Shown here one piece after another: positions 1-64,000 of a stretch of DNA of 64,000 nucleotides; positions within the stretch are counted from its first letter, which is position 1, and each line of letters opens with the position of its first letter. The stretch comes from Solen grandis. Taxonomy: Eukaryota; Mollusca; Bivalvia; Adapedonta; Solenidae. Location of the stretch: positions 37,365,348 through 37,429,347 of the forward strand of contig CM037789.1 of NCBI GenBank assembly GCA_021229015.1, written 5' to 3'. The translations under genes and the position numbers were made by a program. The notes beneath the pieces were generated by a model, which did not search any database, was not told the origin of the DNA, and was given only the letters and a program-made list of their open reading frames with translations.

Positions 1-1003
1 TTAATAGCATTATGACGTCATGTGACGTTATATGGCGTTCATCTTTTTAGATTGTATAGAACTCCATAAATCTTCGGCCAATCATTAAACTTTAAGCATC
101 AAAAGAACGGTCAAATATTGCTCTACAAATGATATTCATCATCATATTTTCAAAAATCAAAGGTTTTCGAGATATAAACTGTTAAACACACTGGGGGTTA
201 CCAAATTTTCATTCTTCCGCTATAACTCAACCGATTCAACCCCGATCTTCAAAAACTAAATATCTTCTGATAGATCTTTCCAAGCACTACAAATTATACG
301 CATAGTGTCTCGATAGAATATTTACCGTTTTCGAGATATTTAAGGCCGAAGAAAAAGCCGATAATTGATATATGACCTTGACCTTTGGGATTTTCCGGAA
401 ACGGAAGTGACATGGCTCCATAGAATCTAATACTGCATCTTCAGACAAAATTTCAATCAAATCATACAAAAAATAAAGCCTACAGGGCTTAAAAACCGTT
501 AAGTTTTTATACGAAAGTTTTATTAGCATTATGACGTCATGTGACGTCATATGGCGTTCATCTTTTCAGAATATAAAGAAGACCTACAGACTTATATTCA
601 GTCTAAATATCAGCTTTCTTGCTCTTCTGGAAGCGATTTTATACGCATTTGAAATTTGACGTCATTAGTTCGAATATTGGATTCGCCATACAACATTTGC
701 CTTTTCGAATTTGGAAAAACGGACACCGGGATGCACAACTAGAGCCTAACATACACATTCTGTGCAATTTTGATGAAAATCGGTCCAGAAATAATGGCTG
801 TAGACCGCGTACAAACTTTTTCACCCGACGTCAAATCTGACGTCATATGACGTCATATGAATATGAAATTCATTGCATCCGAAAGCTCATGGTTTGAAAT
901 ATACGCCATAAAATTTTCATTGTTCTGAGTCAATGGCAACACCTCGAAATTAACACAAATATAAGAGGAAGAAAAAAAGAATAATAATAATAATAAGAAG
1001 AAG
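1..1003 (-). mobile_element. Helitron-like element copy 1, 3' part outside window
   Basis: Two divergent internal units, starting near positions 1 and 525, each open with a CRE-type pair (ATGACGTCATGTGACGT). The copy ends on the right with an A-rich tract and (AAT)n at about 975-1003, which is the element's 5' end on the minus strand. Its CTAG end lies left of the window. Sequence is more diverged than in the copies further right. Confidence 0.45.
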
Positions 1004-1005
1004 AA

Positions 1006-2722
1006 CTAGACTTCTTTCGTTTTGAACAAAAGATAGGGCTTTCTGCACTGCAAACCATGACAAACCTGGTGTTTTTCGAATTTTGGCAAACCTATATAAT
1101 CCTGCACAATGAAGTCGTAATATATAACTTCTGTGAAAATTCCATGCCAATCCGTCCATAAATGACGGCTGTGCAGCGCGGATGAACTTTGGTAGCTTTT
1201 TTAAGCTTTGATGTCATGTGACGTCATATGAAAATTTTACTCATTAAATCTTAATGTTCATGATTACCTACATAGGACATTAAATTTTCATTGTCTATGA
1301 ACCTTTGCAACATGAGTAAATTGACATTCAGGAATCGGAAATTCTCTACAATTTGATGACGTCATATGACGTTCATCTTTACAAAATGCAAAGGAAACAC
1401 AGAGACGTATAAGCTCGCTAAATATCAAATTTCTATCTCATCTAGAAACGATTTTATACGTATTTAAAGTTTGACGTCCTTGGTTCGAATCTTGGATTCG
1501 TCAAAGAACCTTAGTTCTTTCGAATCTTGGCAAACCTATAGAATCCTGCACAATGAGGTCGTAATATAAAACTTCTGTGAAGATTCCATGCCAATCTATC
1601 AATTAATGACGGCTGTACAGAGCGGACAAACTTTGGTAGTTATTTATAGTTCTGACGTCATGTGACGTCATATGAAAATTTTTAACATTGAATCTAAATG
1701 TTACTTATTAGGTACAAAGGACATTTAATTTGCATTGTCTATGAAGCTTTGCAACATGAGGAAAATTGACATCAAGAAATCGGAAATTCTATAAAACTTG
1801 ATGACGTCATATGACGACATATGACGTTCATCTTTACAAAATGCAAAGGAAACACAGAGATATATAATCTCGCTAAATATCAAATTTCTATCTCATCTAG
1901 AAACGATTTTATACGTATTTGAAGTTTGACGTCCTTGGTTCGAATCTTGGATTCGCCATAGAACCTTAGTTCTTTCGAATCTTGGCAAACCTATATAATC
2001 CTGCACAATGAGATCGTAATATATAACTTCTGTGAAAATTCCATGCCAATCCGTCCATAAATGACGGCTGTACAGCGCGTACAAACTTTGGTAGCTATTT
2101 TTAGTTCTGACGTCATGTGACGTCATATGAAAATTTTAAACATTGAATCTAAATGTTCATGATTACCTACATAAGACATTAAATTTTCATTGTCTATGAG
2201 CCTTTGTAACATGAGTAAATTGACATCAAGTAATCGGAAATTCTATACAACTTGATGACGTCATATGACGTCATATGACGTTCATCTTTACATAATGCAA
2301 AGGAAACACAGAGACATATAATCTCGCCAAATATCAACTTTCTATCTCATCTAGAATCGATTTTATATGGATTTGAAATTTGACGTCCTTGGTTCGAATC
2401 TTGGATTCGCCATAGAACCTTAGTTCTTTCGAATCTTGGCAAACCTATATAATCCTGCACAATGAGGTCTTAATATATAACTTCTGTGAAAATTCCATGA
2501 CAATCCGTCCATAAATGACGGCTGTACAGCGCGTACAAACTTTGGTAGCTATTTTTAGTTCTGACGTCATTTGACGTCATGTGAAGATAAAAATAATATA
2601 TTCCAAAATGCCATTGCTTCAGGTGTCTGTTGATAAAATTTCTTTGTCCGAGACCTTCAGCAACTTAATGAAATAACAACATGAAAAGGTTGGAAAAAAA
2701 GAATAATAATAATAATAAAAGA
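1006..2722 (-). mobile_element. Helitron-like element copy 2
   Basis: Bounded by CTAG plus hairpin at 1006-1035 (stem TCTTTCGTT/AACAAAAGA with one mismatch) and by an AAT microsatellite near 2700-2722. It holds about three internal units of the GGTTCGAATCTTGG subfamily (B-box-like sites near 1482, 1938 and 2393). Its first 400 bp are nearly identical to 16674-17071. Confidence 0.5.
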
Positions 2723-2774
2723 CAGAACAAACCCAAAAGGTCTTTCTGCGAAAAGCAGAAAGCCCTAATAAGAA

Positions 2775-5100
2775 CTAGATGTCATTCGTGAAAACGAATG
2801 ATAGGACTTTCTGCAAGCTGTGTTAATGCAAAAAGCAGGAAATATAAGTTTCATGTAATGATTCACCTCTGGTAGTATTTCATGTTCATGCTAAACAATT
2901 GACATTATATTCCGAAATTAGTGCAAATGATAAGAACTTAGTATTAGTCTGTGACGTAACATGATGTTATATGACGTCAGGACATGACTGCAAACTTGAT
3001 TTCTAGTTTAAAGGTCCTATGTTCGAATCTTGCTTCAGCCACAATACTTCGGTTTTTCGGAATTAAGGTTAGCTGACAAAATATTCACACCTTAGTTTCA
3101 AGGTGTACCATCTGTGAAAATTTGAAGAAAATCCGACCATAAACGGCGGCTGTAGAGCGCGAACACCATGTTTCAATATTTTTAGCTCTGACGTCACAGG
3201 ACGTCATAGGGTGCTGAAGATGCTTTTGTTCAAAAGCTCATACTTTACTGTCATAACACTGAAATTTTCATTATTCTGAACAACTGACATCATGTCGAAA
3301 TCATTGCCCTAATATGAAAATTAAGAAGTATGCTTATGACGTCACATGACGACATTTGACGTCACGACTCAAAATATATTAAGAAATTATGCAGAACTGC
3401 AAACTGTGTAAGTTTCAACTTTCTATCTCATCCTGAAGCTCTTTAATCCTAAAATGAAATGTTCGGTCCCATGTTCGAATCTTATTTCAGCCACAGAACT
3501 TCGGTTTTCGGAATTTGGTTACACCTTAGTTTCAAGATGTAAAATCTGTGAAATTTTAAGAAAATCCGACCATAAATGGCGGCTGTAGAGCGTGAACACC
3601 ATTTTTCACTATTTTTAGCTCTAACGTCACATGACGTCATATGGTGCTGAAAATGTTTTTGCTCAAAAATGTATACTTTACTGTTATAACTCTGAACTTT
3701 TCCTTATTCTGAACAACTGGCATCATGTCGAAATCATTGTCCTAAAATAAAAATTAAGAAGTATGCTTATGACGTCACGACTCAAAATATTTGTAGAAAT
3801 TCTGCAGAACTGCAAACTGTGTAAGTTTCAACTTTCTATCTCATTCTGAAGCTCTTTAATCCTAAAATGAAATTTTCGGTCCTATGTTCGAATCTTATTT
3901 CAGCCACAGAACTTCGGTCTTTCGGAATTTCGGTTAGCTTAAAGGATATACATATCTTAGTTTCAAGATATACCATCTGTGAAAATTTGAAGAAAATTCG
4001 ACCATAAATGGCGGCTGTAGAGCGTGAACACCATTTTTCACTATTTTTAGCTCTGACGTCACATGACGTCATAGGGTGCTGATGATGCTTTTTTTTCAAA
4101 AGCGCATCTATTTCTGTCATAACTCTGAAATTTTCATTATTCTGAACAACTGGCATCATGTCAAAATCATTGCCCCAAATTAAAATTAAGATGTATGCTT
4201 ATGACGTCATATGACGTCACGACTCAAAATATATTAAGAAATTCTGCAGAACTACAAGCTGTGTAAGTTTCAACTTTCTATTTCATCCTGAAGCTCTTTA
4301 ATCCTAAAATGAAATTTTCGGTCCTATGTTCGAATTTTATTTAAGCCACAGAACTTCGGTCTTTCGGAATTTCGGTTAGCTGAAAGGATATACACATCTT
4401 AGTTTCAAGATATACCATCTGTGAAAATTTGAAGAAACTTCGACCATAAATGGCGGCTGTAGAGCGTGAACACCATTTTTCACTATTTTAAGCTCTGACG
4501 TCACATGACGTCATAGGGTGCTGAAGATGCTTTTTTTCAAAAGCGCATCCATTTCTGTCATAACTCTGAAATTTTCATTATTCTGAACAACTGGCATCAT
4601 GTCGAAATCATTGCCTTTAAATGAAAATTCAGATGTATGCTTATGACGTCACATGACGTCATATGACGTCACGACTCAAAATATATTAAGAAATTCTGAA
4701 GAACTGCAAACTGTGTAAGTTTCAACTTTCTATTTCATCCTGAAGCTCTTTAATGCTAAAATGAAATTTTCGGTCCTATGTTCGAATCTTATTTTAGCCA
4801 CAGAACTTCGGTCTTTCGGAATTTCGGTTAGCTGACAGGATATGTACACCTTAGTTTCAAGATGTACCATTTGTGAAAATTTTAAGAAAATCCGACCATA
4901 AATGACGGCTGTAGAGCGCGAACACCATTTTTCACTATTTTTAGCTGTGACGTTATGTGACGTCATAGCGTGCTGACAATCATTGAAATCAAAATTTCCT
5001 CACGTGACTAATAACCCATAAAAATTTCATCGTCCTAGGACTATTGCAACATATTAAAATAAGCGTTTTGTTAGGAAGAAGAAAAGAATAATAATAATAA
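2775..5100 (-). mobile_element. Helitron-like element copy 3
   Basis: Starts at CTAG 2775-2778 with the stem TCATTCGT/ACGAATGA (loop GAAA), then GATAGGACTTTCTGC. It contains about five internal units of the CCTATGTTCGAATCTTA subfamily and ends with the conserved block containing CGTCCTAGGACTATTGCAAC, an A/G-rich tract and (AAT)n at 5080-5100. Confidence 0.5.
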
Positions 5101-6928
5101 AAAATGACGTCACGTGACGTCATATGACGTTTATTTTCACATAATTGTTAAGACTCCCAGAGACCTACTAACTGACAAAACTTCAACTTTCTATCTCAAA
5201 TAGGACAGTTTTCATAAGCATTTAAAAATTGACGTCCTTGGTTCGAATCTTGGATCCGCCATAGATGCTTGGACTTTTCGAATTTTGAAAAACCGGACAC
5301 CGGTATACACAATAAGAACGTAATATACACATTCTGTGAAAATTTGATGAAAATCGGTCCATTAATAATGGCTCTGGACCGTGTACAAACTTTCGTAGTC
5401 AATTTCAAATGTGACGTCATATGACGTCATAGGCTTCTGAAAATTATTGAAATCGAAATTTCAGTGTCTGAATCATTTGTCATTAAATTTTCATTGCCCT
5501 TCGACAATTCAATATATAGAAATACTCTTGTTAATATTAGAAATACATTATCATATAATGACGTCACGTGACGTCATATGACATTTATTTTCACAAAATG
5601 TTTAAGACTCTTAGGGACCTATATACTGACCAAATATCACTTTTCTATCTCAAAAAGGACCGATTTTATAAGCATTTAAAAATTTACGACCTTGGTTCGA
5701 ATCTTGGAATCGCTATAGAACCATGGACTTTTCGCATTTTGAAAAACGGACAACGAGATGCACAACTAGAACTTAATATACACATTCTGTGAAAATTTGA
5801 TGAAAATCGGCCCATTAATAATGGCTCTGGACCGTGTACAAACTTTCGTAGTCAATTTCAAATGTGACGTTATATGACGTCATAGGCTTCTGAAAATCTT
5901 TGAAATCGAAATTACAGCATCTGAAGCATGCGGCATTAATTTTTCATTGCCCTTCATAAATTTCAAGATATAGAAATAATCTTGTTAGAATTAGAAATTC
6001 ATTATCATATAATGACGTCACGTGACGTCATATGACATTTATTTTCACAAAATGTTTAAGACTCCCAGAGACCTATATACTGACCCAATATCATCTTTCT
6101 ATCTCAAATAGGACCGATTTTATAAGAATTTGAAAATTTACGACCTTGGTTCGAATCTTGGAATCGCTATAGAACCTTGGACTTTTCGAATTTTGAAAAA
6201 CGGACACCGGGATGCACAACTAGAACTTAATATACACATTCTGTGAAAATTTGATGAAAATCGGTTCATAAACAATGGCTGTAGACCGCGTACAAACTTT
6301 TGTTGCATATTTCCAGTGTGACGTCATATGACGTCATAGGCATATGAAAATCATAGAAATCAAAATTTCAGCGTTTGAAGCATGTGTCTTTAGATTTTCA
6401 TTGCCTTTCGACAATTTCAACATATAGAAATATTCTTGTTAATATTAGAAATACATTATCATATAATGACGTCACGTGACGTCATATGACAAATATTTTC
6501 ACAAATTTTTTAAAACTTCTAGAGACCTATATACTGACTAAATATCAACTTTCTTTCTTAAATAGGACAGATTTTATAAGCATTTAAAAATTTACGACCT
6601 TGGTTCGAATCTTGGATTCGCTATAGAACCATGGACTTTTCGAATTTTGAAAAACGGACACCGGGATGCACAACTAGAACTTAATATACACAATCTGTGA
6701 AAATTTGATGAAAATCGGTTCACAAACAATGGCTGTAGACCGCGTACAAATTTTTGTAGCATATTTCAAATGTGACGTCATATGACGTCATAGGCATATG
6801 AAAATCATAGAAATCAAAATTTCCTGACGTGGCTAATAAGTCATAAAAATTTCATCGTCCTAGGAGTATTGCAACATAGAAAAATAAGCGTTTAGTTAGG
6901 AAGAAAAAAAGAATAATAATAATAATAA
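5101..6928 (-). mobile_element. Helitron-like element copy 4, lacking the CTAG/hairpin end
   Basis: Begins directly with a TGACGTCACGTGACGTCA palindrome after the microsatellite of copy 3, so the hairpin terminus is missing. About four units of the CTTGGTTCGAATCTTGG subfamily follow, then the usual conserved 5' block and AAT tract at 6895-6928. It resembles 12889-14678 unit for unit. Confidence 0.45.
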
Positions 6929-8114
6929 CTAGATTTCATTCGTTGATACGAATGATAGGACTTTCTGCTAAAATTGAAAAATATTAAGATTAATTCCGTG
7001 TGAAAGAATATATATTAAATTCTCTAACCTTTACTTTTTTTTTTCGTATGGACTTCTTTTAGCTTTGACGTCACATGACGTCATAGGGTGCTGAAAATTC
7101 TTTTGTTCTGAAGCGCATACTCTACTGTCGTAACTCTGAAATTTTCATTATTCTGAACAACTGGCATCATGTCAAAATCATTGCCTTAAAATGAAAATTA
7201 AGAAGTATGCTTATGACGTCATATGACGTCAAGACTCAAAATATATGTAGAAATTCTGCAGAACTGCAAACTGTGTAAGTTTCAACTTTCTATCTCATCC
7301 TGAAGCTCTTTAATCCTAAAATGAAATTTTCGGTCCTATGTTCGAATCTTATTTCAGCCACAGAACTTCGGTCTTTCGAAATTTCTGTTAACTGACAGGG
7401 TATGCACACCTTAGTTTCAAGATATACCATCTGTGAAAATTTGAATAAAATCCGGCCATAAATGGCAGCTGTAGAGCGTGTACACCATTTTTCACTATTT
7501 AAAACTGTGACGTCACATAACGTCATAGGGTGCTGTAGATGCTTTTATTCAAAAGCGCATACTTAACTGTCATAACTCTGAAATTTTCATTATTCTGAAC
7601 AACAGGCATCATGTCGAAATCATTACCCTAAAATGAAAATTAAGAAGTATGCCTATGACGTCACATGACGTCATATGACGTCACCACTCAAAATATATGT
7701 AGAAATTCTGCAGAACTGCAAACTGTGTAAGTTTCAACTTTCTATCACATCCTGAAGCTCTTTAATCCTAAAATGAAATTTTCGGTCCTATGTTCGAATC
7801 TTATTTCAGCCACAGAACTTCGGTCTTTCGGAATTTCGGTTAGCTGACAGGATATGCACACCTTTGATTCAAGATGTACCATCTGTGAAAATTTGAAGAA
7901 AATCCGACCGTAAATGACGGCTGTAGAGCGCGAACACCATTTTTCACTATTTTTAGCTGTGACGTCATGTGACGTCATAGGGTGCTGAAAATCATTGAAA
8001 TCAAAATTTCCTCACGTGACTAATATGCCATAAAAATATTATTGTCCTAGGACTATTGCAACATATAAAAATAAGCGTTTAGTTAGGAAGAAGAAAAGAA
8101 TAATAATAATAATA
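6929..8114 (-). mobile_element. Helitron-like element copy 5
   Basis: CTAG at 6929-6932 is followed by stem TCATTCGT/ACGAATGA with a different loop (TGAT). About two internal units follow. The right side ends with the CGTCCTAGGACTATTGCAAC block and (AAT)n at about 8095-8114. Confidence 0.5.
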
Positions 8115-8240
8115 AACATAACAAACCCAAGGTTTGCTTTAGGCAGAAAGTCCTAACAAACCCAATAGGACTTTCTGCTTTAGGAGAAAGTCCTAATAAA
8201 ACTAGATGTCATTCTTTTAAACGAATGATAGGACTTTCTG
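8115..8240. repeat. Junction of stacked element ends with palindromic AGGACTTTCTGC motifs
   Basis: Between two copies the motif AGGACTTTCTGC and its reverse complement GCAGAAAGTCCT recur several times and can pair into strong hairpins (for example 8142-8178). A further CTAG with hairpin lies at 8202-8230. A similar short junction occurs at 2730-2770. This looks like fragments of element termini stacked by repeated insertion or rolling-circle slippage. Confidence 0.4.
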
Positions 8241-8245
8241 CAACA

Positions 8246-9405
8246 TCTGCTTTATATAGTATATATAGAAGATGACATAATAGATAATCTGTCCAAATTG
8301 CAACTTTCTATCTCCTCTATTTCTATATAAAATAGCACAAATAGAACACATTCTGTGAATTTTAATAAAAGTCCGCCCATATCTTCAATGTAGTTTACAT
8401 ACAACATTTATACTATGTCATATGACATGAAAGAAAAATGAAACAGTGTTCAAATGTAAGTTTCTAACTTTCATCACACATAGAATTTCATCACTCCAGC
8501 TCAGTTGTAACCTTGTTTAATTTTAGCCTCATTAGGAAGAAGTATTGAATATTTGTATAGTGCTATATCCTTTCGACACCTGTAACGTAGTTAAACGTAT
8601 TTAGCGATTTTGGCGTGTTTGGGCTTCCGTAGTTTTGCCATAAATTCCTGGAATTTCGAACTATGGTGATATTTTGAAAGGTAACATCCCAGCCTACAAA
8701 CTGATGCAATATGAATATCGTTAGCATAACAATGCAGTTTTTAGATGGTCTAAAATGTAGGGCTACGTGTGAATTTTTCAAGGCTTGCAAACTGCTCGCT
8801 AGCTACATAGTGTTGCAAATACGGATTTTTGTCTTGTGCCGTTGTACATGTATTAACTGCAATGCTTATTTTGGAAACAGTCAACATTCGACAAAAAACA
8901 ACAACAACAACAAAAAAAAAAAAGAACAAAATCAAGATATAGCCCATTAATTGCAATTTGATTTTTTTTTTTTTTTTTTTTTTTAAGTCGTTGCGCAAGT
9001 ATTTAAGCCTGGTGACCCCTGCGCGTGACCTTTTCCATATTTTTATGATGCATGATTATGAAATATCTTATTTTCCATGTAACTTTCTTATATGAAGTCC
9101 AATTTCAATAAACTTGGTACCGTTAGAAAGCTCTTAAAACATGCTACATTTTATACGCATAATGTATGAACTTATCTTCAGTCGTTTCTGAGATATTGAC
9201 TGTTAAACCTCAAGAAAACAGCATATTATCAGCAAAATTAGCTTCATTTCGTTTAGTTTTTTTGCTTATAAATTGGTATTGCGTAAACCAATTTTAATAA
9301 ACTAAATATCTTTGGAAACGTCAATTATTCAGCTATAATTCTTATTCATACATATATTTAAAAAAATCGATATTTATTGAGATATGGCTACATATATGCA
9401 GTAGG
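8246..9405. other. Single-copy AT-rich stretch, no gene seen
   Basis: Sequence unrelated to the surrounding array. It contains an AAC-rich plus poly-A tract (8892-8923) and a long poly-T run (8960-8981). Short open frames here are low-complexity and look non-coding. It may be the body of a diverged element or a remnant of the host locus into which the array grew. Confidence 0.4.
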
Positions 9406-9408
9406 GGT

Positions 9409-9988
9409 GAAATCAAAATTTCCTCACGTGCCTAATAAGCCATAAAAATTTCATCGTCCTAGGACTATTGCAACATATTAAAATAAGCGTTTAGTTAGGA
9501 AGAAGAAAAGAATAATAGTAAGAAACAAATGACGTCACGTGACGTCATATGACGTCACGACTCAAAATATTTGTAGAAATTCTGCAGAACTGCAAACTGT
9601 GTAAGTTTCAACTTTCTATCTCATCCTGAAGCTCTTTAATCCTAAAATGAAATTTTCGGTCCTATGTTCGAATCTTATTTCAGCCACAGAACTTCGGTCT
9701 TTCGGAATTTCGGTTAGCTGACAGGATATGCACACCTTTGATTCAAGATGTACCATCTGTGAAAATTTGAAGAAAATCCGACCATAAATGACGGCTGTAG
9801 AGCGCGAACACCATTTTTCACTATTTTTAGCTGTGACGTCATGTGACGTCATAGGGTGCTGAAAATCATTGAAATCAAAATTTCCCCACGTGACTAATAA
9901 GCCATAAAAATTTCATCGTCCTAGGTCCATTGCAACATATTAAAATAAGCGTTTAGTTAGGAAGAAGAAAAGAATAATAATAATAATA
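9409..9988 (-). mobile_element. Truncated Helitron-like copies 6 and 7
   Basis: 9409-9518 is just the conserved 5' block with its AAT-type tract. 9519-9988 is a single internal unit (CCTATGTTCGAATC near 9660) followed by another complete 5' block and microsatellite. Neither has a hairpin/CTAG end. Confidence 0.45.
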
Positions 9989-9989
9989 A

Positions 9990-11978
9990 CTAGATGTCAT
10001 TCGTGAAAACGAATGATAGGACTTTCTGCAAGCTGTGTTAATGCAAAAAGCAGGAGATAGAAGTTTCATGTAATGACTCACCTCTGGTAGTATTTCATGT
10101 TCATGCTGAACAATTGACATTATATTCCGAAATTAGTGCAAATGATAAGAACTAAGTATTAGTCTGTGACGTCACATGACGTCATATGATATCATAACTC
10201 TAAACATATGTAGAAATTCTGCAGAACTGCAAACTGTTTAAGTTTCAACTTTCTATCTCATCCTGAAGCTCTCTAATCCTAAAATGAAATTTTCGGTCCT
10301 ATGTTCGAATCTTATTTCAGCCACAGAACTTCGGTCTTTCGGAATTTCGATTAGCTGACAGGATATGCACATCTAACTTTCAAGATGTACCATCTGTGAA
10401 AATTTGAAGAAAATCCGACCATAAATAGCGGCTGTAGAGCGTGAACACCATTTTTCACTATATTTAGCTCTGACGTCACATGACGTCATAGTGTGCTAAA
10501 GATGCTTTTGTTCAAAAGGGCATATTTTACTGTCATAACTCTGAAATTTTCGTTATTCTGAACAACTGGCATCATGTCAAAATCATTGCCCAAATATGAA
10601 AATTAAGAAGTATGCTTATGACGTCACAAGACGTCATATGACGTCAAGACTCAAGATATATGTAGAAATTCTGCAGAACTGAAAACTGTGTAAGTTTCAA
10701 CTTTCTATCTCATCCTGAAGCTCTTTAATTCTAAAATGAAATTATCGGTCCTATGTTCGAATCTTATTTCAGCCACAGAACTTCGGTCTTTGGGAATTTC
10801 GGTTAGTTGACAGGATATGCACACCTGAGTTTCAAAATGTACCATCTGTGAAAATTTGAAGAAAATCCGACCATAAATGACGGCTGTAGAGCGTAAACAC
10901 CATTTTTCACTATTTTTTGCTGTGACGTCATGTGACGTCATAGGGTGCTGAAGATGCTTTTCTTCAAAAGTGCATACTTTGCTTTCATAACTCTGAAATT
11001 TTCATTATTCTGAACAACTGGCATCATGTCGAAATCATTGCCCAAATATGAAAATTAAGAAGTATGCTTATGACGTCACATGACTTCATATGACGTCACG
11101 ACTCAAATTTTTGTAGAAATTCTGCAGAACTGCAAACTGTGTAAGTTTCAACTTTCCATCTCATCCTGAAGCTCTTTTATCCTAAAATGAAATTTTCGGT
11201 CCTATGTTCGAATCTTATTTCAGCCACAGAACTTCGGTCTTTCGGAATTTCGGTTAGCTGACAGGATATGCACACCTTTGATTCAAGATGTACCATCTGT
11301 GAAAATTTGAAGAAAATCCGACCATAAATGACGGCTGTAGAGCGCGAACACCTTTTTTCACTATTTTTAGCTGTGACGTCACATGACGTCATAGGGTACT
11401 GAAGATGCTTTTGTTCAAAAGCGCATACTTTCCTTTCATAACTCTGAAATTTTCATTATTCTGAACAACTGGCATCATGTCGAAATCATTGCCCTAAAAT
11501 GAAAATTAAGAAGTATGCTTATGACGTCACATGACGTCATATGACGTCACGCCTCAAAATATTTGTAGAAATTCTGCAGAACTGCAAACTGTGTAAGTTT
11601 CAACTTTCTATCTCATCCTGAAGCTCTTTTATCCTAAAATGAAATTTTCGGTCCTATGTTCGAATCTTATTTCAGCCACAGAACTTCGGTCTTTCGGAAT
11701 TTCGGTTAGCTGACAGGATATGCACACCTTTCATTCAAGATGTACCATCTGTAAAAATTTGAAGAAAATCCGACCATAAATGACGGCTGTAGAGCGCGAA
11801 CACCATTTTTCACTATTTTTAGCTGTGACGTCATGTGACGTCATAGGGTGCTGAAAATCATTGAAATCAAAATTTCCTCACGTGACTAATAAGCCATAAA
11901 AATTTCATCGTCCTAGGACTATTGCAACATATAAAAATAAGCGTTTAGTTAGGAAGAAGAAAAGAATAATAATAATAA
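9990..11978 (-). mobile_element. Helitron-like element copy 8
   Basis: Complete layout: CTAG 9990-9993, stem TCATTCGT/ACGAATGA, a short unique leader, four internal units starting near 10165, 10615, 11070 and 11515, the conserved 5' block and the AAT tract. Over its full length it is nearly identical to 14680-16672. Confidence 0.55.
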
Positions 11979-11987
11979 TAAACATAA

Positions 11988-12888
11988 CTAGATGTTCTTT
12001 TGTTCTGACAAAAGATAGGACTTTCTGCGACACTGGGTCAAACTTGAGCGACTGGGTCACTTTGATCCTTTTACACATGCTATCTAAATATCAGTATCCT
12101 AGCTCATCTGGATAAGATGTTATGCTTGAATGGATTTTGACGTTGTCTTCTTCCAAATCTTGAAAAACGGACACAGGGATACACAATAAGAACCTTATAT
12201 TCATATTCTGTGAAAATTTGATGAAAATCGGCCCATAAATAATGGATCTGGACGGTGTACAAACTTTCAGAGTCAATTTCAATTGTGACGTCACATGACG
12301 TCATAAGCCTATGTTAATCATTGAAATCGAAATTTCAGCATCTGAAGCATATGTCATTAAATTTCCATTGCCATTCAATAATTTCAACATAGAGAAATAT
12401 TCTTGTTAATATTAGAAAAACATTTTCATGTAAAGACGTCATATGACGTCATATGACGTTCATTTTAACAAAATCGTTAAGACTCACAGAGACCTATATA
12501 CTGACCAAATATCAACCAAATATCTCAAAAAGGACCGATTTTATAAGCATTTAAAAAATTTACGACCTTGGTTCGAATCTGGGAATCGCTATAGAACCTT
12601 GGACTTTTCGAGTTTTGAAAAAAAGACACCGGGATGCACAACTAGAACTTAATATACACATTCTGTGAAAATTTGATGAAAATCGGTTCATCAATAATGG
12701 CTGTAGACTGCGTACAAACTTTTGTAGCATATGTCAATTGTGACGTCATATGACATATGAAATTCATAGAAATCAAAATTTCCTCACGTGACTAATAAGC
12801 CATAAAAATTTCATCGTCCTAGGATTATTGCAACATAGAAAAATAATCGTGTAGTAAGGAAGAAAGAAAGAATAATAATAATAAATAT
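11988..12888 (-). mobile_element. Helitron-like element copy 9, short
   Basis: CTAG at 11988-11991 with the alternative stem TCTTTTGT/ACAAAAGA. The leader differs from the other copies. About two internal units of the TTGGTTCGAATC subfamily follow, then the 5' block and AAT tract (12860-12888). Confidence 0.5.
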
Positions 12889-14678
12889 ATGTAAAATGAA
12901 GTCACGTGACCTCATATGACGTTTTTTTTTCACATAATTGTTAAGACACCCAGAGACCTACTAACTGACAAAATTTCAACTTTCTATCTGAAATAGGACA
13001 GTTTTTATAAGCATTTTAAAATTCACGTCCTTGGTTCGAATCTTGGATCCGCCATAGATGCTTGGACTTTTCGAATTTTGAAAAACGGACACCGGTATAC
13101 ACAATAAGAACGTAATATACACATTCTGTGAAAATATGATTAAAATCGGCCCATTAATAATGGCTCTGGATCGTGTAAAAACTTTCGTAGTCAATTTCAA
13201 ATGTGACGTCATATGACGTCATAGGCTTTGGAAAATCATGGATATCGAAATTTCAGCGTCTGAATCATTTGTCATTAAATTTTCATTGCCCTTCGACAAT
13301 TTTAACATATAGAAATACTCTTGTTAAAAATTTCATATAATGACGTCACGTTTTTTAAAATTTAAGTTTAGACCTTTACTGACCAAATACCACTTTTATA
13401 TCTGAAAAGGACCATTTTATAAGCATTTAAAAATTTACGACCTTGGTTCGAATCTTGAATTCGCTATAGAACCATGGACTTTTCGCGTTTTGAAAAAAGG
13501 ACACCGAGATTCACAACGAGAACTTAATATACACATTCTGTGAAAATTTGATGAAAATCGGCCCATTAATAATGGTTTTGGACCGTGTACAAACTTTCGT
13601 AGTCAATTTCAAATGTGACGTCATATGACGTCATAGGCTTCTGATAATCATTGAAATCAAAATTTCAGCATCTGAAGCATGTGTCATTAAATTTTCATTG
13701 CCCTTCGAAAATTTCAACTTATAGAAATAATCTTGTTAGAATTAGAAATTCATTATCATATAATGACGTCACGTGACGTCATATGACATTTATTTTCACA
13801 AAATGTTTAAGACTCCCAGAGACCTATATACTGACCAAATATCATCTTTCTATCTCAAATAGGACCGATTTTATAAGAATTTGAAAATTTACGACCTTGG
13901 TTCGAATCTTGGAATCGCTATAGAACCTTGGACTTTTCGAATTTTGAAAAAAGGACACCTGGATGCACAACTAGAACTTAATATACACATTCTGTGAAAA
14001 TTTGATGAAAATCGGCCCATTAATAATGGCTCTGGACCGTGTACAAACTTTCGTAGTCAATTTCAAACGTGACGTCATATGACGTCATAGGCTTATGGTA
14101 ATCACTGAAATCAAATTTTCAGTGTCTGAATCATTTGTCATTAAATTTTCATTGCCCTTCGACAATTTCAACATATAGAAATACTCTTGTTAATATTAGA
14201 AATACATTATCATATAATGACGTCACGTGACGTCATATGACGTTTATTTTCACAAAATGTTTAAGACTCTTAGAGACCTATATACTGACCTAATATCATC
14301 TTTCTATCTCAAATAGGACCGATTTTATAAGCATTTGAAAATTTACGACCTTGGTTCGAATCTTGGAATCGCTATAGAACCTTGGACTTTTCGAATTTTG
14401 AAAAACGGACACCTGGATGCACAACTAGAACTTAATATACACATTCTGTGAAAATTTGATGAAAATCAGTCCATTAATAATGGCTCTGGACAGTTTACAA
14501 ACTTTTGTAGCATATGTCAATTGTGACGTCATATGACGTCATAGACATATGAAAATCATAGAAATCAAAATTTCCTCACGTGACTAATAAGCCATAAAAA
14601 TTTCATCGTCCTATGATTATTGCAACATAGAAAAATAAGCGTTTAGTTAGGAAGAAAAAAAGAATAATAATAATAATA
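12889..14678 (-). mobile_element. Helitron-like element copy 10, lacking the CTAG/hairpin end
   Basis: Four internal units of the CTTGGTTCGAATCTTGG subfamily. The CRE pair of one unit is partly deleted near 13345-13365. It ends with the conserved 5' block and AAT tract at 14640-14678. Closest relative in the window is 5101-6928. Confidence 0.45.
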
Positions 14679-14679
14679 A

Positions 14680-16672
14680 CTAGATGTCATTCGTGAAAAC
14701 GAATGATAGGACTTTCTGCAAGCTGTGTTAATGCAAAAAGCAGGAGATAGAAGTTTATGTAATGATCACCTCTGGTAGTATTTCATGTTCATGCTGAACA
14801 ATTGACATTATATTCCGAAATTAGTGCAAATGATAAGAACTAATTATTAGTCTGTGACGTCACATGACGTCATATGATATCATAACTCTAAACATATGTA
14901 GAAATTCTGCAGAACTGCAAACTGTTTAAGTTTCAACTTTCTATCTCATCCTGAAGCTCTGTAATCCTAAAATGAAATTTTCGGTCCTATGTTCGAATCT
15001 TATTTCAGCCACAGAACTTCGGTCTTTCGGAATTTCGATTAGCTGACAGGATATGCACACCTAACTTTCAAGATGTACCATCTGTGAAAATTTGAAGAAA
15101 ATCCGACCATAAATAGCGGCTGTAGAGCGTGAACACCATTTTTCACTATATTTAGCTCTGACATCACATGACGTCATAGTGTGCTAAAGATGCTTTTGTT
15201 CAAAAGGGCATATTTTACTGTCATAACTCTGAAATTTTCGTTATTCTGAACAACTGGCATCATGTCAAAATCATTGCCCAAATATGAAAATTAAGAAGTA
15301 TGCTTATGACGTCACAAGACGTCATATGACGTCAAGACTCAAGATATTTGTAGAAATTCTGCAGAACTGCAAACTGTGTAAGTTTCAACTTTCTATCTCA
15401 TCCTGAAGCTCTTTAATCCTAAAATAAAATTATCGGTCCTATGTTCGAATCTTATTTCAGCCACAGAACTTCGGTCTTTGGGAATTTCGGTTAGTTGACA
15501 GGATATGCACACCTGAGTTTCAAAATGTACCATCTGTGAAAATTTGAAGAAAATCCGACCATAAATGACGGCTGTAGAGCGTAAACACCATTTTTCACTA
15601 TTTTTTGCTGTGACGTCATGTGACGTCATAGGGTACAGAAGATGCTTTTCTTCAAAAGCGCATACTTTGCTTTCATAACTCTGAAATTTTCATTATTCTG
15701 AACAACTGGCATCATGTCGAAATCATTGCCCAAATATGAAAATTAAGAAGTATGCTTATGACGTCACATGACTTCATATGACGTCACGACTCAAAATATA
15801 TTAAGAAATTCTGCAGAACTGCAAACTGTGTAAGTTTCAACTTTCCATCTCATCCTGAAGCTCTTTTATCCTAAAATGAAATTTTCGGTCCTATGTTCGA
15901 ATCTTATTTCAGCCACAGAACTTCGGTCTTTCGGAATTTCGGTTAGCTGACAGGATATGCACACCGTTGATTCAGGATGTACCATCTGTGAAAATTTGAA
16001 GAAAATCCGACCATAAATGACGGCTGTAGAGCGCGAACACCTTTTTTCACTATTTTTAGCTGTGACGTCACATGACGTCATAGGGTACTGAAGATGCTTT
16101 TGTTCAAAAGCGCATACTTTCCTTTCATAACTCTGAAATTTTCATTATTCTGAACAACTGGCATCATGTCGAAATCATTGCCCTAAAATGAAAATTAAGA
16201 AGTATGCTTATGACGTCACATGACGTCATATGACGTCACGACTCAAAATATTTGTAGAAATTCTGCAGAACTGCAAACTGTGTAAGTTTCAACTTTCTAT
16301 CTCATCCTGAAGCTCTTTTATCCTAAAATGAAATTTTCGGTCCTATGTTCGAATCTTATTTCAGCCACAGAACTTCGGTCTTTCGGAATTTCGGTTAGCT
16401 GACAGGATATGCACACCTTTGATTCAAGATGTACCATCTGTAAAAATTTGAAGAAAATCCGACCATAAATGACGGCTGTAGAGCGCGAACACCATTTTTC
16501 ACTATTTTTAGCTGTGACGTCATGTGACGTCATAGGGTGCTGAATATCATTGAAATCAAAATTTCCTCACGTGACTAATAAGCCATAAAAATTTCATCGT
16601 CCTAGGACTATTGCAACATATAAAAATAAGCGTTTAGTTAGGAAGAAGAAAAGAATAATAATAATAATAATA
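14680..16672 (-). mobile_element. Helitron-like element copy 11, near-twin of copy 8
   Basis: Same ends, same leader and same four-unit layout as 9990-11978, differing by scattered substitutions and a few small indels (for example a 2-base loss in the leader near 14755-14770). The similarity stops at both ends, which marks the boundaries of the mobile unit. Confidence 0.55.
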
Positions 16673-16673
16673 A

Positions 16674-17071
16674 CTAGACTTCTTTTGTTTTGAACAAAAG
16701 ATAGGGCTTTCTGCACTGCAAACCATGACAAACCTGGTGTTTTTCGAATTTTGGCAAACCTATATAATCCTGCACAATGAAGTCGTAATGTATAACTTCT
16801 GTGAAAATTCCATGCCAATCCGTCCATAAATGACGGCTGTGCAGCGCGGATGAACTTTGGTAGCTTTTTTAAGTTTTGATGTCATGTGACGTCATATGAA
16901 AATTTTACTCATTAAATCTTAATGTTCATGATTACCTACATAGGACATTAAATTTTCATTGTCTATGAACCATTGCAACATAAGTAAATTGATATTCAGG
17001 AATCGGAAATTCTCTACAATTTGATGACGTCATATGACGTTCATCTTTACAAAATGCAAAGGAAACACAGA
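16674..17071 (-). mobile_element. Helitron-like element copy 12, cut by assembly gap
   Basis: CTAG 16674-16677 followed by a perfect nine-base stem TCTTTTGTT/AACAAAAGA, then sequence nearly identical to 1006-1400. It runs into the N gap at 17072. Confidence 0.5.
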
Positions 17072-17171
17072 NNNNNNNNNNNNNNNNNNNNNNNNNNNNN
17101 NNNNNNNNNNNNNNNNNNNNNNNNNNNNNNNNNNNNNNNNNNNNNNNNNNNNNNNNNNNNNNNNNNNNNNN
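17072..17171. other. Assembly gap, 100 N
   Basis: Exactly 100 unresolved bases, the size usually used for a gap of unknown length. The array to the left may continue for an unknown distance, so the neighbourhood of the Polinton and the array is not proven. Confidence 0.95.
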
Positions 17172-17763
17172 AGAACAAATTGTTACGTCCCAGTAGTAGG
17201 GGCCTTTTTTAGATAACGTCCGATTGTTTCTCTCTCTCGCTCCCTCTCCTTTTCTCTCTCTCTATCTGGTGTTGAGAGTGGGGGGTCGCAGGTGATGACA
17301 CGTAGACGATATGTGCAGAAATTAATTATACACAGAGTTCTGCACAAACCTCAACCTTTTGTAATTATAATATATATATATGAAACAATGCTTTCAAATA
17401 TAGTACAGGTACATGTATGAGATAATCAATAACAGTCACTTGGATATATAATCGCGAAATAGTCACTCATTGATAACTGCTTGCTGCCGTATCCACGATA
17501 AATTACGTTTAAAATATACGCCACGTAGCGAAAACTACATTCTAAAATACACGAGTCAGGTCCAAACTCCTTATATAAATGGCAATTAAACTATATGAAT
17601 CAAGAATGTTGTATAACTAATGCGAAAAAAAAAAACTGTTTTCTATAATGTTTCAGTTGCTCAGTGCAGTACTTTAAGTCCAAGTACGTAGTTTACTTAT
17701 GCCAGGAGATATTTCTATAAATTCCAGTTAAATTTTAATATAAAGGTCCTGCTTATGCAAATA
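17172..17763. other. AT-rich stretch with CT microsatellite, no gene seen
   Basis: A CT-rich microsatellite-like run lies at 17227-17266. The rest is AT-rich, has no long open frame and shows no resemblance to the repeats on either side. It is the host sequence immediately left of the Polinton. Confidence 0.5.
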
Positions 17764-17769
17764 CTCAGA
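17764..17769. repeat. Left target-site duplication of the Polinton (CTCAGA)
   Basis: CTCAGA stands directly before the left TIR and is repeated directly after the right TIR at 34800-34805. A 6-bp duplication is the length known for Polinton integration. Confidence 0.85.
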
Positions 17770-18042
17770 AGTAGTATAGGGTGGCACTATGGTACCAAGG
17801 TACCATAAATTTTTTTTTTATGGTACCGTGGTACCATAAATTTTTTTTTTTTGGTACTTATGGTACCGAATCTATAGTACCGAATGGTACTCTATATGAA
17901 AACAGAATCTATAGTACCGAATGGTACTCTATATGAAAACAGATTTATGTCTTAAAGGAGGACCACATCTTAACATTGACAATTGTAAAAATGTCCTTTC
18001 GAGACATTTGGGTTGGCCCTGAAAAGGGCCGTTTTGTTTCTT
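17770..18042 (+). repeat. Left terminal inverted repeat of the Polinton
   Basis: Near-perfect inverted copy of 34525-34799. From the end inward it holds GGTACC-containing palindromes separated by T runs, two tandem ~37-bp units with CTATAGTACCGAATGGTAC, and finally a histone-type stem-loop (18015-18030) that serves the leftmost gene. The repeat ends just before the stop codon region of that gene. Confidence 0.92.
18015..18030 (-). terminator. Histone-type mRNA 3' stem-loop, leftmost gene
   Basis: On the minus strand: GGCCCT, loop TTTC, AGGGCC, preceded by AAAAC and followed by AACCCA and then TCTCGAAAGGA. It starts 15 nt after the stop codon of 18045-18311. Stem, loop and spacing match the histone mRNA stem-loop (GGCYCT-TTTC-AGRGCC, ACCCA, purine-rich U7-type element). 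It lies inside the TIR, so both element ends carry one. Confidence 0.7.
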
Positions 18043-18044
18043 CT

Positions 18045-18311
18045 TTAGATTTCGGTGACATTGTCCACATCGTGCTTGGTTTCGTGACATCGTGTTCATC
18101 GTCACTGATTACGTGACATTTTTTCTGTTGTCTCAAATTCCTGATGTTCCATGAGCATATAGTCTCATTACATCATCTGATGTACCATGTTTGACAAAAC
18201 CAGATGGTATTCTGCAATATGGTCTTGCTGTTGTCTCCACTCATTGCGTTGTCGTTCGATCAACCCATCAATTCGTGGATAAATTCCACTCAGTTGCTGA
18301 ATTTGTTCCAT
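18045..18311 (-). pseudogene. Leftmost accessory gene, decayed copy of a Q-rich coiled-coil protein
   Basis: Corresponds to the intact 116-residue gene at 51249-51599 of the second Polinton copy. Start (CCATGG context, 18311) and stop (18045) are at equivalent places. This copy has lost two internal segments of tens of bases and has several single-base changes, so the frame is broken. The intact version is rich in Q, E, D, M and H, probably a coiled coil, with an acidic tail containing ISDDEHDV. Function is unknown. A TATA box 43 nt upstream and a histone-type stem-loop 15 nt downstream frame the gene. Confidence 0.6.
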
Positions 18312-18353
18312 GGTTGTGCAGCGAGAATATGACCGAATGCTTGATGCGGTGCG

Positions 18354-18510
18354 CTTTTATAGCCTTGAGGTGGATTGACCTACTTTCTACTGTTAGCGTA
18401 CACCAATCAGAGAACGTTAGTTCTATCCAATGATTCAAGTTTAACCTTGACCTGAGTTGGATAGCATTGCCTTTGGCCTTGACATTGGGGTGGATTGACC
18501 TACTTTTGTA
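18354..18510 (-). promoter_or_regulatory. Promoter module 1 (TATA, CCAAT, AGGTCA sites)
   Basis: Reading toward the gene at 18311: AGGTCAATCCA, TCAAGGCCAAAGGCAATGC, AGGTCAAGGTTAAAC, ATTGGAT, an ATTGG (inverted CCAAT) at 18402-18409, AGTAGGTCAATCCA and TATAAAAG (18354-18361). The order is the same as in the modules at 19667-19846 and 33941-34108. Confidence 0.6.
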
Positions 18511-18708
18511 TTGACATATCAGAATTGCTGTAAAAATTAAAACATTTCAAGCCGAATTTGTAGTAGTGATGACTTTTTTTTTGTAACATTTTTTATTTTT
18601 GTAAACTTTTTATAAAACATTGGATCATATTTTTAATAAAGAAAATTTAATGGAATTTGAAAATAATGGTGACAATTGAGGTATATTCTCTTTCGAGACA
18701 TTTGGGTT

Positions 18709-18724
18709 GGCCCTGATAAGGGCT
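18709..18724 (-). terminator. Histone-type mRNA 3' stem-loop variant
   Basis: Minus strand AGCCCT-TATC-AGGGCC: five pairs plus a mismatched base at the foot. It is followed by AACCCAAATGTCTCGAAAGAG, whose purine-rich part is the closest of all copies to the AAAGAG core of histone downstream elements. It starts 30 nt after the stop of 18754-19050. Confidence 0.6.
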
Positions 18725-18753
18725 GTTGTTTTGTTTTTTTCACAGAGTAGTGG

Positions 18754-19050
18754 TTACTCATGATTGTCTGTGAGTTTCTTCAGCAGGTATTCAACATGTT
18801 CTTTGGTGATGAAATGTGCTTCAATGATATTTAAGATATCATCGTAGTATAGTTCATGAAAGTAACATGCACTCAATTTGTCTATGATACTCCTGAGTGT
18901 TGTTGTTATTTTAAGCGTACGTTGGTATCGGGCTTGTAGTTTAAGCGAACGTTGGTGTCGGGCTTCTATTTTGTCCAAGTCAGATATGCAGTCGTTAGTT
19001 ATATGTGACTTATCCATAGCACAGTCTGAAAACGAATGGCATGAATTCAT
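18754..19050 (-). CDS. Accessory protein of unknown function, 98 aa
   Basis: Intact open frame with ATG at 19050. I do not recognise the protein. It is mostly charged and helical in character, with a basic/hydrophobic middle (RSLKLQARYQRTLKITTTLR) and an acidic C-terminal part; no signal peptide or membrane segment is visible. An A/T-rich TAAATAAAAG about 10-20 nt upstream is a weak TATA candidate. It sits between two stem-loop-terminated genes and has its own stem-loop downstream, so it belongs to the left-arm set of separately transcribed small genes. Confidence 0.6.
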   Translation of the reverse strand: MNSCHSFSDCAMDKSHITNDCISDLDKIEARHQRSLKLQARYQRTLKITTTLRSIIDKLSACYFHELYYDDILNIIEAHFITKEHVEYLLKKLTDNHE

Positions 19051-19118
19051 TTCGTTTGATACTTTTATTTACTTGGTTTGACAATTGTAAAAATATGTCC
19101 TTTCGAGACATCTGGGTT

Positions 19119-19134
19119 GGCCCTGAAAAGGGCC
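19119..19134 (-). terminator. Histone-type mRNA 3' stem-loop
   Basis: Minus strand GGCCCT-TTTC-AGGGCC followed by AACCCAGATGTCTCGAAAGGA. It starts 16 nt after the stop codon of the 19150-19631 gene. Confidence 0.7.
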
Positions 19135-19149
19135 GTTGTTTTTTTTTCT

Positions 19150-19631
19150 CTACTTCTTACTCTTTTTGCAATTTTGTATGTTACAATGGGCTCCAAGTCC
19201 AGTCTTAGAATGGGATCCACCATCATGCGGACGTTTGTTGGATGCTTCCACATTTTCCGGAGTGAAAGTGATAGGCACCACCAGCTTGTCTGTTTTCATT
19301 TTGATACGGCATTCCACTTCTACCATTCTCTTTTGCAATTTGATGAGGTTGTTGTTCACCTCTTTGAGTTCCCTCAGAATAGATTGTCCAACATATTTAC
19401 TGGCTGCGCTGCCGGTTGTTGTTGCACTGGTTGTTGCACTGGTTGTTGTTGCTGTACTGGTTGCTGCTGGTGTGGTGGAGGCTGAGGTTGATACGTTGGT
19501 TGGTAGCTGGGTTGGTACACCGGAGTCGGAGTGTACGACACTGATGCCTGGTTAGCAGCTGTCGTCAGCTCATACAAATCAGCAGCCTGTATGGCGTTGT
19601 TAACGAGATCAGAAGTTACGTAGCTTTCCAT
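19150..19631 (-). pseudogene. Accessory Q/P-rich protein with C-terminal coiled coil, one frame break
   Basis: Start ATG at 19631 in CCATGG, 36 nt below a TATAAAAAG box. The first ~70 residues are low-complexity with YQPSYQPTYQP and QQQPVQQ repeats. A single-base break near 19400 moves the remainder into another frame, which encodes a heptad-like helix (LRELKEVNNNLIKLQKR) and a K-rich tail up to 19150. Function unknown; Q/P-rich plus coiled-coil layout suggests a self-assembling or scaffold protein. The encoded glutamine repeats overlap a (TTG)-rich stretch on the plus strand, which may itself be unstable. Confidence 0.6.
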
Positions 19632-19666
19632 GGTTGGGTAGTAGGATTATGATACGATGCAGTGTG

Positions 19667-19846
19667 CTTTTTATAGTCTTGAGGGATTGACCTACTTTCT
19701 ACTGTTAGCGTACACCAATCAGAGAACGTTATTTTCATCCAATGATTCAAGTTCGACCTTGACCTAAGTTGCATAGCATTGTCTTCGGCCTTGACATTTG
19801 GGGATGGATTGACCTACTGACCTACTTTTTTTTTTCATAACTATAT
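19667..19846. promoter_or_regulatory. Promoter module 2, divergent
   Basis: TATAAAAAG (19667-19675, minus) faces the gene at 19631, and ACTATATAAG (about 19838-19847, plus) faces the gene at 19884. Between them lie AGTAGGTCAATCC, the CCAAT-type ACCAATCAG (19713-19721), ATTGGATG, AGGTCAAGGTCGAAC, TGTCAAGGCCGAAGACAATGC and two more AGGTCA sites. The block is the close inverted equivalent of 33941-34108. Confidence 0.65.
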
Positions 19847-19883
19847 AAGTGTTTTTTTTTTAAAGAAGAAGAATGAAATCACA

Positions 19884-20143
19884 ATGTCCGAACAAAACCT
19901 CTGGTTCGAAAAGTGTGGTGTGTGTTTAGAGGAGAGGGAGGAGGAATATATCACATAAACCAGTGTCAATGTCAGGACATTGTATGCGTCAGATGCTTCG
20001 CACGGCTTCAGAAGTGCCGTTTTGTAGGGCACCCTATCAAGTGTATGCCTGGCCTGCCTGTGTTTTCGCTAAACATGGGCCTACAGTGCGTCAGCCTATT
20101 ATGGCTATGGTTTGACCCTGATTATTCAGAGTTAGTAGGGTGA
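19884..20143 (+). pseudogene. Small RING-like zinc-binding protein, one frame break
   Basis: From ATG 19884 the frame reads MSEQNLWFEKCGVCLEE and stops near 19957. The neighbouring frame then continues with CQCQDIVCVRC, a further QKC and a KCMP, so the cysteine spacing resembles a RING finger (C-x2-C, C-x-C, C-x2-C, then later Cys pairs). If so it may act as a viral E3 ubiquitin ligase. It is the only plus-strand gene of the left arm, paired divergently with the 19631 gene and followed by its own histone-type stem-loop 35 nt after the stop. The ring is incomplete because of the frame break, so the assignment is tentative. Confidence 0.4.
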
Positions 20144-20177
20144 CTCCGAGTAATTCAGGATCACAAAAACCAAAAAC

Positions 20178-20193
20178 GGCCCTTTACAGGGCC
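20178..20193 (+). terminator. Histone-type mRNA 3' stem-loop on the plus strand
   Basis: GGCCCT-TTAC-AGGGCC, preceded by AAAAAC and followed about 17 nt later by TTCGAGAGGGAATA. It lies 35 nt after the stop of the RING-like gene. Its orientation is opposite to its left-hand neighbours, in step with the gene it follows. Confidence 0.65.
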
Positions 20194-20274
20194 ATCAAAC
20201 TATATTCGAGAGGGAATATATCACAATTGTTAATGTGTAAGATAAACAACAAGAAATCAAATCAGTTTTAGCCT

Positions 20275-20280
20275 TTTATT
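20275..20280 (-). terminator. Poly(A) signal for the leftward core gene block
   Basis: AATAAA on the minus strand about 175 nt after the protease stop. The stretch between holds only short AACAAACAATATG repeats. Core genes thus seem to use ordinary cleavage and polyadenylation, unlike the arm genes. Confidence 0.45.
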
Positions 20281-20454
20281 GAACTCTATGAACATTGCAA
20301 ACAAAATATGAACAAACAATATGAACAAACAATATGAAACAGTGCAAACACTATGAACAACAAGTACATAACACTTTAATGAAAGTAGAATGGGTCCAAA
20401 CTATTCGTCAGTAATTCAAAACACGCACGACCATCTCCAAACTTTGGTGGATGT

Positions 20455-21029
20455 TTAGCTGTGCATGTTTGTTGTGCTGATTACAGCAAATTGGAATCGT
20501 TCAAATTGAAGTGAGGTTGATCCTCTGTCCGGAATTTTACACACTTGTCTTCTTGCACGTTTGTACAGTTCTGAATAGTTCTGGTAAAACCAACATCCCA
20601 CATTGGAATCGTTCAAATTGAAGTGAGGTTGATCCTCTGTCCGGAATTTAGCTCTAAACACCCGTGTTAAATCACATCCTCGAACAAGAAAATGCAAAGC
20701 AAACAAACAATATGCTCCACACACAAACGTGTTGTATCCTTGAAGTCTCATGAGATTCCATGTATAGGGTCCATGTCTTTCCAAGAAACGTTGAATGTCA
20801 CAATGGAGTGGTTTTTGTCCATACGAATCAAAGTAGTAAGTCGATTTATCGTGAAAAACACAACCACCCAATGTTCACCAGGTTGAGTCGAATTGTGGGT
20901 ATTCACTATGTAAGCTTTTACAGTCTCTGGTCTACGTTGTGGTAGTTAATCTTTAGCACATACCACGGCATTCAAGGGAGCTAGAATTGGTGAATGATCC
21001 AAAATATACTGCAACTCAATCGTTTCCAT
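20455..21029 (-). pseudogene. Adenain-like cysteine protease (Polinton PRO), broken
   Basis: Maturation protease related to adenovirus adenain and Ulp1 peptidases. ATG at 21029 overlaps the end of the upstream gene by 14 nt. Catalytic elements are visible: GEHW (His), YFDSYG (acid), then LQGYNTFVCGAYC with the nucleophile Cys and an upstream Gln. They lie in different frames because of at least two single-base breaks (about 20948 and 20865). The C-terminal part carries a 48-bp local duplication. About 190 residues in total, normal for this family. It would process capsid and core proteins encoded just upstream. Confidence 0.8.
20490..20649. repeat. 48-bp direct duplication inside the protease gene
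   Basis: 20490-20537 and 20602-20649 are identical (start ATTGGAATCGTTCAAATTG). The 112-bp spacing is not a multiple of three, so the second copy is read in another frame and alters the protease C-terminus. Confidence 0.85.
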
Positions 21030-21438
21030 TTTCCCAATCTTGTTTAATGCGCCCTGCCCATTCGCACTCAAAAGCTTCCAATGGTGTGATCTTGTTCGTA
21101 TCTACACTAGCCTTTATATTTGCCCACATCTGATAAGCATCAGCTTTCTCAGCGCGTGTGAGATCCATGTTTTGTAGTTCAGCGTACCATCTTTCCATCA
21201 CTTGATACATGTCCAGTTTTTTTAATGCACTGTTCAGAAACATCTCGACCCACTCACTTTTGCTGCTAAACAAACATATGGGATGTTGGGTCTGACTGGG
21301 ATGATCAACAATGCAACCATAACAGTTTTCTTTCGCGATATCAAACTGGTTCAAACTCTTTACCATATCGTTTCGCCTATTCAAGTTGTAGATTTCTTCG
21401 TACAGTTGTTTGGCCAGCTGTTGTCCTGATTTGCTCAT
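21016..21438 (-). CDS. Conserved Polinton protein of unknown function, 140 aa
   Basis: Intact frame, ATG 21438 placed directly after the stop of the capsid gene. It contains a Cys pair in ENCYGCIVDHPSQTQHPIC, which could bind zinc, followed by a helical, Trp-containing region (ERWYAELQNMDL; EWAGRIKQDW). Proteins of this kind sit next to the capsid gene in related elements as I recall, but I know no function. Position between capsid and protease suggests a virion or assembly role. Confidence 0.7.
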   Translation of the reverse strand: MSKSGQQLAKQLYEEIYNLNRRNDMVKSLNQFDIAKENCYGCIVDHPSQTQHPICLFSSKSEWVEMFLNSALKKLDMYQVMERWYAELQNMDLTRAEKADAYQMWANIKASVDTNKITPLEAFECEWAGRIKQDWENGND

Positions 21439-21440
21439 GG

Positions 21441-22733
21441 TTAATAGTCTGTGATGACTTCTCTGAACCCGTTAATCTCTATCTGACTGTCGTATTCGGC
21501 ATACACAATCACATTGATGGGGTCACCAAGAGCTGCACGAAACTGAAGCTCGATTCGCAAGTTTCCCGTTTTTATAGGATGCAGCTGTCCCTCTTCTGAT
21601 CCTTGATCTGGCGTTAAGTCAATGCCCCAGTGTGTATCCTGCATGTAATCGTTCATTGTCAGACCCATGAAGCGGTTTAAACCGAGTGATCTCGTGGCTT
21701 GATACAGGGACATGTATGATCTCAAAATTTCTCCTGTTGGAAAGTTAGGCTGGAACGGCAAGTTGTGTGTCGTCTTCCGTCTACACTGACTTCTAACTTA
21801 GACAAGTTGAAATGTTGAAAATCAAATGGGTTGGTTGCCAGATCACCGTTCATGTCTGTATTCTTTACCAGGCCCAGAATGATACGTTTGGGCAACTGTC
21901 CTTGAAATAAATGATCTTCGATCTTTGATCGTTGGCCTGCAGGAATGGTGAAAGTTTTTTACCTCAGCTCGGCGAATTGGGATCTTCATGCCATGTTGAG
22001 CGATGGTCTGGTTTAAGTTGTTGGCCACTACGGGTAACAGGTCAACAGTCCGAACATTGAATCCAGCTTGAATTAACTGGATTTTTGCCTCTTCTCCAAA
22101 CAGGCAAAAACTGACTGGGGTTCTGTTGAGTCGCAGTCGTATCTCTACCCCATTGGGAAGGTACTTGTCTTGCAAACACAGGTCTAAATGCAGACGTCCG
22201 CACATTTCCAGAACACGACTCTGGTGGATACGTGTTCTTCTTTTTCTATATCCTTCATTAGCTCCCGCAACTGTATGCGCTTGCATATGACCCGCCGTGT
22301 CAGGACTCCACATTTCCGTAGCGTAGAGCTGTGTTGATTTACTGTCCGTAGAATAAGACAGCAAATTCTCAATGTAGGCCCGGTACGCATATGTGTCAGC
22401 ATTATTGGTGATCAGTTTGTTGTTCAGGTACACATCAATACTGCTAAACAAGCTGTGGAAGAAATTATTTACTGTGGATGTTTCTCCATCAGCAGCCAGA
22501 TTAGTGCCATCAGGTTGGACTACTTTGACTTTCAGGTACAAGTAGCTCTGGTTGATATCAGTCCACTTTTCTGATTGAGCAGGAATTACAAATTCAATGG
22601 GAGATGAATTGCTCAGTGCTGACACAGGATAATGTTCTGTCCACTGTGCATCTTGCATTGCTGTCATGGTAGGTGGGACATGTGGCACATCAAGTTCAGT
22701 TTTGCTACACTCACAAGAGCCGTGTTGCATCAT
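21441..22733 (-). pseudogene. Major capsid protein, double jelly-roll type, broken by two frame breaks
   Basis: Hexon-like capsid protein of the F54H12.2-related Polinton group. The N-terminal ~260 residues are intact (NSSPIEFVIPAQSEKWTDIN; SSIDVYLNNKLITN; GYRKRRTRI). A break in an A run near 21955 shifts the frame, and a second near 21765 shifts it again before the recognisable C-terminal jelly-roll (PNFPTGEILRSY; HWGIDLTPDQ; GNLRIELQF; INVIVYAEYD). The start is taken as ATG 22733, 6 nt after the stop of the core protein gene; the upstream in-frame TTG is less likely. About 430 residues, usual for this group. It would form the icosahedral shell. Confidence 0.85.
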
Positions 22734-22738
22734 GCGGT

Positions 22739-23101
22739 TCAATCAAAAATATCTAACGGTCGTGATGAGACTTTTCTTTTTTTGTTGCGTCTCCTTGCCG
22801 CGCTGAAAGCAGAATGATGTCGACGTTTGAAATCTCGAAGCTTTATACCTCTCAGAGTTTTCAGACCCACATCTTTCAACAATGTTTTACCCCGTTTCTT
22901 GATCACTGTCTTTACATTTTGGCCAGACAGAATATCTTTTACGGCTCCTATACCTTGTTTAAAGCCCTCTCTTTTCAGAGTCTTTAGTCCTGAGGTCACG
23001 ATGGGTTTCATCATGGGTAAGATGTTGCTGGCCATTTTCTTGAACATGGAACCCAAACCATATCCGACTTGTCGAGGTTGACCACGGTAAACTGGAATCA
23101 T
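22739..23101 (-). CDS. Basic virion core-like protein, 120 aa
   Basis: Intact. N-terminus YRGQPRQVGYGLGSMFKK, a motif shared by a small protein next to the capsid gene in many Polintons. A hydrophobic patch (ILPMMKPIVTSGLK) follows, and the C-terminus is strongly basic (RRHHSAFSAARRRNKKRK). Composition suggests DNA condensation or membrane interaction inside the particle, comparable in position and style to adenovirus core or pVI proteins, but homology is not shown here. Its ATG overlaps the stop of the upstream gene by ATGA. Confidence 0.7.
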   Translation of the reverse strand: MIPVYRGQPRQVGYGLGSMFKKMASNILPMMKPIVTSGLKTLKREGFKQGIGAVKDILSGQNVKTVIKKRGKTLLKDVGLKTLRGIKLRDFKRRHHSAFSAARRRNKKRKVSSRPLDIFD

Positions 23102-23940
23102 CGTGTCTTTCTTTTAAAATGAAGCTTCACCATCGACTTCCCGTGAGTGAAATGAACTGATTCCCCTGTGTCACCAGTTATATTGATACTGATCTCGTTG
23201 AAATATGATCTGCTGACAGGTATGTAGTGTAGATTTAGAAATTCAAAGTGCATGTGTGGATTAGACCCTGCTTTTGTTTTTGTGTCAAATGGCACAACGC
23301 GTAAAATGGGTGCTTCGACATCCCCTATCAAAGTGTGTTCTGCCAGATCGGTATATACAAACAAACGGTTCATCTTCGTGAAGAGGTCCACACCGTACTT
23401 GAATCTGCTGTTGTCTCTGTCCGGAAACACCACAGTACTTCCCTCTCCTCCAAGTTTCGTAAGGAGAGATGGATGAAGTTCTAAGCCGATTTTTGTTCCA
23501 CTATTACCGGTAAACTTGACACGTTTTGACAAGCCGGAAAAATCAAGTCCAAATGTGAGGTTTCTTTGAGTTAAAATTGTTTTAGTGGCTTGTTTAATAG
23601 CCTTGTCCATTTCGTCAGTGAGATGTTGTGGTGACGCATAGATGCCTGCAGGAATGCAAAGGGGTAATGCCCATTTTTTGCCTTCTAATTCACACCCGTT
23701 TTTCACTTGTGAAAAGGCTGCCGCCAGTTCTGGATCTTTAGTCACGACGTAGAATTTTCCTTCCTCCTCTTCAATGTTTTTGACTTGTGTGGGAACGATC
23801 ATTTCCACGAGAGCCACTTCCCAATTTTGTTTGTCGACATCAATGGTTTTTGTCAGCTTGGTTCTAAAACAGCATTGTGTGTTGTTTGGGTACAATGCCA
23901 TCGAACTATCACTGATGAGAGTGATGTAGAAAGAATTCAT
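23098..23940 (-). CDS. Probable minor capsid (penton-like) protein, 280 aa
   Basis: Intact frame. The N-terminus MNSFYITLISDSSMALYPNN followed by WEVALVEMIVP is typical of a conserved structural protein that accompanies the F54H12.2-type capsid gene. The remainder is beta-rich (ILRVVPFD; HFEFLNLHYIPV; EISINITGD), consistent with a jelly-roll fold. In the Polinton gene set the minor capsid protein forms the five-fold vertices; assignment to that role is by position and character, not by a clear motif. The gene overlaps both neighbours by four bases (ATGA). Confidence 0.65.
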   Translation of the reverse strand: MNSFYITLISDSSMALYPNNTQCCFRTKLTKTIDVDKQNWEVALVEMIVPTQVKNIEEEEGKFYVVTKDPELAAAFSQVKNGCELEGKKWALPLCIPAGIYASPQHLTDEMDKAIKQATKTILTQRNLTFGLDFSGLSKRVKFTGNSGTKIGLELHPSLLTKLGGEGSTVVFPDRDNSRFKYGVDLFTKMNRLFVYTDLAEHTLIGDVEAPILRVVPFDTKTKAGSNPHMHFEFLNLHYIPVSRSYFNEISINITGDTGESVHFTHGKSMVKLHFKRKTR

Positions 23941-24185
23941 GATTTCTTAAATTTTAAACTTGGGTTTGGAAGAATGTATCCGATAGAAGTACTCATCAGC
24001 AGCAACCAAAGTTCACGATCTGGACTGTTGAGACACAGGTTCACTAATGACACGATGACGATGATAAAGATGATCACAATCTGTGTCAAGAAAGTGATTC
24101 TGTTGTTTGGTACCTCACTTTTTCCTGTCTGTATACTGTTGTCTACCTGAACACTGCTGGTATCGGACTGAGACATGGTGTTCAT
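23937..24185 (-). CDS. Small two-TM membrane protein, 82 aa
   Basis: Hydrophilic N-terminal ~28 residues, then a transmembrane helix (ITFLTQIVIIFIIVIVSLV), a short loop with NSPDREL, a second helix (WLLLMSTSIGYIL) and the ending PNPSLKFKK. Short two-TM proteins with a GYxLPNPSLK-type end recur next to capsid genes in related elements as I recall. It might sit in an internal membrane or assist entry or egress. TATA-like sequence lies just upstream (24190-24202). Confidence 0.65.
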   Translation of the reverse strand: MNTMSQSDTSSVQVDNSIQTGKSEVPNNRITFLTQIVIIFIIVIVSLVNLCLNSPDRELWLLLMSTSIGYILPNPSLKFKKS

Positions 24186-24189
24186 GACG

Positions 24190-24202
24190 TTTATACTTTA
24201 TA
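24190..24202 (-). promoter_or_regulatory. TATA-type promoter for the capsid gene block
   Basis: Minus strand TATAAAGTATAAA ends 5 nt before the ATG at 24185 and overlaps the integrase stop codon. It could drive the run of tightly packed genes TM, minor capsid, core, major capsid, unknown and protease. Confidence 0.35.
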
Positions 24203-25291
24203 CTAAATGCGATTTTGGAATCCAACTGTTAAACTTTTTAGGATATCCAAGCCACTTGACTTTCACTTCTTGAAAAGTTTTACCGCCTACACGCCTTGTA
24301 CGCCGATCAAGAACTGATTCCACTTCGTATAGCTCATCATCTTTTATATGTTGAATTTCATCCCTGTAGAAGGATCCGGCGATAGTTTCTCCAGCCAAGT
24401 CTTCCAGTTTTACGGTCAATGGATGTGTTCTGTTGATGCGAACCACTTTGAACAATTCCATTGTCCAGTTGGGTAGATAGCCTTTGGCAAACGTTTGCTT
24501 GGTTTTATTGATGCGCACTATATCACCCACTTTCAAATCAGTTGATTTCTTTTTTTTCTTTTGATGGTTGCCATACAATGTCTTGGTGACTTCATGCTCA
24601 TTTTCTCTAGACACAGATGCAGGGGTACGTCCGATGCTTCGATGAAAACGATGATTGTAGCCATGTACCAATATTTTGCAGTACATCCACATAATGACGG
24701 GTCTTGTGATGAGTAAAATATTTCCACATTCTTGATTTAAGCGTACGTTGAAAGTTCAACAATACTCGCTTAGTTTCTGGGTTTTCAGACGTGAAGAAAT
24801 GAATGTCATGCTTGTCTAGAACTTCTGAAAGTCTTTGTTCAAAAAATTCTCGGCCTTTGTCTGTTTGCAAAGAGAGTGGTTTCGGCCTTCTTTTAGAATA
24901 GACTGAAAGGCTTGGATGAGCGTCTTTCCAGTTTTGTCAATGATGGGTATTACCCAAGCATATTTTGAAAAACACATCAATGACACATAGTAAGTAGCGA
25001 TATGGTGAATTCTCTTTGTACATACGTTGCATATCTGCGAGATCAGCTTGCCATTGATGATCGATACCTCCTACCACAGTCTGTCGACGTCGAAATTTTC
25101 GTCGTATTGTTTTATGCAACGTGTAGGTTCTTTGACTTCTCAACCAGTCTCGTACATCCTCTAAAGTGATAGATTTCAAATGTTTTTTTTGCTGCCTTGT
25201 AGAGTCCCTGAATTCCTCCAAAACTCGTAGGATTATCAGTATCATAGTACAGGTGACGAAGTAACGTGTCCTTCTTTAGTAGGCGTCCCAT
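24198..25291 (-). pseudogene. Retroviral-type integrase with C-terminal chromodomain (Polinton INT), broken
   Basis: DDE integrase that inserts the linear element genome. ATG at 25291. Visible in order: RTYTLHKTIRRKFRRRQTVVGG (N-terminal region) and IDHQWQADLADMQ (first Asp), then a break; QTDKGREFF (second Asp) and a shifted catalytic Glu region; YNHRFHRSIGRTPASV; and an intact chromodomain (YEVESVLDRR; VKVKWLGYP; NSWIP). At least three frame breaks (about 24960, 24880 and 24770) separate these. Total about 360 residues, normal for Polinton INT. The chromodomain suggests targeting to methylated histone. Confidence 0.85.
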
Positions 25292-25338
25292 GACGAATGG
25301 GCTAATATCTCCTAGGGTTCTTCCTTTTTAATAGGTTT

Positions 25339-26011
25339 TCATTTCTTTGATGTAGGTGGGTAGGCAAAACTATCATAAAAATCTTCCTCCTCCTCTTCTT
25401 CTTCTTCATCATCATCTGGTGTTTGTATGAAATTCCATCGACGTTTATTGCCCACAACTTCTTGTGGGATGTTGACCTCTCTCAGTCCCCTAGAAAATTG
25501 TTCCCATCCTCGTGGATTTGACCCTTTCCGCTGTCGAAGTACATCATTGACCAGATCAATAATATTTGAACCTTCAACGGGTTTTCCATCATATTCTAAC
25601 AGGCCATGTTCATCCCAACTTAAGTGAGGATGGTCTTTCAGCATGTTTAACAAGAGAGTAGCCTTTCGCCGCATGGTCGTTGGAAACACTGTCTAGAATT
25701 TGATCTTTCAAGGTCATCGGTTTTTCCTCTTTCTTTTCAGTCACTGTACTTGTTGTTTTTTTCACCATGCGTGGTATGAAGGGTTTGAGTGCTTTTTTAT
25801 GTGACACTTGAAAGCGATGTAATACTTCTCCAAATTGTTGTGCTTTTTCTGACTCAGACAATTGATTGTCGTCAAGAACTTGATTCATTTCTTTCTGTAA
25901 TGATGAAGTCTGACTCACTTGAGGGGATGGGGGTAACCGAGGGCGTTGTTCTTTCTTCCAGCGATTCATCTCTTCCAACAACCGAACTGGAACATAGGCC
26001 ATCTTCTTCAT
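25339..26011 (-). pseudogene. Conserved Polinton protein of unknown function, one frame break
   Basis: ATG 26011 overlaps the upstream stop by ATGA. The N-terminal half (YVPVRLLEEMNRWKKEQRP; coiled-coil-like QLSESEKAQQFGEVLHRF) is followed near 25690 by a frame break; the C-terminal half has HLSWDEHGLLEYDGKPVEGS, NIIDLVNDVLRQRK and PRGWEQFSRGL, ending in a run of acidic residues. The WDExG..EYxGKxxxGSNI..L pattern recurs in proteins near capsid genes of invertebrate Polintons as I recall. Function unknown; possibly a scaffold or virion protein. Confidence 0.65.
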
Positions 26012-26363
26012 ATTTTCCGAATGATTTCACCAGCAAGAGGTATAATTGATTTGGCTAAGAGTGGTGCAAGTGCCAACAGGGGTAGAAAACCACCTTTCTG
26101 ATTGAGAATGATTTTCTTTTTTCGAACTGATACTTTCTTGGTCGCTAACTGTCGGAGCTGTTGTCTCTTAGAATGAATCGACGCTTCTGAGCCTCCGACA
26201 GTGGTACATTGCCTTTTAAAATATTGTGACAACATTCAGCAATACAATCTACCAATTCTTTTGGTGCTTCTTGAATAATCTTCTTTCGAAATTTGGGCGA
26301 GGCTTCTGTCAAAGCAAGCAACATTTTGCCATGTTTGCGAACGAGTGGTTGTTTGCGCTTCAT
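26008..26363 (-). pseudogene. Conserved Polinton small protein with GGFLP motif, one frame break
   Basis: N-terminal basic segment (MKRKQPLVRKHGKMLL), a helical middle (LVDCIAECCHNILKGNVPLS), then after a frame break near 26180 the pattern LRQLATKKVSVRKKK, NQKGGFLPLL and a hydrophobic tail LALAPLLAKSIIPLAG. It resembles the neighbouring 26397-27123 product in the LRQLA...GGFL part, so the two may be old duplicates. Possible minor virion or membrane-active protein; function not known. Confidence 0.6.
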
Positions 26364-26396
26364 GATGACAAATGATGATGAAATGTTTGGTCTCTT

Positions 26397-27123
26397 TTAT
26401 TTATACCACTGTTGAAGGGCTTGTAAAGCGATATTGCCAGCACTACTCAGTGGTCCTGAATTTCTCATCGCAGTAACGGCGGTAGGTAAAGGGGGAATGG
26501 AGACTTGGGATTGGTGAAAATCTTGATGAGGGATGATGATGAGATGATGAACGCCCACTTGAAGAATTGGAAAGGTCAAACAATTGTCGTCGAACTGTAG
26601 GGTTTGGAGAAACCGTCATTGATCCTTGTGGTGTAGCCAACCCAGACCTCATCGAACTTCTGTTAAAAACGGGGAGTAGATGAGGTCAGTGGAGAGAATT
26701 GGGCCACAAGTGGTGATGCTTTGGATGTTGTCCCTGATGTAACATCACGTCGAATCAGTATGGGCGACACTTTTGGTGTTTCCAGTTGATACAGAGCGTT
26801 TTCTTTTACAGTGACAAATCGATCATGAGGCAATGTCTGCTTCTTCCTTGTTTGTTTCCTTACTGGTGACTTGCGTTGGTTGGCTGTTTTCGTGGTTGTT
26901 GTCGTGACCGTTTCCTGGCTGGTGACTTTCGTTTGGGTGGTTGTTTTCTTGCTACTGGACCAAATTTTCTCACAGCTTTGGTCCCGTTCCATCGAAGCAG
27001 TGTACGAATGATGGTGCCCCCAAGGAAACCTCCACCACCAGGTTTTAAAATAAGTTGTCGTTTTGTGGTCAGATCCACATGTTGATCAGCTAACTGTCTT
27101 AAAATGTCTTTGTTGCGTTCCAT
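26397..27123 (-). pseudogene. GGFLG-motif protein with long basic, S/T-rich tail, several frame breaks
   Basis: N-terminus MERNKDILRQLADQHVDLTT followed by LKPGGGGFLGGTI matches the motif order of the adjacent GGFLP gene. Frame breaks near 26960, 26650 and 26500 split the rest: a basic region (KRKSPARKRSRQQPRK), a Thr-rich region, an S/P/H-rich region and a C-terminal NSGPLSSAGNIALQALQQWY. The basic S/T-rich character suggests nucleic acid binding and phosphorylation. Function unknown. Confidence 0.55.
26398..26405 (-). promoter_or_regulatory. TATA box for the GGFLP gene
   Basis: TATAAATA on the minus strand, 34 nt upstream of ATG 26363 and overlapping the end of the preceding gene. Confidence 0.4.
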
Positions 27124-27167
27124 AAAAATTCATCGTCTGTTTTGGCACGGTTACTTTTTTCTCTAAG

Positions 27168-27359
27168 ATGAGTCGTGCAGCTAAGGTGAACCATTTCACC
27201 ATCTCTGTTAATCCTGATTCTACCAGCTCTTGTCGTTTGTTGGGTTCTTTTCCCGACTCAACGATTCTAGAGCTTGATCACTGTATGTGGTGTGTTTTCC
27301 ATGGTAGCTGTATCCTTAATGATGATCGGGTGTCATGTTCCTATCATTTTATACTGTAG
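27168..27359 (+). CDS. Uncertain small plus-strand ORF, 63 aa
   Basis: Open frame from ATG 27168 in the only gap between the ATPase end and the GGFLG gene start. It has three C pairs or near pairs (LDHCMWCVFHGSCI) but no recognised family. No promoter or 3' signal is evident, and it opposes the surrounding leftward genes. It may be chance; it is listed because nothing else explains the 220-bp interval. Confidence 0.2.
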   Translation: MSRAAKVNHFTISVNPDSTSSCRLLGSFPDSTILELDHCMWCVFHGSCILNDDRVSCSYHFIL

Positions 27360-27995
27360 TGTAGACGATCGGTCCTCGATCTTCACCTGTTACCCACCGA
27401 TGGAACACATCTGTTCTTAAACGATTCTGGTCGGGTGTTCTTGGATGAAAGTCAATGATAAGATATCCATGAGGTGTAGAGGTTGCATCTTGATACGCCA
27501 TCACCAAATGGGGTAGTTGTATTTGGTTCGCAAGTGTTTTGATCTGACCTTTATCTCTTGTGTTTTGAAATAATACCATGTAGTGTGCATTCAAGCTGAT
27601 GGTACGACTAGCCTTGGATTGTTGGAAACATGTTTTGTGTGATGTAAATGACAGTGGCATTTCTATGGTGTCCCTTTCGCGTGAACCATAATTTAATTTC
27701 TCCTCATCTTTTTTCCTAACATATCATCAAATATGACGAGGTGTGTAAGGTTGTATCGTCTACTATCTCTTCATCATCCTCAGGGATACCCTGAATGAAT
27801 TTGATAGCTTCACGTTCTTGTAACTGTGCGTAGGCACTTTGCCATTCTTTGTAACACCAGACGATGTGTTGTGGTACCACATGAAATAAATCGGTTTTGT
27901 ACTCAATAAGTTTTTTACAAATTGAGTTTTTCCTGAACCACTTGGCCCGAGATGAAAATGTTACTAGGATGTTGAAAAAGTAAACTACTTTCCAT
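27349..27995 (-). pseudogene. Genome-packaging ATPase (A32/FtsK-HerA type, Polinton ATP), broken
   Basis: Motor that pumps DNA into the capsid. Taking ATG 27995, the frame reaches a glycine-rich P-loop that is split by an apparent single-base loss near 27950, so the Walker A lysine and threonine lie in the next frame. Downstream comes WCYKEWQSAYAQL and an acidic Walker B region that is also frame-disturbed (27700-27760). The C-terminal part (27660-27349) is intact and typical: CFQQSKASRTISLNAHYMVL, FQNTRDKGQIKTLANQ, HGYLIIDFHP. About 215 residues, usual for the family. Confidence 0.8.
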
Positions 27996-28032
27996 GATGG
28001 TCCAAGAAATAATAACAGCATTGACATGACAA

Positions 28033-28046
28033 CATTTTATTTTATA
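28033..28046 (-). promoter_or_regulatory. TATA box for the ATPase gene
   Basis: TATAAAATAAAATG on the minus strand, about 40 nt upstream of the ATPase start at 27995 and just after the stop codon of the upstream gene. Confidence 0.45.
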
Positions 28047-28048
28047 CA

Positions 28049-28954
28049 TCATAGCAAATAAAACACTTGAACAACATCAGTCAAAAATGTAAAACTATGA
28101 CACACATCATGAATCAGTCTTTCTTTATACATCATCCATTCCGGCAATATCATGGTATATCCCATAGCATTTAAAGCCATGCACACTTCGTCAAAAAGTT
28201 CCTCGGATTGTCTTAACGCCTGTTCTGATTGAATTCCAAGTACACGCACAGCCAACAACACAGCTCTACGCCATGGATTCCGAATTGGAGTTATGTTTTT
28301 TTCCTGTAGTGAAGTATTTCCCATGTTTTGACTTCTCATTCGTCTTGCAAGTATCTGCGTAGTATCTTATTTTGTAGGTGTCCCAGAGGGATTCGTCTCC
28401 CAACTCAAACCTTTCTAAGTTGTTGAAATTGGGATGTTGAAAGAACTGTTCACTAGGATTTGGCCTCGTTTGTTTGAATATTGCGCTGCACTGTTTACCA
28501 AAAATGTTAAACACTTGTTCACAAGTGATATGTTCTGGAGTCAGTAAAATGGCACGTATATCCTCTGGTGTGTCGTTCCGGTGGTTAATCGCAAATCTGA
28601 GATACATACGCTCATCAAAACGGTTCAGTTTCTCCACTGTATCAATGTTTAGGGTATCAATGTATATGTACCACACGTCAGAGATCAGGTTGCGTAGCAG
28701 ATTGTAAATGGCATAAATCCGTTGAAAGACCACACTTTTATAGCTGCTTGGAAGATTACGCCCTCGTACATCACTAAACATATCATAAACTTGGTTTAAA
28801 CAAGAGGGATCCTTCATCGTCTGGTGAATTATTCTGTTTCCAACGCGCTGTGCCCAAGTAAAAAATAACTCGTTGCAAAATGCAGCAGGTTTCTTATTAG
28901 CTTCAACGAGATGTCTGTAGATCATCTGTTGTATTTTTTACTGGTAGAGTGTTC
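28049..28954 (-). pseudogene. Large protein of unknown function between PolB and ATPase, broken
   Basis: A start at ATG 28954 with a break in an A run near 28935, or ATG 28925, leads into a 219-codon frame (FCNELFFTWAQRVGNRIIHQ; ERMYLRFAINHRNDTPEDIR; HITCEQVFNIFGKQCSAIF). Near 28370 it shifts to a frame that continues MRSQNMGNTSLQEKN, NPWRRAVLLAVRVLG and ends at 28049. The sequence is helical, without membrane spans or metal motifs. I do not recognise the family. Its place next to the polymerase suggests a replication or DNA-binding role, but this is only context. Confidence 0.5.
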
Positions 28955-29017
28955 ATCGTGAATCTCCGTATGTTTCCACCACCGTTCAGGCTATGCACAC
29001 GACCACAAGCCAACTGG

Positions 29018-32000
29018 TTATGACGGTTGGTAACCGTACGGCACTGTCTTATATTTGTCCACGACCACGCGTTTTGTATACACTGAGCGGAAACGTCTTG
29101 GTCTGTGTCTCACTGATCACTTTGCGATTTCTATGTCTCTTGATTCGGGATCATATTCGATGACTGTCTTGTAATGTTTGCGATCTTGTACACAGTTGAC
29201 CATAGTCTTAAAATTGACTTTTTGACTAGCATTGTAATCCAAAGTGATGCCTTTTACTTTGCATTTCTGATGTCGATTTCCTTTTTCATCGATATATTCA
29301 TACCCATAGTTTTTTTGGCCCTAATGCCACGAATTTGACAATGCGTCCATGTGGTACTTCATCTGTCCACTTCCCAACTGGCTCTCTTCGATTGGAATGT
29401 TGTACTGGTCAGGGTCATAGATGTACATACAACGTCTGTGTCAAAATACAGTACCCGATCTCCAAGTTTTTCCAACTGGGTGTAAAGTTCAAGTCGAGCA
29501 TAGGACGTAACGAAGGCAGCTACCACTGGATTTGAAGATGAATGGGGCTGTGTTGCGTCTGTTTCATCCGAGTAATTCACCAAAATGAAGTTGTCATGAT
29601 CGAAAACAGCACGGTGACATGACGGTCGGAGAGCAGGTTATACAACCGGTTCACCTTAGTCACATACTCGGTTTTGGTTTGAACATTGTTTTGTGCATTC
29701 TTACCCCCCAAACAGTTCAACATGGTTTTGGCAAACGCTCTTTTTCCTTTGTTCTTTTTCACGTTGTCGAGCCAGATACCCTCTATCTGAAAGTAATTCT
29801 GTTTAAAGCGTGCTTCATCATCTTCTGTTTTTACCCAATTAGGGTAACCACTTGCTTCTTGTTTCAATTTCAAGTATTTGTTAATATACTGTTTATACAC
29901 ATCTTTACTCCATGTGTCCCAGTGCCAGATGTGGAAGACGTCTACCAATTGGTATCCTAACTCAAGAGCTTTGGCTATTTCCACATGGGTCCAGGTACCT
30001 GTCAACATGCGTTTGTACAGAGTGTGATTGCATTTTTCACACTCTTCCTCAGCACAGGTACGGCACAGTGTAAAGACCATTTTCTTGTTACAGTGAATAG
30101 GTAGGACTGGTAGCCACAGGTCTTGTGGTGGCAATACACGACATTTGATGAGTCCCTTGTACATTCCAATGTTGTTTATATCAATCATCTCTTGACTTAA
30201 GATGTCGGGATGTCCCACGGGGTATGCTTTGTACTTGTTCACGAATGGATACAGTGAGCAAATGTCAGCATACTTAATTTCTTCCTTGGTGGTTGTATCC
30301 ACTTCATGGTATAATTGAACGGCATTGGTTCGTCCACCAAACAAAGCATCCCGAGGTAAAATAGGTTCTTGGAGGGGAAAGAAACGGTTCACAGTATCTC
30401 TGTATTCTGGTTCAATCTTGCATTTCTGATCAAAGTCACATTCCCACATTACAACTGTGTTGTAACCTTGTTGAGACAAGTCTTTCAACCGAAAGGTTGT
30501 GGCATTGTATAACTGCTCCATAGTTTGAAGTGTGTAACCGTTCACACTGTCTCTCCTTGGGTAACATTTTGGACATCCATGTGTCCAGCACCCCATGAAT
30601 TCGTATACGGTGTTCGTCCCTTTGTGGAATCCGTCAACGTAATAGGGTCCAATTTGTACTTCACCTCCATTTAATGCATGGCGAATGTGCTTATTCTCAA
30701 TGGAAGCAGTTGTTTCTAACCAACGAATCCCTTTGATTGAGTATCGAGTTTTGTTTGGATACCCGTCATCAGAGATTACAGCCAAGGTCTTTGGAGGCAT
30801 TGAATTTTTACGCCAAGCTTTGTTGCACACTTGAGCTAGAGTGGTCGCTTCCAGGAACGGATCAATTTGGTCACTGGCCAACAGTTCTTTCCTAAACTCT
30901 CCACAACCTCGTCTCAAGATGTCCACATCTGATTTGCAGTACTTTTGCATTTCTAACTGAAAGTGAAACACAGCCTTTTGTGCCACTTTTACATTGTACC
31001 ATTTCAGAAACGCTTCACTTTTGTCAGGTTTCATGCTGTTGGGTCTGTAAAAATGTACGGGGAGATAGTCTCCAATGTAGTCTTGGTATTCATCCGTGTT
31101 GGCATAAAATGGAAACCATCCTTTTGCCATCTCAGTCAATCCAAACGTGTCGGGGAAATCGGACAAAGGCATGTTGAGAAAACTCAGTGAGTCGATGAAT
31201 CTCACTTGATGGGCTTTCATCATTAGAATTTTGCTTCCATTCATGATCAATTTTGGTTTGGCTGTATCATGTGTCAGTAAGTGCCTCAAAATAAACTGTG
31301 CATCGTATCCTTGTGAGTTGTGAGCAATCACTGTGGTACCTTTGTGACTGGGTTGAAACAGCCATGTACAAAATTCTGACAAAGTGTTGTTACCACGAAA
31401 TATTTTTTCTCTAGGCTCATCCACAGCTTCGCATTTCTGACACGGGTTTTTCATGGATTGACACATACAGTCTCCACAAGCACGTTGAGCAACACAAAAG
31501 TTTGGTATATGTTCACCCAAATCAAATCGACACTCAAAGTCAAAGAAGATGAAAGGTACAGTCGGTGACTTCATGTTCTCTGGTTCTTTGTACGTGGGGA
31601 TATAACACTGATGTTCTGCATCCACAACTTTCTTGCAATACTTGCATTTTTTAGTGCCAGGACAGAGATGGTTCTTCTTTGTACCCACAACCATTTGACC
31701 ACAGGTCTTGCATTGCCATACACTTTCACAGATGTTTTTTGTAGATTTTCCTGGTTTCGCTTTGTGCTGATCAAAACATTTCTGACTATGAAATGTTCTA
31801 CCACAGTGACCACATGGAAAGAATCCTTCTTTTGGGCATAGTGTCAAGGCGTAACACAGACAAATATTCTTACACCAGTGAGCTTCTCTGTTGTTATAAC
31901 CGTAGTTACAGTGTTCACAGAAGTAGCTGCATCCCAGGAAACCAGTGATTGATGTAATGCAATCATAATGTTTATCATGATGATAAATGTGAATCACTTT

Positions 32001-32833
32001 GCTTTTGTCTGTCAGAGGTGGGTGATTGAACAACACGTCCATTTTCTCAAATTGTGGCCACACTTTGATCACATAGTCTGGATAAAGGTGGGCTTGAATC
32101 TTCTTGTATTCTTCTATACCACAAGGCTGATTTGGACTAATGCCCACACTATCTAACAATGTCTTGGCTTCTTGGCTTTGAAGAAATTTTGCAGATTGTC
32201 TCATCAAATTCCATCGCTTCTTCCAGGCTGTATCGTCCGTTTTATTGAGTTTACATATCCCTACCACAATTGATCGTGCCAAACACATACTGTCGTGAAC
32301 AGTGTCTATCTTTATCATACTTCGTTTGACTTTGGACATGTTCTCAATGCTTAGTGCGATCCAAAATACTTCATTTCGTTCAACTTTTTGTTCTTCCACC
32401 TCCCTCGGGCATAATGACATGTGTCATTTCTAACTGGAGATGCCCGTCATGAATCTCAAACTTGTGGTTGCTTTGTGATACTTTCTCTATTTCGTTCAAC
32501 AGCGTATCTCCTGAAATGTGTGTTGCATTCCCGAATGGAATGTGGATACCAAATGCTAGGTCAGGATGATTTATGGAGATACGAATTTGATCGTTGTCAT
32601 TGACCCGTGCTTCTCTGTATAACTGTTTCACCATGTCATTGAAAAGTTGATGTGTAAATTCAAACGGTTTTTTTATATCTTTCAAATGTAACATCGTACA
32701 CGTGGCCATTCGTTTTAAACTTTCTTGAAGTTCTCTGTGACCGTGGCTGTATGGAATAATATTCCCGTATATCACTCTTGGTCTTTTTTGCAGGTGGCTC
32801 ATCATCATCGCTGCTTTCTTCACTACTCGACAT
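29018..32833 (-). pseudogene. Protein-primed family B DNA polymerase (Polinton POLB), broken
   Basis: Replicates the linear genome from a protein primer. ATG 32833 opens an acidic/basic N-terminus; a break in an A run near 32790 and another near 32400 lead to a 947-codon frame. In that frame: Cys/His-rich zinc-ribbon-like region (about residues 164-272), ExoI FFDFECRFD (~292), ExoII AHNSQGYDAQF (~366), ExoIII YCKSDVDIL (~494), motif A YADICSLYP (~716), motif B KTMLNCLGGK (~898). A further break near 29580 precedes motif C (YFDTD), after which the frame shifts again; the C-terminal CKVKGI region follows before a last break near 29080. Roughly 1270 residues overall, usual for POLB. Confidence 0.92.
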
Positions 32834-32968
32834 CGTTGTGATTATAAGTAAGTGAACAAAGCTTTTTTATACATCTAAGCTCCGCCCACCTGATCTCAGG
32901 CCTATAAAGTGCGGTGTGACCCGTCCACTTCATCACTCTCAAACCTGATTCAGACTGCTCTGTTCAGA
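32834..32968. promoter_or_regulatory. Divergent promoter between polymerase and zinc-knuckle gene
   Basis: TATAAAAAAGC (32861-32871, minus) faces POLB 28 nt upstream of its ATG. CCTATAAAG (TATAAA 32903-32908, plus) faces the zinc-knuckle gene 60 nt upstream of its ATG. A GC-box-like CTCCGCCCACC lies between. The AGGTCA module of the arm genes is absent here. Confidence 0.6.
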
Positions 32969-33505
32969 ATGACCTGCAATACATTTGAGTTCTGGGTGAA
33001 AGGACAACTACAAGCTATCAGTGACAAGCTGATCAGACTAGAAACAGAAAGACAAGTGACATGCTACCGCTGTCAGGAAAAGGGGCATTATGCATCGGCA
33101 TGTACGAAGAAAGCACCTCAAACAGTACGGGTGTGCTACCGTTGTCATGAACCGGGACATTTTGTTTCTAATTGCCCAAAACCTACAGTGTGCTACAGTT
33201 GTCACGAACTAGGCCACTTTGCATCCGCTTGTCCTAAGAAAGGGATGAATAGTACTGTACCTACAGTAAACGCACAGGTGGACAGTGAAATGCAGAAAAT
33301 GGACGTAGTTGAGACAGTGACACAGACGGACAGTGATGCTGAGCTACTAGAGGCTGCCTCTGAGTTGGAGAAACCTACCGTAAAACCCAAGAAACGCAAG
33401 AGAAGCGTCAACACATGCATCGTGTGTCCTGAGCCTCACCCATCAACAAGCAATACAGAGTGTAACCGACCAGCTAAGAAGCGAAAAATGACATTTGAAC
33501 ACTAG
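32969..33505 (+). CDS. CCHC zinc-knuckle protein (Gag nucleocapsid/CNBP-like), 178 aa
   Basis: ATG 32969 was chosen because a GTG 60 nt upstream in the same frame lies immediately downstream of the TATA box, where it would hardly be in the mRNA. A short helical N-terminus (FEFWVKGQLQAISDKL) precedes three C-x2-C-x4-H-x4-C knuckles: CYRCQEKGHYASAC, CYRCHEPGHFVSNC and CYSCHELGHFASAC. An acidic linker and a basic nuclear-localisation-like KPKKRKRSV follow; a last CIVCPEPHPSTSNTEC may be a degenerate knuckle. It should bind single-stranded nucleic acid. Intact, unlike most neighbours. AATAAA at 33600 serves as its 3' signal. Confidence 0.8.
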   Translation: MTCNTFEFWVKGQLQAISDKLIRLETERQVTCYRCQEKGHYASACTKKAPQTVRVCYRCHEPGHFVSNCPKPTVCYSCHELGHFASACPKKGMNSTVPTVNAQVDSEMQKMDVVETVTQTDSDAELLEAASELEKPTVKPKKRKRSVNTCIVCPEPHPSTSNTECNRPAKKRKMTFEH

Positions 33506-33599
33506 ACTTGAAAAAAAAACAAAGTTGTGTTATGTTCATTATTTGCTGTATGACGCACGTTTAATTCATTGTTACTGACACATGTTTGTTGTTAAACAC

Positions 33600-33605
33600 A
33601 ATAAA
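33600..33605 (+). terminator. Poly(A) signal of the zinc-knuckle gene
   Basis: AATAAA followed by an A run, 95 nt after the stop codon at 33505. No histone-type hairpin exists on this strand here. Confidence 0.55.
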
Positions 33606-33655
33606 AAAAAATCATATGACAATTGTATTAGTTATCCTTTCTACATCATTGTAAT

Positions 33656-33671
33656 GGTCCTGAAAAGGACC
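33656..33671 (-). terminator. Histone-type mRNA 3' stem-loop with compensatory base change
   Basis: Minus strand GGTCCT-TTTC-AGGACC: relative to the other copies one C-G pair has become T-A on both sides. GTAGAAAGGATAAC follows about 20 nt later. It starts 20 nt after the stop of 33691-33906. Confidence 0.7.
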
Positions 33672-33690
33672 GTTATTTATTGAGAAGTGT

Positions 33691-33906
33691 CTAGCACTCA
33701 CTCAAATACAAATACCGCCAGTAATGCCTGCTGGCTTCTGGATATGCCAGGTAAAACCCTGACAAATCCGGGTACAATGGCAAAGGGGGTAAACTCGGGT
33801 ACAAGTTGACACCCTCTTCCTTTATACCCTCTTCCTTGACTTCTACTTTCTTCTCCTTTCGTAACGCCTTCCTTGCACGTCGGAATAACTTACGAAGGAA
33901 ATTCAT
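33691..33906 (-). CDS. Small basic protein with two LYPxL late-domain motifs, 71 aa
   Basis: ATG 33906 is preferred: the open frame extends upstream without an ATG into the promoter, and a TATA box (33941-33946, minus) lies 35 nt before it. N-terminus is strongly basic (MNFLRKLFRRARKALRKEKK), then a short acidic stretch, then NLYPSLPPLPLYPDLSG with two LYPxL motifs, the type of late domain that recruits ALIX in retroviruses. The C-terminus is Tyr/Trp-rich. A role in ESCRT-mediated egress is inference. A histone-type stem-loop follows. Confidence 0.6.
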   Translation of the reverse strand: MNFLRKLFRRARKALRKEKKVEVKEEGIKEEGVNLYPSLPPLPLYPDLSGFYLAYPEASRHYWRYLYLSEC

Positions 33907-33940
33907 GGTGAAGAATGAATACATACACAGCATTACACAA

Positions 33941-34108
33941 TTTATAGTCAAGAAAAAGTAGGTTAGTAGGTCAATCCACCCCAAAATGTCAAGGCCGAAG
34001 ACAATGCTATCTAACTCAGGTCAAGGTCGAACTTGATTTATTGGATGAAAAAATAACGTTCTTGGTGTGCGCCAACACAAGAAAGTAGGTCAATCCGGTA
34101 CTATAAAA
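33941..34108. promoter_or_regulatory. Promoter module 3, divergent
   Basis: TATAAA (33941-33946, minus) and TATAAAA (34102-34108, plus) face outward to the genes at 33906 and 34149. Between them, in the same order as modules 1 and 2: two AGTAGGT(CA) sites, TGTCAAGGCCGAAGACAATGC, AGGTCAAGGTCGAAC, ATTGGATG, AACGTTC, TTGGTGT and AGTAGGTCAATCC. Confidence 0.65.
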
Positions 34109-34148
34109 CAGTGCACATACTCTATACTTTATTATTCATGATTGAAAC

Positions 34149-34487
34149 ATGAGACCGTACACACGTAGGTCCACCCCAGACTTGCTAAAATTGTTCCTCG
34201 ACAGTCCCAGCTATGAGGAACAAGAGAGCGACCCAGACAGCTATCACGACCAAGTTGATGTGTATGATCTATATGTCACTCTTACAAAAAGGGGAGATCT
34301 CCCTAATTACCTGTCAGTTACCTTTGAAGATGTACCATCTACCCTACTACAGGGATCGGGAGACAGCCTGAACTTCATAGGTGACAAGGATCTAACCCGT
34401 TGTCATTTGCATCTCCTTGCAGGATGGATGAAGAGATATGTCATGGGATGGGACTGTCAAACGTGTGGTATAGACCACAATATGTGA
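34149..34487 (+). CDS. Rightmost accessory protein, 112 aa, unknown
   Basis: Intact frame from ATG 34149, 41 nt downstream of TATAAAA. Basic start (MRPYTRRSTPDLLKLFLD), a strongly acidic stretch (EEQESDPDSYHDQVDVYDL), then a mixed helical C-terminal half ending CQTCGIDHNM. A pair C-x2-C near the end is too little for a zinc finger. No family recognised. It is followed 49 nt later by the TIR-borne histone-type stem-loop, mirroring the leftmost gene. Confidence 0.6.
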   Translation: MRPYTRRSTPDLLKLFLDSPSYEEQESDPDSYHDQVDVYDLYVTLTKRGDLPNYLSVTFEDVPSTLLQGSGDSLNFIGDKDLTRCHLHLLAGWMKRYVMGWDCQTCGIDHNM

Positions 34488-34524
34488 TGGGACTGTACAA
34501 CATGTGGTATGGACCACAATTCAT

Positions 34525-34799
34525 AAGAAACAAAACGGCCCTTTTCAGGGCCAACCCAAATGTCTCGAAAGGACATTTTTGCAATTGTCAATGTTAAGAT
34601 GTGGTCCTCCTTTAAGACATAAATCTGTTTTCATATAGAGTACCATTCGGTACTATAGATTCTGTTTTCATATAGAGTACCATTCGGTACTATAGATTCG
34701 GTACCATAAGTACCAAAAAAAAAAAAATTTATGGTACCACGGTACCATAAAAAAAATAATTTATGGTACCTTGGTACCATAGTGCCACCCTATCCTACT
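34525..34799 (-). repeat. Right terminal inverted repeat of the Polinton
   Basis: Near-perfect inverted copy of 17770-18042. Same order from the end: GGTACC palindromes with A/T runs, two tandem 37-bp units, then the stem-loop. Differences are limited to a few substitutions and homopolymer lengths. Confidence 0.92.
34537..34552 (+). terminator. Histone-type mRNA 3' stem-loop, rightmost gene
   Basis: GGCCCT-TTTC-AGGGCC preceded by CAAAAC and followed by AACCCAAATGTCTCGAAAGG. It lies within the right TIR, 49 nt after the stop of the rightmost gene. Confidence 0.7.
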
Positions 34800-34805
34800 C
34801 TCAGA
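34800..34805. repeat. Right target-site duplication of the Polinton (CTCAGA)
   Basis: Direct copy of 17764-17769, immediately outside the right TIR. Confidence 0.85.
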
Positions 34806-35417
34806 TGGTTAACAAAAAGGGCGACCGCTGCCTTAATAATAATGAGCACCAAATACATTATTCCCCATAAGGCTACACTGTCCCTACTTAAACCTGCTAC
34901 AACGGGGTGTACCTCGAGCAATGCCGTATTCTGACTGACTCAACACGGCTTCCGAGCCGGTATTTAAAGTAAATCTCGATTCCCGCAAAATTTGATCAAA
35001 ACTTGATCGGATGACGTCATTTGATCGCTGATCGGTGTACATGGATCGAAAACGCACCAAAAATGAATCGAAGATGTTCGAGAATTGATCAAATATTGAT
35101 CAAGAACGATAAGCCGATAAAATAACGTCATGCTGGAGACCAAGTTGTAAACTAGAAAGATATACACTGACTGCTATATAAAATATATGAATTGACCATT
35201 TTTACACACCGTAGTAACAATTTTACTTTAAGATATCATTTTCCCACGGTCTTGTTGTTGTATTCCCAGGAGAAATTCCCAGAAATCAATAGTAAAAATG
35301 GTTGACAGTAAACAAAGTTGCAGCACATGCCTGACAACAAATGAGTTGTTTCGCATAAGAAAATGGATTATTTAGCATAAATTAATCAAGGTACGATTGC
35401 AAAATAATGCAGAGTTA
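34806..35417. other. Intergenic stretch with clustered TGATC motifs, no gene seen
   Basis: No coding potential recognised. Between 34990 and 35110 the word TGATC or GATCA recurs about eight times, together with one TGACGTCA at 35011-35018. The rest is AT-rich host sequence. Confidence 0.4.
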
Positions 35418-35475
35418 ACTTCTGTAGCCGGGTACAGGTATTTGGTGATAAATCAATAGGCAATAAGACATGAGT

Positions 35476-35547
35476 GTCTCGATAGCTCAGTGGTAGAGCG
35501 CAGGAACGGTAGTCCTGAGGCCCTGGGTTCGAGTCCCGGTCGAGCCA
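35476..35547 (+). tRNA. tRNA-like gene in the 5' LTR (anticodon position reads GGT)
   Basis: 72 bases fold as a full cloverleaf: acceptor GTCTCGA/TCGAGCC with one T-C mismatch, D arm GCTC/GAGC, anticodon stem CAGGA/TCCTG with loop ACGGTAG, T arm CTGGG/CCCGG with loop TTCGAGT. The anticodon triplet would be GGT (Thr), but position 33 is C instead of the near-invariant T, so it is probably a promoter-active tRNA relic rather than a working tRNA. A box and B box are intact. Confidence 0.6.
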
Positions 35548-35733
35548 TGATTTTTTCACCACCTGTTACATTTGGCGCCCAACGTAAATAACCCACAGTT
35601 GTAGAAGGGATGGCACCCTTAGAAAGTCCCACAGACGTTCAAACTCCAGGAATCTGAGGACAGATTCTTGAAAGAAGGGGGTGTATGTAGTAGAGGTATA
35701 AAATGGCACTTATACTATCTTGCCATAGAGCTA

Positions 35734-35806
35734 GCTTTTGTGGCGACGTGGTAGAGTGTCCGATTTGCATACCGAGGGTCCCGAGTTCGATACCAGCTCG
35801 GGGCAG
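35734..35806 (+). tRNA. Degenerate tRNA-like sequence in the middle LTR
   Basis: A-box-like TGGCGACGTGGTAGAGTG and B-box-like GAGTTCGATACC at normal spacing, with TTTGCAT where an anticodon loop would be. Anticodon and T stems do not pair properly; instead CCCGAG/CTCGGG forms a larger hairpin. Most likely an RNA polymerase III promoter relic inside the LTR, derived from a tRNA different from that of the outer LTRs. Confidence 0.4.
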
Positions 35807-36002
35807 TAGGATTTTACTTGGTTACATTTGGCGCCCAACGTAAATAACCTACTGTTTGATATGGCTACTGCTTCGGCACCTCAAGAACTTTTCACAATGT
35901 TCTTTGTCTCAAAGAATTCGGGACGAATTCTAAATTTGGAGGGGGAATATGTAGCCGGGTACAGGTATTTGGTGATAAATCAATAGGCAATAAGACATGA
36001 GT

Positions 36003-36074
36003 GTCTCGATAGCTCAGTGGTAGAGCGCAGGAACGGTAGTCCTGAGGCCCTGGGTTCGAGTCCCGGTCGAGCCA
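36003..36074 (+). tRNA. tRNA-like gene in the 3' LTR (second identical copy)
   Basis: Identical to 35476-35547, offset 527 bp, as expected for the 3' LTR of the same element. Confidence 0.6.
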
Positions 36075-36299
36075 TGATTTTTTCACCACCTGTTACACTT
36101 CTAACACTTGTAGTAAACAAAACGAGTGAATAAAAGTAATGTCTACATCTTCAAACACCGTAATAATGGAAGAACTTTGGACTCGAATTCACTCGAAACC
36201 AAAACATATCAATATTCACTTTTCATTTACTCGAGTACTCCTCCCAGCTTGAATTACAAGAAACATGTTCCTTAGTAGATGATTGTCTGAAACAGCGTG

Positions 36300-36440
36300 A
36301 AAGAAAAGTTGGGCGGGATGGTGCCGTGATCCAGTTCCCGACAGCGGATCCGAAGGTTGTGGGTTCGAACCCCGGTTGGGGCATGGATTTTCATTACCTT
36401 CCAAGACGCAAAGTACTGGTTCTACCATGAACCGTCGACA
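36300..36440 (+). mobile_element. tRNA-derived SINE fragment
   Basis: GGGCGGGATGGTGCCGTGAT acts as an A-box-like region and GTGGGTTCGAACCCCGGTT as a B box, followed by GGGGCATGG and a body with GTACTGGTTCTACC. This is the usual head of mollusc tRNA-derived SINEs. The tail is not clear. Confidence 0.45.
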
Positions 36441-36808
36441 GGGATTAGCATAAGTTGTAAGAGAAATATGTTTAAATTAGTAAGCAGTGATGCAAAGTTC
36501 GTCATTTTGAAAGGCAGTCATGTATAATGTCTGGTATAATGACACATTTTTGTAAATTGTATCGCTTTAGCCGTTAAGTAAATAATATTTCAATATACCT
36601 TTCCACTGCCTTCCTTGTGTGGTCAACAGCTGACACCCCCCCCCCCCCCCCTCAATCTTAGAAAAAGAAAGCTTCTAGAAATACAAAAGAAAAAAAAAAC
36701 AAATAAAAAATTTTAAATTTAAAAAAAAAAAAAACCAAAAAACTGTTATAAGTGTAGTCTAGCTTAAAACAAGACTGCAATTCAAAAGCAATATTAAGAC
36801 CATTATCA
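36441..36808. other. AT-rich stretch with homopolymer runs, no gene seen
   Basis: Contains a C run of about 16 (36636-36651) and long A runs (36690-36735). No open frame of interest. Confidence 0.4.
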
Positions 36809-37045
36809 TCGTTGATTCAACGTTGACAATAGACCTTCGTATTCGTTCATCGTTGATTCAACGTTGACAATAGACCTTCGTATTCGTTTATCGTTGATTC
36901 AACGTTGACAATAGACCTTCGTATTCGTTTATCGTTGGTATTGGTTGAACAACGTCACAACCTAATTTCAACGTTGACAATAGACCTTCGTATTCGTTTA
37001 TCGTTGACTATTGGTTGAACAACGTCACAACCTAATTTCAACGTT
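36809..37045. repeat. Tandem repeat with unit containing CGTTGACAATAGACC
   Basis: Three units of about 42-50 bp (each with ATTCAACGTTGACAATAG and CCTTCGTATTCGTT), then two longer units that insert GGTTGAACAACGTCACAACC. Units are nearly identical, so expansion is recent. The palindromic AACGTT recurs throughout. Confidence 0.75.
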
Positions 37046-37704
37046 GGAACAACGTTGTGTGCTGCTGGATCATCTTCCCTTGAAATGAGTGTAGGATACC
37101 AACTCTTCGCGTTGATACATGTTTCCGTTTTTCTTCTTTGTTCTAAGTTCAAACCGTATGTTCAAACATGAAGCTGGTTAGTAATGTGTTATATCCAGAT
37201 GCCAGAATAATTAGTCATTTACTTCATATTTGATCGAAGTTCAACCCGAGTTCAAACGTGACGCAGGTAAGAGTAGAGGTCTTCACTATTATATTATCTG
37301 AATTCGCTTTGAATTGAGAAAAAAAAATCCGATGGGAAGATAGGATCATGCAACACTTTACTTAATTTTACAATTCCTTTGATGTTCATCTTGATCAGTA
37401 AACTAGATCTATAAACATTCGCGTTTTTTTTTGTTGTTGTTTTTTTGTTTATTGCTTCCGCCTTACAGAAGTCGAACATCCACGACGTCGATATTTTCTA
37501 AATGACCATTAATATATATTGTTTATTTTCAGAAGACGACAGAGCAATTTTGCGCATTAATAAAATATAGTTAATGCTCATTTAGGTGTATTTACCACTT
37601 TCAATGCTCGTATAGTTTACACCGCGAAAATTTGATTTCCGTAAAATAAAACTCATACTAAGGTAGTTATGAAGATGATTTGCATGCAGTGCAAGATCCT
37701 CGTT
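37046..37704. other. Host intergenic sequence, no gene seen
   Basis: AT-rich, with poly-T runs (37424-37447). No supported open frame, RNA gene or repeat family. Confidence 0.4.
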
Positions 37705-37850
37705 TTTTTCTCGTCAGGATAAAACTTCTTAAATTGTGTGATTCCCATTGTTTATATTTTGTGGAAATATATCAGCCATGAGCGAACTTAGCCGAGACAT
37801 TTTGGCGATAAACATTGTCATCATTATTACTAAAAGGACAAATTACTTGA

Positions 37851-38030
37851 ATATTTCATAAAAAAGGAAGGCAACATGCGTAACAAACTTATTTAAAGAT
37901 TTAAGTTTCACTTGAGGCTAATTATTGTTGGTGGAATTGGGTCTTTTCTTTTTTGTTAGTTTATTTGTCAAGTAAGAAGAATTTATACGGTATAGTTTTA
38001 AACGAATTTGGTATGGTCTACTTTCTTTAT
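37851..38030 (+). repeat. 180-bp segment, copy 1 (copy 2 at 39840-40017)
   Basis: Shares AAAAAAGGAAGGC, ATTATTGTTGGTGGAATTGG and CGAATTTGGTATGGTC with 39840-40017 over its whole length, in direct orientation. Copy 2 lies inside the foldback element at 39745-40105. Confidence 0.7.
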
Positions 38031-38178
38031 AAGACACGTTTTGTTTGCATATTTTCAGTTCATTTATTTTTAAACAAGGACCCCCCCCCCTCCCCTCCCC
38101 TCCTCCCGTAAATGATCCCTTCTTCATTAACATATTGATTTGAAATAAAAATGAAGACAAATTTCATCCGCATTTTTT

Positions 38179-38520
38179 AGCTCACCTGAGCATGAAGTGC
38201 TCAAGGTGAGCTCTTGTGGTCAGCCACTGTCCGTCGTACTTCCGTCCGTCCGTCAACATTTTCTTGTGTTCGCTCTAGGATCTTCATTTCTTCAGCAATC
38301 TTCTTCAAACTTTATGACAATTTTCATAGCCATAATGTCTCGGCTACGTTCGATCATGGCTGATATCTTCCCATTGGCCCAAGCCAGATTTCACTTTGTG
38401 TATACTTAAATATCTTCATTTCTGAAACAATCTTCTTCAAACTTAATGAAACTGTTTATAGCCATAATGTCTCGGCTAAGTTCGATCATGGCTGATATCT
38501 TCCCATTAGGTCGAGTAATG
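38179..38520 (+). repeat. Mollusc AGCTCACCTGAGC repeat, short variant
   Basis: Palindromic head AGCTCACCTGAGC...GTGCTCAAGGTGAGCT (38179-38212) followed by two ~140-bp units, each with CAATCTTCTTCAAACTT and CATAATGTCTCGGCTA. The same head with different tandem units opens the repeat at 52722. Confidence 0.6.
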
Positions 38521-39434
38521 GCCCTTGATGTATAGTCAAATGTGTTGTTTCTTTCATCAATGGTATCACGTGTCTTGAATTTCTACGCGAAATGTTAATG
38601 TTCAGAAGATACCCTATTTTATCTCAAAGTCCAAATGTTTTTCCATAGCCTCTATTATACATAAATATCACAAACTACAGAAGAAATATAACATTGTTCT
38701 GTTAGAACTTGCATGATAATGGAATTCTAAAAAAGGTTACCTGCAAAATGTTGGAATCAATGAATCACTATTTAAAAGAATACATAATACACAAAATATA
38801 AACAATGGGAATCACACAATTTAAGTAGTTTTATTCTGACGAGAAAAAAAATTCCATACTGAAGCGCCCGTATGTCCAAAGTTTTTCTTTAAGAATTTTG
38901 TGTTCGGTTTACCGTATGTTAATTTGTTGTTTGCTTGATATTTGCACACGCGTGTGCACATACATAAACACGTACATACACAAATACAGGCAAGCACGCA
39001 CTCGTACAGAATAAGTTCGAATTCATAAAAAAAAAACACGTTCAAGACAAGAGAACATAATGTCAGCTAACTCTTTGACCTAAGCTTACATATCATTAGC
39101 ATAATTAGGTGCGAAATGATACGTTCCAGTAAAGAATACCTACCATGCCCTGGACTCACTTGAAATAGCATTTAAAACATACTGTAGGTGTAGTAGATAA
39201 ACTTTTGAAGTGGAACGATTCTGAAAAATAAAATTGATTTCTTCAAACGAAAACTGACTCTATTGTGAGGTACGGGAATTTCAAATAATTTGACTAGCTG
39301 ACATGTAATTTGTTTTATAAGAATAATAATTAATTTAATTTCCATCTTAAAAACATTCAAGATAAAACACACACACACACACAAAGATTTTAAGATACTT
39401 ATGCACAAAACATAATTTCAGCAATATCTTTATT

Positions 39435-39440
39435 TTTATT
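39435..39440 (-). terminator. Poly(A) signal of the S28 peptidase gene
   Basis: AATAAA on the minus strand, with a second AATAAA at 39429-39434, about 165 nt after the stop codon at 39603. It defines the 3' UTR. Confidence 0.6.
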
Positions 39441-39602
39441 AAGGCTTTGAGTACATGCAAATATACAATAAGATTAGTTCATAAGCTCACGAAACACGCG
39501 TTTTTTTTTCTGAGTGAAAAATCCCTTAACGAAACTTGGATTTCAAACGATAAACTTGAAGTCAAGCTCAGGAGCAGCAATATCTTCTTGTTAAATAAAC
39601 TT

Positions 39603-39709
39603 CTATGAGAGCCATTTCCCGATGACGTCAGAGATATGTTGCCTGGCAGCAGCGAGCTCATCTGAGTCGCTGTCACGTGCAGGGTACATGTCCGCGCAGT
39701 GAGCGGCGC
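39603..39709 (-). CDS. Terminal exon of a family S28 serine carboxypeptidase (host gene)
   Basis: After a polypyrimidine tract and AG acceptor (TTTCTCTTGACAG at 39710-39722) the frame reads AAHCADMYPARDSDSDEL, then AAARQHISDVIGKWLS and a stop. AHC followed by xMYP and a C-terminal amphipathic helix ending in WL is the end of S28 peptidases (lysosomal Pro-X carboxypeptidase, thymus-specific serine protease, K12H4.7-like); the His is the catalytic residue. The exon starts two bases into a codon. Upstream exons are not found before the LINEs, so a large intron probably hosts them. The enzyme would act in lysosomes or be secreted. Confidence 0.7.
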
Positions 39710-39744
39710 CTGTCAAGAGAAAGTGACTCAAAAAAGACTTAAAT

Positions 39745-40105
39745 CTTATAATTCAAATACTTAATAAATGTAGGCGGGGAAAATCATTTTCTTAGAAACT
39801 GATCCCTGCACCCCCCCCCCCCCCCGGAAAATCAGTTTCTAATATTTCGTAAAAAAGGAAGGCGACATGCGTTGCGAACTTATTTAAAGATTTAAGTTTT
39901 ACTTAAGGCTAATTATTGTTGGTGGAATTGGGTCTTTTATTAGTTGGTTTATTTGTCAAGTAAGAAGAATTTATACGGTATAGTTTTAAACGAATTTGGT
40001 ATGGTCTACTTTCTGTATTCCCCACCCCCTTGGGGGATCAGTTTCTAAGAATCTGATTTTCCCCGCCTACATTTATTCATTTATTTAAATATTTGAATTA
40101 TAAAA
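39745..40105. mobile_element. Foldback-type element with ~60-75 bp inverted arms
   Basis: Left arm (39747-39805) with AATAAATGTAGGCGGGGAAA matches the reverse complement of the right arm (40028-40103). Between them sit a C run and a second copy of the 37851-38030 segment. No coding capacity. Possibly a MITE that captured neighbouring sequence. Confidence 0.55.
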
Positions 40106-40169
40106 TGTCCCTTTAAAACCAGTCTATCCAAAGCATCTGTTGCTTAACCGCCAAATGCTTTTTGTTTAA

Positions 40170-40325
40170 GGCAAAGTCCCTAAAATGGTTCCGCTACGTT
40201 TTGGACCACTTAATTTCTATCAAGATAACCAAAGTGCCCTCATGAAACATTAGGAAATCTTGAGGTTATCTCCGTGGAAGGCCATGAGGTCCGAAATGTA
40301 GCGGAACCATTACAGGGGCTTTACC
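40170..40325. mobile_element. 156-bp MITE with TTAA target duplication (piggyBac-like)
   Basis: Flanked by TTAA at 40166-40169 and 40326-40329. Ends GGCAAAGTCCCTAAAATGG (left) and its imperfect reverse complement (right) continue into GTTCCGCTAC and beyond, giving inverted repeats of about 40 bp. TTAA duplication is known for piggyBac-type elements; no transposase is present. Confidence 0.6.
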
Positions 40326-40984
40326 TTAAGTCTCGGTCCCAGTATTATAACAAAGTACCGTGGAATTTGAAATCTTTGGCCAACATATGTTTGCAAGTGG
40401 TGTTAAACACTGTATGGTATATATGAACAAATTACATGAATATTTTTACGAGTATGCAGTTTTTTTCTCAAAAACTTTTGTGTTAATTGCTACATCTGAT
40501 AAATTAAAGACCGAATTGTGAATGCCAATATAATAATTGGGCTTATAATAATTATAACTGGTTTCCGATTCTGTATTTTGTTTAACTCTTAGCAGAGTAC
40601 CAGAACATGCAGTCAGTTTCTGGTCACAGGGGCTCAAAGTTGCATGGGATGAAATGATTCTGCCTTTGCAACTGCTAGCCCCTGTGTTTCTAAATGGTTG
40701 TTTGTTCCTTCCAACAATTCATGTAACTTTGGGAAACCCGCATACGACGTGTACACAAATGGATATGCTCGGCTATTATGTGAATATTGTAATTGTAATT
40801 ATAGCAGTAAATATCTACAGAATGACTGATCGCTGGACATGAGGACGGACGGAGGGGTCGCCATGACAACCTTGATGTACGTATTAAGCAATACGTTTAT
40901 GTTCCACATACCGAAACTTTTATTCCAAACAAAAATAAGGATTGCCTCTATTTTTGAGTTGTTGCTGTAGTTTTGTACTATGGA

Positions 40985-41430
40985 ATGCCAAATCTATATA
41001 AACTCAAATATTTGAAGATATCTTCAAATATTTAGAGATATCATCAAATGAATTATTGATATCAACAAATCATTTGAAGATATCAACAAGTGATTTGGAG
41101 AGATCTTCAAATGAATTAATTATATCAACAAATCATTTGTTGATCTCAATATATAATTGTTGATATCTCCAAATCATTTGTATTTATCAATAATTGTATT
41201 ATTGATATCAACAATTCAATTGTTGATATCAACAAATAATTTGGAAATATTAATAAATGATTTGAAGAGATCTACAATTAAATGAAAAGAATACTTATCC
41301 GTAATTTATTTAAAGATATCAACAAATGAATTGTTGATATTAATAATTAAATTAATGATATCAACAAATGATTTGAAGAGATCTACAACTGAAGTGATTT
41401 GTAGAGATCAACAATTCATTTGTATCTCGT
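40985..41430. repeat. AT-rich cluster of GATATCAACAAAT / ATTTG(T)TGATATC palindromes
   Basis: The words GATATCAACAA, its complement TTGTTGATATC and CAAATNATTTG recur about every 20-40 bp in both orientations, so the region can fold extensively. No regular period is seen. No gene. Confidence 0.6.
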
Positions 41431-41624
41431 TGTATCAATATATAATTGTATTGTATGTATGTATGTATTTGTATAATTATATATGTATATGCAAATGGGA
41501 ATTCATAGATATATAGGCATGTGTATATATGTATATGTGTATGTGTTTGTTTGTATGTGTGCAAGTGTATGATGAATATGTAAGTAAATGTTTATGTATA
41601 CAGATGTGTTTATGTGCATGTCAG

Positions 41625-41661
<37 letters not shown>
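41625..41661. repeat. (TG)n microsatellite
   Basis: Uninterrupted TG dinucleotides over about 37 bases, preceded by a GTATGTAT-rich region from 41450. Confidence 0.9.
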
Positions 41662-41662
<1 letters not shown>

Positions 41663-41761
41663 CATGAAAAATATTAAAAGAGAGAAAGCTAGAAAAAAAG
41701 TAATGGAAGAGACACTTATTATTATTCATTTTTCTCAATCTTTGCATTATTCTTTTTAACC

Positions 41762-42372
41762 AATAGAAAGAGTATAATGCTCTGAATTTATGACAGGTTT
41801 AATAGGTTTTGAATAGCTTTACCCTTGAGTATATTTACTATTTATTTGACAAACTCTTGTTTGTTTGTTTTTTCATTTTTTTATGAGCTTGCTGTTTATT
41901 TTCGTATATTTATGGTTCTAGGGCATATTAAAATCATTTGTAAGAAGCAGGTACTTATGCAGTACTGAATGTAAGTAAACTCATATGGATTAAAAACTGC
42001 TAAAGATTTATATGTGATAGCACTTTGGGGCTTTTTTTTTTTTTATAAAATTATATAAATTTGTGTGTGAGAGTGTTTTTAAAGCTAAAAAGGAAAAAAT
42101 AATATCATGTGAGAAACTTAGCCGTATTTAAGTTTCGTGTTATAAGTATTTCACAAAAGGCATCATGCTACTGTGTTTTTTATTATATTTTTTTTACATT
42201 CAAACCTAGTTTCAAGTTGACTGCTCTTCTTTGTTTATTGTTTAATTCAAAATAATTCTCACCTGATTAATTATGTACAAATCAATTTTGTTTGAAAGGT
42301 TCAAAATGTGTGATACTATTCATGTGTTAAGGTATAGAAAAACATACATCCTAGTCATGAATTTAATTATTA
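41762..42372. other. AT-rich stretch upstream of the first LINE, no gene seen
   Basis: No ORF1-like frame precedes the endonuclease frame, so this is either LINE 5' sequence with a lost ORF1 or plain host DNA. Confidence 0.4.
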
Positions 42373-45300
42373 ATGAAAACATACCAAATGGATAGTCTTA
42401 ATCTTTTTTCTTTCAATTGCAGAGGTCTAAATAGCTCATCCAAGAGAAATGATATACTTAACTTATTTAAAGAAAGAAAAACAGACATTCTTTGTTTACA
42501 GGAAACATATTTAACAAAGAAGATGGAACCGATTGTATATTCTGAATGGAATGGTCAATGTTTTTTCAGTCATGGTAAATCAAACGCAAGAGGAGTAGCT
42601 ATTTTAATACGCAAAGAATTAAACATTAAAATAAACAAAATTATAAATGATGATAATGGGACATATTTAATACTGGAACTTAAAATTGATGAAATGGAAA
42701 TGGTAATTGCAAATCTATATGCCCCTGATACAGATAATCCTGTTTATTTCACAAATATATTTCACCTTATAGATTCATTAAATAAGATAAACTGCATCAT
42801 TTGCGGAGATTTTAACTTAGTTCTTAACCCAGAAATAAATTACAAAAATTATAAATCTTTTAACCATAATGTTAAAGCCAGAAAAAAATTGTTAAACTGT
42901 ATTCACGACATGGGATTTGTAGATATATTTAGAGAAATAAATAGTGAAACTCAAAAATTTACATTGAGAAGGTATAATACAACCCAGCAGGGCCGATTAG
43001 ATTTTTTCCTGATAACAAATAATCTAGTGGAGAAAGTTCAAGCCTGTGATGTTGATATTAGCTATAGATCAGACCACTCTATTATTTTTCTAAAATTATG
43101 TTTAAATGAAATTCAACATGGAAAAGGTTTGTGGAAATTCAATAATGCACTACTTAAGGATCTAGATTTTGTTAATATGATAAATAAAAGAATAGATGAA
43201 ATTATTTTGCAATATTGCTTGCCAGTCTATAATTTTAATGAAGTTCTCCTTTTAGACAGATCAGATAAACAATTTATAATAAATGATGACTTATTTCTTG
43301 AAACTTTACTAATGGAGATCCGAGGAAAATCTATTTCATATGGACGTTTTAAATCAAAACAACAAAGAAATGAAGAACAAAAATTATTATCTGAAATACT
43401 TCATATAGAGGAAAACATAACGGAAGACAACAAAGACAGGCTAATATTCCTACAAACTAGACTTGAAGAAATAAGAAGTTTAAAAGTTAAGGGGTATTTG
43501 ACAAGAGCTAGAGCTCAGTGGATCGAAAGTGGAGAAAAAAATACAAAATATTTCTTAAACTTAGAAAAATATAATATCAGTAAAAAGTCCATATTATTTA
43601 TTGAAAAAGAAGATGGAAGTCAAATTTTTAATCAACAGGAAATTTTTAAAGAAACGAGTAAATTTTACCAATCACTTTATGCTGAACACAACACAGATGA
43701 AAACTTTACTTTAGAAACGGAATTAGAAAACTGCAGCATAAATAAACTGACAAAAGAACAAGCAAACAAATTAGAGGGGGTTTTGAGCTTTAATGAAGTT
43801 TCAGCAACTTTGAAACAAATGAAAAATGATAAAAGTCCTGGCTCAGATGGGTTTTCTGTTAATTTTTTATCAAATGTTCTGGGGTAAAATTGGACACTTT
43901 GTTGTCAGGGCAATTAATCATGCGTACACTGTTAACTCGTTTTCAAACAATGTGAAGATGGGGATAATTACATGTATTCCTAAAGAAGGTAAACCAAAAC
44001 AATTTTTGAAAAATTGGAGACCTATAACCTTATTAAATGTTTTATACAAAATAGCTTCTGGCACAATTGCAAATCGATTAAAGAAAAAGGGGCGTTATAT
44101 TGGGGAAAATACTAGACTTCTGTTTGATGTTATGCAATATACAGAGGAACATAATATTCCAGGATTATTAATGCTAATTGATTTTGAAAAAGCATTCGAT
44201 TCAATATCTGTTAACTTTATTTTAAAGACATTAGAATTCTTTAACCTTGGAGAAAGTGTATTAAGATGGATAAAGATGTTTTTACTTAATACTAAAGTTG
44301 CTGTACAATTAAATGGATTTCTTTCTGATTTTTTCCCAGTGTGTAGGGGCTGTCGACAGGGGGATCCCATTTCTTCATATATTTTAATACTTTGTGCTGA
44401 AATATTAGCTGTGCAAATTAGAAATTCTAAAGATATAAAGGGTATTTTGATAGGGAAAACAGAATATAAGATATCACAATTTGCAGATGATACCTCTCTT
44501 TTTCTAGATGGCTCAGAAAAATCTTTAAATACAGTTCTAGAAGTTTTGGAAAGTTTGCACAAATTTCAGGACTAAAAATCAATTATGATAAGACAAAATT
44601 AGTTTGGTTTGGCTCAATGAAATATAGTAATAGGTCAATTAAAACTAAATGGAAAATGTCATGGGGTGAAAAACAATTTAAGGTGTTAGGTTTGATATTT
44701 GATATAGATCTTAAAAATATGTGCAATATGAATTTCAAACTGAAAATGGAAAAAAAAAGTAATAGTATAAGAAATTGGAAAAAAAGAAAACTGACACTGG
44801 AAAAATAACTTATTAAAGCGCCTTTACTGCCATTATTAACACATTTATTTTCTAGCTTACCAAACCCACCAGATTCCTTTCTTCAGGGAGTAACAAATAT
44901 GTTTTATGAGTTTATTTGGGAAGGTTCACCAAAAATTAAGAGGGCTGTTCTTACTAAAAAATACCGTGACGGAGGGCTTAATATGATTGATATTGATTGT
45001 TATTTAAATACTCTGAAAATAAAATGGTTAAAAATGATGTCTGTAATTCTAATACAAAATGTTATAACTTCATTACAAATATATTTGATATAAGAAAAGT
45101 TTTTTGTTGTGGAAAGATGCATTGCGAATATATTATGAAGTATATTAAAAATGAATTCTGGAGAGACGTTTTAAATGCTTACATAAAATATATAGAAAAA
45201 TTTATGAGGATTTTCTTCATATGCCTTTATTTTATAACAACCATTTTCAAGTTAACAAAAAACCTTTATTCTTTTCTTATCTATACAATAAAGGTATTTA

Positions 45301-46099
45301 CCTTGTGAAAGACATAATGGATAGAGAAGGAAATTTTGTACCGCTTTCCTATTTGGAAAATTTAGTTGGTAGCAAAATAATTTTTTTACATTTGTATAGT
45401 ATAATTGATGCTGTGAAAAAGAATGCTAAACAAATGAATATAAGCATCAATCATCATTCAAACGACTGCATTATAAATCCTTGTATTAATTTTTATTTTG
45501 AGAAAATTTTAATCAATCCAGATATGAATAAATATGTCTACAACATTTTATCAGAAAATGATGCTGTCCCAGCTAGTAGGATAAAATGGAGGAATATATA
45601 TGGAGAATCGAAAATTGACTGGGAATATTCACATGATTTTGTTTTCAAAATTACAAGAGACACATATGCTCAGTGGTTTCAAACAAGAATTATTCACAGG
45701 ATATTAGGTACAAGATCTTTATTATTTAAAATGAAAATTCTTGATAATCCTTTATGTACTTTTTGTAATGAAACGGAAGAAACATTAATGCATCTTTTTT
45801 GTGAATGTTCGAAAGTAAAACCAATCATTCTAAGTATTAAAAGATCACTTAATGAGCTTAAATTACAACATTGCTTAGAGGCAAAGACAATCTTATTGGG
45901 ATCTGAAAACAGAAACTACAAGTTAGATATTTTACTTCTTGAGTATAAAAAGTTTACTTATATGTCCAAAATGAAAAATATTACACCATCCTTTGAAAAT
46001 TTTATAGAATATATAAAATGTTCTTATAACGCATACAAAAATTACAATAAAACAGAAGATGAAAGATCTAGGTGGATGTATGTTAGAAAGTTAATATAA
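42373..46099 (+). pseudogene. LINE ORF2: APE endonuclease and reverse transcriptase, broken
   Basis: The first frame (42373-43887) has the endonuclease: FNCRGLN, LCLQETYL, ICGDFNLV, GRLDFFLI and SDHSIIF, then the linker with WIESGEKNTKYFLNLEK. A break near 43870 leads to the RT frame: PKEGKPKQFLKNWRPITLLN, LIDFEKAFDS, CRQGDPIS and the catalytic FADDTSLF. The segment that normally precedes GRYIGENTR in this clade is missing near 44083 (in-frame deletion). Further breaks at about 44560, 44800 and 45080 follow. The last frame (45221-46099) ends with CTFCNETEETLMHLFCEC, the usual C-terminal zinc motif. Not functional as assembled. Confidence 0.85.
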
Positions 46100-46310
46100 A
46101 AACTAGATTAATGTAACTTATTTTATATCATTGTACCTTAATTGTGCACAAGTATTTCATACATGTGTTTTGTACTTTTTTCAGTGATAAATGTGAGTTT
46201 TTTTTCTGTAAAAGCCTTTTTTCTTTTCTGTCTTGTCTTTATTCATTTTTTTTTTAATGAAATTAGACTAATTTTTCATCTCTCATAGATTTAAATAAAA
46301 AAATAAAAAA
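42373..46310 (+). mobile_element. L1/Tx1-type non-LTR retrotransposon, decayed
   Basis: ORF2 with endonuclease, reverse transcriptase and a C-terminal CCHC-type motif, followed by ~200 bp of AT-rich 3' region and an A-rich tail (46295-46312). No ORF1 upstream. Clade assignment rests on RARAQWIESGEKNTKYFLNL and GDPISSYILILCAEILA, which are typical of the Tx1/L1 group. Confidence 0.85.
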
Positions 46311-46469
46311 AGAACCTTTTTTTTTTTTTTTTGAGACTTCTTGGTAGGTCAAGGTCAAGTAATATGGTGGTCACGTTATCGAAAGCTCTCTGGAAAATAT
46401 TGTGTTTTTCGACAATAAATGGAGAATATGTGAGATTTTGTTTGTGTGAAGCACTGCTAAGTGTTCTAA
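46110..46469. other. 3' end of first LINE and 5' region of second LINE
   Basis: 46110-46312 is AT-rich with an AATAAA-like A-rich tail. A T run (46316-46333) separates it from the CG-richer leader of the second LINE (46334-46469), which runs up to the ORF1 start. Confidence 0.4.
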
Positions 46470-47645
46470 ATGGGAAGAAAGGGGACTGTGAAACGGGATA
46501 AGTCGGAAAATAAGCGTAAAAACAGCAGTACAGGTGAAGAATCAAAATCAGCTAGAGGAAACAAAGAACCTAAAACGGCGGGAAACAACAATACAGCAAG
46601 TGCGGTAGGCGATTTAACTTTTACTATTCCATCAGAACAATATCAACCATATGCCGACACATCATTTCTTTCGCTATTGTCAGATACTAGAAGTGTTTTT
46701 GATGGTTCGCAATTAATGGATGGAAATTATAATTTTCAACAAAGGGATGGTCAGATTTCCCCCGGAAGTCCCCCGCAATACGTAAACATGTCCAGTGTAG
46801 GCCAAGTTGGGACACCAATCATGAACACTAACGGTACGGTGATCCGAGGTCAAGGGTTACCTAGCGGCTACCAGACTATATCAACACCAATAGCCAACTG
46901 TATAAACAACGGCAATACACAAAATCAGGTATCAAATGCGGATTTGATGAAATTTCTCAATACCAAATTTGATGAAATCAGTAAACGTTTAGATAAAATA
47001 GACTTACTTCACGAGAAAATAAATGCCGTGGACTCAAAATTAAATAAGTTGTGGGCAGATGTTGACAAACGAGTCACAAAAAACGCGGACGGCTTATCGA
47101 CGCTCGAGGTGCGCATGGATACAAATGACTATGATATCGAGAAAGCCCGGGATGAGGTTCGGAAATTAAAGGATCAAAACGAAAAGTTGAAGGAATCAGT
47201 CAGCGACCTACAGTCAAAAGCTATGATGAATAATTTAATTCTGGGTGGATTGAAGGAGGGAGATAATGAAACAGATAGTAGTTTGCAGGAAGTCGTGACG
47301 TCATTCTTCAAAGACACATTAAAAATGGAAAGCAACAAAGTGACGGAAATACAGTTTGAAAGAATTCATCGAATTGGAGCCAAAAGACACGGTCGAACGA
47401 GAAATGTTCTGGTAGTCTTTAAACAGAGGAAAGCCAAAGAGTATGTCAAGTCTCTGAGAAATAACTTAAAGGACACAGGATGTTACATGCATGATCAGTA
47501 CCCACAGGAAGTGGTGGACCAGCGAAAGCGATTGTTACCAATCATGAAGAAAGCCAGGGAGGATGGACAGGACGCGTACTTGAAGTATAACAAACTGATA
47601 GTGAACAGTAAAACGTACACAGATGGACCGTACGGGAGCGTATAG
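46470..47645 (+). CDS. LINE ORF1 protein, coiled coil plus RNA-binding domain, 391 aa
   Basis: Intact. Basic Lys/Ser-rich start (MGRKGTVKRDKSENKRKN), a low-complexity region to about residue 150, a long coiled coil (about 160-255; FDEISKRLDKIDLLHEKINA, VRKLKDQNEKLKESVSDLQ), then an L1-ORF1p-like RRM/C-terminal domain with NNLILGGLKEGDNE, FERIHRIGAKRHGRTRNV and VVDQRKRLLPIMKKARE. It would trimerise and coat LINE RNA. The stop is TAG (47643-47645), and the frame stays open afterwards into ORF2. Confidence 0.8.
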   Translation: MGRKGTVKRDKSENKRKNSSTGEESKSARGNKEPKTAGNNNTASAVGDLTFTIPSEQYQPYADTSFLSLLSDTRSVFDGSQLMDGNYNFQQRDGQISPGSPPQYVNMSSVGQVGTPIMNTNGTVIRGQGLPSGYQTISTPIANCINNGNTQNQVSNADLMKFLNTKFDEISKRLDKIDLLHEKINAVDSKLNKLWADVDKRVTKNADGLSTLEVRMDTNDYDIEKARDEVRKLKDQNEKLKESVSDLQSKAMMNNLILGGLKEGDNETDSSLQEVVTSFFKDTLKMESNKVTEIQFERIHRIGAKRHGRTRNVLVVFKQRKAKEYVKSLRNNLKDTGCYMHDQYPQEVVDQRKRLLPIMKKAREDGQDAYLKYNKLIVNSKTYTDGPYGSV

Positions 47646-50600
47646 GAAGTAGCAGAGAGCGGTGTTTCAGTGGGTGTATGGAACTGTAACGGGTTAACTA
47701 GGGACAAATTAGCAGACAGTGAGTTTTGTAATATTTTGTCTAAGTATGACATCGTCGGTTTATTAGAATCATGGACAGGAGAATGTAGTAAGATTGATCT
47801 AGATGGATATCAAGCTTTTAATTTATACCGAAAGTTTCAACATAGAAACGCTAGGCGGAATAGTGGAGGAATTGTTATTTATATAAAAGATTCGATTTTG
47901 AAAGGTGTGGAAATTGTTAGAAACCATTATGACACAAATGTGTGGCTTAAGTTGCGACGTGGATATTTTAGGATAGATAAAGACATTTATTTGGGTATAG
48001 TTTACATTTGGGGAGCAGATTCCCCTGCTTATGACGTAGTAAATTGTGATCTGTTGAGTACATTAGAGAATGACATATATGATTTTGAAAATAGTGGGAC
48101 CGTCATGGTAATTGGCGACTTTAACGGTAGACTTGGCATGAAACCGGACTATATTTGTTGTGACGCATTGAACACGCATACAGACGACGAGAACTACATA
48201 CCGGACGTACCCCATGCACGGACCTCAATGGATAAACAGTACAATGCACAAGGATTACAGTTACTTGACCTTTGTAAGGCAACATCATTACGAATTTGTA
48301 ACGGACGCTTAGAAAACACTGGCGGTTATACCTATTACGGGTACGCAGGGAGTGCAGTAATTGATTACCTGTTATGCGCAGATTACAATTTCGACAAAGT
48401 GCAGTCATTACAGATTAATACTTTTAATGTATATTCAGACCATGCAATATTGGAGTTTGCTATACCGGTAAATAGTGTTTCTTGTCAGAATAATAAGAAT
48501 ACCATTAAGATAGATACTGTTAAATGGGACGAAGAAAAATCGCAGTTATTTATAAGGGGATTAATTGCATCATTGTCAGACTTCAATAGATTATTAGATG
48601 TTAGCGAAGAGAATGATGAATGTGATGTAAATAATATTGTAGATAATTTCGTGAACCTCATAAACGCTACGGCAGAGCCGTTGTTTAAGCGCGAATGTTA
48701 CAGGAGTGTGAATCTTACGGACAGATCAGCGAACTCTCCGTTTAAGGATGCTGATTGGTTTGATAATGAGTGTCGAACAAAGAAGCAGGAGTACATTGAC
48801 TCGCTTAAAACGTTCAATATGTTAAAAAGTGAAGAAAATAGAATTAACGTATGTAATAAAAAGCGTGCATATAAATCATGTGCGAATAAAAAGAAAAATG
48901 CTTATAAGAGAAAAAGGAGTAGAGAAAAAGAGTTGCTGAAGAAAAAATCACCACGGGAATTTTGGAAGTATTTTTCGAAGAGGAATGGGTTGAAAGGACA
49001 AAATATACCCATAAATGATTTTTTTGAGTATTTTAAATCCATATCAGATGGAATAAGATCATATCCACATAGAGAGGCAGATGAATTTTGTGCAAGTGAT
49101 ATTAACTATGATAATCCAGTATATGAGGAGTTAGATAAACGGGTAACTGTGGAGAAAGTCTTGACTGCGATGAAGTCGCTTAAGAAAGGGAAGGCATACT
49201 CTGATGACGGGATGATAAATGAGTATTTCATTACGGCAGGCGATATATTAGCATCGCATTTGACGCAATTGTTTAATGTAATACTCGAAAAAGGGGTATT
49301 TCCTCAAAGTTGGATGGAGGGAACCATTATACCGTTATTTAAGAAGGGCGATCCAAACGATGTGAATAACTACAGGGGCATCACCATAACGAGTTGCCTT
49401 TCAAAGATTTTTGTATCTGTTTTAAATAAAAGGCTTAGTGATTGGAGTGTAAAGTATGATAAAATATCAGATGCACAGTTTGGGTTTAAAAAGGGGTATG
49501 CAACAATAGATGCAATATTTAGTCTTCAGAGTGTAGTAGAAAATCAGATTAATTCGGGTCAGCGTTTATACTGTGCATTCATTGATATGAAGAAATGTTT
49601 TGACAGTGTGAACCGTAATGCGCTGTGGTACAAGCTATGTAAACTGGGGGTTGATGGAAGGATGTTGCGCATTCTGAGATCAATGTACGAATCGGTGAGA
49701 TGTAAGGTTAGGCATTGTCACGATTATTCAGATTTTATAGACATTGTGATTAGCTTGAAACAAGGGGACATATGCTCACCGATATTGTACTCATTCTTCG
49801 TGGAAGACTTAGAACTGTATCTGAATAATGCTGGGAGTGCAGGAGTGACATTATACGAACTGTCGCTGATACTGTTTCTTTACGCAGACGACATGGTATT
49901 GCTGAGCGAATCACCGGAGGACCTACAACTCAGTTTAGATAACTTAAAGACTTACTGTGATAACTGGGGGCCCCAGGTTAATATAGAAAAGACTAAAACT
50001 ATGGTTTTCCGTAAAAGAGGTTGCTTGAGGCAAAATGAACAATGGACATATAACGGTATAGAGATCGATGTGGTTGATGACTTTAACTACCTTGGAGTAG
50101 TATTTAATTATAATGGTTCTTTCAACCGTTATCAGCAGTTGATCATGGGTAAATCATTAAAAGCCATGAACGTTTTATTATATAATATAAAAGACTTTGA
50201 TTTTTCTTTAAAAACTTTGTGTCAATTGTTTGATTCTTTTGTTTCATCCATCATGAATTATGCCTCTGAAATTTGTGGTTTTAATAAGATGAAAGAGTTT
50301 GAAAGGTTGCATATGAAGTTCTGTAAAAGGATATTGGGTGTGAAATTGTTAACTTGTAATGCTGGTGTGTATGGAGATTTAGGGAGATATCCATTGTTTA
50401 TTGGTAAAGATCTTAAAATATTGGTTTAAAGTAATTAATAGTGGTAATTGTATTGTAAAGACGCTGTATGATAGTCTTGTTATTAATGCAGATAAAGGAC
50501 ATGTAAACTGGGCATCGAAAGTTAAGAGATTGTTGTGTGAATATGGATTTGCGTATGTGTGGGAGAGACCTTATGATATTTGTGTTAATGATTTTTTAAT

Positions 50601-50975
50601 TATTTTTAAACAGAAAATGCTTGATGTATTTCAGCAAGGTTGTTTTAACATTATACAAAGAAATCAAGGTTTTAATTTGTTATGAACCATATTTGTTTTT
50701 ATGTACGAATAGAACTTATAAGAAAGCATTGACTCATTTACGATTATCTGCTCATAGGCTTCATATTCAGACTGGGAGATATGGAAGACAGAGGGTGGAA
50801 AGGAGAGAGAGATTATGTTATGTATGTCATAGTGGTGAGATTGAGGATGAGTTTCATTTTATCTTGAAATGTAATAAATATATAATGTTGAGGAAACGAT
50901 ATATTGATGTATATTACCATGTGAGACCAAGTATGTTTAAATTGTGCCAGTTATTTTCATCCAATGATAAATATG
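47646..50975 (+). pseudogene. LINE ORF2: endonuclease and reverse transcriptase, in frame with ORF1 after a UAG
   Basis: Open from the codon after the ORF1 stop to 50429 (about 928 codons) without an ATG before the endonuclease start (VGVWNCNGLTR). Endonuclease motifs: GLLESWTG, VIGDFNGRLG, AVIDYLLC, YSDHAIL. RT motifs: LFKKGDPNDVNNYRGITIT, FIDMKKCFDS, LKQGDICSP, FLYADDMVLLSE. Breaks near 50420 and 50640 shift to frames with a C-terminal CYVCHSGEIEDEFHFILKC motif, ending where the Polinton TIR begins; the TAG that closes the last frame belongs to the TIR. Confidence 0.85.
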
Positions 50976-51218
50976 AGTAGTATAGGGTGGCACTATGGTA
51001 CCAAGGTACCATAAAAAAAAAAATTTATGGTACCGTGGTACCATAAATTTTTTTTTTTTTTGGTACTTATGGTACCAAATCTATAGTACCGAATGGTACT
51101 TTATATGAAAACAGAATCTATAATACCGAATGGTACTCTATATGAAAACAGAATCTATAGTACCGAATGGATTATTTAGTTTCAAAAAATTAAAAATGTC
51201 CTTTCGAGAATTTGGGTT

Positions 51219-51234
51219 GGCCCTGAAAAGGGCC
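51219..51234 (-). terminator. Histone-type mRNA 3' stem-loop, second Polinton
   Basis: Minus strand GGCCCT-TTTC-AGGGCC, followed by AACCCAAATTCTCGAAAGG, 15 nt after the stop of 51249-51599. Same relation to its gene as in the first copy. Confidence 0.7.
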
Positions 51235-51248
51235 GTTTTGTTTCTTCT

Positions 51249-51599
51249 TTAGATTTCGGTGACATTGTCCACATCGTGCTTGGTTTCAGTGACATCGTGT
51301 TCATCGTCACTGATTACGATGACATCGTTTTCATCTTGTAACATCTGCTGTTGTTCTATGAGCATATGATCTTCATCTTCATCTTGTTGCTGTTGTCTCA
51401 ACATCTCCTGATGTTCCATGAGCATATAGGCATCATGTTGCATCATCTGTTGTCTCAACATCATCTGATGTACCATGTTTGACAAAACCAGATGGTATTC
51501 TGCAATATGGTCTTGCTGTTGTCTCCACTCATTGCGTTGTCGTTCGATCAACCCCATCAATTCGTGGATAAATTCACTCAGTTGCTGAATTTGTTCCAT
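51249..51599 (-). CDS. Q-rich coiled-coil accessory protein, intact, 116 aa
   Basis: ATG 51599 in CCATGG. Heptad-like helix from the start (MEQIQQLSEFIHELMGLIER), then Q/M/H-rich repeats (HQMMLRQQMMQHDAYMLMEH; MLRQQQQDEDEDHMLIEQQQ) and an acidic Val/Asp-rich tail (NDVIVISDDEHDV) ending KHDVDNVTEI. The tail VIVISDDE resembles SUMO-interacting motifs (hydrophobic V/I core plus acidic run), which is a suggestion only. The first Polinton copy has a damaged version at 18045-18311. Confidence 0.65.
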   Translation of the reverse strand: MEQIQQLSEFIHELMGLIERQRNEWRQQQDHIAEYHLVLSNMVHQMMLRQQMMQHDAYMLMEHQEMLRQQQQDEDEDHMLIEQQQMLQDENDVIVISDDEHDVTETKHDVDNVTEI

Positions 51600-51644
51600 G
51601 GTTGTGCAGCGAGAATATGACCGAATGCTTGATGCGGTGCGCTT

Positions 51645-51744
51645 NNNNNNNNNNNNNNNNNNNNNNNNNNNNNNNNNNNNNNNNNNNNNNNNNNNNNNNN
51701 NNNNNNNNNNNNNNNNNNNNNNNNNNNNNNNNNNNNNNNNNNNN
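51645..51744. other. Assembly gap, 100 N
   Basis: 100 unresolved bases standing for most of the second Polinton and the rest of the interrupted LINE, which are absent on the right side. The flanks are therefore not known to be adjacent. Confidence 0.95.
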
Positions 51745-51760
51745 AAACCAAAAAAAAAAA

Positions 51761-51852
51761 GGCCTTGGAGGAATGTAGACATACAGAGTATGCCACACAG
51801 CCAGAACCTGAGATGGAGGAGGAGAAAGAAAATGTGAAAGTTCAGGTGAAAG
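51761..51852 (+). CDS. Possible host exon with splice donor
   Basis: Open frame after an A run reads ALEECRHTEYATQPEPEMEE, then EKENVKVQVK, and meets a consensus donor AAAG|GTGAGT at 51852/51853. The peptide is acidic and unstructured; no family is recognised. The upstream side is hidden by the gap, so the acceptor cannot be seen. Confidence 0.3.
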
Positions 51853-52720
51853 GTGAGTATGGGAAATGCATGAACCTTTCCAGAAAATAAATCCCTGCAA
51901 GATATTTCTGCTATGTATATATGGTAGTTTTGAACATATGCTAATATAGTCCCTGGTTTTCACAGATCAGTGTTAAGTCCTAGAGCTCTGAATTGATTCA
52001 CGGTCAGGGGTTTCAATAGGCAGATGTAGACGTATTATATGCCCTGAAAATTCAAAAATATGTCCCAGAATTTGACCCCTGGCGTTTTGAAAATTCCTCA
52101 AATAGCTCTGTATGCATCTGTATATGTACTGATGGTTTTCATAATCTCCTGTCAAAACTGGTTAGAACTGGATTTTTATAAGCAAAAGCTGATGGTATTG
52201 CTTGGACAGGCGACTAATTAGTACTCAGTGACTGTGTAATGAATGTGTAATATTATATGTATACTCCGCCCACTTTCACTGACTGACAAAGATTTGCTGT
52301 GATGGGTCGGGTACCAGACTGATAATTATCACAGAGAGATCATCAATATGTGTCATTTTAAGTTGAAAAAAGACAACAAAAAAAAACATGATAGGGGTCT
52401 ATCCACTAGACATTAAGTTATGTTTTAGTTGCATTATGTTTTAAGGAACATACATCCATATGACCTAAGTACCAATTTATGGACAGATGGGCTAACTACA
52501 GCATTGGTAACTAGAAGGATTTTTAAGAGAATATGATTTGTGTAAAGGATTTTAAGAGAATATGGATTTGGTATAAAAAGGCACTACAGTACCTGAAAAT
52601 TCTTGAAAAATTCCTAAAAAGCCTGAAAATCAGACAGGAATTTTTAAAAATTCCTGATCTGGGGTCTAATTGAAACCCCTGCACTGTCATGGAAATACAA
52701 GGTAATAAAAATGTTTGACA
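51853..52720. other. Intron-like or intergenic sequence, no gene seen
   Basis: AT-rich without supported open frames. Direct repetition of phrases such as AATTCCTGA and GTTTCAATAGG/TTGAAACCCC occurs at 52010-52090 and 52590-52685. Confidence 0.4.
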
Positions 52721-52721
52721 A

Positions 52722-54290
52722 TGTGCTCAAGATGAGCTTTTGTGATCGCCCTTCTCTGGCGTATGTCGTGCGCCATCAACAATTTGGCTTGTTAACACTC
52801 TAGAGGCCATATTTTTTAGGCCAAACTTCATGAAACTTGTCAGAATGTTTGTCTCCATAAAATCTTGGACAAGTTGAAATTGGGTCATGATGGGTCAAAA
52901 AGTAGGTCACAATGTCAAATCTTAGAAAAACCTTGTTAACACTCTGGAGGCCACATTTTTTGGCCCAATCTTCATGAAACTAGGTCAAATGTTTCTCTCC
53001 ATAAAATCTTTGACAAGTTTTAATTTGGGTCATATGGGGTTAAAAGTAGGTCACAAGGTCACATCTTAGTAAAACCTTGTTAACACTCTAGAGGCCACAT
53101 TTTTGGCCAAATCTTCATAGATCTTGGTCAGAATGTTGTTTCCATAGAATCTTGGACAAGTTCGGATTTGGGTCATGTGGGGTCAAAAAATAAGGTCATT
53201 AGGTCAAATCTTAGAAAAGCATTATTAACACTCTAGAGGCCACATTTTTGGCCCAATCTTTATGAAACTTGGTCAGAATGTTTGTTTCCATAAAATCTTG
53301 GACAGGTTTGAATTTGGGTCATGTGGGGCCAAGAAGTAGGTCATGAAGTCAAATCTTAGAAAAACCCTTTGTTAACACTCTAGGGGCCACATTTTTGGCC
53401 CAATCTCATGAAACTAGGCCCAGAATGTTTTTCTCCATAAAATTTTTACATTTTTTAAATTTTGGGGTCATAGGGGGTTCAAAAGTGGGCCCACAAGGCA
53501 AACTTAGTAAAACCTTTTTAACACCAAGGGGCCACATTTTTGGCCCAAAACCTTCAAAAATCTTTGGTCAAATTTTTTTTCCCTAAATCTTGGACAATTT
53601 TAAAATTGGGTCATGTGGGTTAAAAATAGATAAACAGTAAATTTTTGAAACCCCCCCTTTTTTAACACCTAGAGGCCCTTTTTTGGCCCCAATCTCTATG
53701 AAACTTGACCAAATTTTTTTTGTTTCATAAATCTTGGACAAGTTTTGAATTTGGGTCATGTTGGGTCAAAAAGTAGGTCATATCTTAGAAAAAACCTTAA
53801 CACTCTAGAGGCCACATTTTTGGCCCAGTCCCTTTATGAAACTTGATCAAATGTTTTTTTCCAAAAATCTTGGACAGGTTTGAATTTTGGGGGATGTGGG
53901 GGCAAGAAAGTAGGTCATGAAGTCAAATCTTAGAAAAACCTGTAACACTCTAGAGGCCACAATTTTGGCCCCATCTTCATGAAACTTTGGGCAGAATGTT
54001 GGTTTCCATAAAAATCTTGGAAAGTAAGAATTTGGGTCATGTGGGGTCAAAAAGTAGATCATTGAGGTCCCAAATCTTAGAAAAACTTTGTTAACACTCT
54101 AGAGGCCACTCTTTTTTGGCCCAATCTTCATGAAACTTGGTTGAATGTCTGTTTCCATAAAATCTTGGACAAGTTCGAAAGTGGGTCATGTTGGGTCAAA
54201 AAGAAGGTCCCATATGAAAAATCCAACATATGTTGCTCATTTATAATCAGGTGAGCAATTCAGGGGCCCTCATGGCCCCTTGTTCAGGTG
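52722..54290 (+). repeat. Mollusc tandem repeat element, ~10 units of ~150 bp
   Basis: Head GTGCTCAAGATGAGCTTTTG with GTGATCGCCC, then about ten units each with AACACTCTAGAGGCCACA, TCTTCATGAAACTTGGTC, ATAAAATCTTGGACAAG and GGGTCAAAAAGTAGGTCA, and an end GTGAGCAATTCAGGGGCC. Units from about 53380 on show many indels in homopolymers. Family seen repeatedly in mollusc genomes; relation to known ~160-bp bivalve satellites is untested. Confidence 0.7.
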
Positions 54291-57200
54291 ATTATAGGCA
54301 GTATTTTTAAATCAATGATTTGTGGGGATCCTGAAACAGTTTTGAAAAAATAAAGATAAATTGACAAATTTAAAATCAGGGTTTTTTTTTCCCACTTTTT
54401 TCGGGGCCATTCAACCCATTTTTCCCTCCAAAAATTTTTAAAAAAAGGGTGCTTTTTTTCCCCCCTTTTTTGGCCTTTTTAAAACCAGGGAAATTTCTCT
54501 TTCTCTAAATCCAAGTAAATGTGAAAGAAAGTTTTTAAACCCCCCCCAAAATATATTAATCCCCTTCCCCAATCATAAAATGAAAGTCCTGACTTTTTGA
54601 ATAATGTTTTTAAATAAAGTTGCTTAAAAAATTAACAAAACATGAAAAAGGGGTATGAACGACCTAAGAAAAAACCATTGAGAGGCCCCTACAGGACATA
54701 GCCCTTTTGATGGGGAGGGGGGAAAGTGAACCCGCCCGTCAAGCAGGAGACTGCCATGACAACCATCAAACCAAAACTGGAACCTGTTGTGGTGGGGTTG
54801 AAGTTTAAAAGTTTTTACACTGATTGAACAGAAATTTTTAAATTTTTAAAGTTCCCCTTGACACTACGTGCTCAAGGCGAGCCTTTGTGATCACCAGCTT
54901 TGGGTCCGCGTCAAAAAATTGGCTTAAAACGACATCCCTTAAAAAATTTGGCGGGAAAAAAATTTTGATAAACTTGCAGCAACAGGGGCCCAAACCGGGG
55001 ACGAAATTGGCGGGTTTCTGCATATTTTTCAAAAAAATGCATGAATAACAATCGTTTTGCATGAAAAACCCGAAAATTTCCCCAAACAATAAAAAAAAAG
55101 AAAAAAAGAAAACAATCACCAAGCATTTTTCCCACTGCTGCTTGTCACCAAATTTTGGTTTCCCGCTGGTTATTTATCATGTTTATAGGTAAAAACCCGG
55201 GCTCCCGGAAAAAGCCCACCCAAAATATAAACAAACAAAAATATTTTTGGAGAAAACGTTAGGGACCCAAAAAACCTATAAAGGGGTTTTTAATAGATCT
55301 TTGTATGAGTGCTGAAATTTCCCCCCCCAGTAAATTTTTTTTCTTTTTAAAATTTACCAAATTTAACCAATTTTTAAAACATTTTGGTGCAGAAAAGAAT
55401 TCCCAATTTTTTTCCCACAAAACCCCTCGAAAAGATGGCTTAATCAATCCTGACAACCAAAATTCCAACTTTCGATACAACAGCCCAATTTACTTCAAAG
55501 GGTTTTGTCCATTTTTCCTAAAGATTTAATGTCCTGAAATACGCATTACGTTTCGATAACCAAATTTTTTAAACGGAAACGGAAAAAAATTGACTTTGTT
55601 TTGGGGTTTTTGTCATTTTGGGTGCACATAAGCGTACTGTTCATACATCTGTGTTGCTTAGATTTTTTATTTTTTTGGGTTATTTTTTAATAACATGTTT
55701 TTGTTGGGAATTTTTGTTTTTTAAATTTGGAACACGCGGATTTTTTAGGGTACCCGTAGTTTTGGTAGTGTTTTTTTGGTTGAAGATGGAGAAAAAAAGT
55801 GGACAGTGTTCATTTTTTCCGGAAAAAACGAAATAAAGGGCTCAAAATTTTTTATCATAAACGTATAAAAACAAATGGCCCTGTTTACAACCCTTCCTAA
55901 AAAAGGCTTTTAATTTCGTATTACGGCATTAAACTCTTATATTTACATAAAAATGGGGTTTAAAAAGGAAAGCAAAGACAGTAATAAACTTTAAGACAGT
56001 TTTAAAAAACAAAATTTTAAAAAAAAGAAAAAGTATAATTTTTTTTTTTCCGCCAAATCAACTCTTCTTAAGTTTTTTCTAGTTTATATTTCAGTTTTGT
56101 AAGTTTTTTAAACTAGAAATAATAAATTTTTAGATACCCACATCGGGATAAAATTCAGTTTTTTTTTTTTTTAATTTTTTTGTAAAATTAAATTTTCATT
56201 CCTAAAAAAAAATTAAATTTTAAACTAAAAAAATGAGCACAATTTTCCCTTTTTTTGTATATGAAATTAATTCAAACATTTTAAAATGGGGTAAAAAAAC
56301 TTTTAAGAAAAAAGATTACTGACAATGAAAAAAAACTACTAAATAAAAAAACTCCCAGGCTCTGACACCCCATTGAAAGGGGAAAAACAGATCTGATACA
56401 ACCCTAGTAAAAAAAATTTATGGGGGAATTTTGAAAAAACCCCCAAAAAATCTTAAAAAAAAGCAGCACTTCCCCCGGTCAGGTAAAAAAAAAAAAAAAA
56501 AAAAAATTCAAATCATTTAGTTAAAAAAATGACGGCGGTTTTAATAAAAAAGGGAAAAAGGTGATTGGGAATATTTAAACTCTGTATTGAAAAAAAAAAT
56601 TAAATATTTTGTTTTAGTGAAACCCCCCCCCTAACCCTAACCCCCCTTTTTTTTTATTTTTTTTTTTTATGGAAGGGAGAAAACCCCCCCAAAATTTTTT
56701 TAAAACCCCAAGGGGGAAATGCGGGGAAAGCCCTTTTGGGTGAACCTTCACAAAAGATGCTAAAAAAAACTTAAACCAAGTAAAGGGGGTTTTGCTAGGG
56801 AAATGGAAAGAAGAAAAAATGAAAATTTTAAAAAATCATTTTCCCAGAGCTCCCAGGCCTAAATTCCAAAATTTTTTTAGAAACAGCTTTTCCCTTTGGG
56901 GAAAACTATCTACCAAAAAGGGTAAAATTTTTAATGATCCATAAAAAAACAGGGCCCCTCAGGGGGGGGGCCTAATTTGCCTTAAATGTATATAGGGGTA
57001 AACTTTAAAGACATCCTAAAAACCGCGCCCAGAATTTAAATGAACAAAGGGGGGGATGTTTCCTTGGGTGAACCTTAAACAAAAGTTGCTGAAAAAAACT
57101 TGATCCATGTAGAACTCTGGATGCCTTTGGCAACAAAAAAAAAAAGATGAAAATTTTAAAAAATAAATTCCCTTTTTTTCCCAAAGAAACGGGGCCAGTT

Positions 57201-58860
57201 TTCAAAATTTTTTTCCCAAAAATGTTCGATGGGAAAACCCCGTTCCCAAAATTGCTAAAATTTTTCCCTGAACTTAAAAAAACATGGCGGGAGGGCAGGG
57301 CTAAATGGTTTTAAATGGCTGAGGGGGGGGCCCCCTTTTCCATAATATCATAAAAAATTTGGGCCTGTTTTTTTTTCCCCCCAAATTAATACCGGGTTTC
57401 TCAGGGAGCGACCCCCGGGGGCCACCCATTGCCCTTTAGTTTGTCACAGTACTTTAATATTTCCCTTAGCCCTCAAAAAAAGGGAAATTAGTGGGGTTTT
57501 TCACATGGTTCATATCTATAATCAATTATTCCCCTCCCCCACACATTTTAACAACCCGCATTCAGCTTTTTTCTTTAAAACATAAGAAACACCTAGTTTT
57601 AGATAGTCTTTCATTCCTTTAACGATTACTTTTTTTTTTAAAAAAATTTTTTTGACATTTCCTATGGCCTAAATAAAGAGCGAGGGGGCTATTTTACCAA
57701 GCCAAAAAGTCAGAACCAGAGCCAATGTACAGGGGACACGTCACAGATTCCCATGAAAAACCAAGGAGGAGGGGGAGCGGGTGCTGCGTTTTTTCCCTGG
57801 CGGACGCAAAGAAGATCAGAAACAAAAGCCCAGGAAATTGCCCAAAAAAGTTTCCCCTTTATTAAATTAAAATTTTCTTTTAAAAAATTTAAATTTTTTA
57901 GTATTGCCCAGCCCCAAAATTTTTTTCCCTTTAATTCAACTAAATTTAAAAAGTTTTTCCTCAAAATAAAGAATGAACTGTAAATTTTTAAGTTCACTGA
58001 AAATCAAATATTTAATATTTAAAATTCATGTCCTGAAATTTCAATTTAAAATTTTTAAAAAAAAAAAAATGTGTCCTAACTAAAAATTTTTGGTTACCCA
58101 ATTTTTTGTATGAAATAAAATAATGGAAATTTATTTTCCTCCTGTAAAAATTCAAGGGTTTCCCCCCCACAACACTTTTCGTCACTCATCCTGACACTAA
58201 AAAAAAAGGGTTTCCCCCGCCAACCTTTCTGTAAAGTTATTATCCCCCCACGAAGGTGGGGGCGGAAAAATGGAAACCCTCTCTGCCCCGTCGGTCCACC
58301 CTTTCTTTTCCCACATTTTTGGCCCCAGAGCATAACTAAAAAATATTAGATATAAATTTTTGAAATTTCCATGGGTTTGGTTTGATCCACGGAGGGGGAG
58401 TGCAAGCACAAGATTGAAAACTAAAAACTTTAATAAAGTTTCGATTTAAATTCCCCTTTTTGTTTAAATTTTTTGTCTGGACGCAACTCAAAATAAATTT
58501 GAGATATAAACATAAAACCCTTAAAATGGGTTTTGGGATAGATCCCCATAGGGGAGGAGTGAAAGTGCACATAAAAAAAAACCTCTTTAAAAATTTTTTT
58601 AGTTTTTGGGCCCCTTTTTTGTTTTTTTTCCCAGGTTTAAATTTTAAATTCACGTGACCTTAAAAAATTTTAACCGTAGACCTCAAAATAGGGAAATTGG
58701 GAGGTTTTCACATGGATTTTAAACCTATAATCACTTCAAAAAATATTCTTTTTAAGAAAAAATTTTTTTTAAAAATGTTTTTTTTCTCCTCTTAACACAT
58801 CATCTATGGAGAAAGGGCATTTGGGGGGGGAGGCCGGTCAGCATAATCTTGTTTTTTTTA
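54291..58860. other. Low-quality, homopolymer-rich sequence, no gene supported
   Basis: Runs of A, T, C and G of 5-15 bases are extremely frequent and short open frames are all low-complexity. A damaged copy of the AGCTCACC repeat head is recognisable at 54862-54890 (GTGCTCAAGGCGAGCCTTTG). Two paired phrases with GGGTTTTCCC/AGTTGCTGAAAAA-like text recur near 56690-56760 and 57040-57100. Nothing else can be supported. Confidence 0.5.
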
Positions 58861-58861
58861 G

Positions 58862-60230
58862 CCCCTTAGCACTTGTGATCGGGATATTTTTTCCGTAAAC
58901 CAATTTTTGGGTCCTTTGGCATTGTAAACCAATTGCTTGTGAACACTCTAGAGGCCACGGGTTTTTGGGCCCCCTTTTTCAGAAAATTGGCAAACATGAT
59001 ATTCGCATGAGTTTAAAATTTGGGGCCCATGTGGGGTCAAAAAAAAGGGTCACCAGGTCAAATCTTAAAAAAAACCTTGTGAAAACTCAGAAGCTACATT
59101 TTTTAAGCCCAAATTTTAAAAAAAAAAAAAAAAATTCGGGAAATTTTTGCCTACATGAAAACCAAAATGAGGTGGAAATTGGGCCCTGGGGGGGCCCCAA
59201 AAACTAGGTAAACCCAGGTCGATCTTAAAAAAAACCTTGTGAAAACTCTGAAACAACATTTTTAAACCCCCCAAATTTTTTAAAAAAAAAAAAAAAAAAA
59301 CCCGGGATTTTTTCCCCTAAAATGATATCCCCGAGATTTTGGAAAATTTGGGGCCCTTTGGGGGGTTTCAAAAACTGGGTCACCGGGCCCAAATTTTAAA
59401 GAAAACCTTTTTAAACACTCTAGAGGCCGACCAATTTTTTTGGGGGCCCAAAATTTTCATAAAGTTTTGTCAGGATTTTTTGCCTACATAATTCTCAATG
59501 AGTTTCGAAATCGGGCATGTTGGGTCAAAAACAAGGTCCCCCGGGGTCAAATCTTAAAAAACCTTGTGAAAACTCTAGAAACAAACATTTTTAAAGGGGC
59601 CCCAATTTTTTAAAAAAAAAAAAATTCGGAAGGGTTGCCTACAAAACCCATCTAGAAATTTTGGAAAATTTGGGGTCACATTTTTTAAAAAAACTATTCA
59701 CCAGGTAAAAACTTTAAAGGGAAACCTTTGGTGAAAACTCTAGAAAACCCCCAATTTTTTGCCCATCTTTCAAATATATACGTCAGGATTTTTGCAACAG
59801 ATTTTTTGCATGAGCTCCAAAATGGGCCCTTTTCGGTTAAAAACTAGGTCACCGGTCAAATCTTAGAAAAAACTTTGGGAACCTCTGAGGCCACAGTTTT
59901 AGCCAAATTTTCATAAAATTTGGTCGGGGATGTTTTTTTCCTACATAAAAATCTGGGTTTATTTTAAAATTTGGGTCATGGGGGGTCAAAAAGTAGGTCA
60001 CCAGTCAAATCAGCTGTAGAGGCTACATTTTTGTCCCAGTTTTTCATAAAACATGAAAAGTTTTTGTGCAGAAATCCCAATGAGTTTTAAAATTTAGGTA
60101 GGCCCAAAATAAAGGTCACTTAGTCAGATGTTGGGAAAAACATTACAAACCTTTAAAATCCACTTTTTTGGAAAAAAAGCCAACACAGCAATCTTACCAG
60201 GTGAGCAACACAGGGCCATCTTGGCCTTCT
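58862..60230 (+). repeat. Second, badly degraded copy of the ~150-bp tandem repeat element
   Basis: Unit phrases AACACTCTAGAGGCCAC, GGTCACCAGGTCAAATCTTA and CCTTGTGAAAACTC recur at about 150-bp steps. It ends with CAGGTGAGCAACACAGGGCC. Homopolymer inflation is strong. Confidence 0.6.
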
Positions 60231-60764
60231 TAAACCTTTTTTTTTTATGTAAATTTTCTTACACAAAAAATTTAAAGCTCAGAGTTCAACAAAAAATTTT
60301 TTTGAGAGCTGGACCAATGGTCCAAACCCTTAGAAAACCTACTAGCCCCTGACCTTAACTAAAACTAGACCGAAGTGAAAAAACACATATATGCCATACT
60401 GAGATCAATAACTTATTTGGGAATCCCTAACAGTTTTTTTTTTTCCTTCTATTTTATTTTAAGAAAGAATAAAGGTCTAAAAAAGAAAATTACAGAATTA
60501 CCCCTTGTTTTTACATGCTTTTCATTAACTTTTCCATGAACACCTTGATTGTACTTACAGGGAAATTTCCCCATAAAATGTATTTTCGGAAAAAGTCTAT
60601 TTTTAAAATAAATATTCAAGAAATTTTTCCATTTGAAGCAAACAATTTTTTTCTTGTCATCTATTCATACTTTTTTTCCCTTTAACCTTTTTCATTTCAT
60701 TTTTTGCCCATTGTCTTTTTTGTGGGTAAAAAGACTTTTTTGACATTTTTCATATGGGTGCACT
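60231..60764. other. AT-rich low-quality stretch, no gene seen
   Basis: No open frame, RNA or repeat family can be supported here. Confidence 0.4.
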
Positions 60765-61000
60765 TTGGGGTTTAAAAGGGGGCCGCCGGGCCAAGGGGTT
60801 ACGCCCGTGGACTAAAAAACTCTCAGCCCCTCCCCCCGTTTGGGGGTTCGAACCCCGGGTAGGGGATTTCGGAAATTTTTCATATAAAGGAACCCTTTCC
60901 AGCTGGCTTCCAGTAGGCCCGGGGGTTTTTTCAAACCCCCGGGTACCTTGTGTACTCGGGGTTTTCCTCCACCTGTAATTAGCTGGACGTCCAAATTGAT
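60765..61000 (+). mobile_element. tRNA-derived SINE
   Basis: Head with GGCCAAGGGGTTACGCCCGT, B-box-like GGGGGTTCGAACCCCGGGTA, then the body CCAGCTGGCTTCCAGTAGG, GGGTACCTTGTGTACTCGGG and TCCTCCACCTGTAATTAGCT. This is a known kind of mollusc SINE layout; homopolymers are inflated. Confidence 0.55.
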
Positions 61001-63470
61001 TGAAATACTATCGCAGCAAATGGAAAACCCTACAATCCCAACACAACAACACATTGCGGTCAAAAAAAAATCGTAAAAAGGTCTATTGTCTTTAAAAACT
61101 TTGGGATCCCAGCATAATAAAAAGATTATGTTCATGCATTAACTTGCATCTCTAGCATTTTTAAATTAAACTTTTTTCCCTTTTATGAAAACAAAATTTC
61201 GTAAACATTATAAAAGAAAATTTAATAAAAATAAGCTTTCTTAGCTTAGTTTTACGACTTTGAATTTGGGCAAGCGCGGGGGGGGAAAAAAGCCTCGTTC
61301 TAAAAACACAAACCATTGAGTGAATGCGTGTAAAGGGTTGTTACAAAAAATGCCGCAAAATATTGCACACAACGGGTTTTCCAAGAAACTGTTTCAAAAA
61401 GGGGGCAATTTTTTTGGGCCCATTAAAAGTTTTATTTTTTTGTCTTTTAAATGTGTCGATAAAATAAAATTTCTGCAAAGCTTTGCCCAAATTTTAAACC
61501 GAACCAGGGGGCGTGTTAGCCTAGGCCCCTAGCTGGACGGGGACCATCAATTTTCTATTTACGCCCGTTTCGGCCCCGGGCCTTAATTTTAAAAACCCCT
61601 TTTTTTGTTTTGCGCTTTCAAGTGGGGTTTTTTTTCCCTTTTAAACCCGGGCCTTTAAATTTGGTCCCCTTCCCCTCTGAAAAATTCTTTAAATTTCATC
61701 ATTTCCCCAAAAAATTTTAACTTACTCCTGGATTTTACTTTCCCCTGAATAAAAAGGATATTTTCCCCCAAAATATTATTTTAAAAAGGCCCCCTTTCCC
61801 CCCCAATATGGAAAAAAAAGGCCCTGCAAAATTTTTGATCAGCCCCCCCCCAGAAAAGGGGGGTTTCGGTTGGTAGGGGGGTCCCTGGGCCCTTGCTGTC
61901 AGTAGCCCAAACCTTGTCCAAGTAAACCCTTAATTTCATTTGACCCTTAAAGTCTCAAACTTAATATGGTTGTTGCGTATGACTAGTTTACCTAAAAGGG
62001 GGTAAAGGGGCACATTTTAAAACATTTTTTTAATGAATGTCTTGGTAATTTTTAGTTCTATTTAAAACCCCGAGTTTCTCAAATTAAGGGTTTGTTGCTT
62101 ATGACAAAGAAGCCCCCTATTGATTTTTTTTGGGGCCCTCCTGGGTCTCAGACATACAATATTTTTTCTTATAACAAGTAGAAAACACTTTTGGATTTTG
62201 GGGTTTGTACCTCAAGGTAAAGGGGTTCTTAAATTAAATTAACATTTTTTTAAAGGGAAAAGCATTGTCCAACGAGATCGCTAAGAAACTCTTTTTCTCA
62301 AATATTGCACAATTGTTGTTTAAATAATAATGGGAAAACCCCCCTTTATTTTGGGGTAAAACCCCTCAGAGGTAAAGGGGTCAAAAAGGTTAAAAAGTTG
62401 AATTCTAACGAACACTGTAAAATATTTCCACTAGTAGGTACCTATTTGCATGAGAACACTATTTTAAATTTTTTTTGCTCATAAAAAAACCAGAAAAAAC
62501 TTAAAACCTTTTGGGATGTATTTTAACTGACAATGTTATTTTAAACTTAAATTTTCCAAAACCCTTTAAATTTTTTTCATCCCCAATTCATTTTTTTTAA
62601 GTGAAATTTTTAGTTTCTTTTTTTTTAGCATGTTCAAAAATTACTTTTAGTAAACCTTCACCAAGAAAAGCTCTAAACCAATTTTTTAAAAACCCCACGT
62701 TAAAAAGTCAAACACATCCCTAAAAATACATGGGTAAAAGTTGTACTTCAGGTTTTTTCTGATTGCCAAATGGCTTCTTATTCAATCTAAAACTATAATA
62801 AAAATCGCTTAAATCAGGATTTTAAAAGGTTTTTTTTTTTTTCCAATTTTTTACTCTTGATAATAAGTTACTTTAAATAATATGGCATATGAGGGGGGCA
62901 TAATTTTTTTAAAACCAACATTTTCTTGTTGATCTTGCACCATATTGCATATCTGCCTGCTCATGAGTCGGGTTGATAAAAAAAGACATTTAAATTTCAT
63001 GTCTTTTTCCGGGGCCTTTTTGGATACTTTTTTACATTCATTGAGCATTTAATTATTTTGGGAAGTCTTTTGTAACTTTTTCCCTAAAGGGGGTGGTGTT
63101 CCTTTTTTGGGAAAGGTGGGGTGGAGGCACCCAAAGACTTTAAAACCAGCTTTTGTGTGATTGTCCGTAACATTGAAAAAACAGGTTTCTTCTACCCGGG
63201 ACCCACAGTAAGTATCCCTCCCAGGGGTGTGAAACTCTAAAAAATCATCTCTCCCCCCTCTCAAATTTTGAAAAAAAAAATAGTTTAAACAAAGAAAATA
63301 AAAAAATTTTAAAAAATTTTTGCCTTGGTAAATATTGAGAAAATGGGGGAATTTTTTTAAAGGGGTTTTTAATTTTTTAATTTTCCGCCCTCTAACTTTA
63401 AACGGGTTCAAAAAAGATGCTTGCTAGGAAGTGAAAAAAACATTTTTTATACCCCTTAAAAAGACGAGAT
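61001..63470. other. Low-quality AT-rich sequence, no gene supported
   Basis: Homopolymer-rich with short open frames of biased composition only. No motif, splice signal or repeat family could be recognised with confidence. Confidence 0.4.
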
Positions 63471-63474
63471 GTTT

Positions 63475-63999
63475 ATGGACCGCCTTGGCAGCGGTCATGT
63501 GGGGGTTTTCCCCAACTCTCCCCACTCAATCAAACAGAACCAATCTTTCCAAACTTGGTCACAATTTTAATATGGGCACAATACCCTCAAACATTTTTGA
63601 TAACCCACCAGATTGTCCCAGAAACCCCAGAAAAAATGGCCCTTTGAATTGATGAAAAAATGCTAATTTAACATGTCTGTTTTTTTAACTCTAAAAAACA
63701 AAAACCAATCTTTACCAAACTTTGGCCCAAAACAGTGGGGGTGGGGCACAATACTTATCACGTTCATTTATCCCCAGTTTCACGACTCTCGGGAATTTTT
63801 TTTTCCTTAAATTGATGAAAAAATTGCTTAATGAATTGTTCCCCCTGTTTTATTTTGGCCAAAAAAACAGGGTTTTTGTTGTTGGGGTAACATTGTCAAA
63901 TTGCAAAGTGGGGTGGGGTTTTTTTTAACCCACCTGACACAGCGTGCTCTTTGGTGAGCTATTGTGATAATCAAAAATTTTCCCTTTTTAAAACAACCC
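63475..63999 (+). repeat. Another tandem repeat element (two units) and head of an AGCTCACC-type repeat
   Basis: Two units of ~170 bp share CCAATCTTTCCAAACTTGGTC / CCAATCTTTACCAAACTTTG, ATGGGCACAATA-like text and AATTGATGAAAAA. From 63931 the text CACCTGACACAGCGTGCTCT, then GGTGAGCTATTGTGAT, is the head of a further repeat of the 52722 family, running out of the window. Confidence 0.5.
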
Positions 64000-64000
64000 C

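Follow-up and report, generated by a model that had tools for sequence, protein, structure and literature searches.

The window, the whole 64-kb stretch of DNA that was analysed, probably from a bivalve, contains a decayed Polinton (element 1) and the start of a further one (element 2). Element 1 is flanked by a 6-bp target duplication, CTCAGA (17764-17769 and 34800-34805), and its inverted arms (17838-18042 and 34525-34729) agree at 99%. Its family B polymerase (PolB) is 947 aa long, compared with 1249-1342 aa in the six best full-length relatives; at least 100 relatives were found, the named ones being in Mercenaria, Pinctada, Ruditapes, Mya and Araneus. An ORF at 24198-24692 encodes a chromodomain, with no rve match in the adjoining ORF pieces, and another at 21843-22733 resembles a double jelly-roll capsid protein by eye only, with no Pfam or PHROG match. 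There are six accessory genes, g1 to g6, and the frames of g1, g3 and g4 are broken in this copy. A Pfam scan of g2, the pieces of g3, g5, g6 and the element 2 copy of g1 gave no histone match, while a protein search with g6 found no relative at E ≤ 1e-3.

Table. Polinton features and histone-type 3' modules in the window (TIR, terminal inverted repeat; R1, covariance model built from seven host histone modules alone)
Feature	Position	Strand	Description
Polinton element 1	17770..34799	.	decayed, 17,030 bp; TIRs begin AGTAG[T/G]ATAGGGTGGC
Module, left TIR, after g1	17977..18040	-	stem-loop 18015-18030, GAAAGGA, CAATTGTC; R1 62.3 bits, E 1.1e-12; RF00032 31.0 bits
g1 promoter	18345..18504	-	AGTAGGTCAATC at 18373 and 18493, both in gene direction; TATA box
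Module after g2	18670..18734	-	stem-loop 18709-18724 (A-C first pair, loop TATC), GAAAGAG, CAATTGTC; R1 45.0 bits, E 2.5e-8
g2	18754..19050	-	accessory gene, 98 aa, no Pfam match
Module after g3	19079..19144	-	stem-loop 19119-19134, GAAAGGA, CAATTGTC; R1 55.1 bits, E 7.3e-11; RF00032 31.7 bits
g3	19150..19631	-	accessory gene, frame broken (pieces 19374-19631, 19150-19326)
Divergent g3/g4 promoter	19665..19850	.	AGTAGGTCAATC at 19685 and 19807; CCAAT, TGTCAAGGCCGAA and TATA boxes
g4	19884..20143	+	accessory gene, frame broken; Cys-rich, RING-like by eye
Module after g4	20168..20232	+	stem-loop 20178-20193 (loop TTAC), GAGAGGG, CAATTGTT; R1 44.9 bits, E 2.8e-8; RF00032 25.3 bits
PolB ORF	29577..32420	-	947 aa, Pfam PF03175 E 4e-37; no hairpin
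CCHC zinc-knuckle gene	32969..33505	+	no hairpin; AATAAA at 33600
Module after g5	33617..33681	-	stem-loop 33656-33671 with T-A pair, GAAAGGA, CAATTGTC; R1 51.4 bits, E 6.1e-10; RF00032 30.7 bits
g5	33691..33933	-	accessory gene, 80 aa
Divergent g5/g6 promoter	33935..34110	.	AGTAGGTCAATC at 33965 and 34084; TGTCAAGGCCGAA, GGTCAAGGTCGAA and TATA boxes
g6	34149..34487	+	accessory gene, 112 aa
Module, right TIR, after g6	34527..34590	+	stem-loop 34537-34552, GAAAGGA, CAATTGTC; R1 61.3 bits, E 1.9e-12; RF00032 31.0 bits
Polinton element 2, start	50976..51644	.	interrupted by assembly gap 51645-51744
Module, element 2, after g1 copy	51184..51244	-	stem-loop 51219-51234, GAAAGGA, CAATTG box lost; R1 55.4 bits, E 6.1e-11; RF00032 34.3 bits

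All seven hairpins reported by the initial annotation are present, at 18015, 18709, 19119, 20178, 33656, 34537 and 51219. Searching the window for GGCCCTNNNNAGGGCC with up to two mismatches gives nine matches, these seven and two with a broken stem (53674 and 59182), against a mean of 0.35 and a maximum of 2 in 100 shuffles; the seven are not chance occurrences, nor are they independent of each other, because a single terminal repeat accounts for 18015, 34537 and 51219, with 19119 closely resembling it. The stem had been given as GGCCCT/AGGGCC, which fails at 18709, where the coding strand reads AGCCCT-TATC-AGGGCC and the first pair is therefore a non-standard A-C. The C-G to T-A change described at 33656 is found as GGTCCT/AGGACC, this stem and its loop being identical to those of host H1, and the AACCCA said to follow most hairpins lies behind five of the seven. 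It is also correct that each hairpin follows a stop codon on its gene's own strand: all seven are in sense orientation, 14-49 nt past the stop, at distances of 29 nt (18709), 15 nt (19119), 34 nt (20178), 19 nt (33656), 49 nt (34537) and 14 nt (51219). At 18015 an identical TAA lies 14 nt upstream of the hairpin, but the reading frame above it is broken, and at 19119 and 20178 the preceding stop ends merely the last fragment of a broken gene. A further conserved box, CAATTGT, begins 30-32 nt past all six element 1 hairpins and is lost at 51219.

The initial annotation had proposed checking these sites against RF00032 (Histone3). The gathering cut-off is reached by one of the seven (51219, 34.3 against 34 bits) and E < 0.01 by six, the 18709 hairpin being missing from the matches in the window. 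By comparison, R1 recovers every one of the seven (E 1e-12 to 3e-8) and gives no further match at E ≤ 1 across the 64-kb window; there is no match behind any core gene of element 1, PolB included, and none behind the CCHC zinc-knuckle gene. An AATAAA at 33676 lies right before the g5 hairpin, and hence the use of poly(A) is possible at this site.

The host's own H1, H2A, H2B, H3 and H4 genes end in a stem-loop, a GAAAG-type purine element at 13-15 nt and a CAATTGTC-like box approximately 30 nt on, the hairpin lying 26-36 nt past the stop. When spacing is compared across 15 hand-picked representative modules, a GARA core is found at +13 to +15 in every one and CA[AG]TTG/AATTGT at +29 to +33 in 14. 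The single-strand surroundings of the Polinton hairpins (AAC on the 5' side, A on the 3' side, the purine element and CAATTG) are those of the host histone genes, and a simpler module scan over a reversed control of 514,792 nt found nothing. The original proposal of histone-type 3' ends had been drawn from other animals; it is supported in the host itself, whose histone genes share each part of the module.

A similar correspondence is seen upstream. All six copies of AGTAGGTCAATC in the window lie in accessory-gene promoters, ahead of five of the six genes; none is found in the 300 nt upstream of g2, where the best candidate has five mismatches. For g1, g3 and g6 the motif is oriented with the gene and stands directly ahead of the TATA box, an arrangement also seen in host H2A and H2B. 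In the divergent promoters, the copies at 19685 and 19807 are both on the minus strand, and therefore in the direction of g3, and those at 33965 and 34084 both on the plus strand, and therefore in that of g6, such that the TATA-near copy of g4 and of g5 faces the opposite direction. With at most one mismatch, AGTAGGTCAATC is present in four of the five host histone promoters read, H3 being without it, while just 5 of 15 comparisons between Polinton and host promoters scored above every shuffle. Exact copies number 12 in 99.6 kb of Polinton loci versus none in 87.0 kb of other loci, and 1390 in the host genome versus one in the control; among the matches listed, 69 of 76 have a hairpin no more than 1.5 kb away (null 0.44). 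Independent support for the histone-type reading comes from the promoters.

The exact hairpin GGYCCTTTTCAGGRCCA occurs 1716 times in the host genome, 1483 times with GARAG at the correct distance, and is absent from the reversed control, although these counts do not represent independent events because the copies are related by descent. Among 100 matches listed, 83 hairpins lie no more than 16 kb from another (null mean 5.9, maximum 18 in 2000), and the clustered hairpins mostly have Polinton-type spacing. A lack of enrichment across related elements, which the initial annotation had named as evidence against its reading, is therefore not what is observed: within this one host genome the hairpin is enriched, and the Polinton layout is seen in the matches listed. 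Stem pair 3 among the 100 matches listed is C-G in 71, T-A in 27 and mismatched in 2, such that 98 are paired under a search pattern that allows C or T opposite G or A only. Applying RF00032 to the genome gave 52 matches from 75 scored out of 260,318 candidates: 29 in two histone arrays, 14 in the Polinton family of element 1, six in an SGNH repeat, two after a Cys-rich ORF and one other.

The module was also observed on a contig with a herpes-type helicase and in a repeat family. Two loci (L046 and L047) considered as a distant Polinton, on the basis of PolB by tblastn (32-36%), were rejected as such; their mean DNA identity of 77-88% marks them as a poor-quality or decayed stretch of the same family. 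In a viral contig collection the first hairpin pattern had no matches, and three matches of another pattern were read as chance. Of these three, L001 reaches the cut-off of the simpler scan with a chance GAAGG, lacks the CAATTG box and is absent from the R1 matches, and L002 and L003 reach only E 0.21 under R1. A PolB search of the same collection returned 103 stretches, none of which was confirmed; no relative was found in the collection.

Searching the genome for U7 snRNA with RF00066 (65 scored of 388,410 candidates) yielded a single match (29.7 bits, E 0.10, threshold 34), which was rejected as the host U7 because its Sm site is atypical and its hairpin rich in T and A. A pattern combining a CTTTC pairing end with an Sm site matched 120 times in the genome versus 237 times in the reversed control. 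Seven U7 candidates read among 100 matches listed were likewise discarded, four being one repeat and two another, the best scoring 13.4 bits as U7. The purine core tends towards the loop of a second hairpin, with a total stem of 66 bp against a null of 34.0 (sd 3.6; 0/3000), and of 24 against 13.5 (0/3000) in the host modules alone, several of the modules in these statistics being related to each other. Minimum-energy folds contain this hairpin in 6 of 10 modules folded, with H1, H2A, H4 and g5 lacking it. It is treated here as a lead and not as a claim.

The observations comprise the match of both sets of signals to those of the host histone genes, the position and strand of the signals, and their retention across many copies. 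It is highly probable from these correspondences that the accessory genes of this Polinton family bear the host's replication-dependent histone control signals. Each of the six ends in this module, which combines an SLBP-type stem-loop, a U7-type purine element and the CAATTGTC box as in the host histone genes; host factors would transcribe them together with the histone genes, and SLBP and the U7 snRNP would cleave their transcripts a few nucleotides past the stem-loop. The resulting mRNAs would have no poly(A) and be restricted to S-phase, core genes such as PolB presumably retaining ordinary poly(A) ends, and early or host-directed functions might in this way be timed to when the protein-primed DNA polymerase can synthesise in the nucleus. 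A broader proposal stands at about even odds: that the accessory genes are pseudo-histone genes, expressed without poly(A) in the host S-phase histone programme with the histone locus body as the probable site, and that convergence has brought the 3' module to unrelated selfish elements of the same host, among them the SGNH repeat family and a virus encoding an origin-binding helicase of herpes type.

The presence of two element 1 hairpins and that of element 2 in terminal repeats might instead reflect a DNA-level signal for replication, packaging or recombination, the likeness to histone genes being incidental. This is very improbable given that four sites are internal, that sense orientation shortly after a stop is universal, and that the single-strand surroundings, and the promoters too, match those of host histone genes. 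Hairpin-directed termination or polyadenylation has been described for mimivirus and virophage transcripts, and a generic process of this type would fit the hairpin found near the stop codon of every accessory gene. The hairpins in those systems are variable in sequence, whereas the present ones agree with host histones in sequence, in the loop, in the flanks and in the purine element, and R1 has no match behind any core gene of the element, leaving such a process scarcely credible as the explanation.

Another alternative is that pieces of host histone genes were picked up and copied along without function. The sequences may plausibly have come from the host, and the genome copies do share descent. 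However, the TIR-type, g4 and g5 modules retain the three boxes although the rest of their sequence differs between them, and pair 3 is matched in almost all stems among the matches listed. Furthermore, the modules stand behind different genes, the scanned proteins of which have no histone match, and in five of the six genes the match is present at both ends and not confined to a single piece. Passive capture is consequently considered very unlikely.

If histone-type control of the accessory genes is correct, a many-copy mobile element of one animal genome carries histone signals on non-histone genes, which would be a break with the rule. DNA viruses or transposons would then have a route for coupling the timing of their genes to replication in the host, there would be a reason for such viral genes to escape standard poly(A) RNA-seq, and the Polinton modules would constitute a natural test set for SLBP and U7 requirements. 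A literature search found no description of a histone-type promoter motif together with histone-type 3' ends on Polinton accessory genes. Histone 3' UTR stem-loops are listed for polinton-like viruses (PLVs) and virophages in PMC12220804, where section 16 gives them as one count among ncRNA classes, uninterpreted in that section, and reports none in cryptophyte PLVs. In the bivalve Lucina pectinata, the account of the histone transcripts in PMC6210712 places a palindrome close to the stop codon in all histone mRNAs, with purine-rich elements near it given there only for H1_A, H2A_X, H3 and H4, as opposed to H1, H2A, H2B, H3 and H4 in the present host.

The 3' ends of metazoan replication-dependent histone mRNAs (RF00032; SLBP-bound stem-loop and U7-pairing HDE) have in common with the Polinton modules the 6-bp stem, 4-nt loop, flanks, purine element and short distance from the stop. 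The Polinton modules, with processing predicted, differ in following non-histone genes of a mobile element. The extra CAATTGTC-like downstream box is shared by the Polinton modules and the host histone genes, and goes beyond the metazoan RF00032 description. Element 1 resembles Polintons/Mavericks and adintoviruses in its TIRs, 6-bp target duplication, family B polymerase and chromodomain ORF, and is set apart from them by accessory genes with a histone-type promoter motif and histone-type 3' ends.

The accessory genes of element 1, g1 to g6, bear host histone control signals of two kinds, a 3' set in all six and a promoter motif in five of the six, the reference for both being the histone sequences of the same genome and hence of one host. 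The seven hairpins described in the initial annotation, at 18015 (g1), 18709 (g2), 19119 (g3), 20178 (g4), 33656 (g5), 34537 (g6) and 51219 (the g1 copy of element 2), are all present, each in the sense orientation and 14-49 nt 3' of a stop codon. The pairing attributed to their stems is complete on the coding strand in six, but the first pair at 18709 is A·C. Searching the window for such hairpins with two mismatches allowed returned nine matches, these seven and two with a broken stem, against a mean of 0.35 and a maximum of 2 in 100 shuffles. When scanned with the Rfam Histone3 model (RF00032), as had been proposed, one of the seven sites passes the gathering score and six have E < 0.01. 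The hairpins at 18015, 34537 and 51219 represent one terminal repeat; those at 19119 and 18709 resemble this repeat, and at 20178 and 33656 the sequence beyond the boxes diverges from it. Two other loci of the genome (L037:1183 and L042:9608, GGCCCT-TATC-AGGGCC) have a fully paired g2 stem and share the TATC loop with the A-C-bearing window copy (18670-18734).

Features of the Polinton elements and of the SGNH repeat
Feature	Location	Description
Element 1	17770-34799	Inverted ends; 6-bp direct duplication CTCAGA in flanks
Element 1 genes		Family B polymerase ORF (PF03175); chromodomain ORF; CCHC gene
Element 2	start 50976	Interrupted by assembly gap 51645-51744 (100 bases)
SGNH repeat family	L018, L021-L023, L044/L045, L050-L053, L064 (loci fetched from the genome)	

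Element 1 is a decayed copy: the frames of g1, g3 and g4, which precede the hairpins at 18015, 19119 and 20178, are broken, and its polymerase ORF is shortened to 947 aa, compared with 1249-1342 aa in the six best full-length relatives. Named sources of polymerase relatives include Mercenaria, Pinctada, Ruditapes and Mya, so that a bivalve host is probable. In element 2, the g1 protein (51249-51615) contains VIVISDDE, by eye a SUMO-interaction-like motif. To the left of element 1 lie a large tandem array (2885-16550, period ~452 bp) and a second 100-base assembly gap (17072-17171); a duplicated segment directly to its right carries two equal-scoring tRNA-like genes (35476-35547 and 36003-36074), and LINE-type ORFs with endonuclease and reverse transcriptase domains (42373-50429) end shortly left of element 2.

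A search of the 1.32 Gb genome assembly with RF00032 (E <= 0.001) yielded 52 matches among the 75 scored of 260,318 candidates. Two histone arrays, on contigs C3 and C1, account for 29. At 18 of these the gene read is H3, H4 or H2B; its frame is intact in most, ending 26-32 nt 5' of the hairpin, and interrupted in a few (L013, L025 and L033). The remaining array matches were assigned by array position; for the C3 H2B module, sequence served as well, in seven loci. Modules of H1 and H2A are present in the same loci, with stop-to-stem distances of 36 nt and 33 nt respectively. The host stem-loop is GGCCCTTTTTAGGGCC, or GGTCCTTTTCAGGACC in H1, followed by a purine element and then a box, which is CAATTGTC or close to it (H1 CAGTTGTC, H2A AAATTGTC, H3 CAATTGTT). 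A CAATTGTC-like box is common to all five host histone classes (L009-L016, L024-L033), ~30 nt 3' of the stem-loop and beyond the purine element. In both host and Polinton modules the purine element tends toward the loop position of a second small hairpin, with folds agreeing in 6 of 10.

A covariance model trained on seven host histone modules only, applied to the window at E <= 1, recovered exactly the seven sites, including 18709 (E 1.1e-12 to 2.8e-8), and gave no match at any core gene of element 1. On 23 other loci it produced 29 matches at E <= 1. Polinton, Cys-rich-ORF and SGNH loci contain 25 of these at E < 0.01, and L046 has one more (E 0.052); the other three (E 0.21-0.81) were read as chance.

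With one mismatch allowed, the promoter motif AGTAGGTCAATC is found six times in the window; every copy is exact and lies in the g1, g3/g4 or g5/g6 promoters. Upstream of g2 none was found, the best candidate having five mismatches. Among the host promoters compared (H2B of both arrays, H2A, H4 and H3), it lies at -82 to -91 relative to the start codon, exact in H2B and with one mismatch each in second-array H2B, H2A and H4, and is absent from H3. It is found shortly upstream of the TATA box, in gene direction, in g1, g3, g6, host H2A and host H2B; the TATA-near copies of g4 and g5 are in the opposite orientation to the gene. When Polinton promoter regions were compared with host histone promoters, the longest exact match beat all 100 shuffles in 5 of 15 comparisons (H2B with three regions, at 14-15 nt, and H2A and H4 with one each) and did not in 10. 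Exact copies number 12 in 99.6 kb of fetched Polinton loci, whereas 87.0 kb of other fetched host loci contain none. Genome-wide, AAGTAGGTCAATCC occurs 1390 times and its reversed control once.

Fourteen RF00032 matches belong to the Polinton family of element 1: twelve loci match pieces of it with all modules excluded, L061 was assigned via an upstream piece (L066) holding a g6 relative, and L062 by a joint match over the g1 end and module. The exact hairpin GGYCCTTTTCAGGRCCA occurs 1716 times in the genome, the reversed pattern never, and GARAG follows at the correct distance in 1483. As these copies share descent, such counts reflect maintenance and abundance, not independent origins. Among the first 100 hairpins listed, all on C1, 83 have another within 16 kb (null mean 5.9, max 18; 2000 trials), and 80 have AAGTAGGTCAATCC within 1.5 kb; conversely, 76 of the listed AAGTAGGTCAATCC sites fall in the range of this hairpin list, and for 69 of them a hairpin is no more than 1.5 kb away (null mean 0.44, max 4; 2000 trials). 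The commonest spacings among these 100 are those of the window element, including nine pairs at 12.9-13.8 kb from a g4-type to a g5-type stem and 18 at 0.75-0.93 kb, 16 of which combine a T-A and a C-G stem, like g5/g6; stem pair 3 is C-G in 71, T-A in 27 and mismatched in 2. By flank, the first 100 full modules comprise 46 of terminal-inverted-repeat type, 19 g5, 19 g4, 15 g3 and one host H1. In an alignment of eight g4-site copies, invariant columns make up 13/16 of the hairpin, 13/30 of the purine/CAATTG stretch, 32/76 upstream and 22/69 further downstream, a contrast that is weak evidence because L005 and L008 differ upstream and L058 is poorly preserved.

The module is also found outside Polintons. 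Two RF00032 matches follow a Cys-rich open frame of 142/143 codons; on contig C687 (L034/L035) this ORF (142 codons; 114 aa when counted from its first ATG) stops 29 nt 5' of a full histone module, in a region where ORFs are dense on both strands. Nearby are a 745-aa helicase and adjoining ankyrin and RING ORFs. The helicase matches PDB 'Replication origin-binding protein' chains (E 1.8e-4), and PF02399, the herpesvirus origin-binding family, is present in 10 of its 18 listed relatives; a Pfam scan of the helicase itself gave no PF02399 match. If confirmed, this would be a second, unrelated nuclear DNA virus using the module. A near-copy of the Cys-rich gene on contig C5 (L007/L038) has no viral-looking neighbours. 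Six further matches belong to a repeat with an SGNH/GDSL-like ORF, which in L018, L022 and L023 ends 20-23 nt 5' of a histone-type module with CAATTGTC; this repeat is a third case of module use. At the last match, L059, no gene was recognised upstream, and the module is closest to those of host histones.

Among the open-licence papers listed by literature searches, no title or abstract opening describes a Polinton, virus or transposon with histone stem-loops, nor do the passages of PMC11071296 and PMC11071308 matched by the search terms mention this. Section 16 of PMC12220804 counts six histone 3'UTR stem-loops among polinton-like virus and virophage ncRNAs, without comment there. The signal is already known, and what is new is a mobile element using it together with the matching promoter motif.

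AATAAA occurs at 33600 (CCHC gene) and, on the minus strand, at 20275 (end of the core block), and both look like ordinary poly(A) genes. It also adjoins the g5 hairpin, a weak point for a non-poly(A) reading, and a search of the host genome for U7 snRNA found none. Replication-dependent histone mRNAs recruit SLBP and U7 snRNP, are cleaved a few nucleotides past the stem, lack poly(A) and are limited to S phase. By analogy, accessory transcripts would recruit SLBP and U7 snRNP and be cleaved a few nucleotides 3' of the stem without polyadenylation, and accessory expression may be limited to S phase. The Polinton modules have the same parts as the host histone modules at equal distances: in all 15 representative modules the GARA core falls between +13 and +15, and in 14 of them the box falls between +29 and +33.
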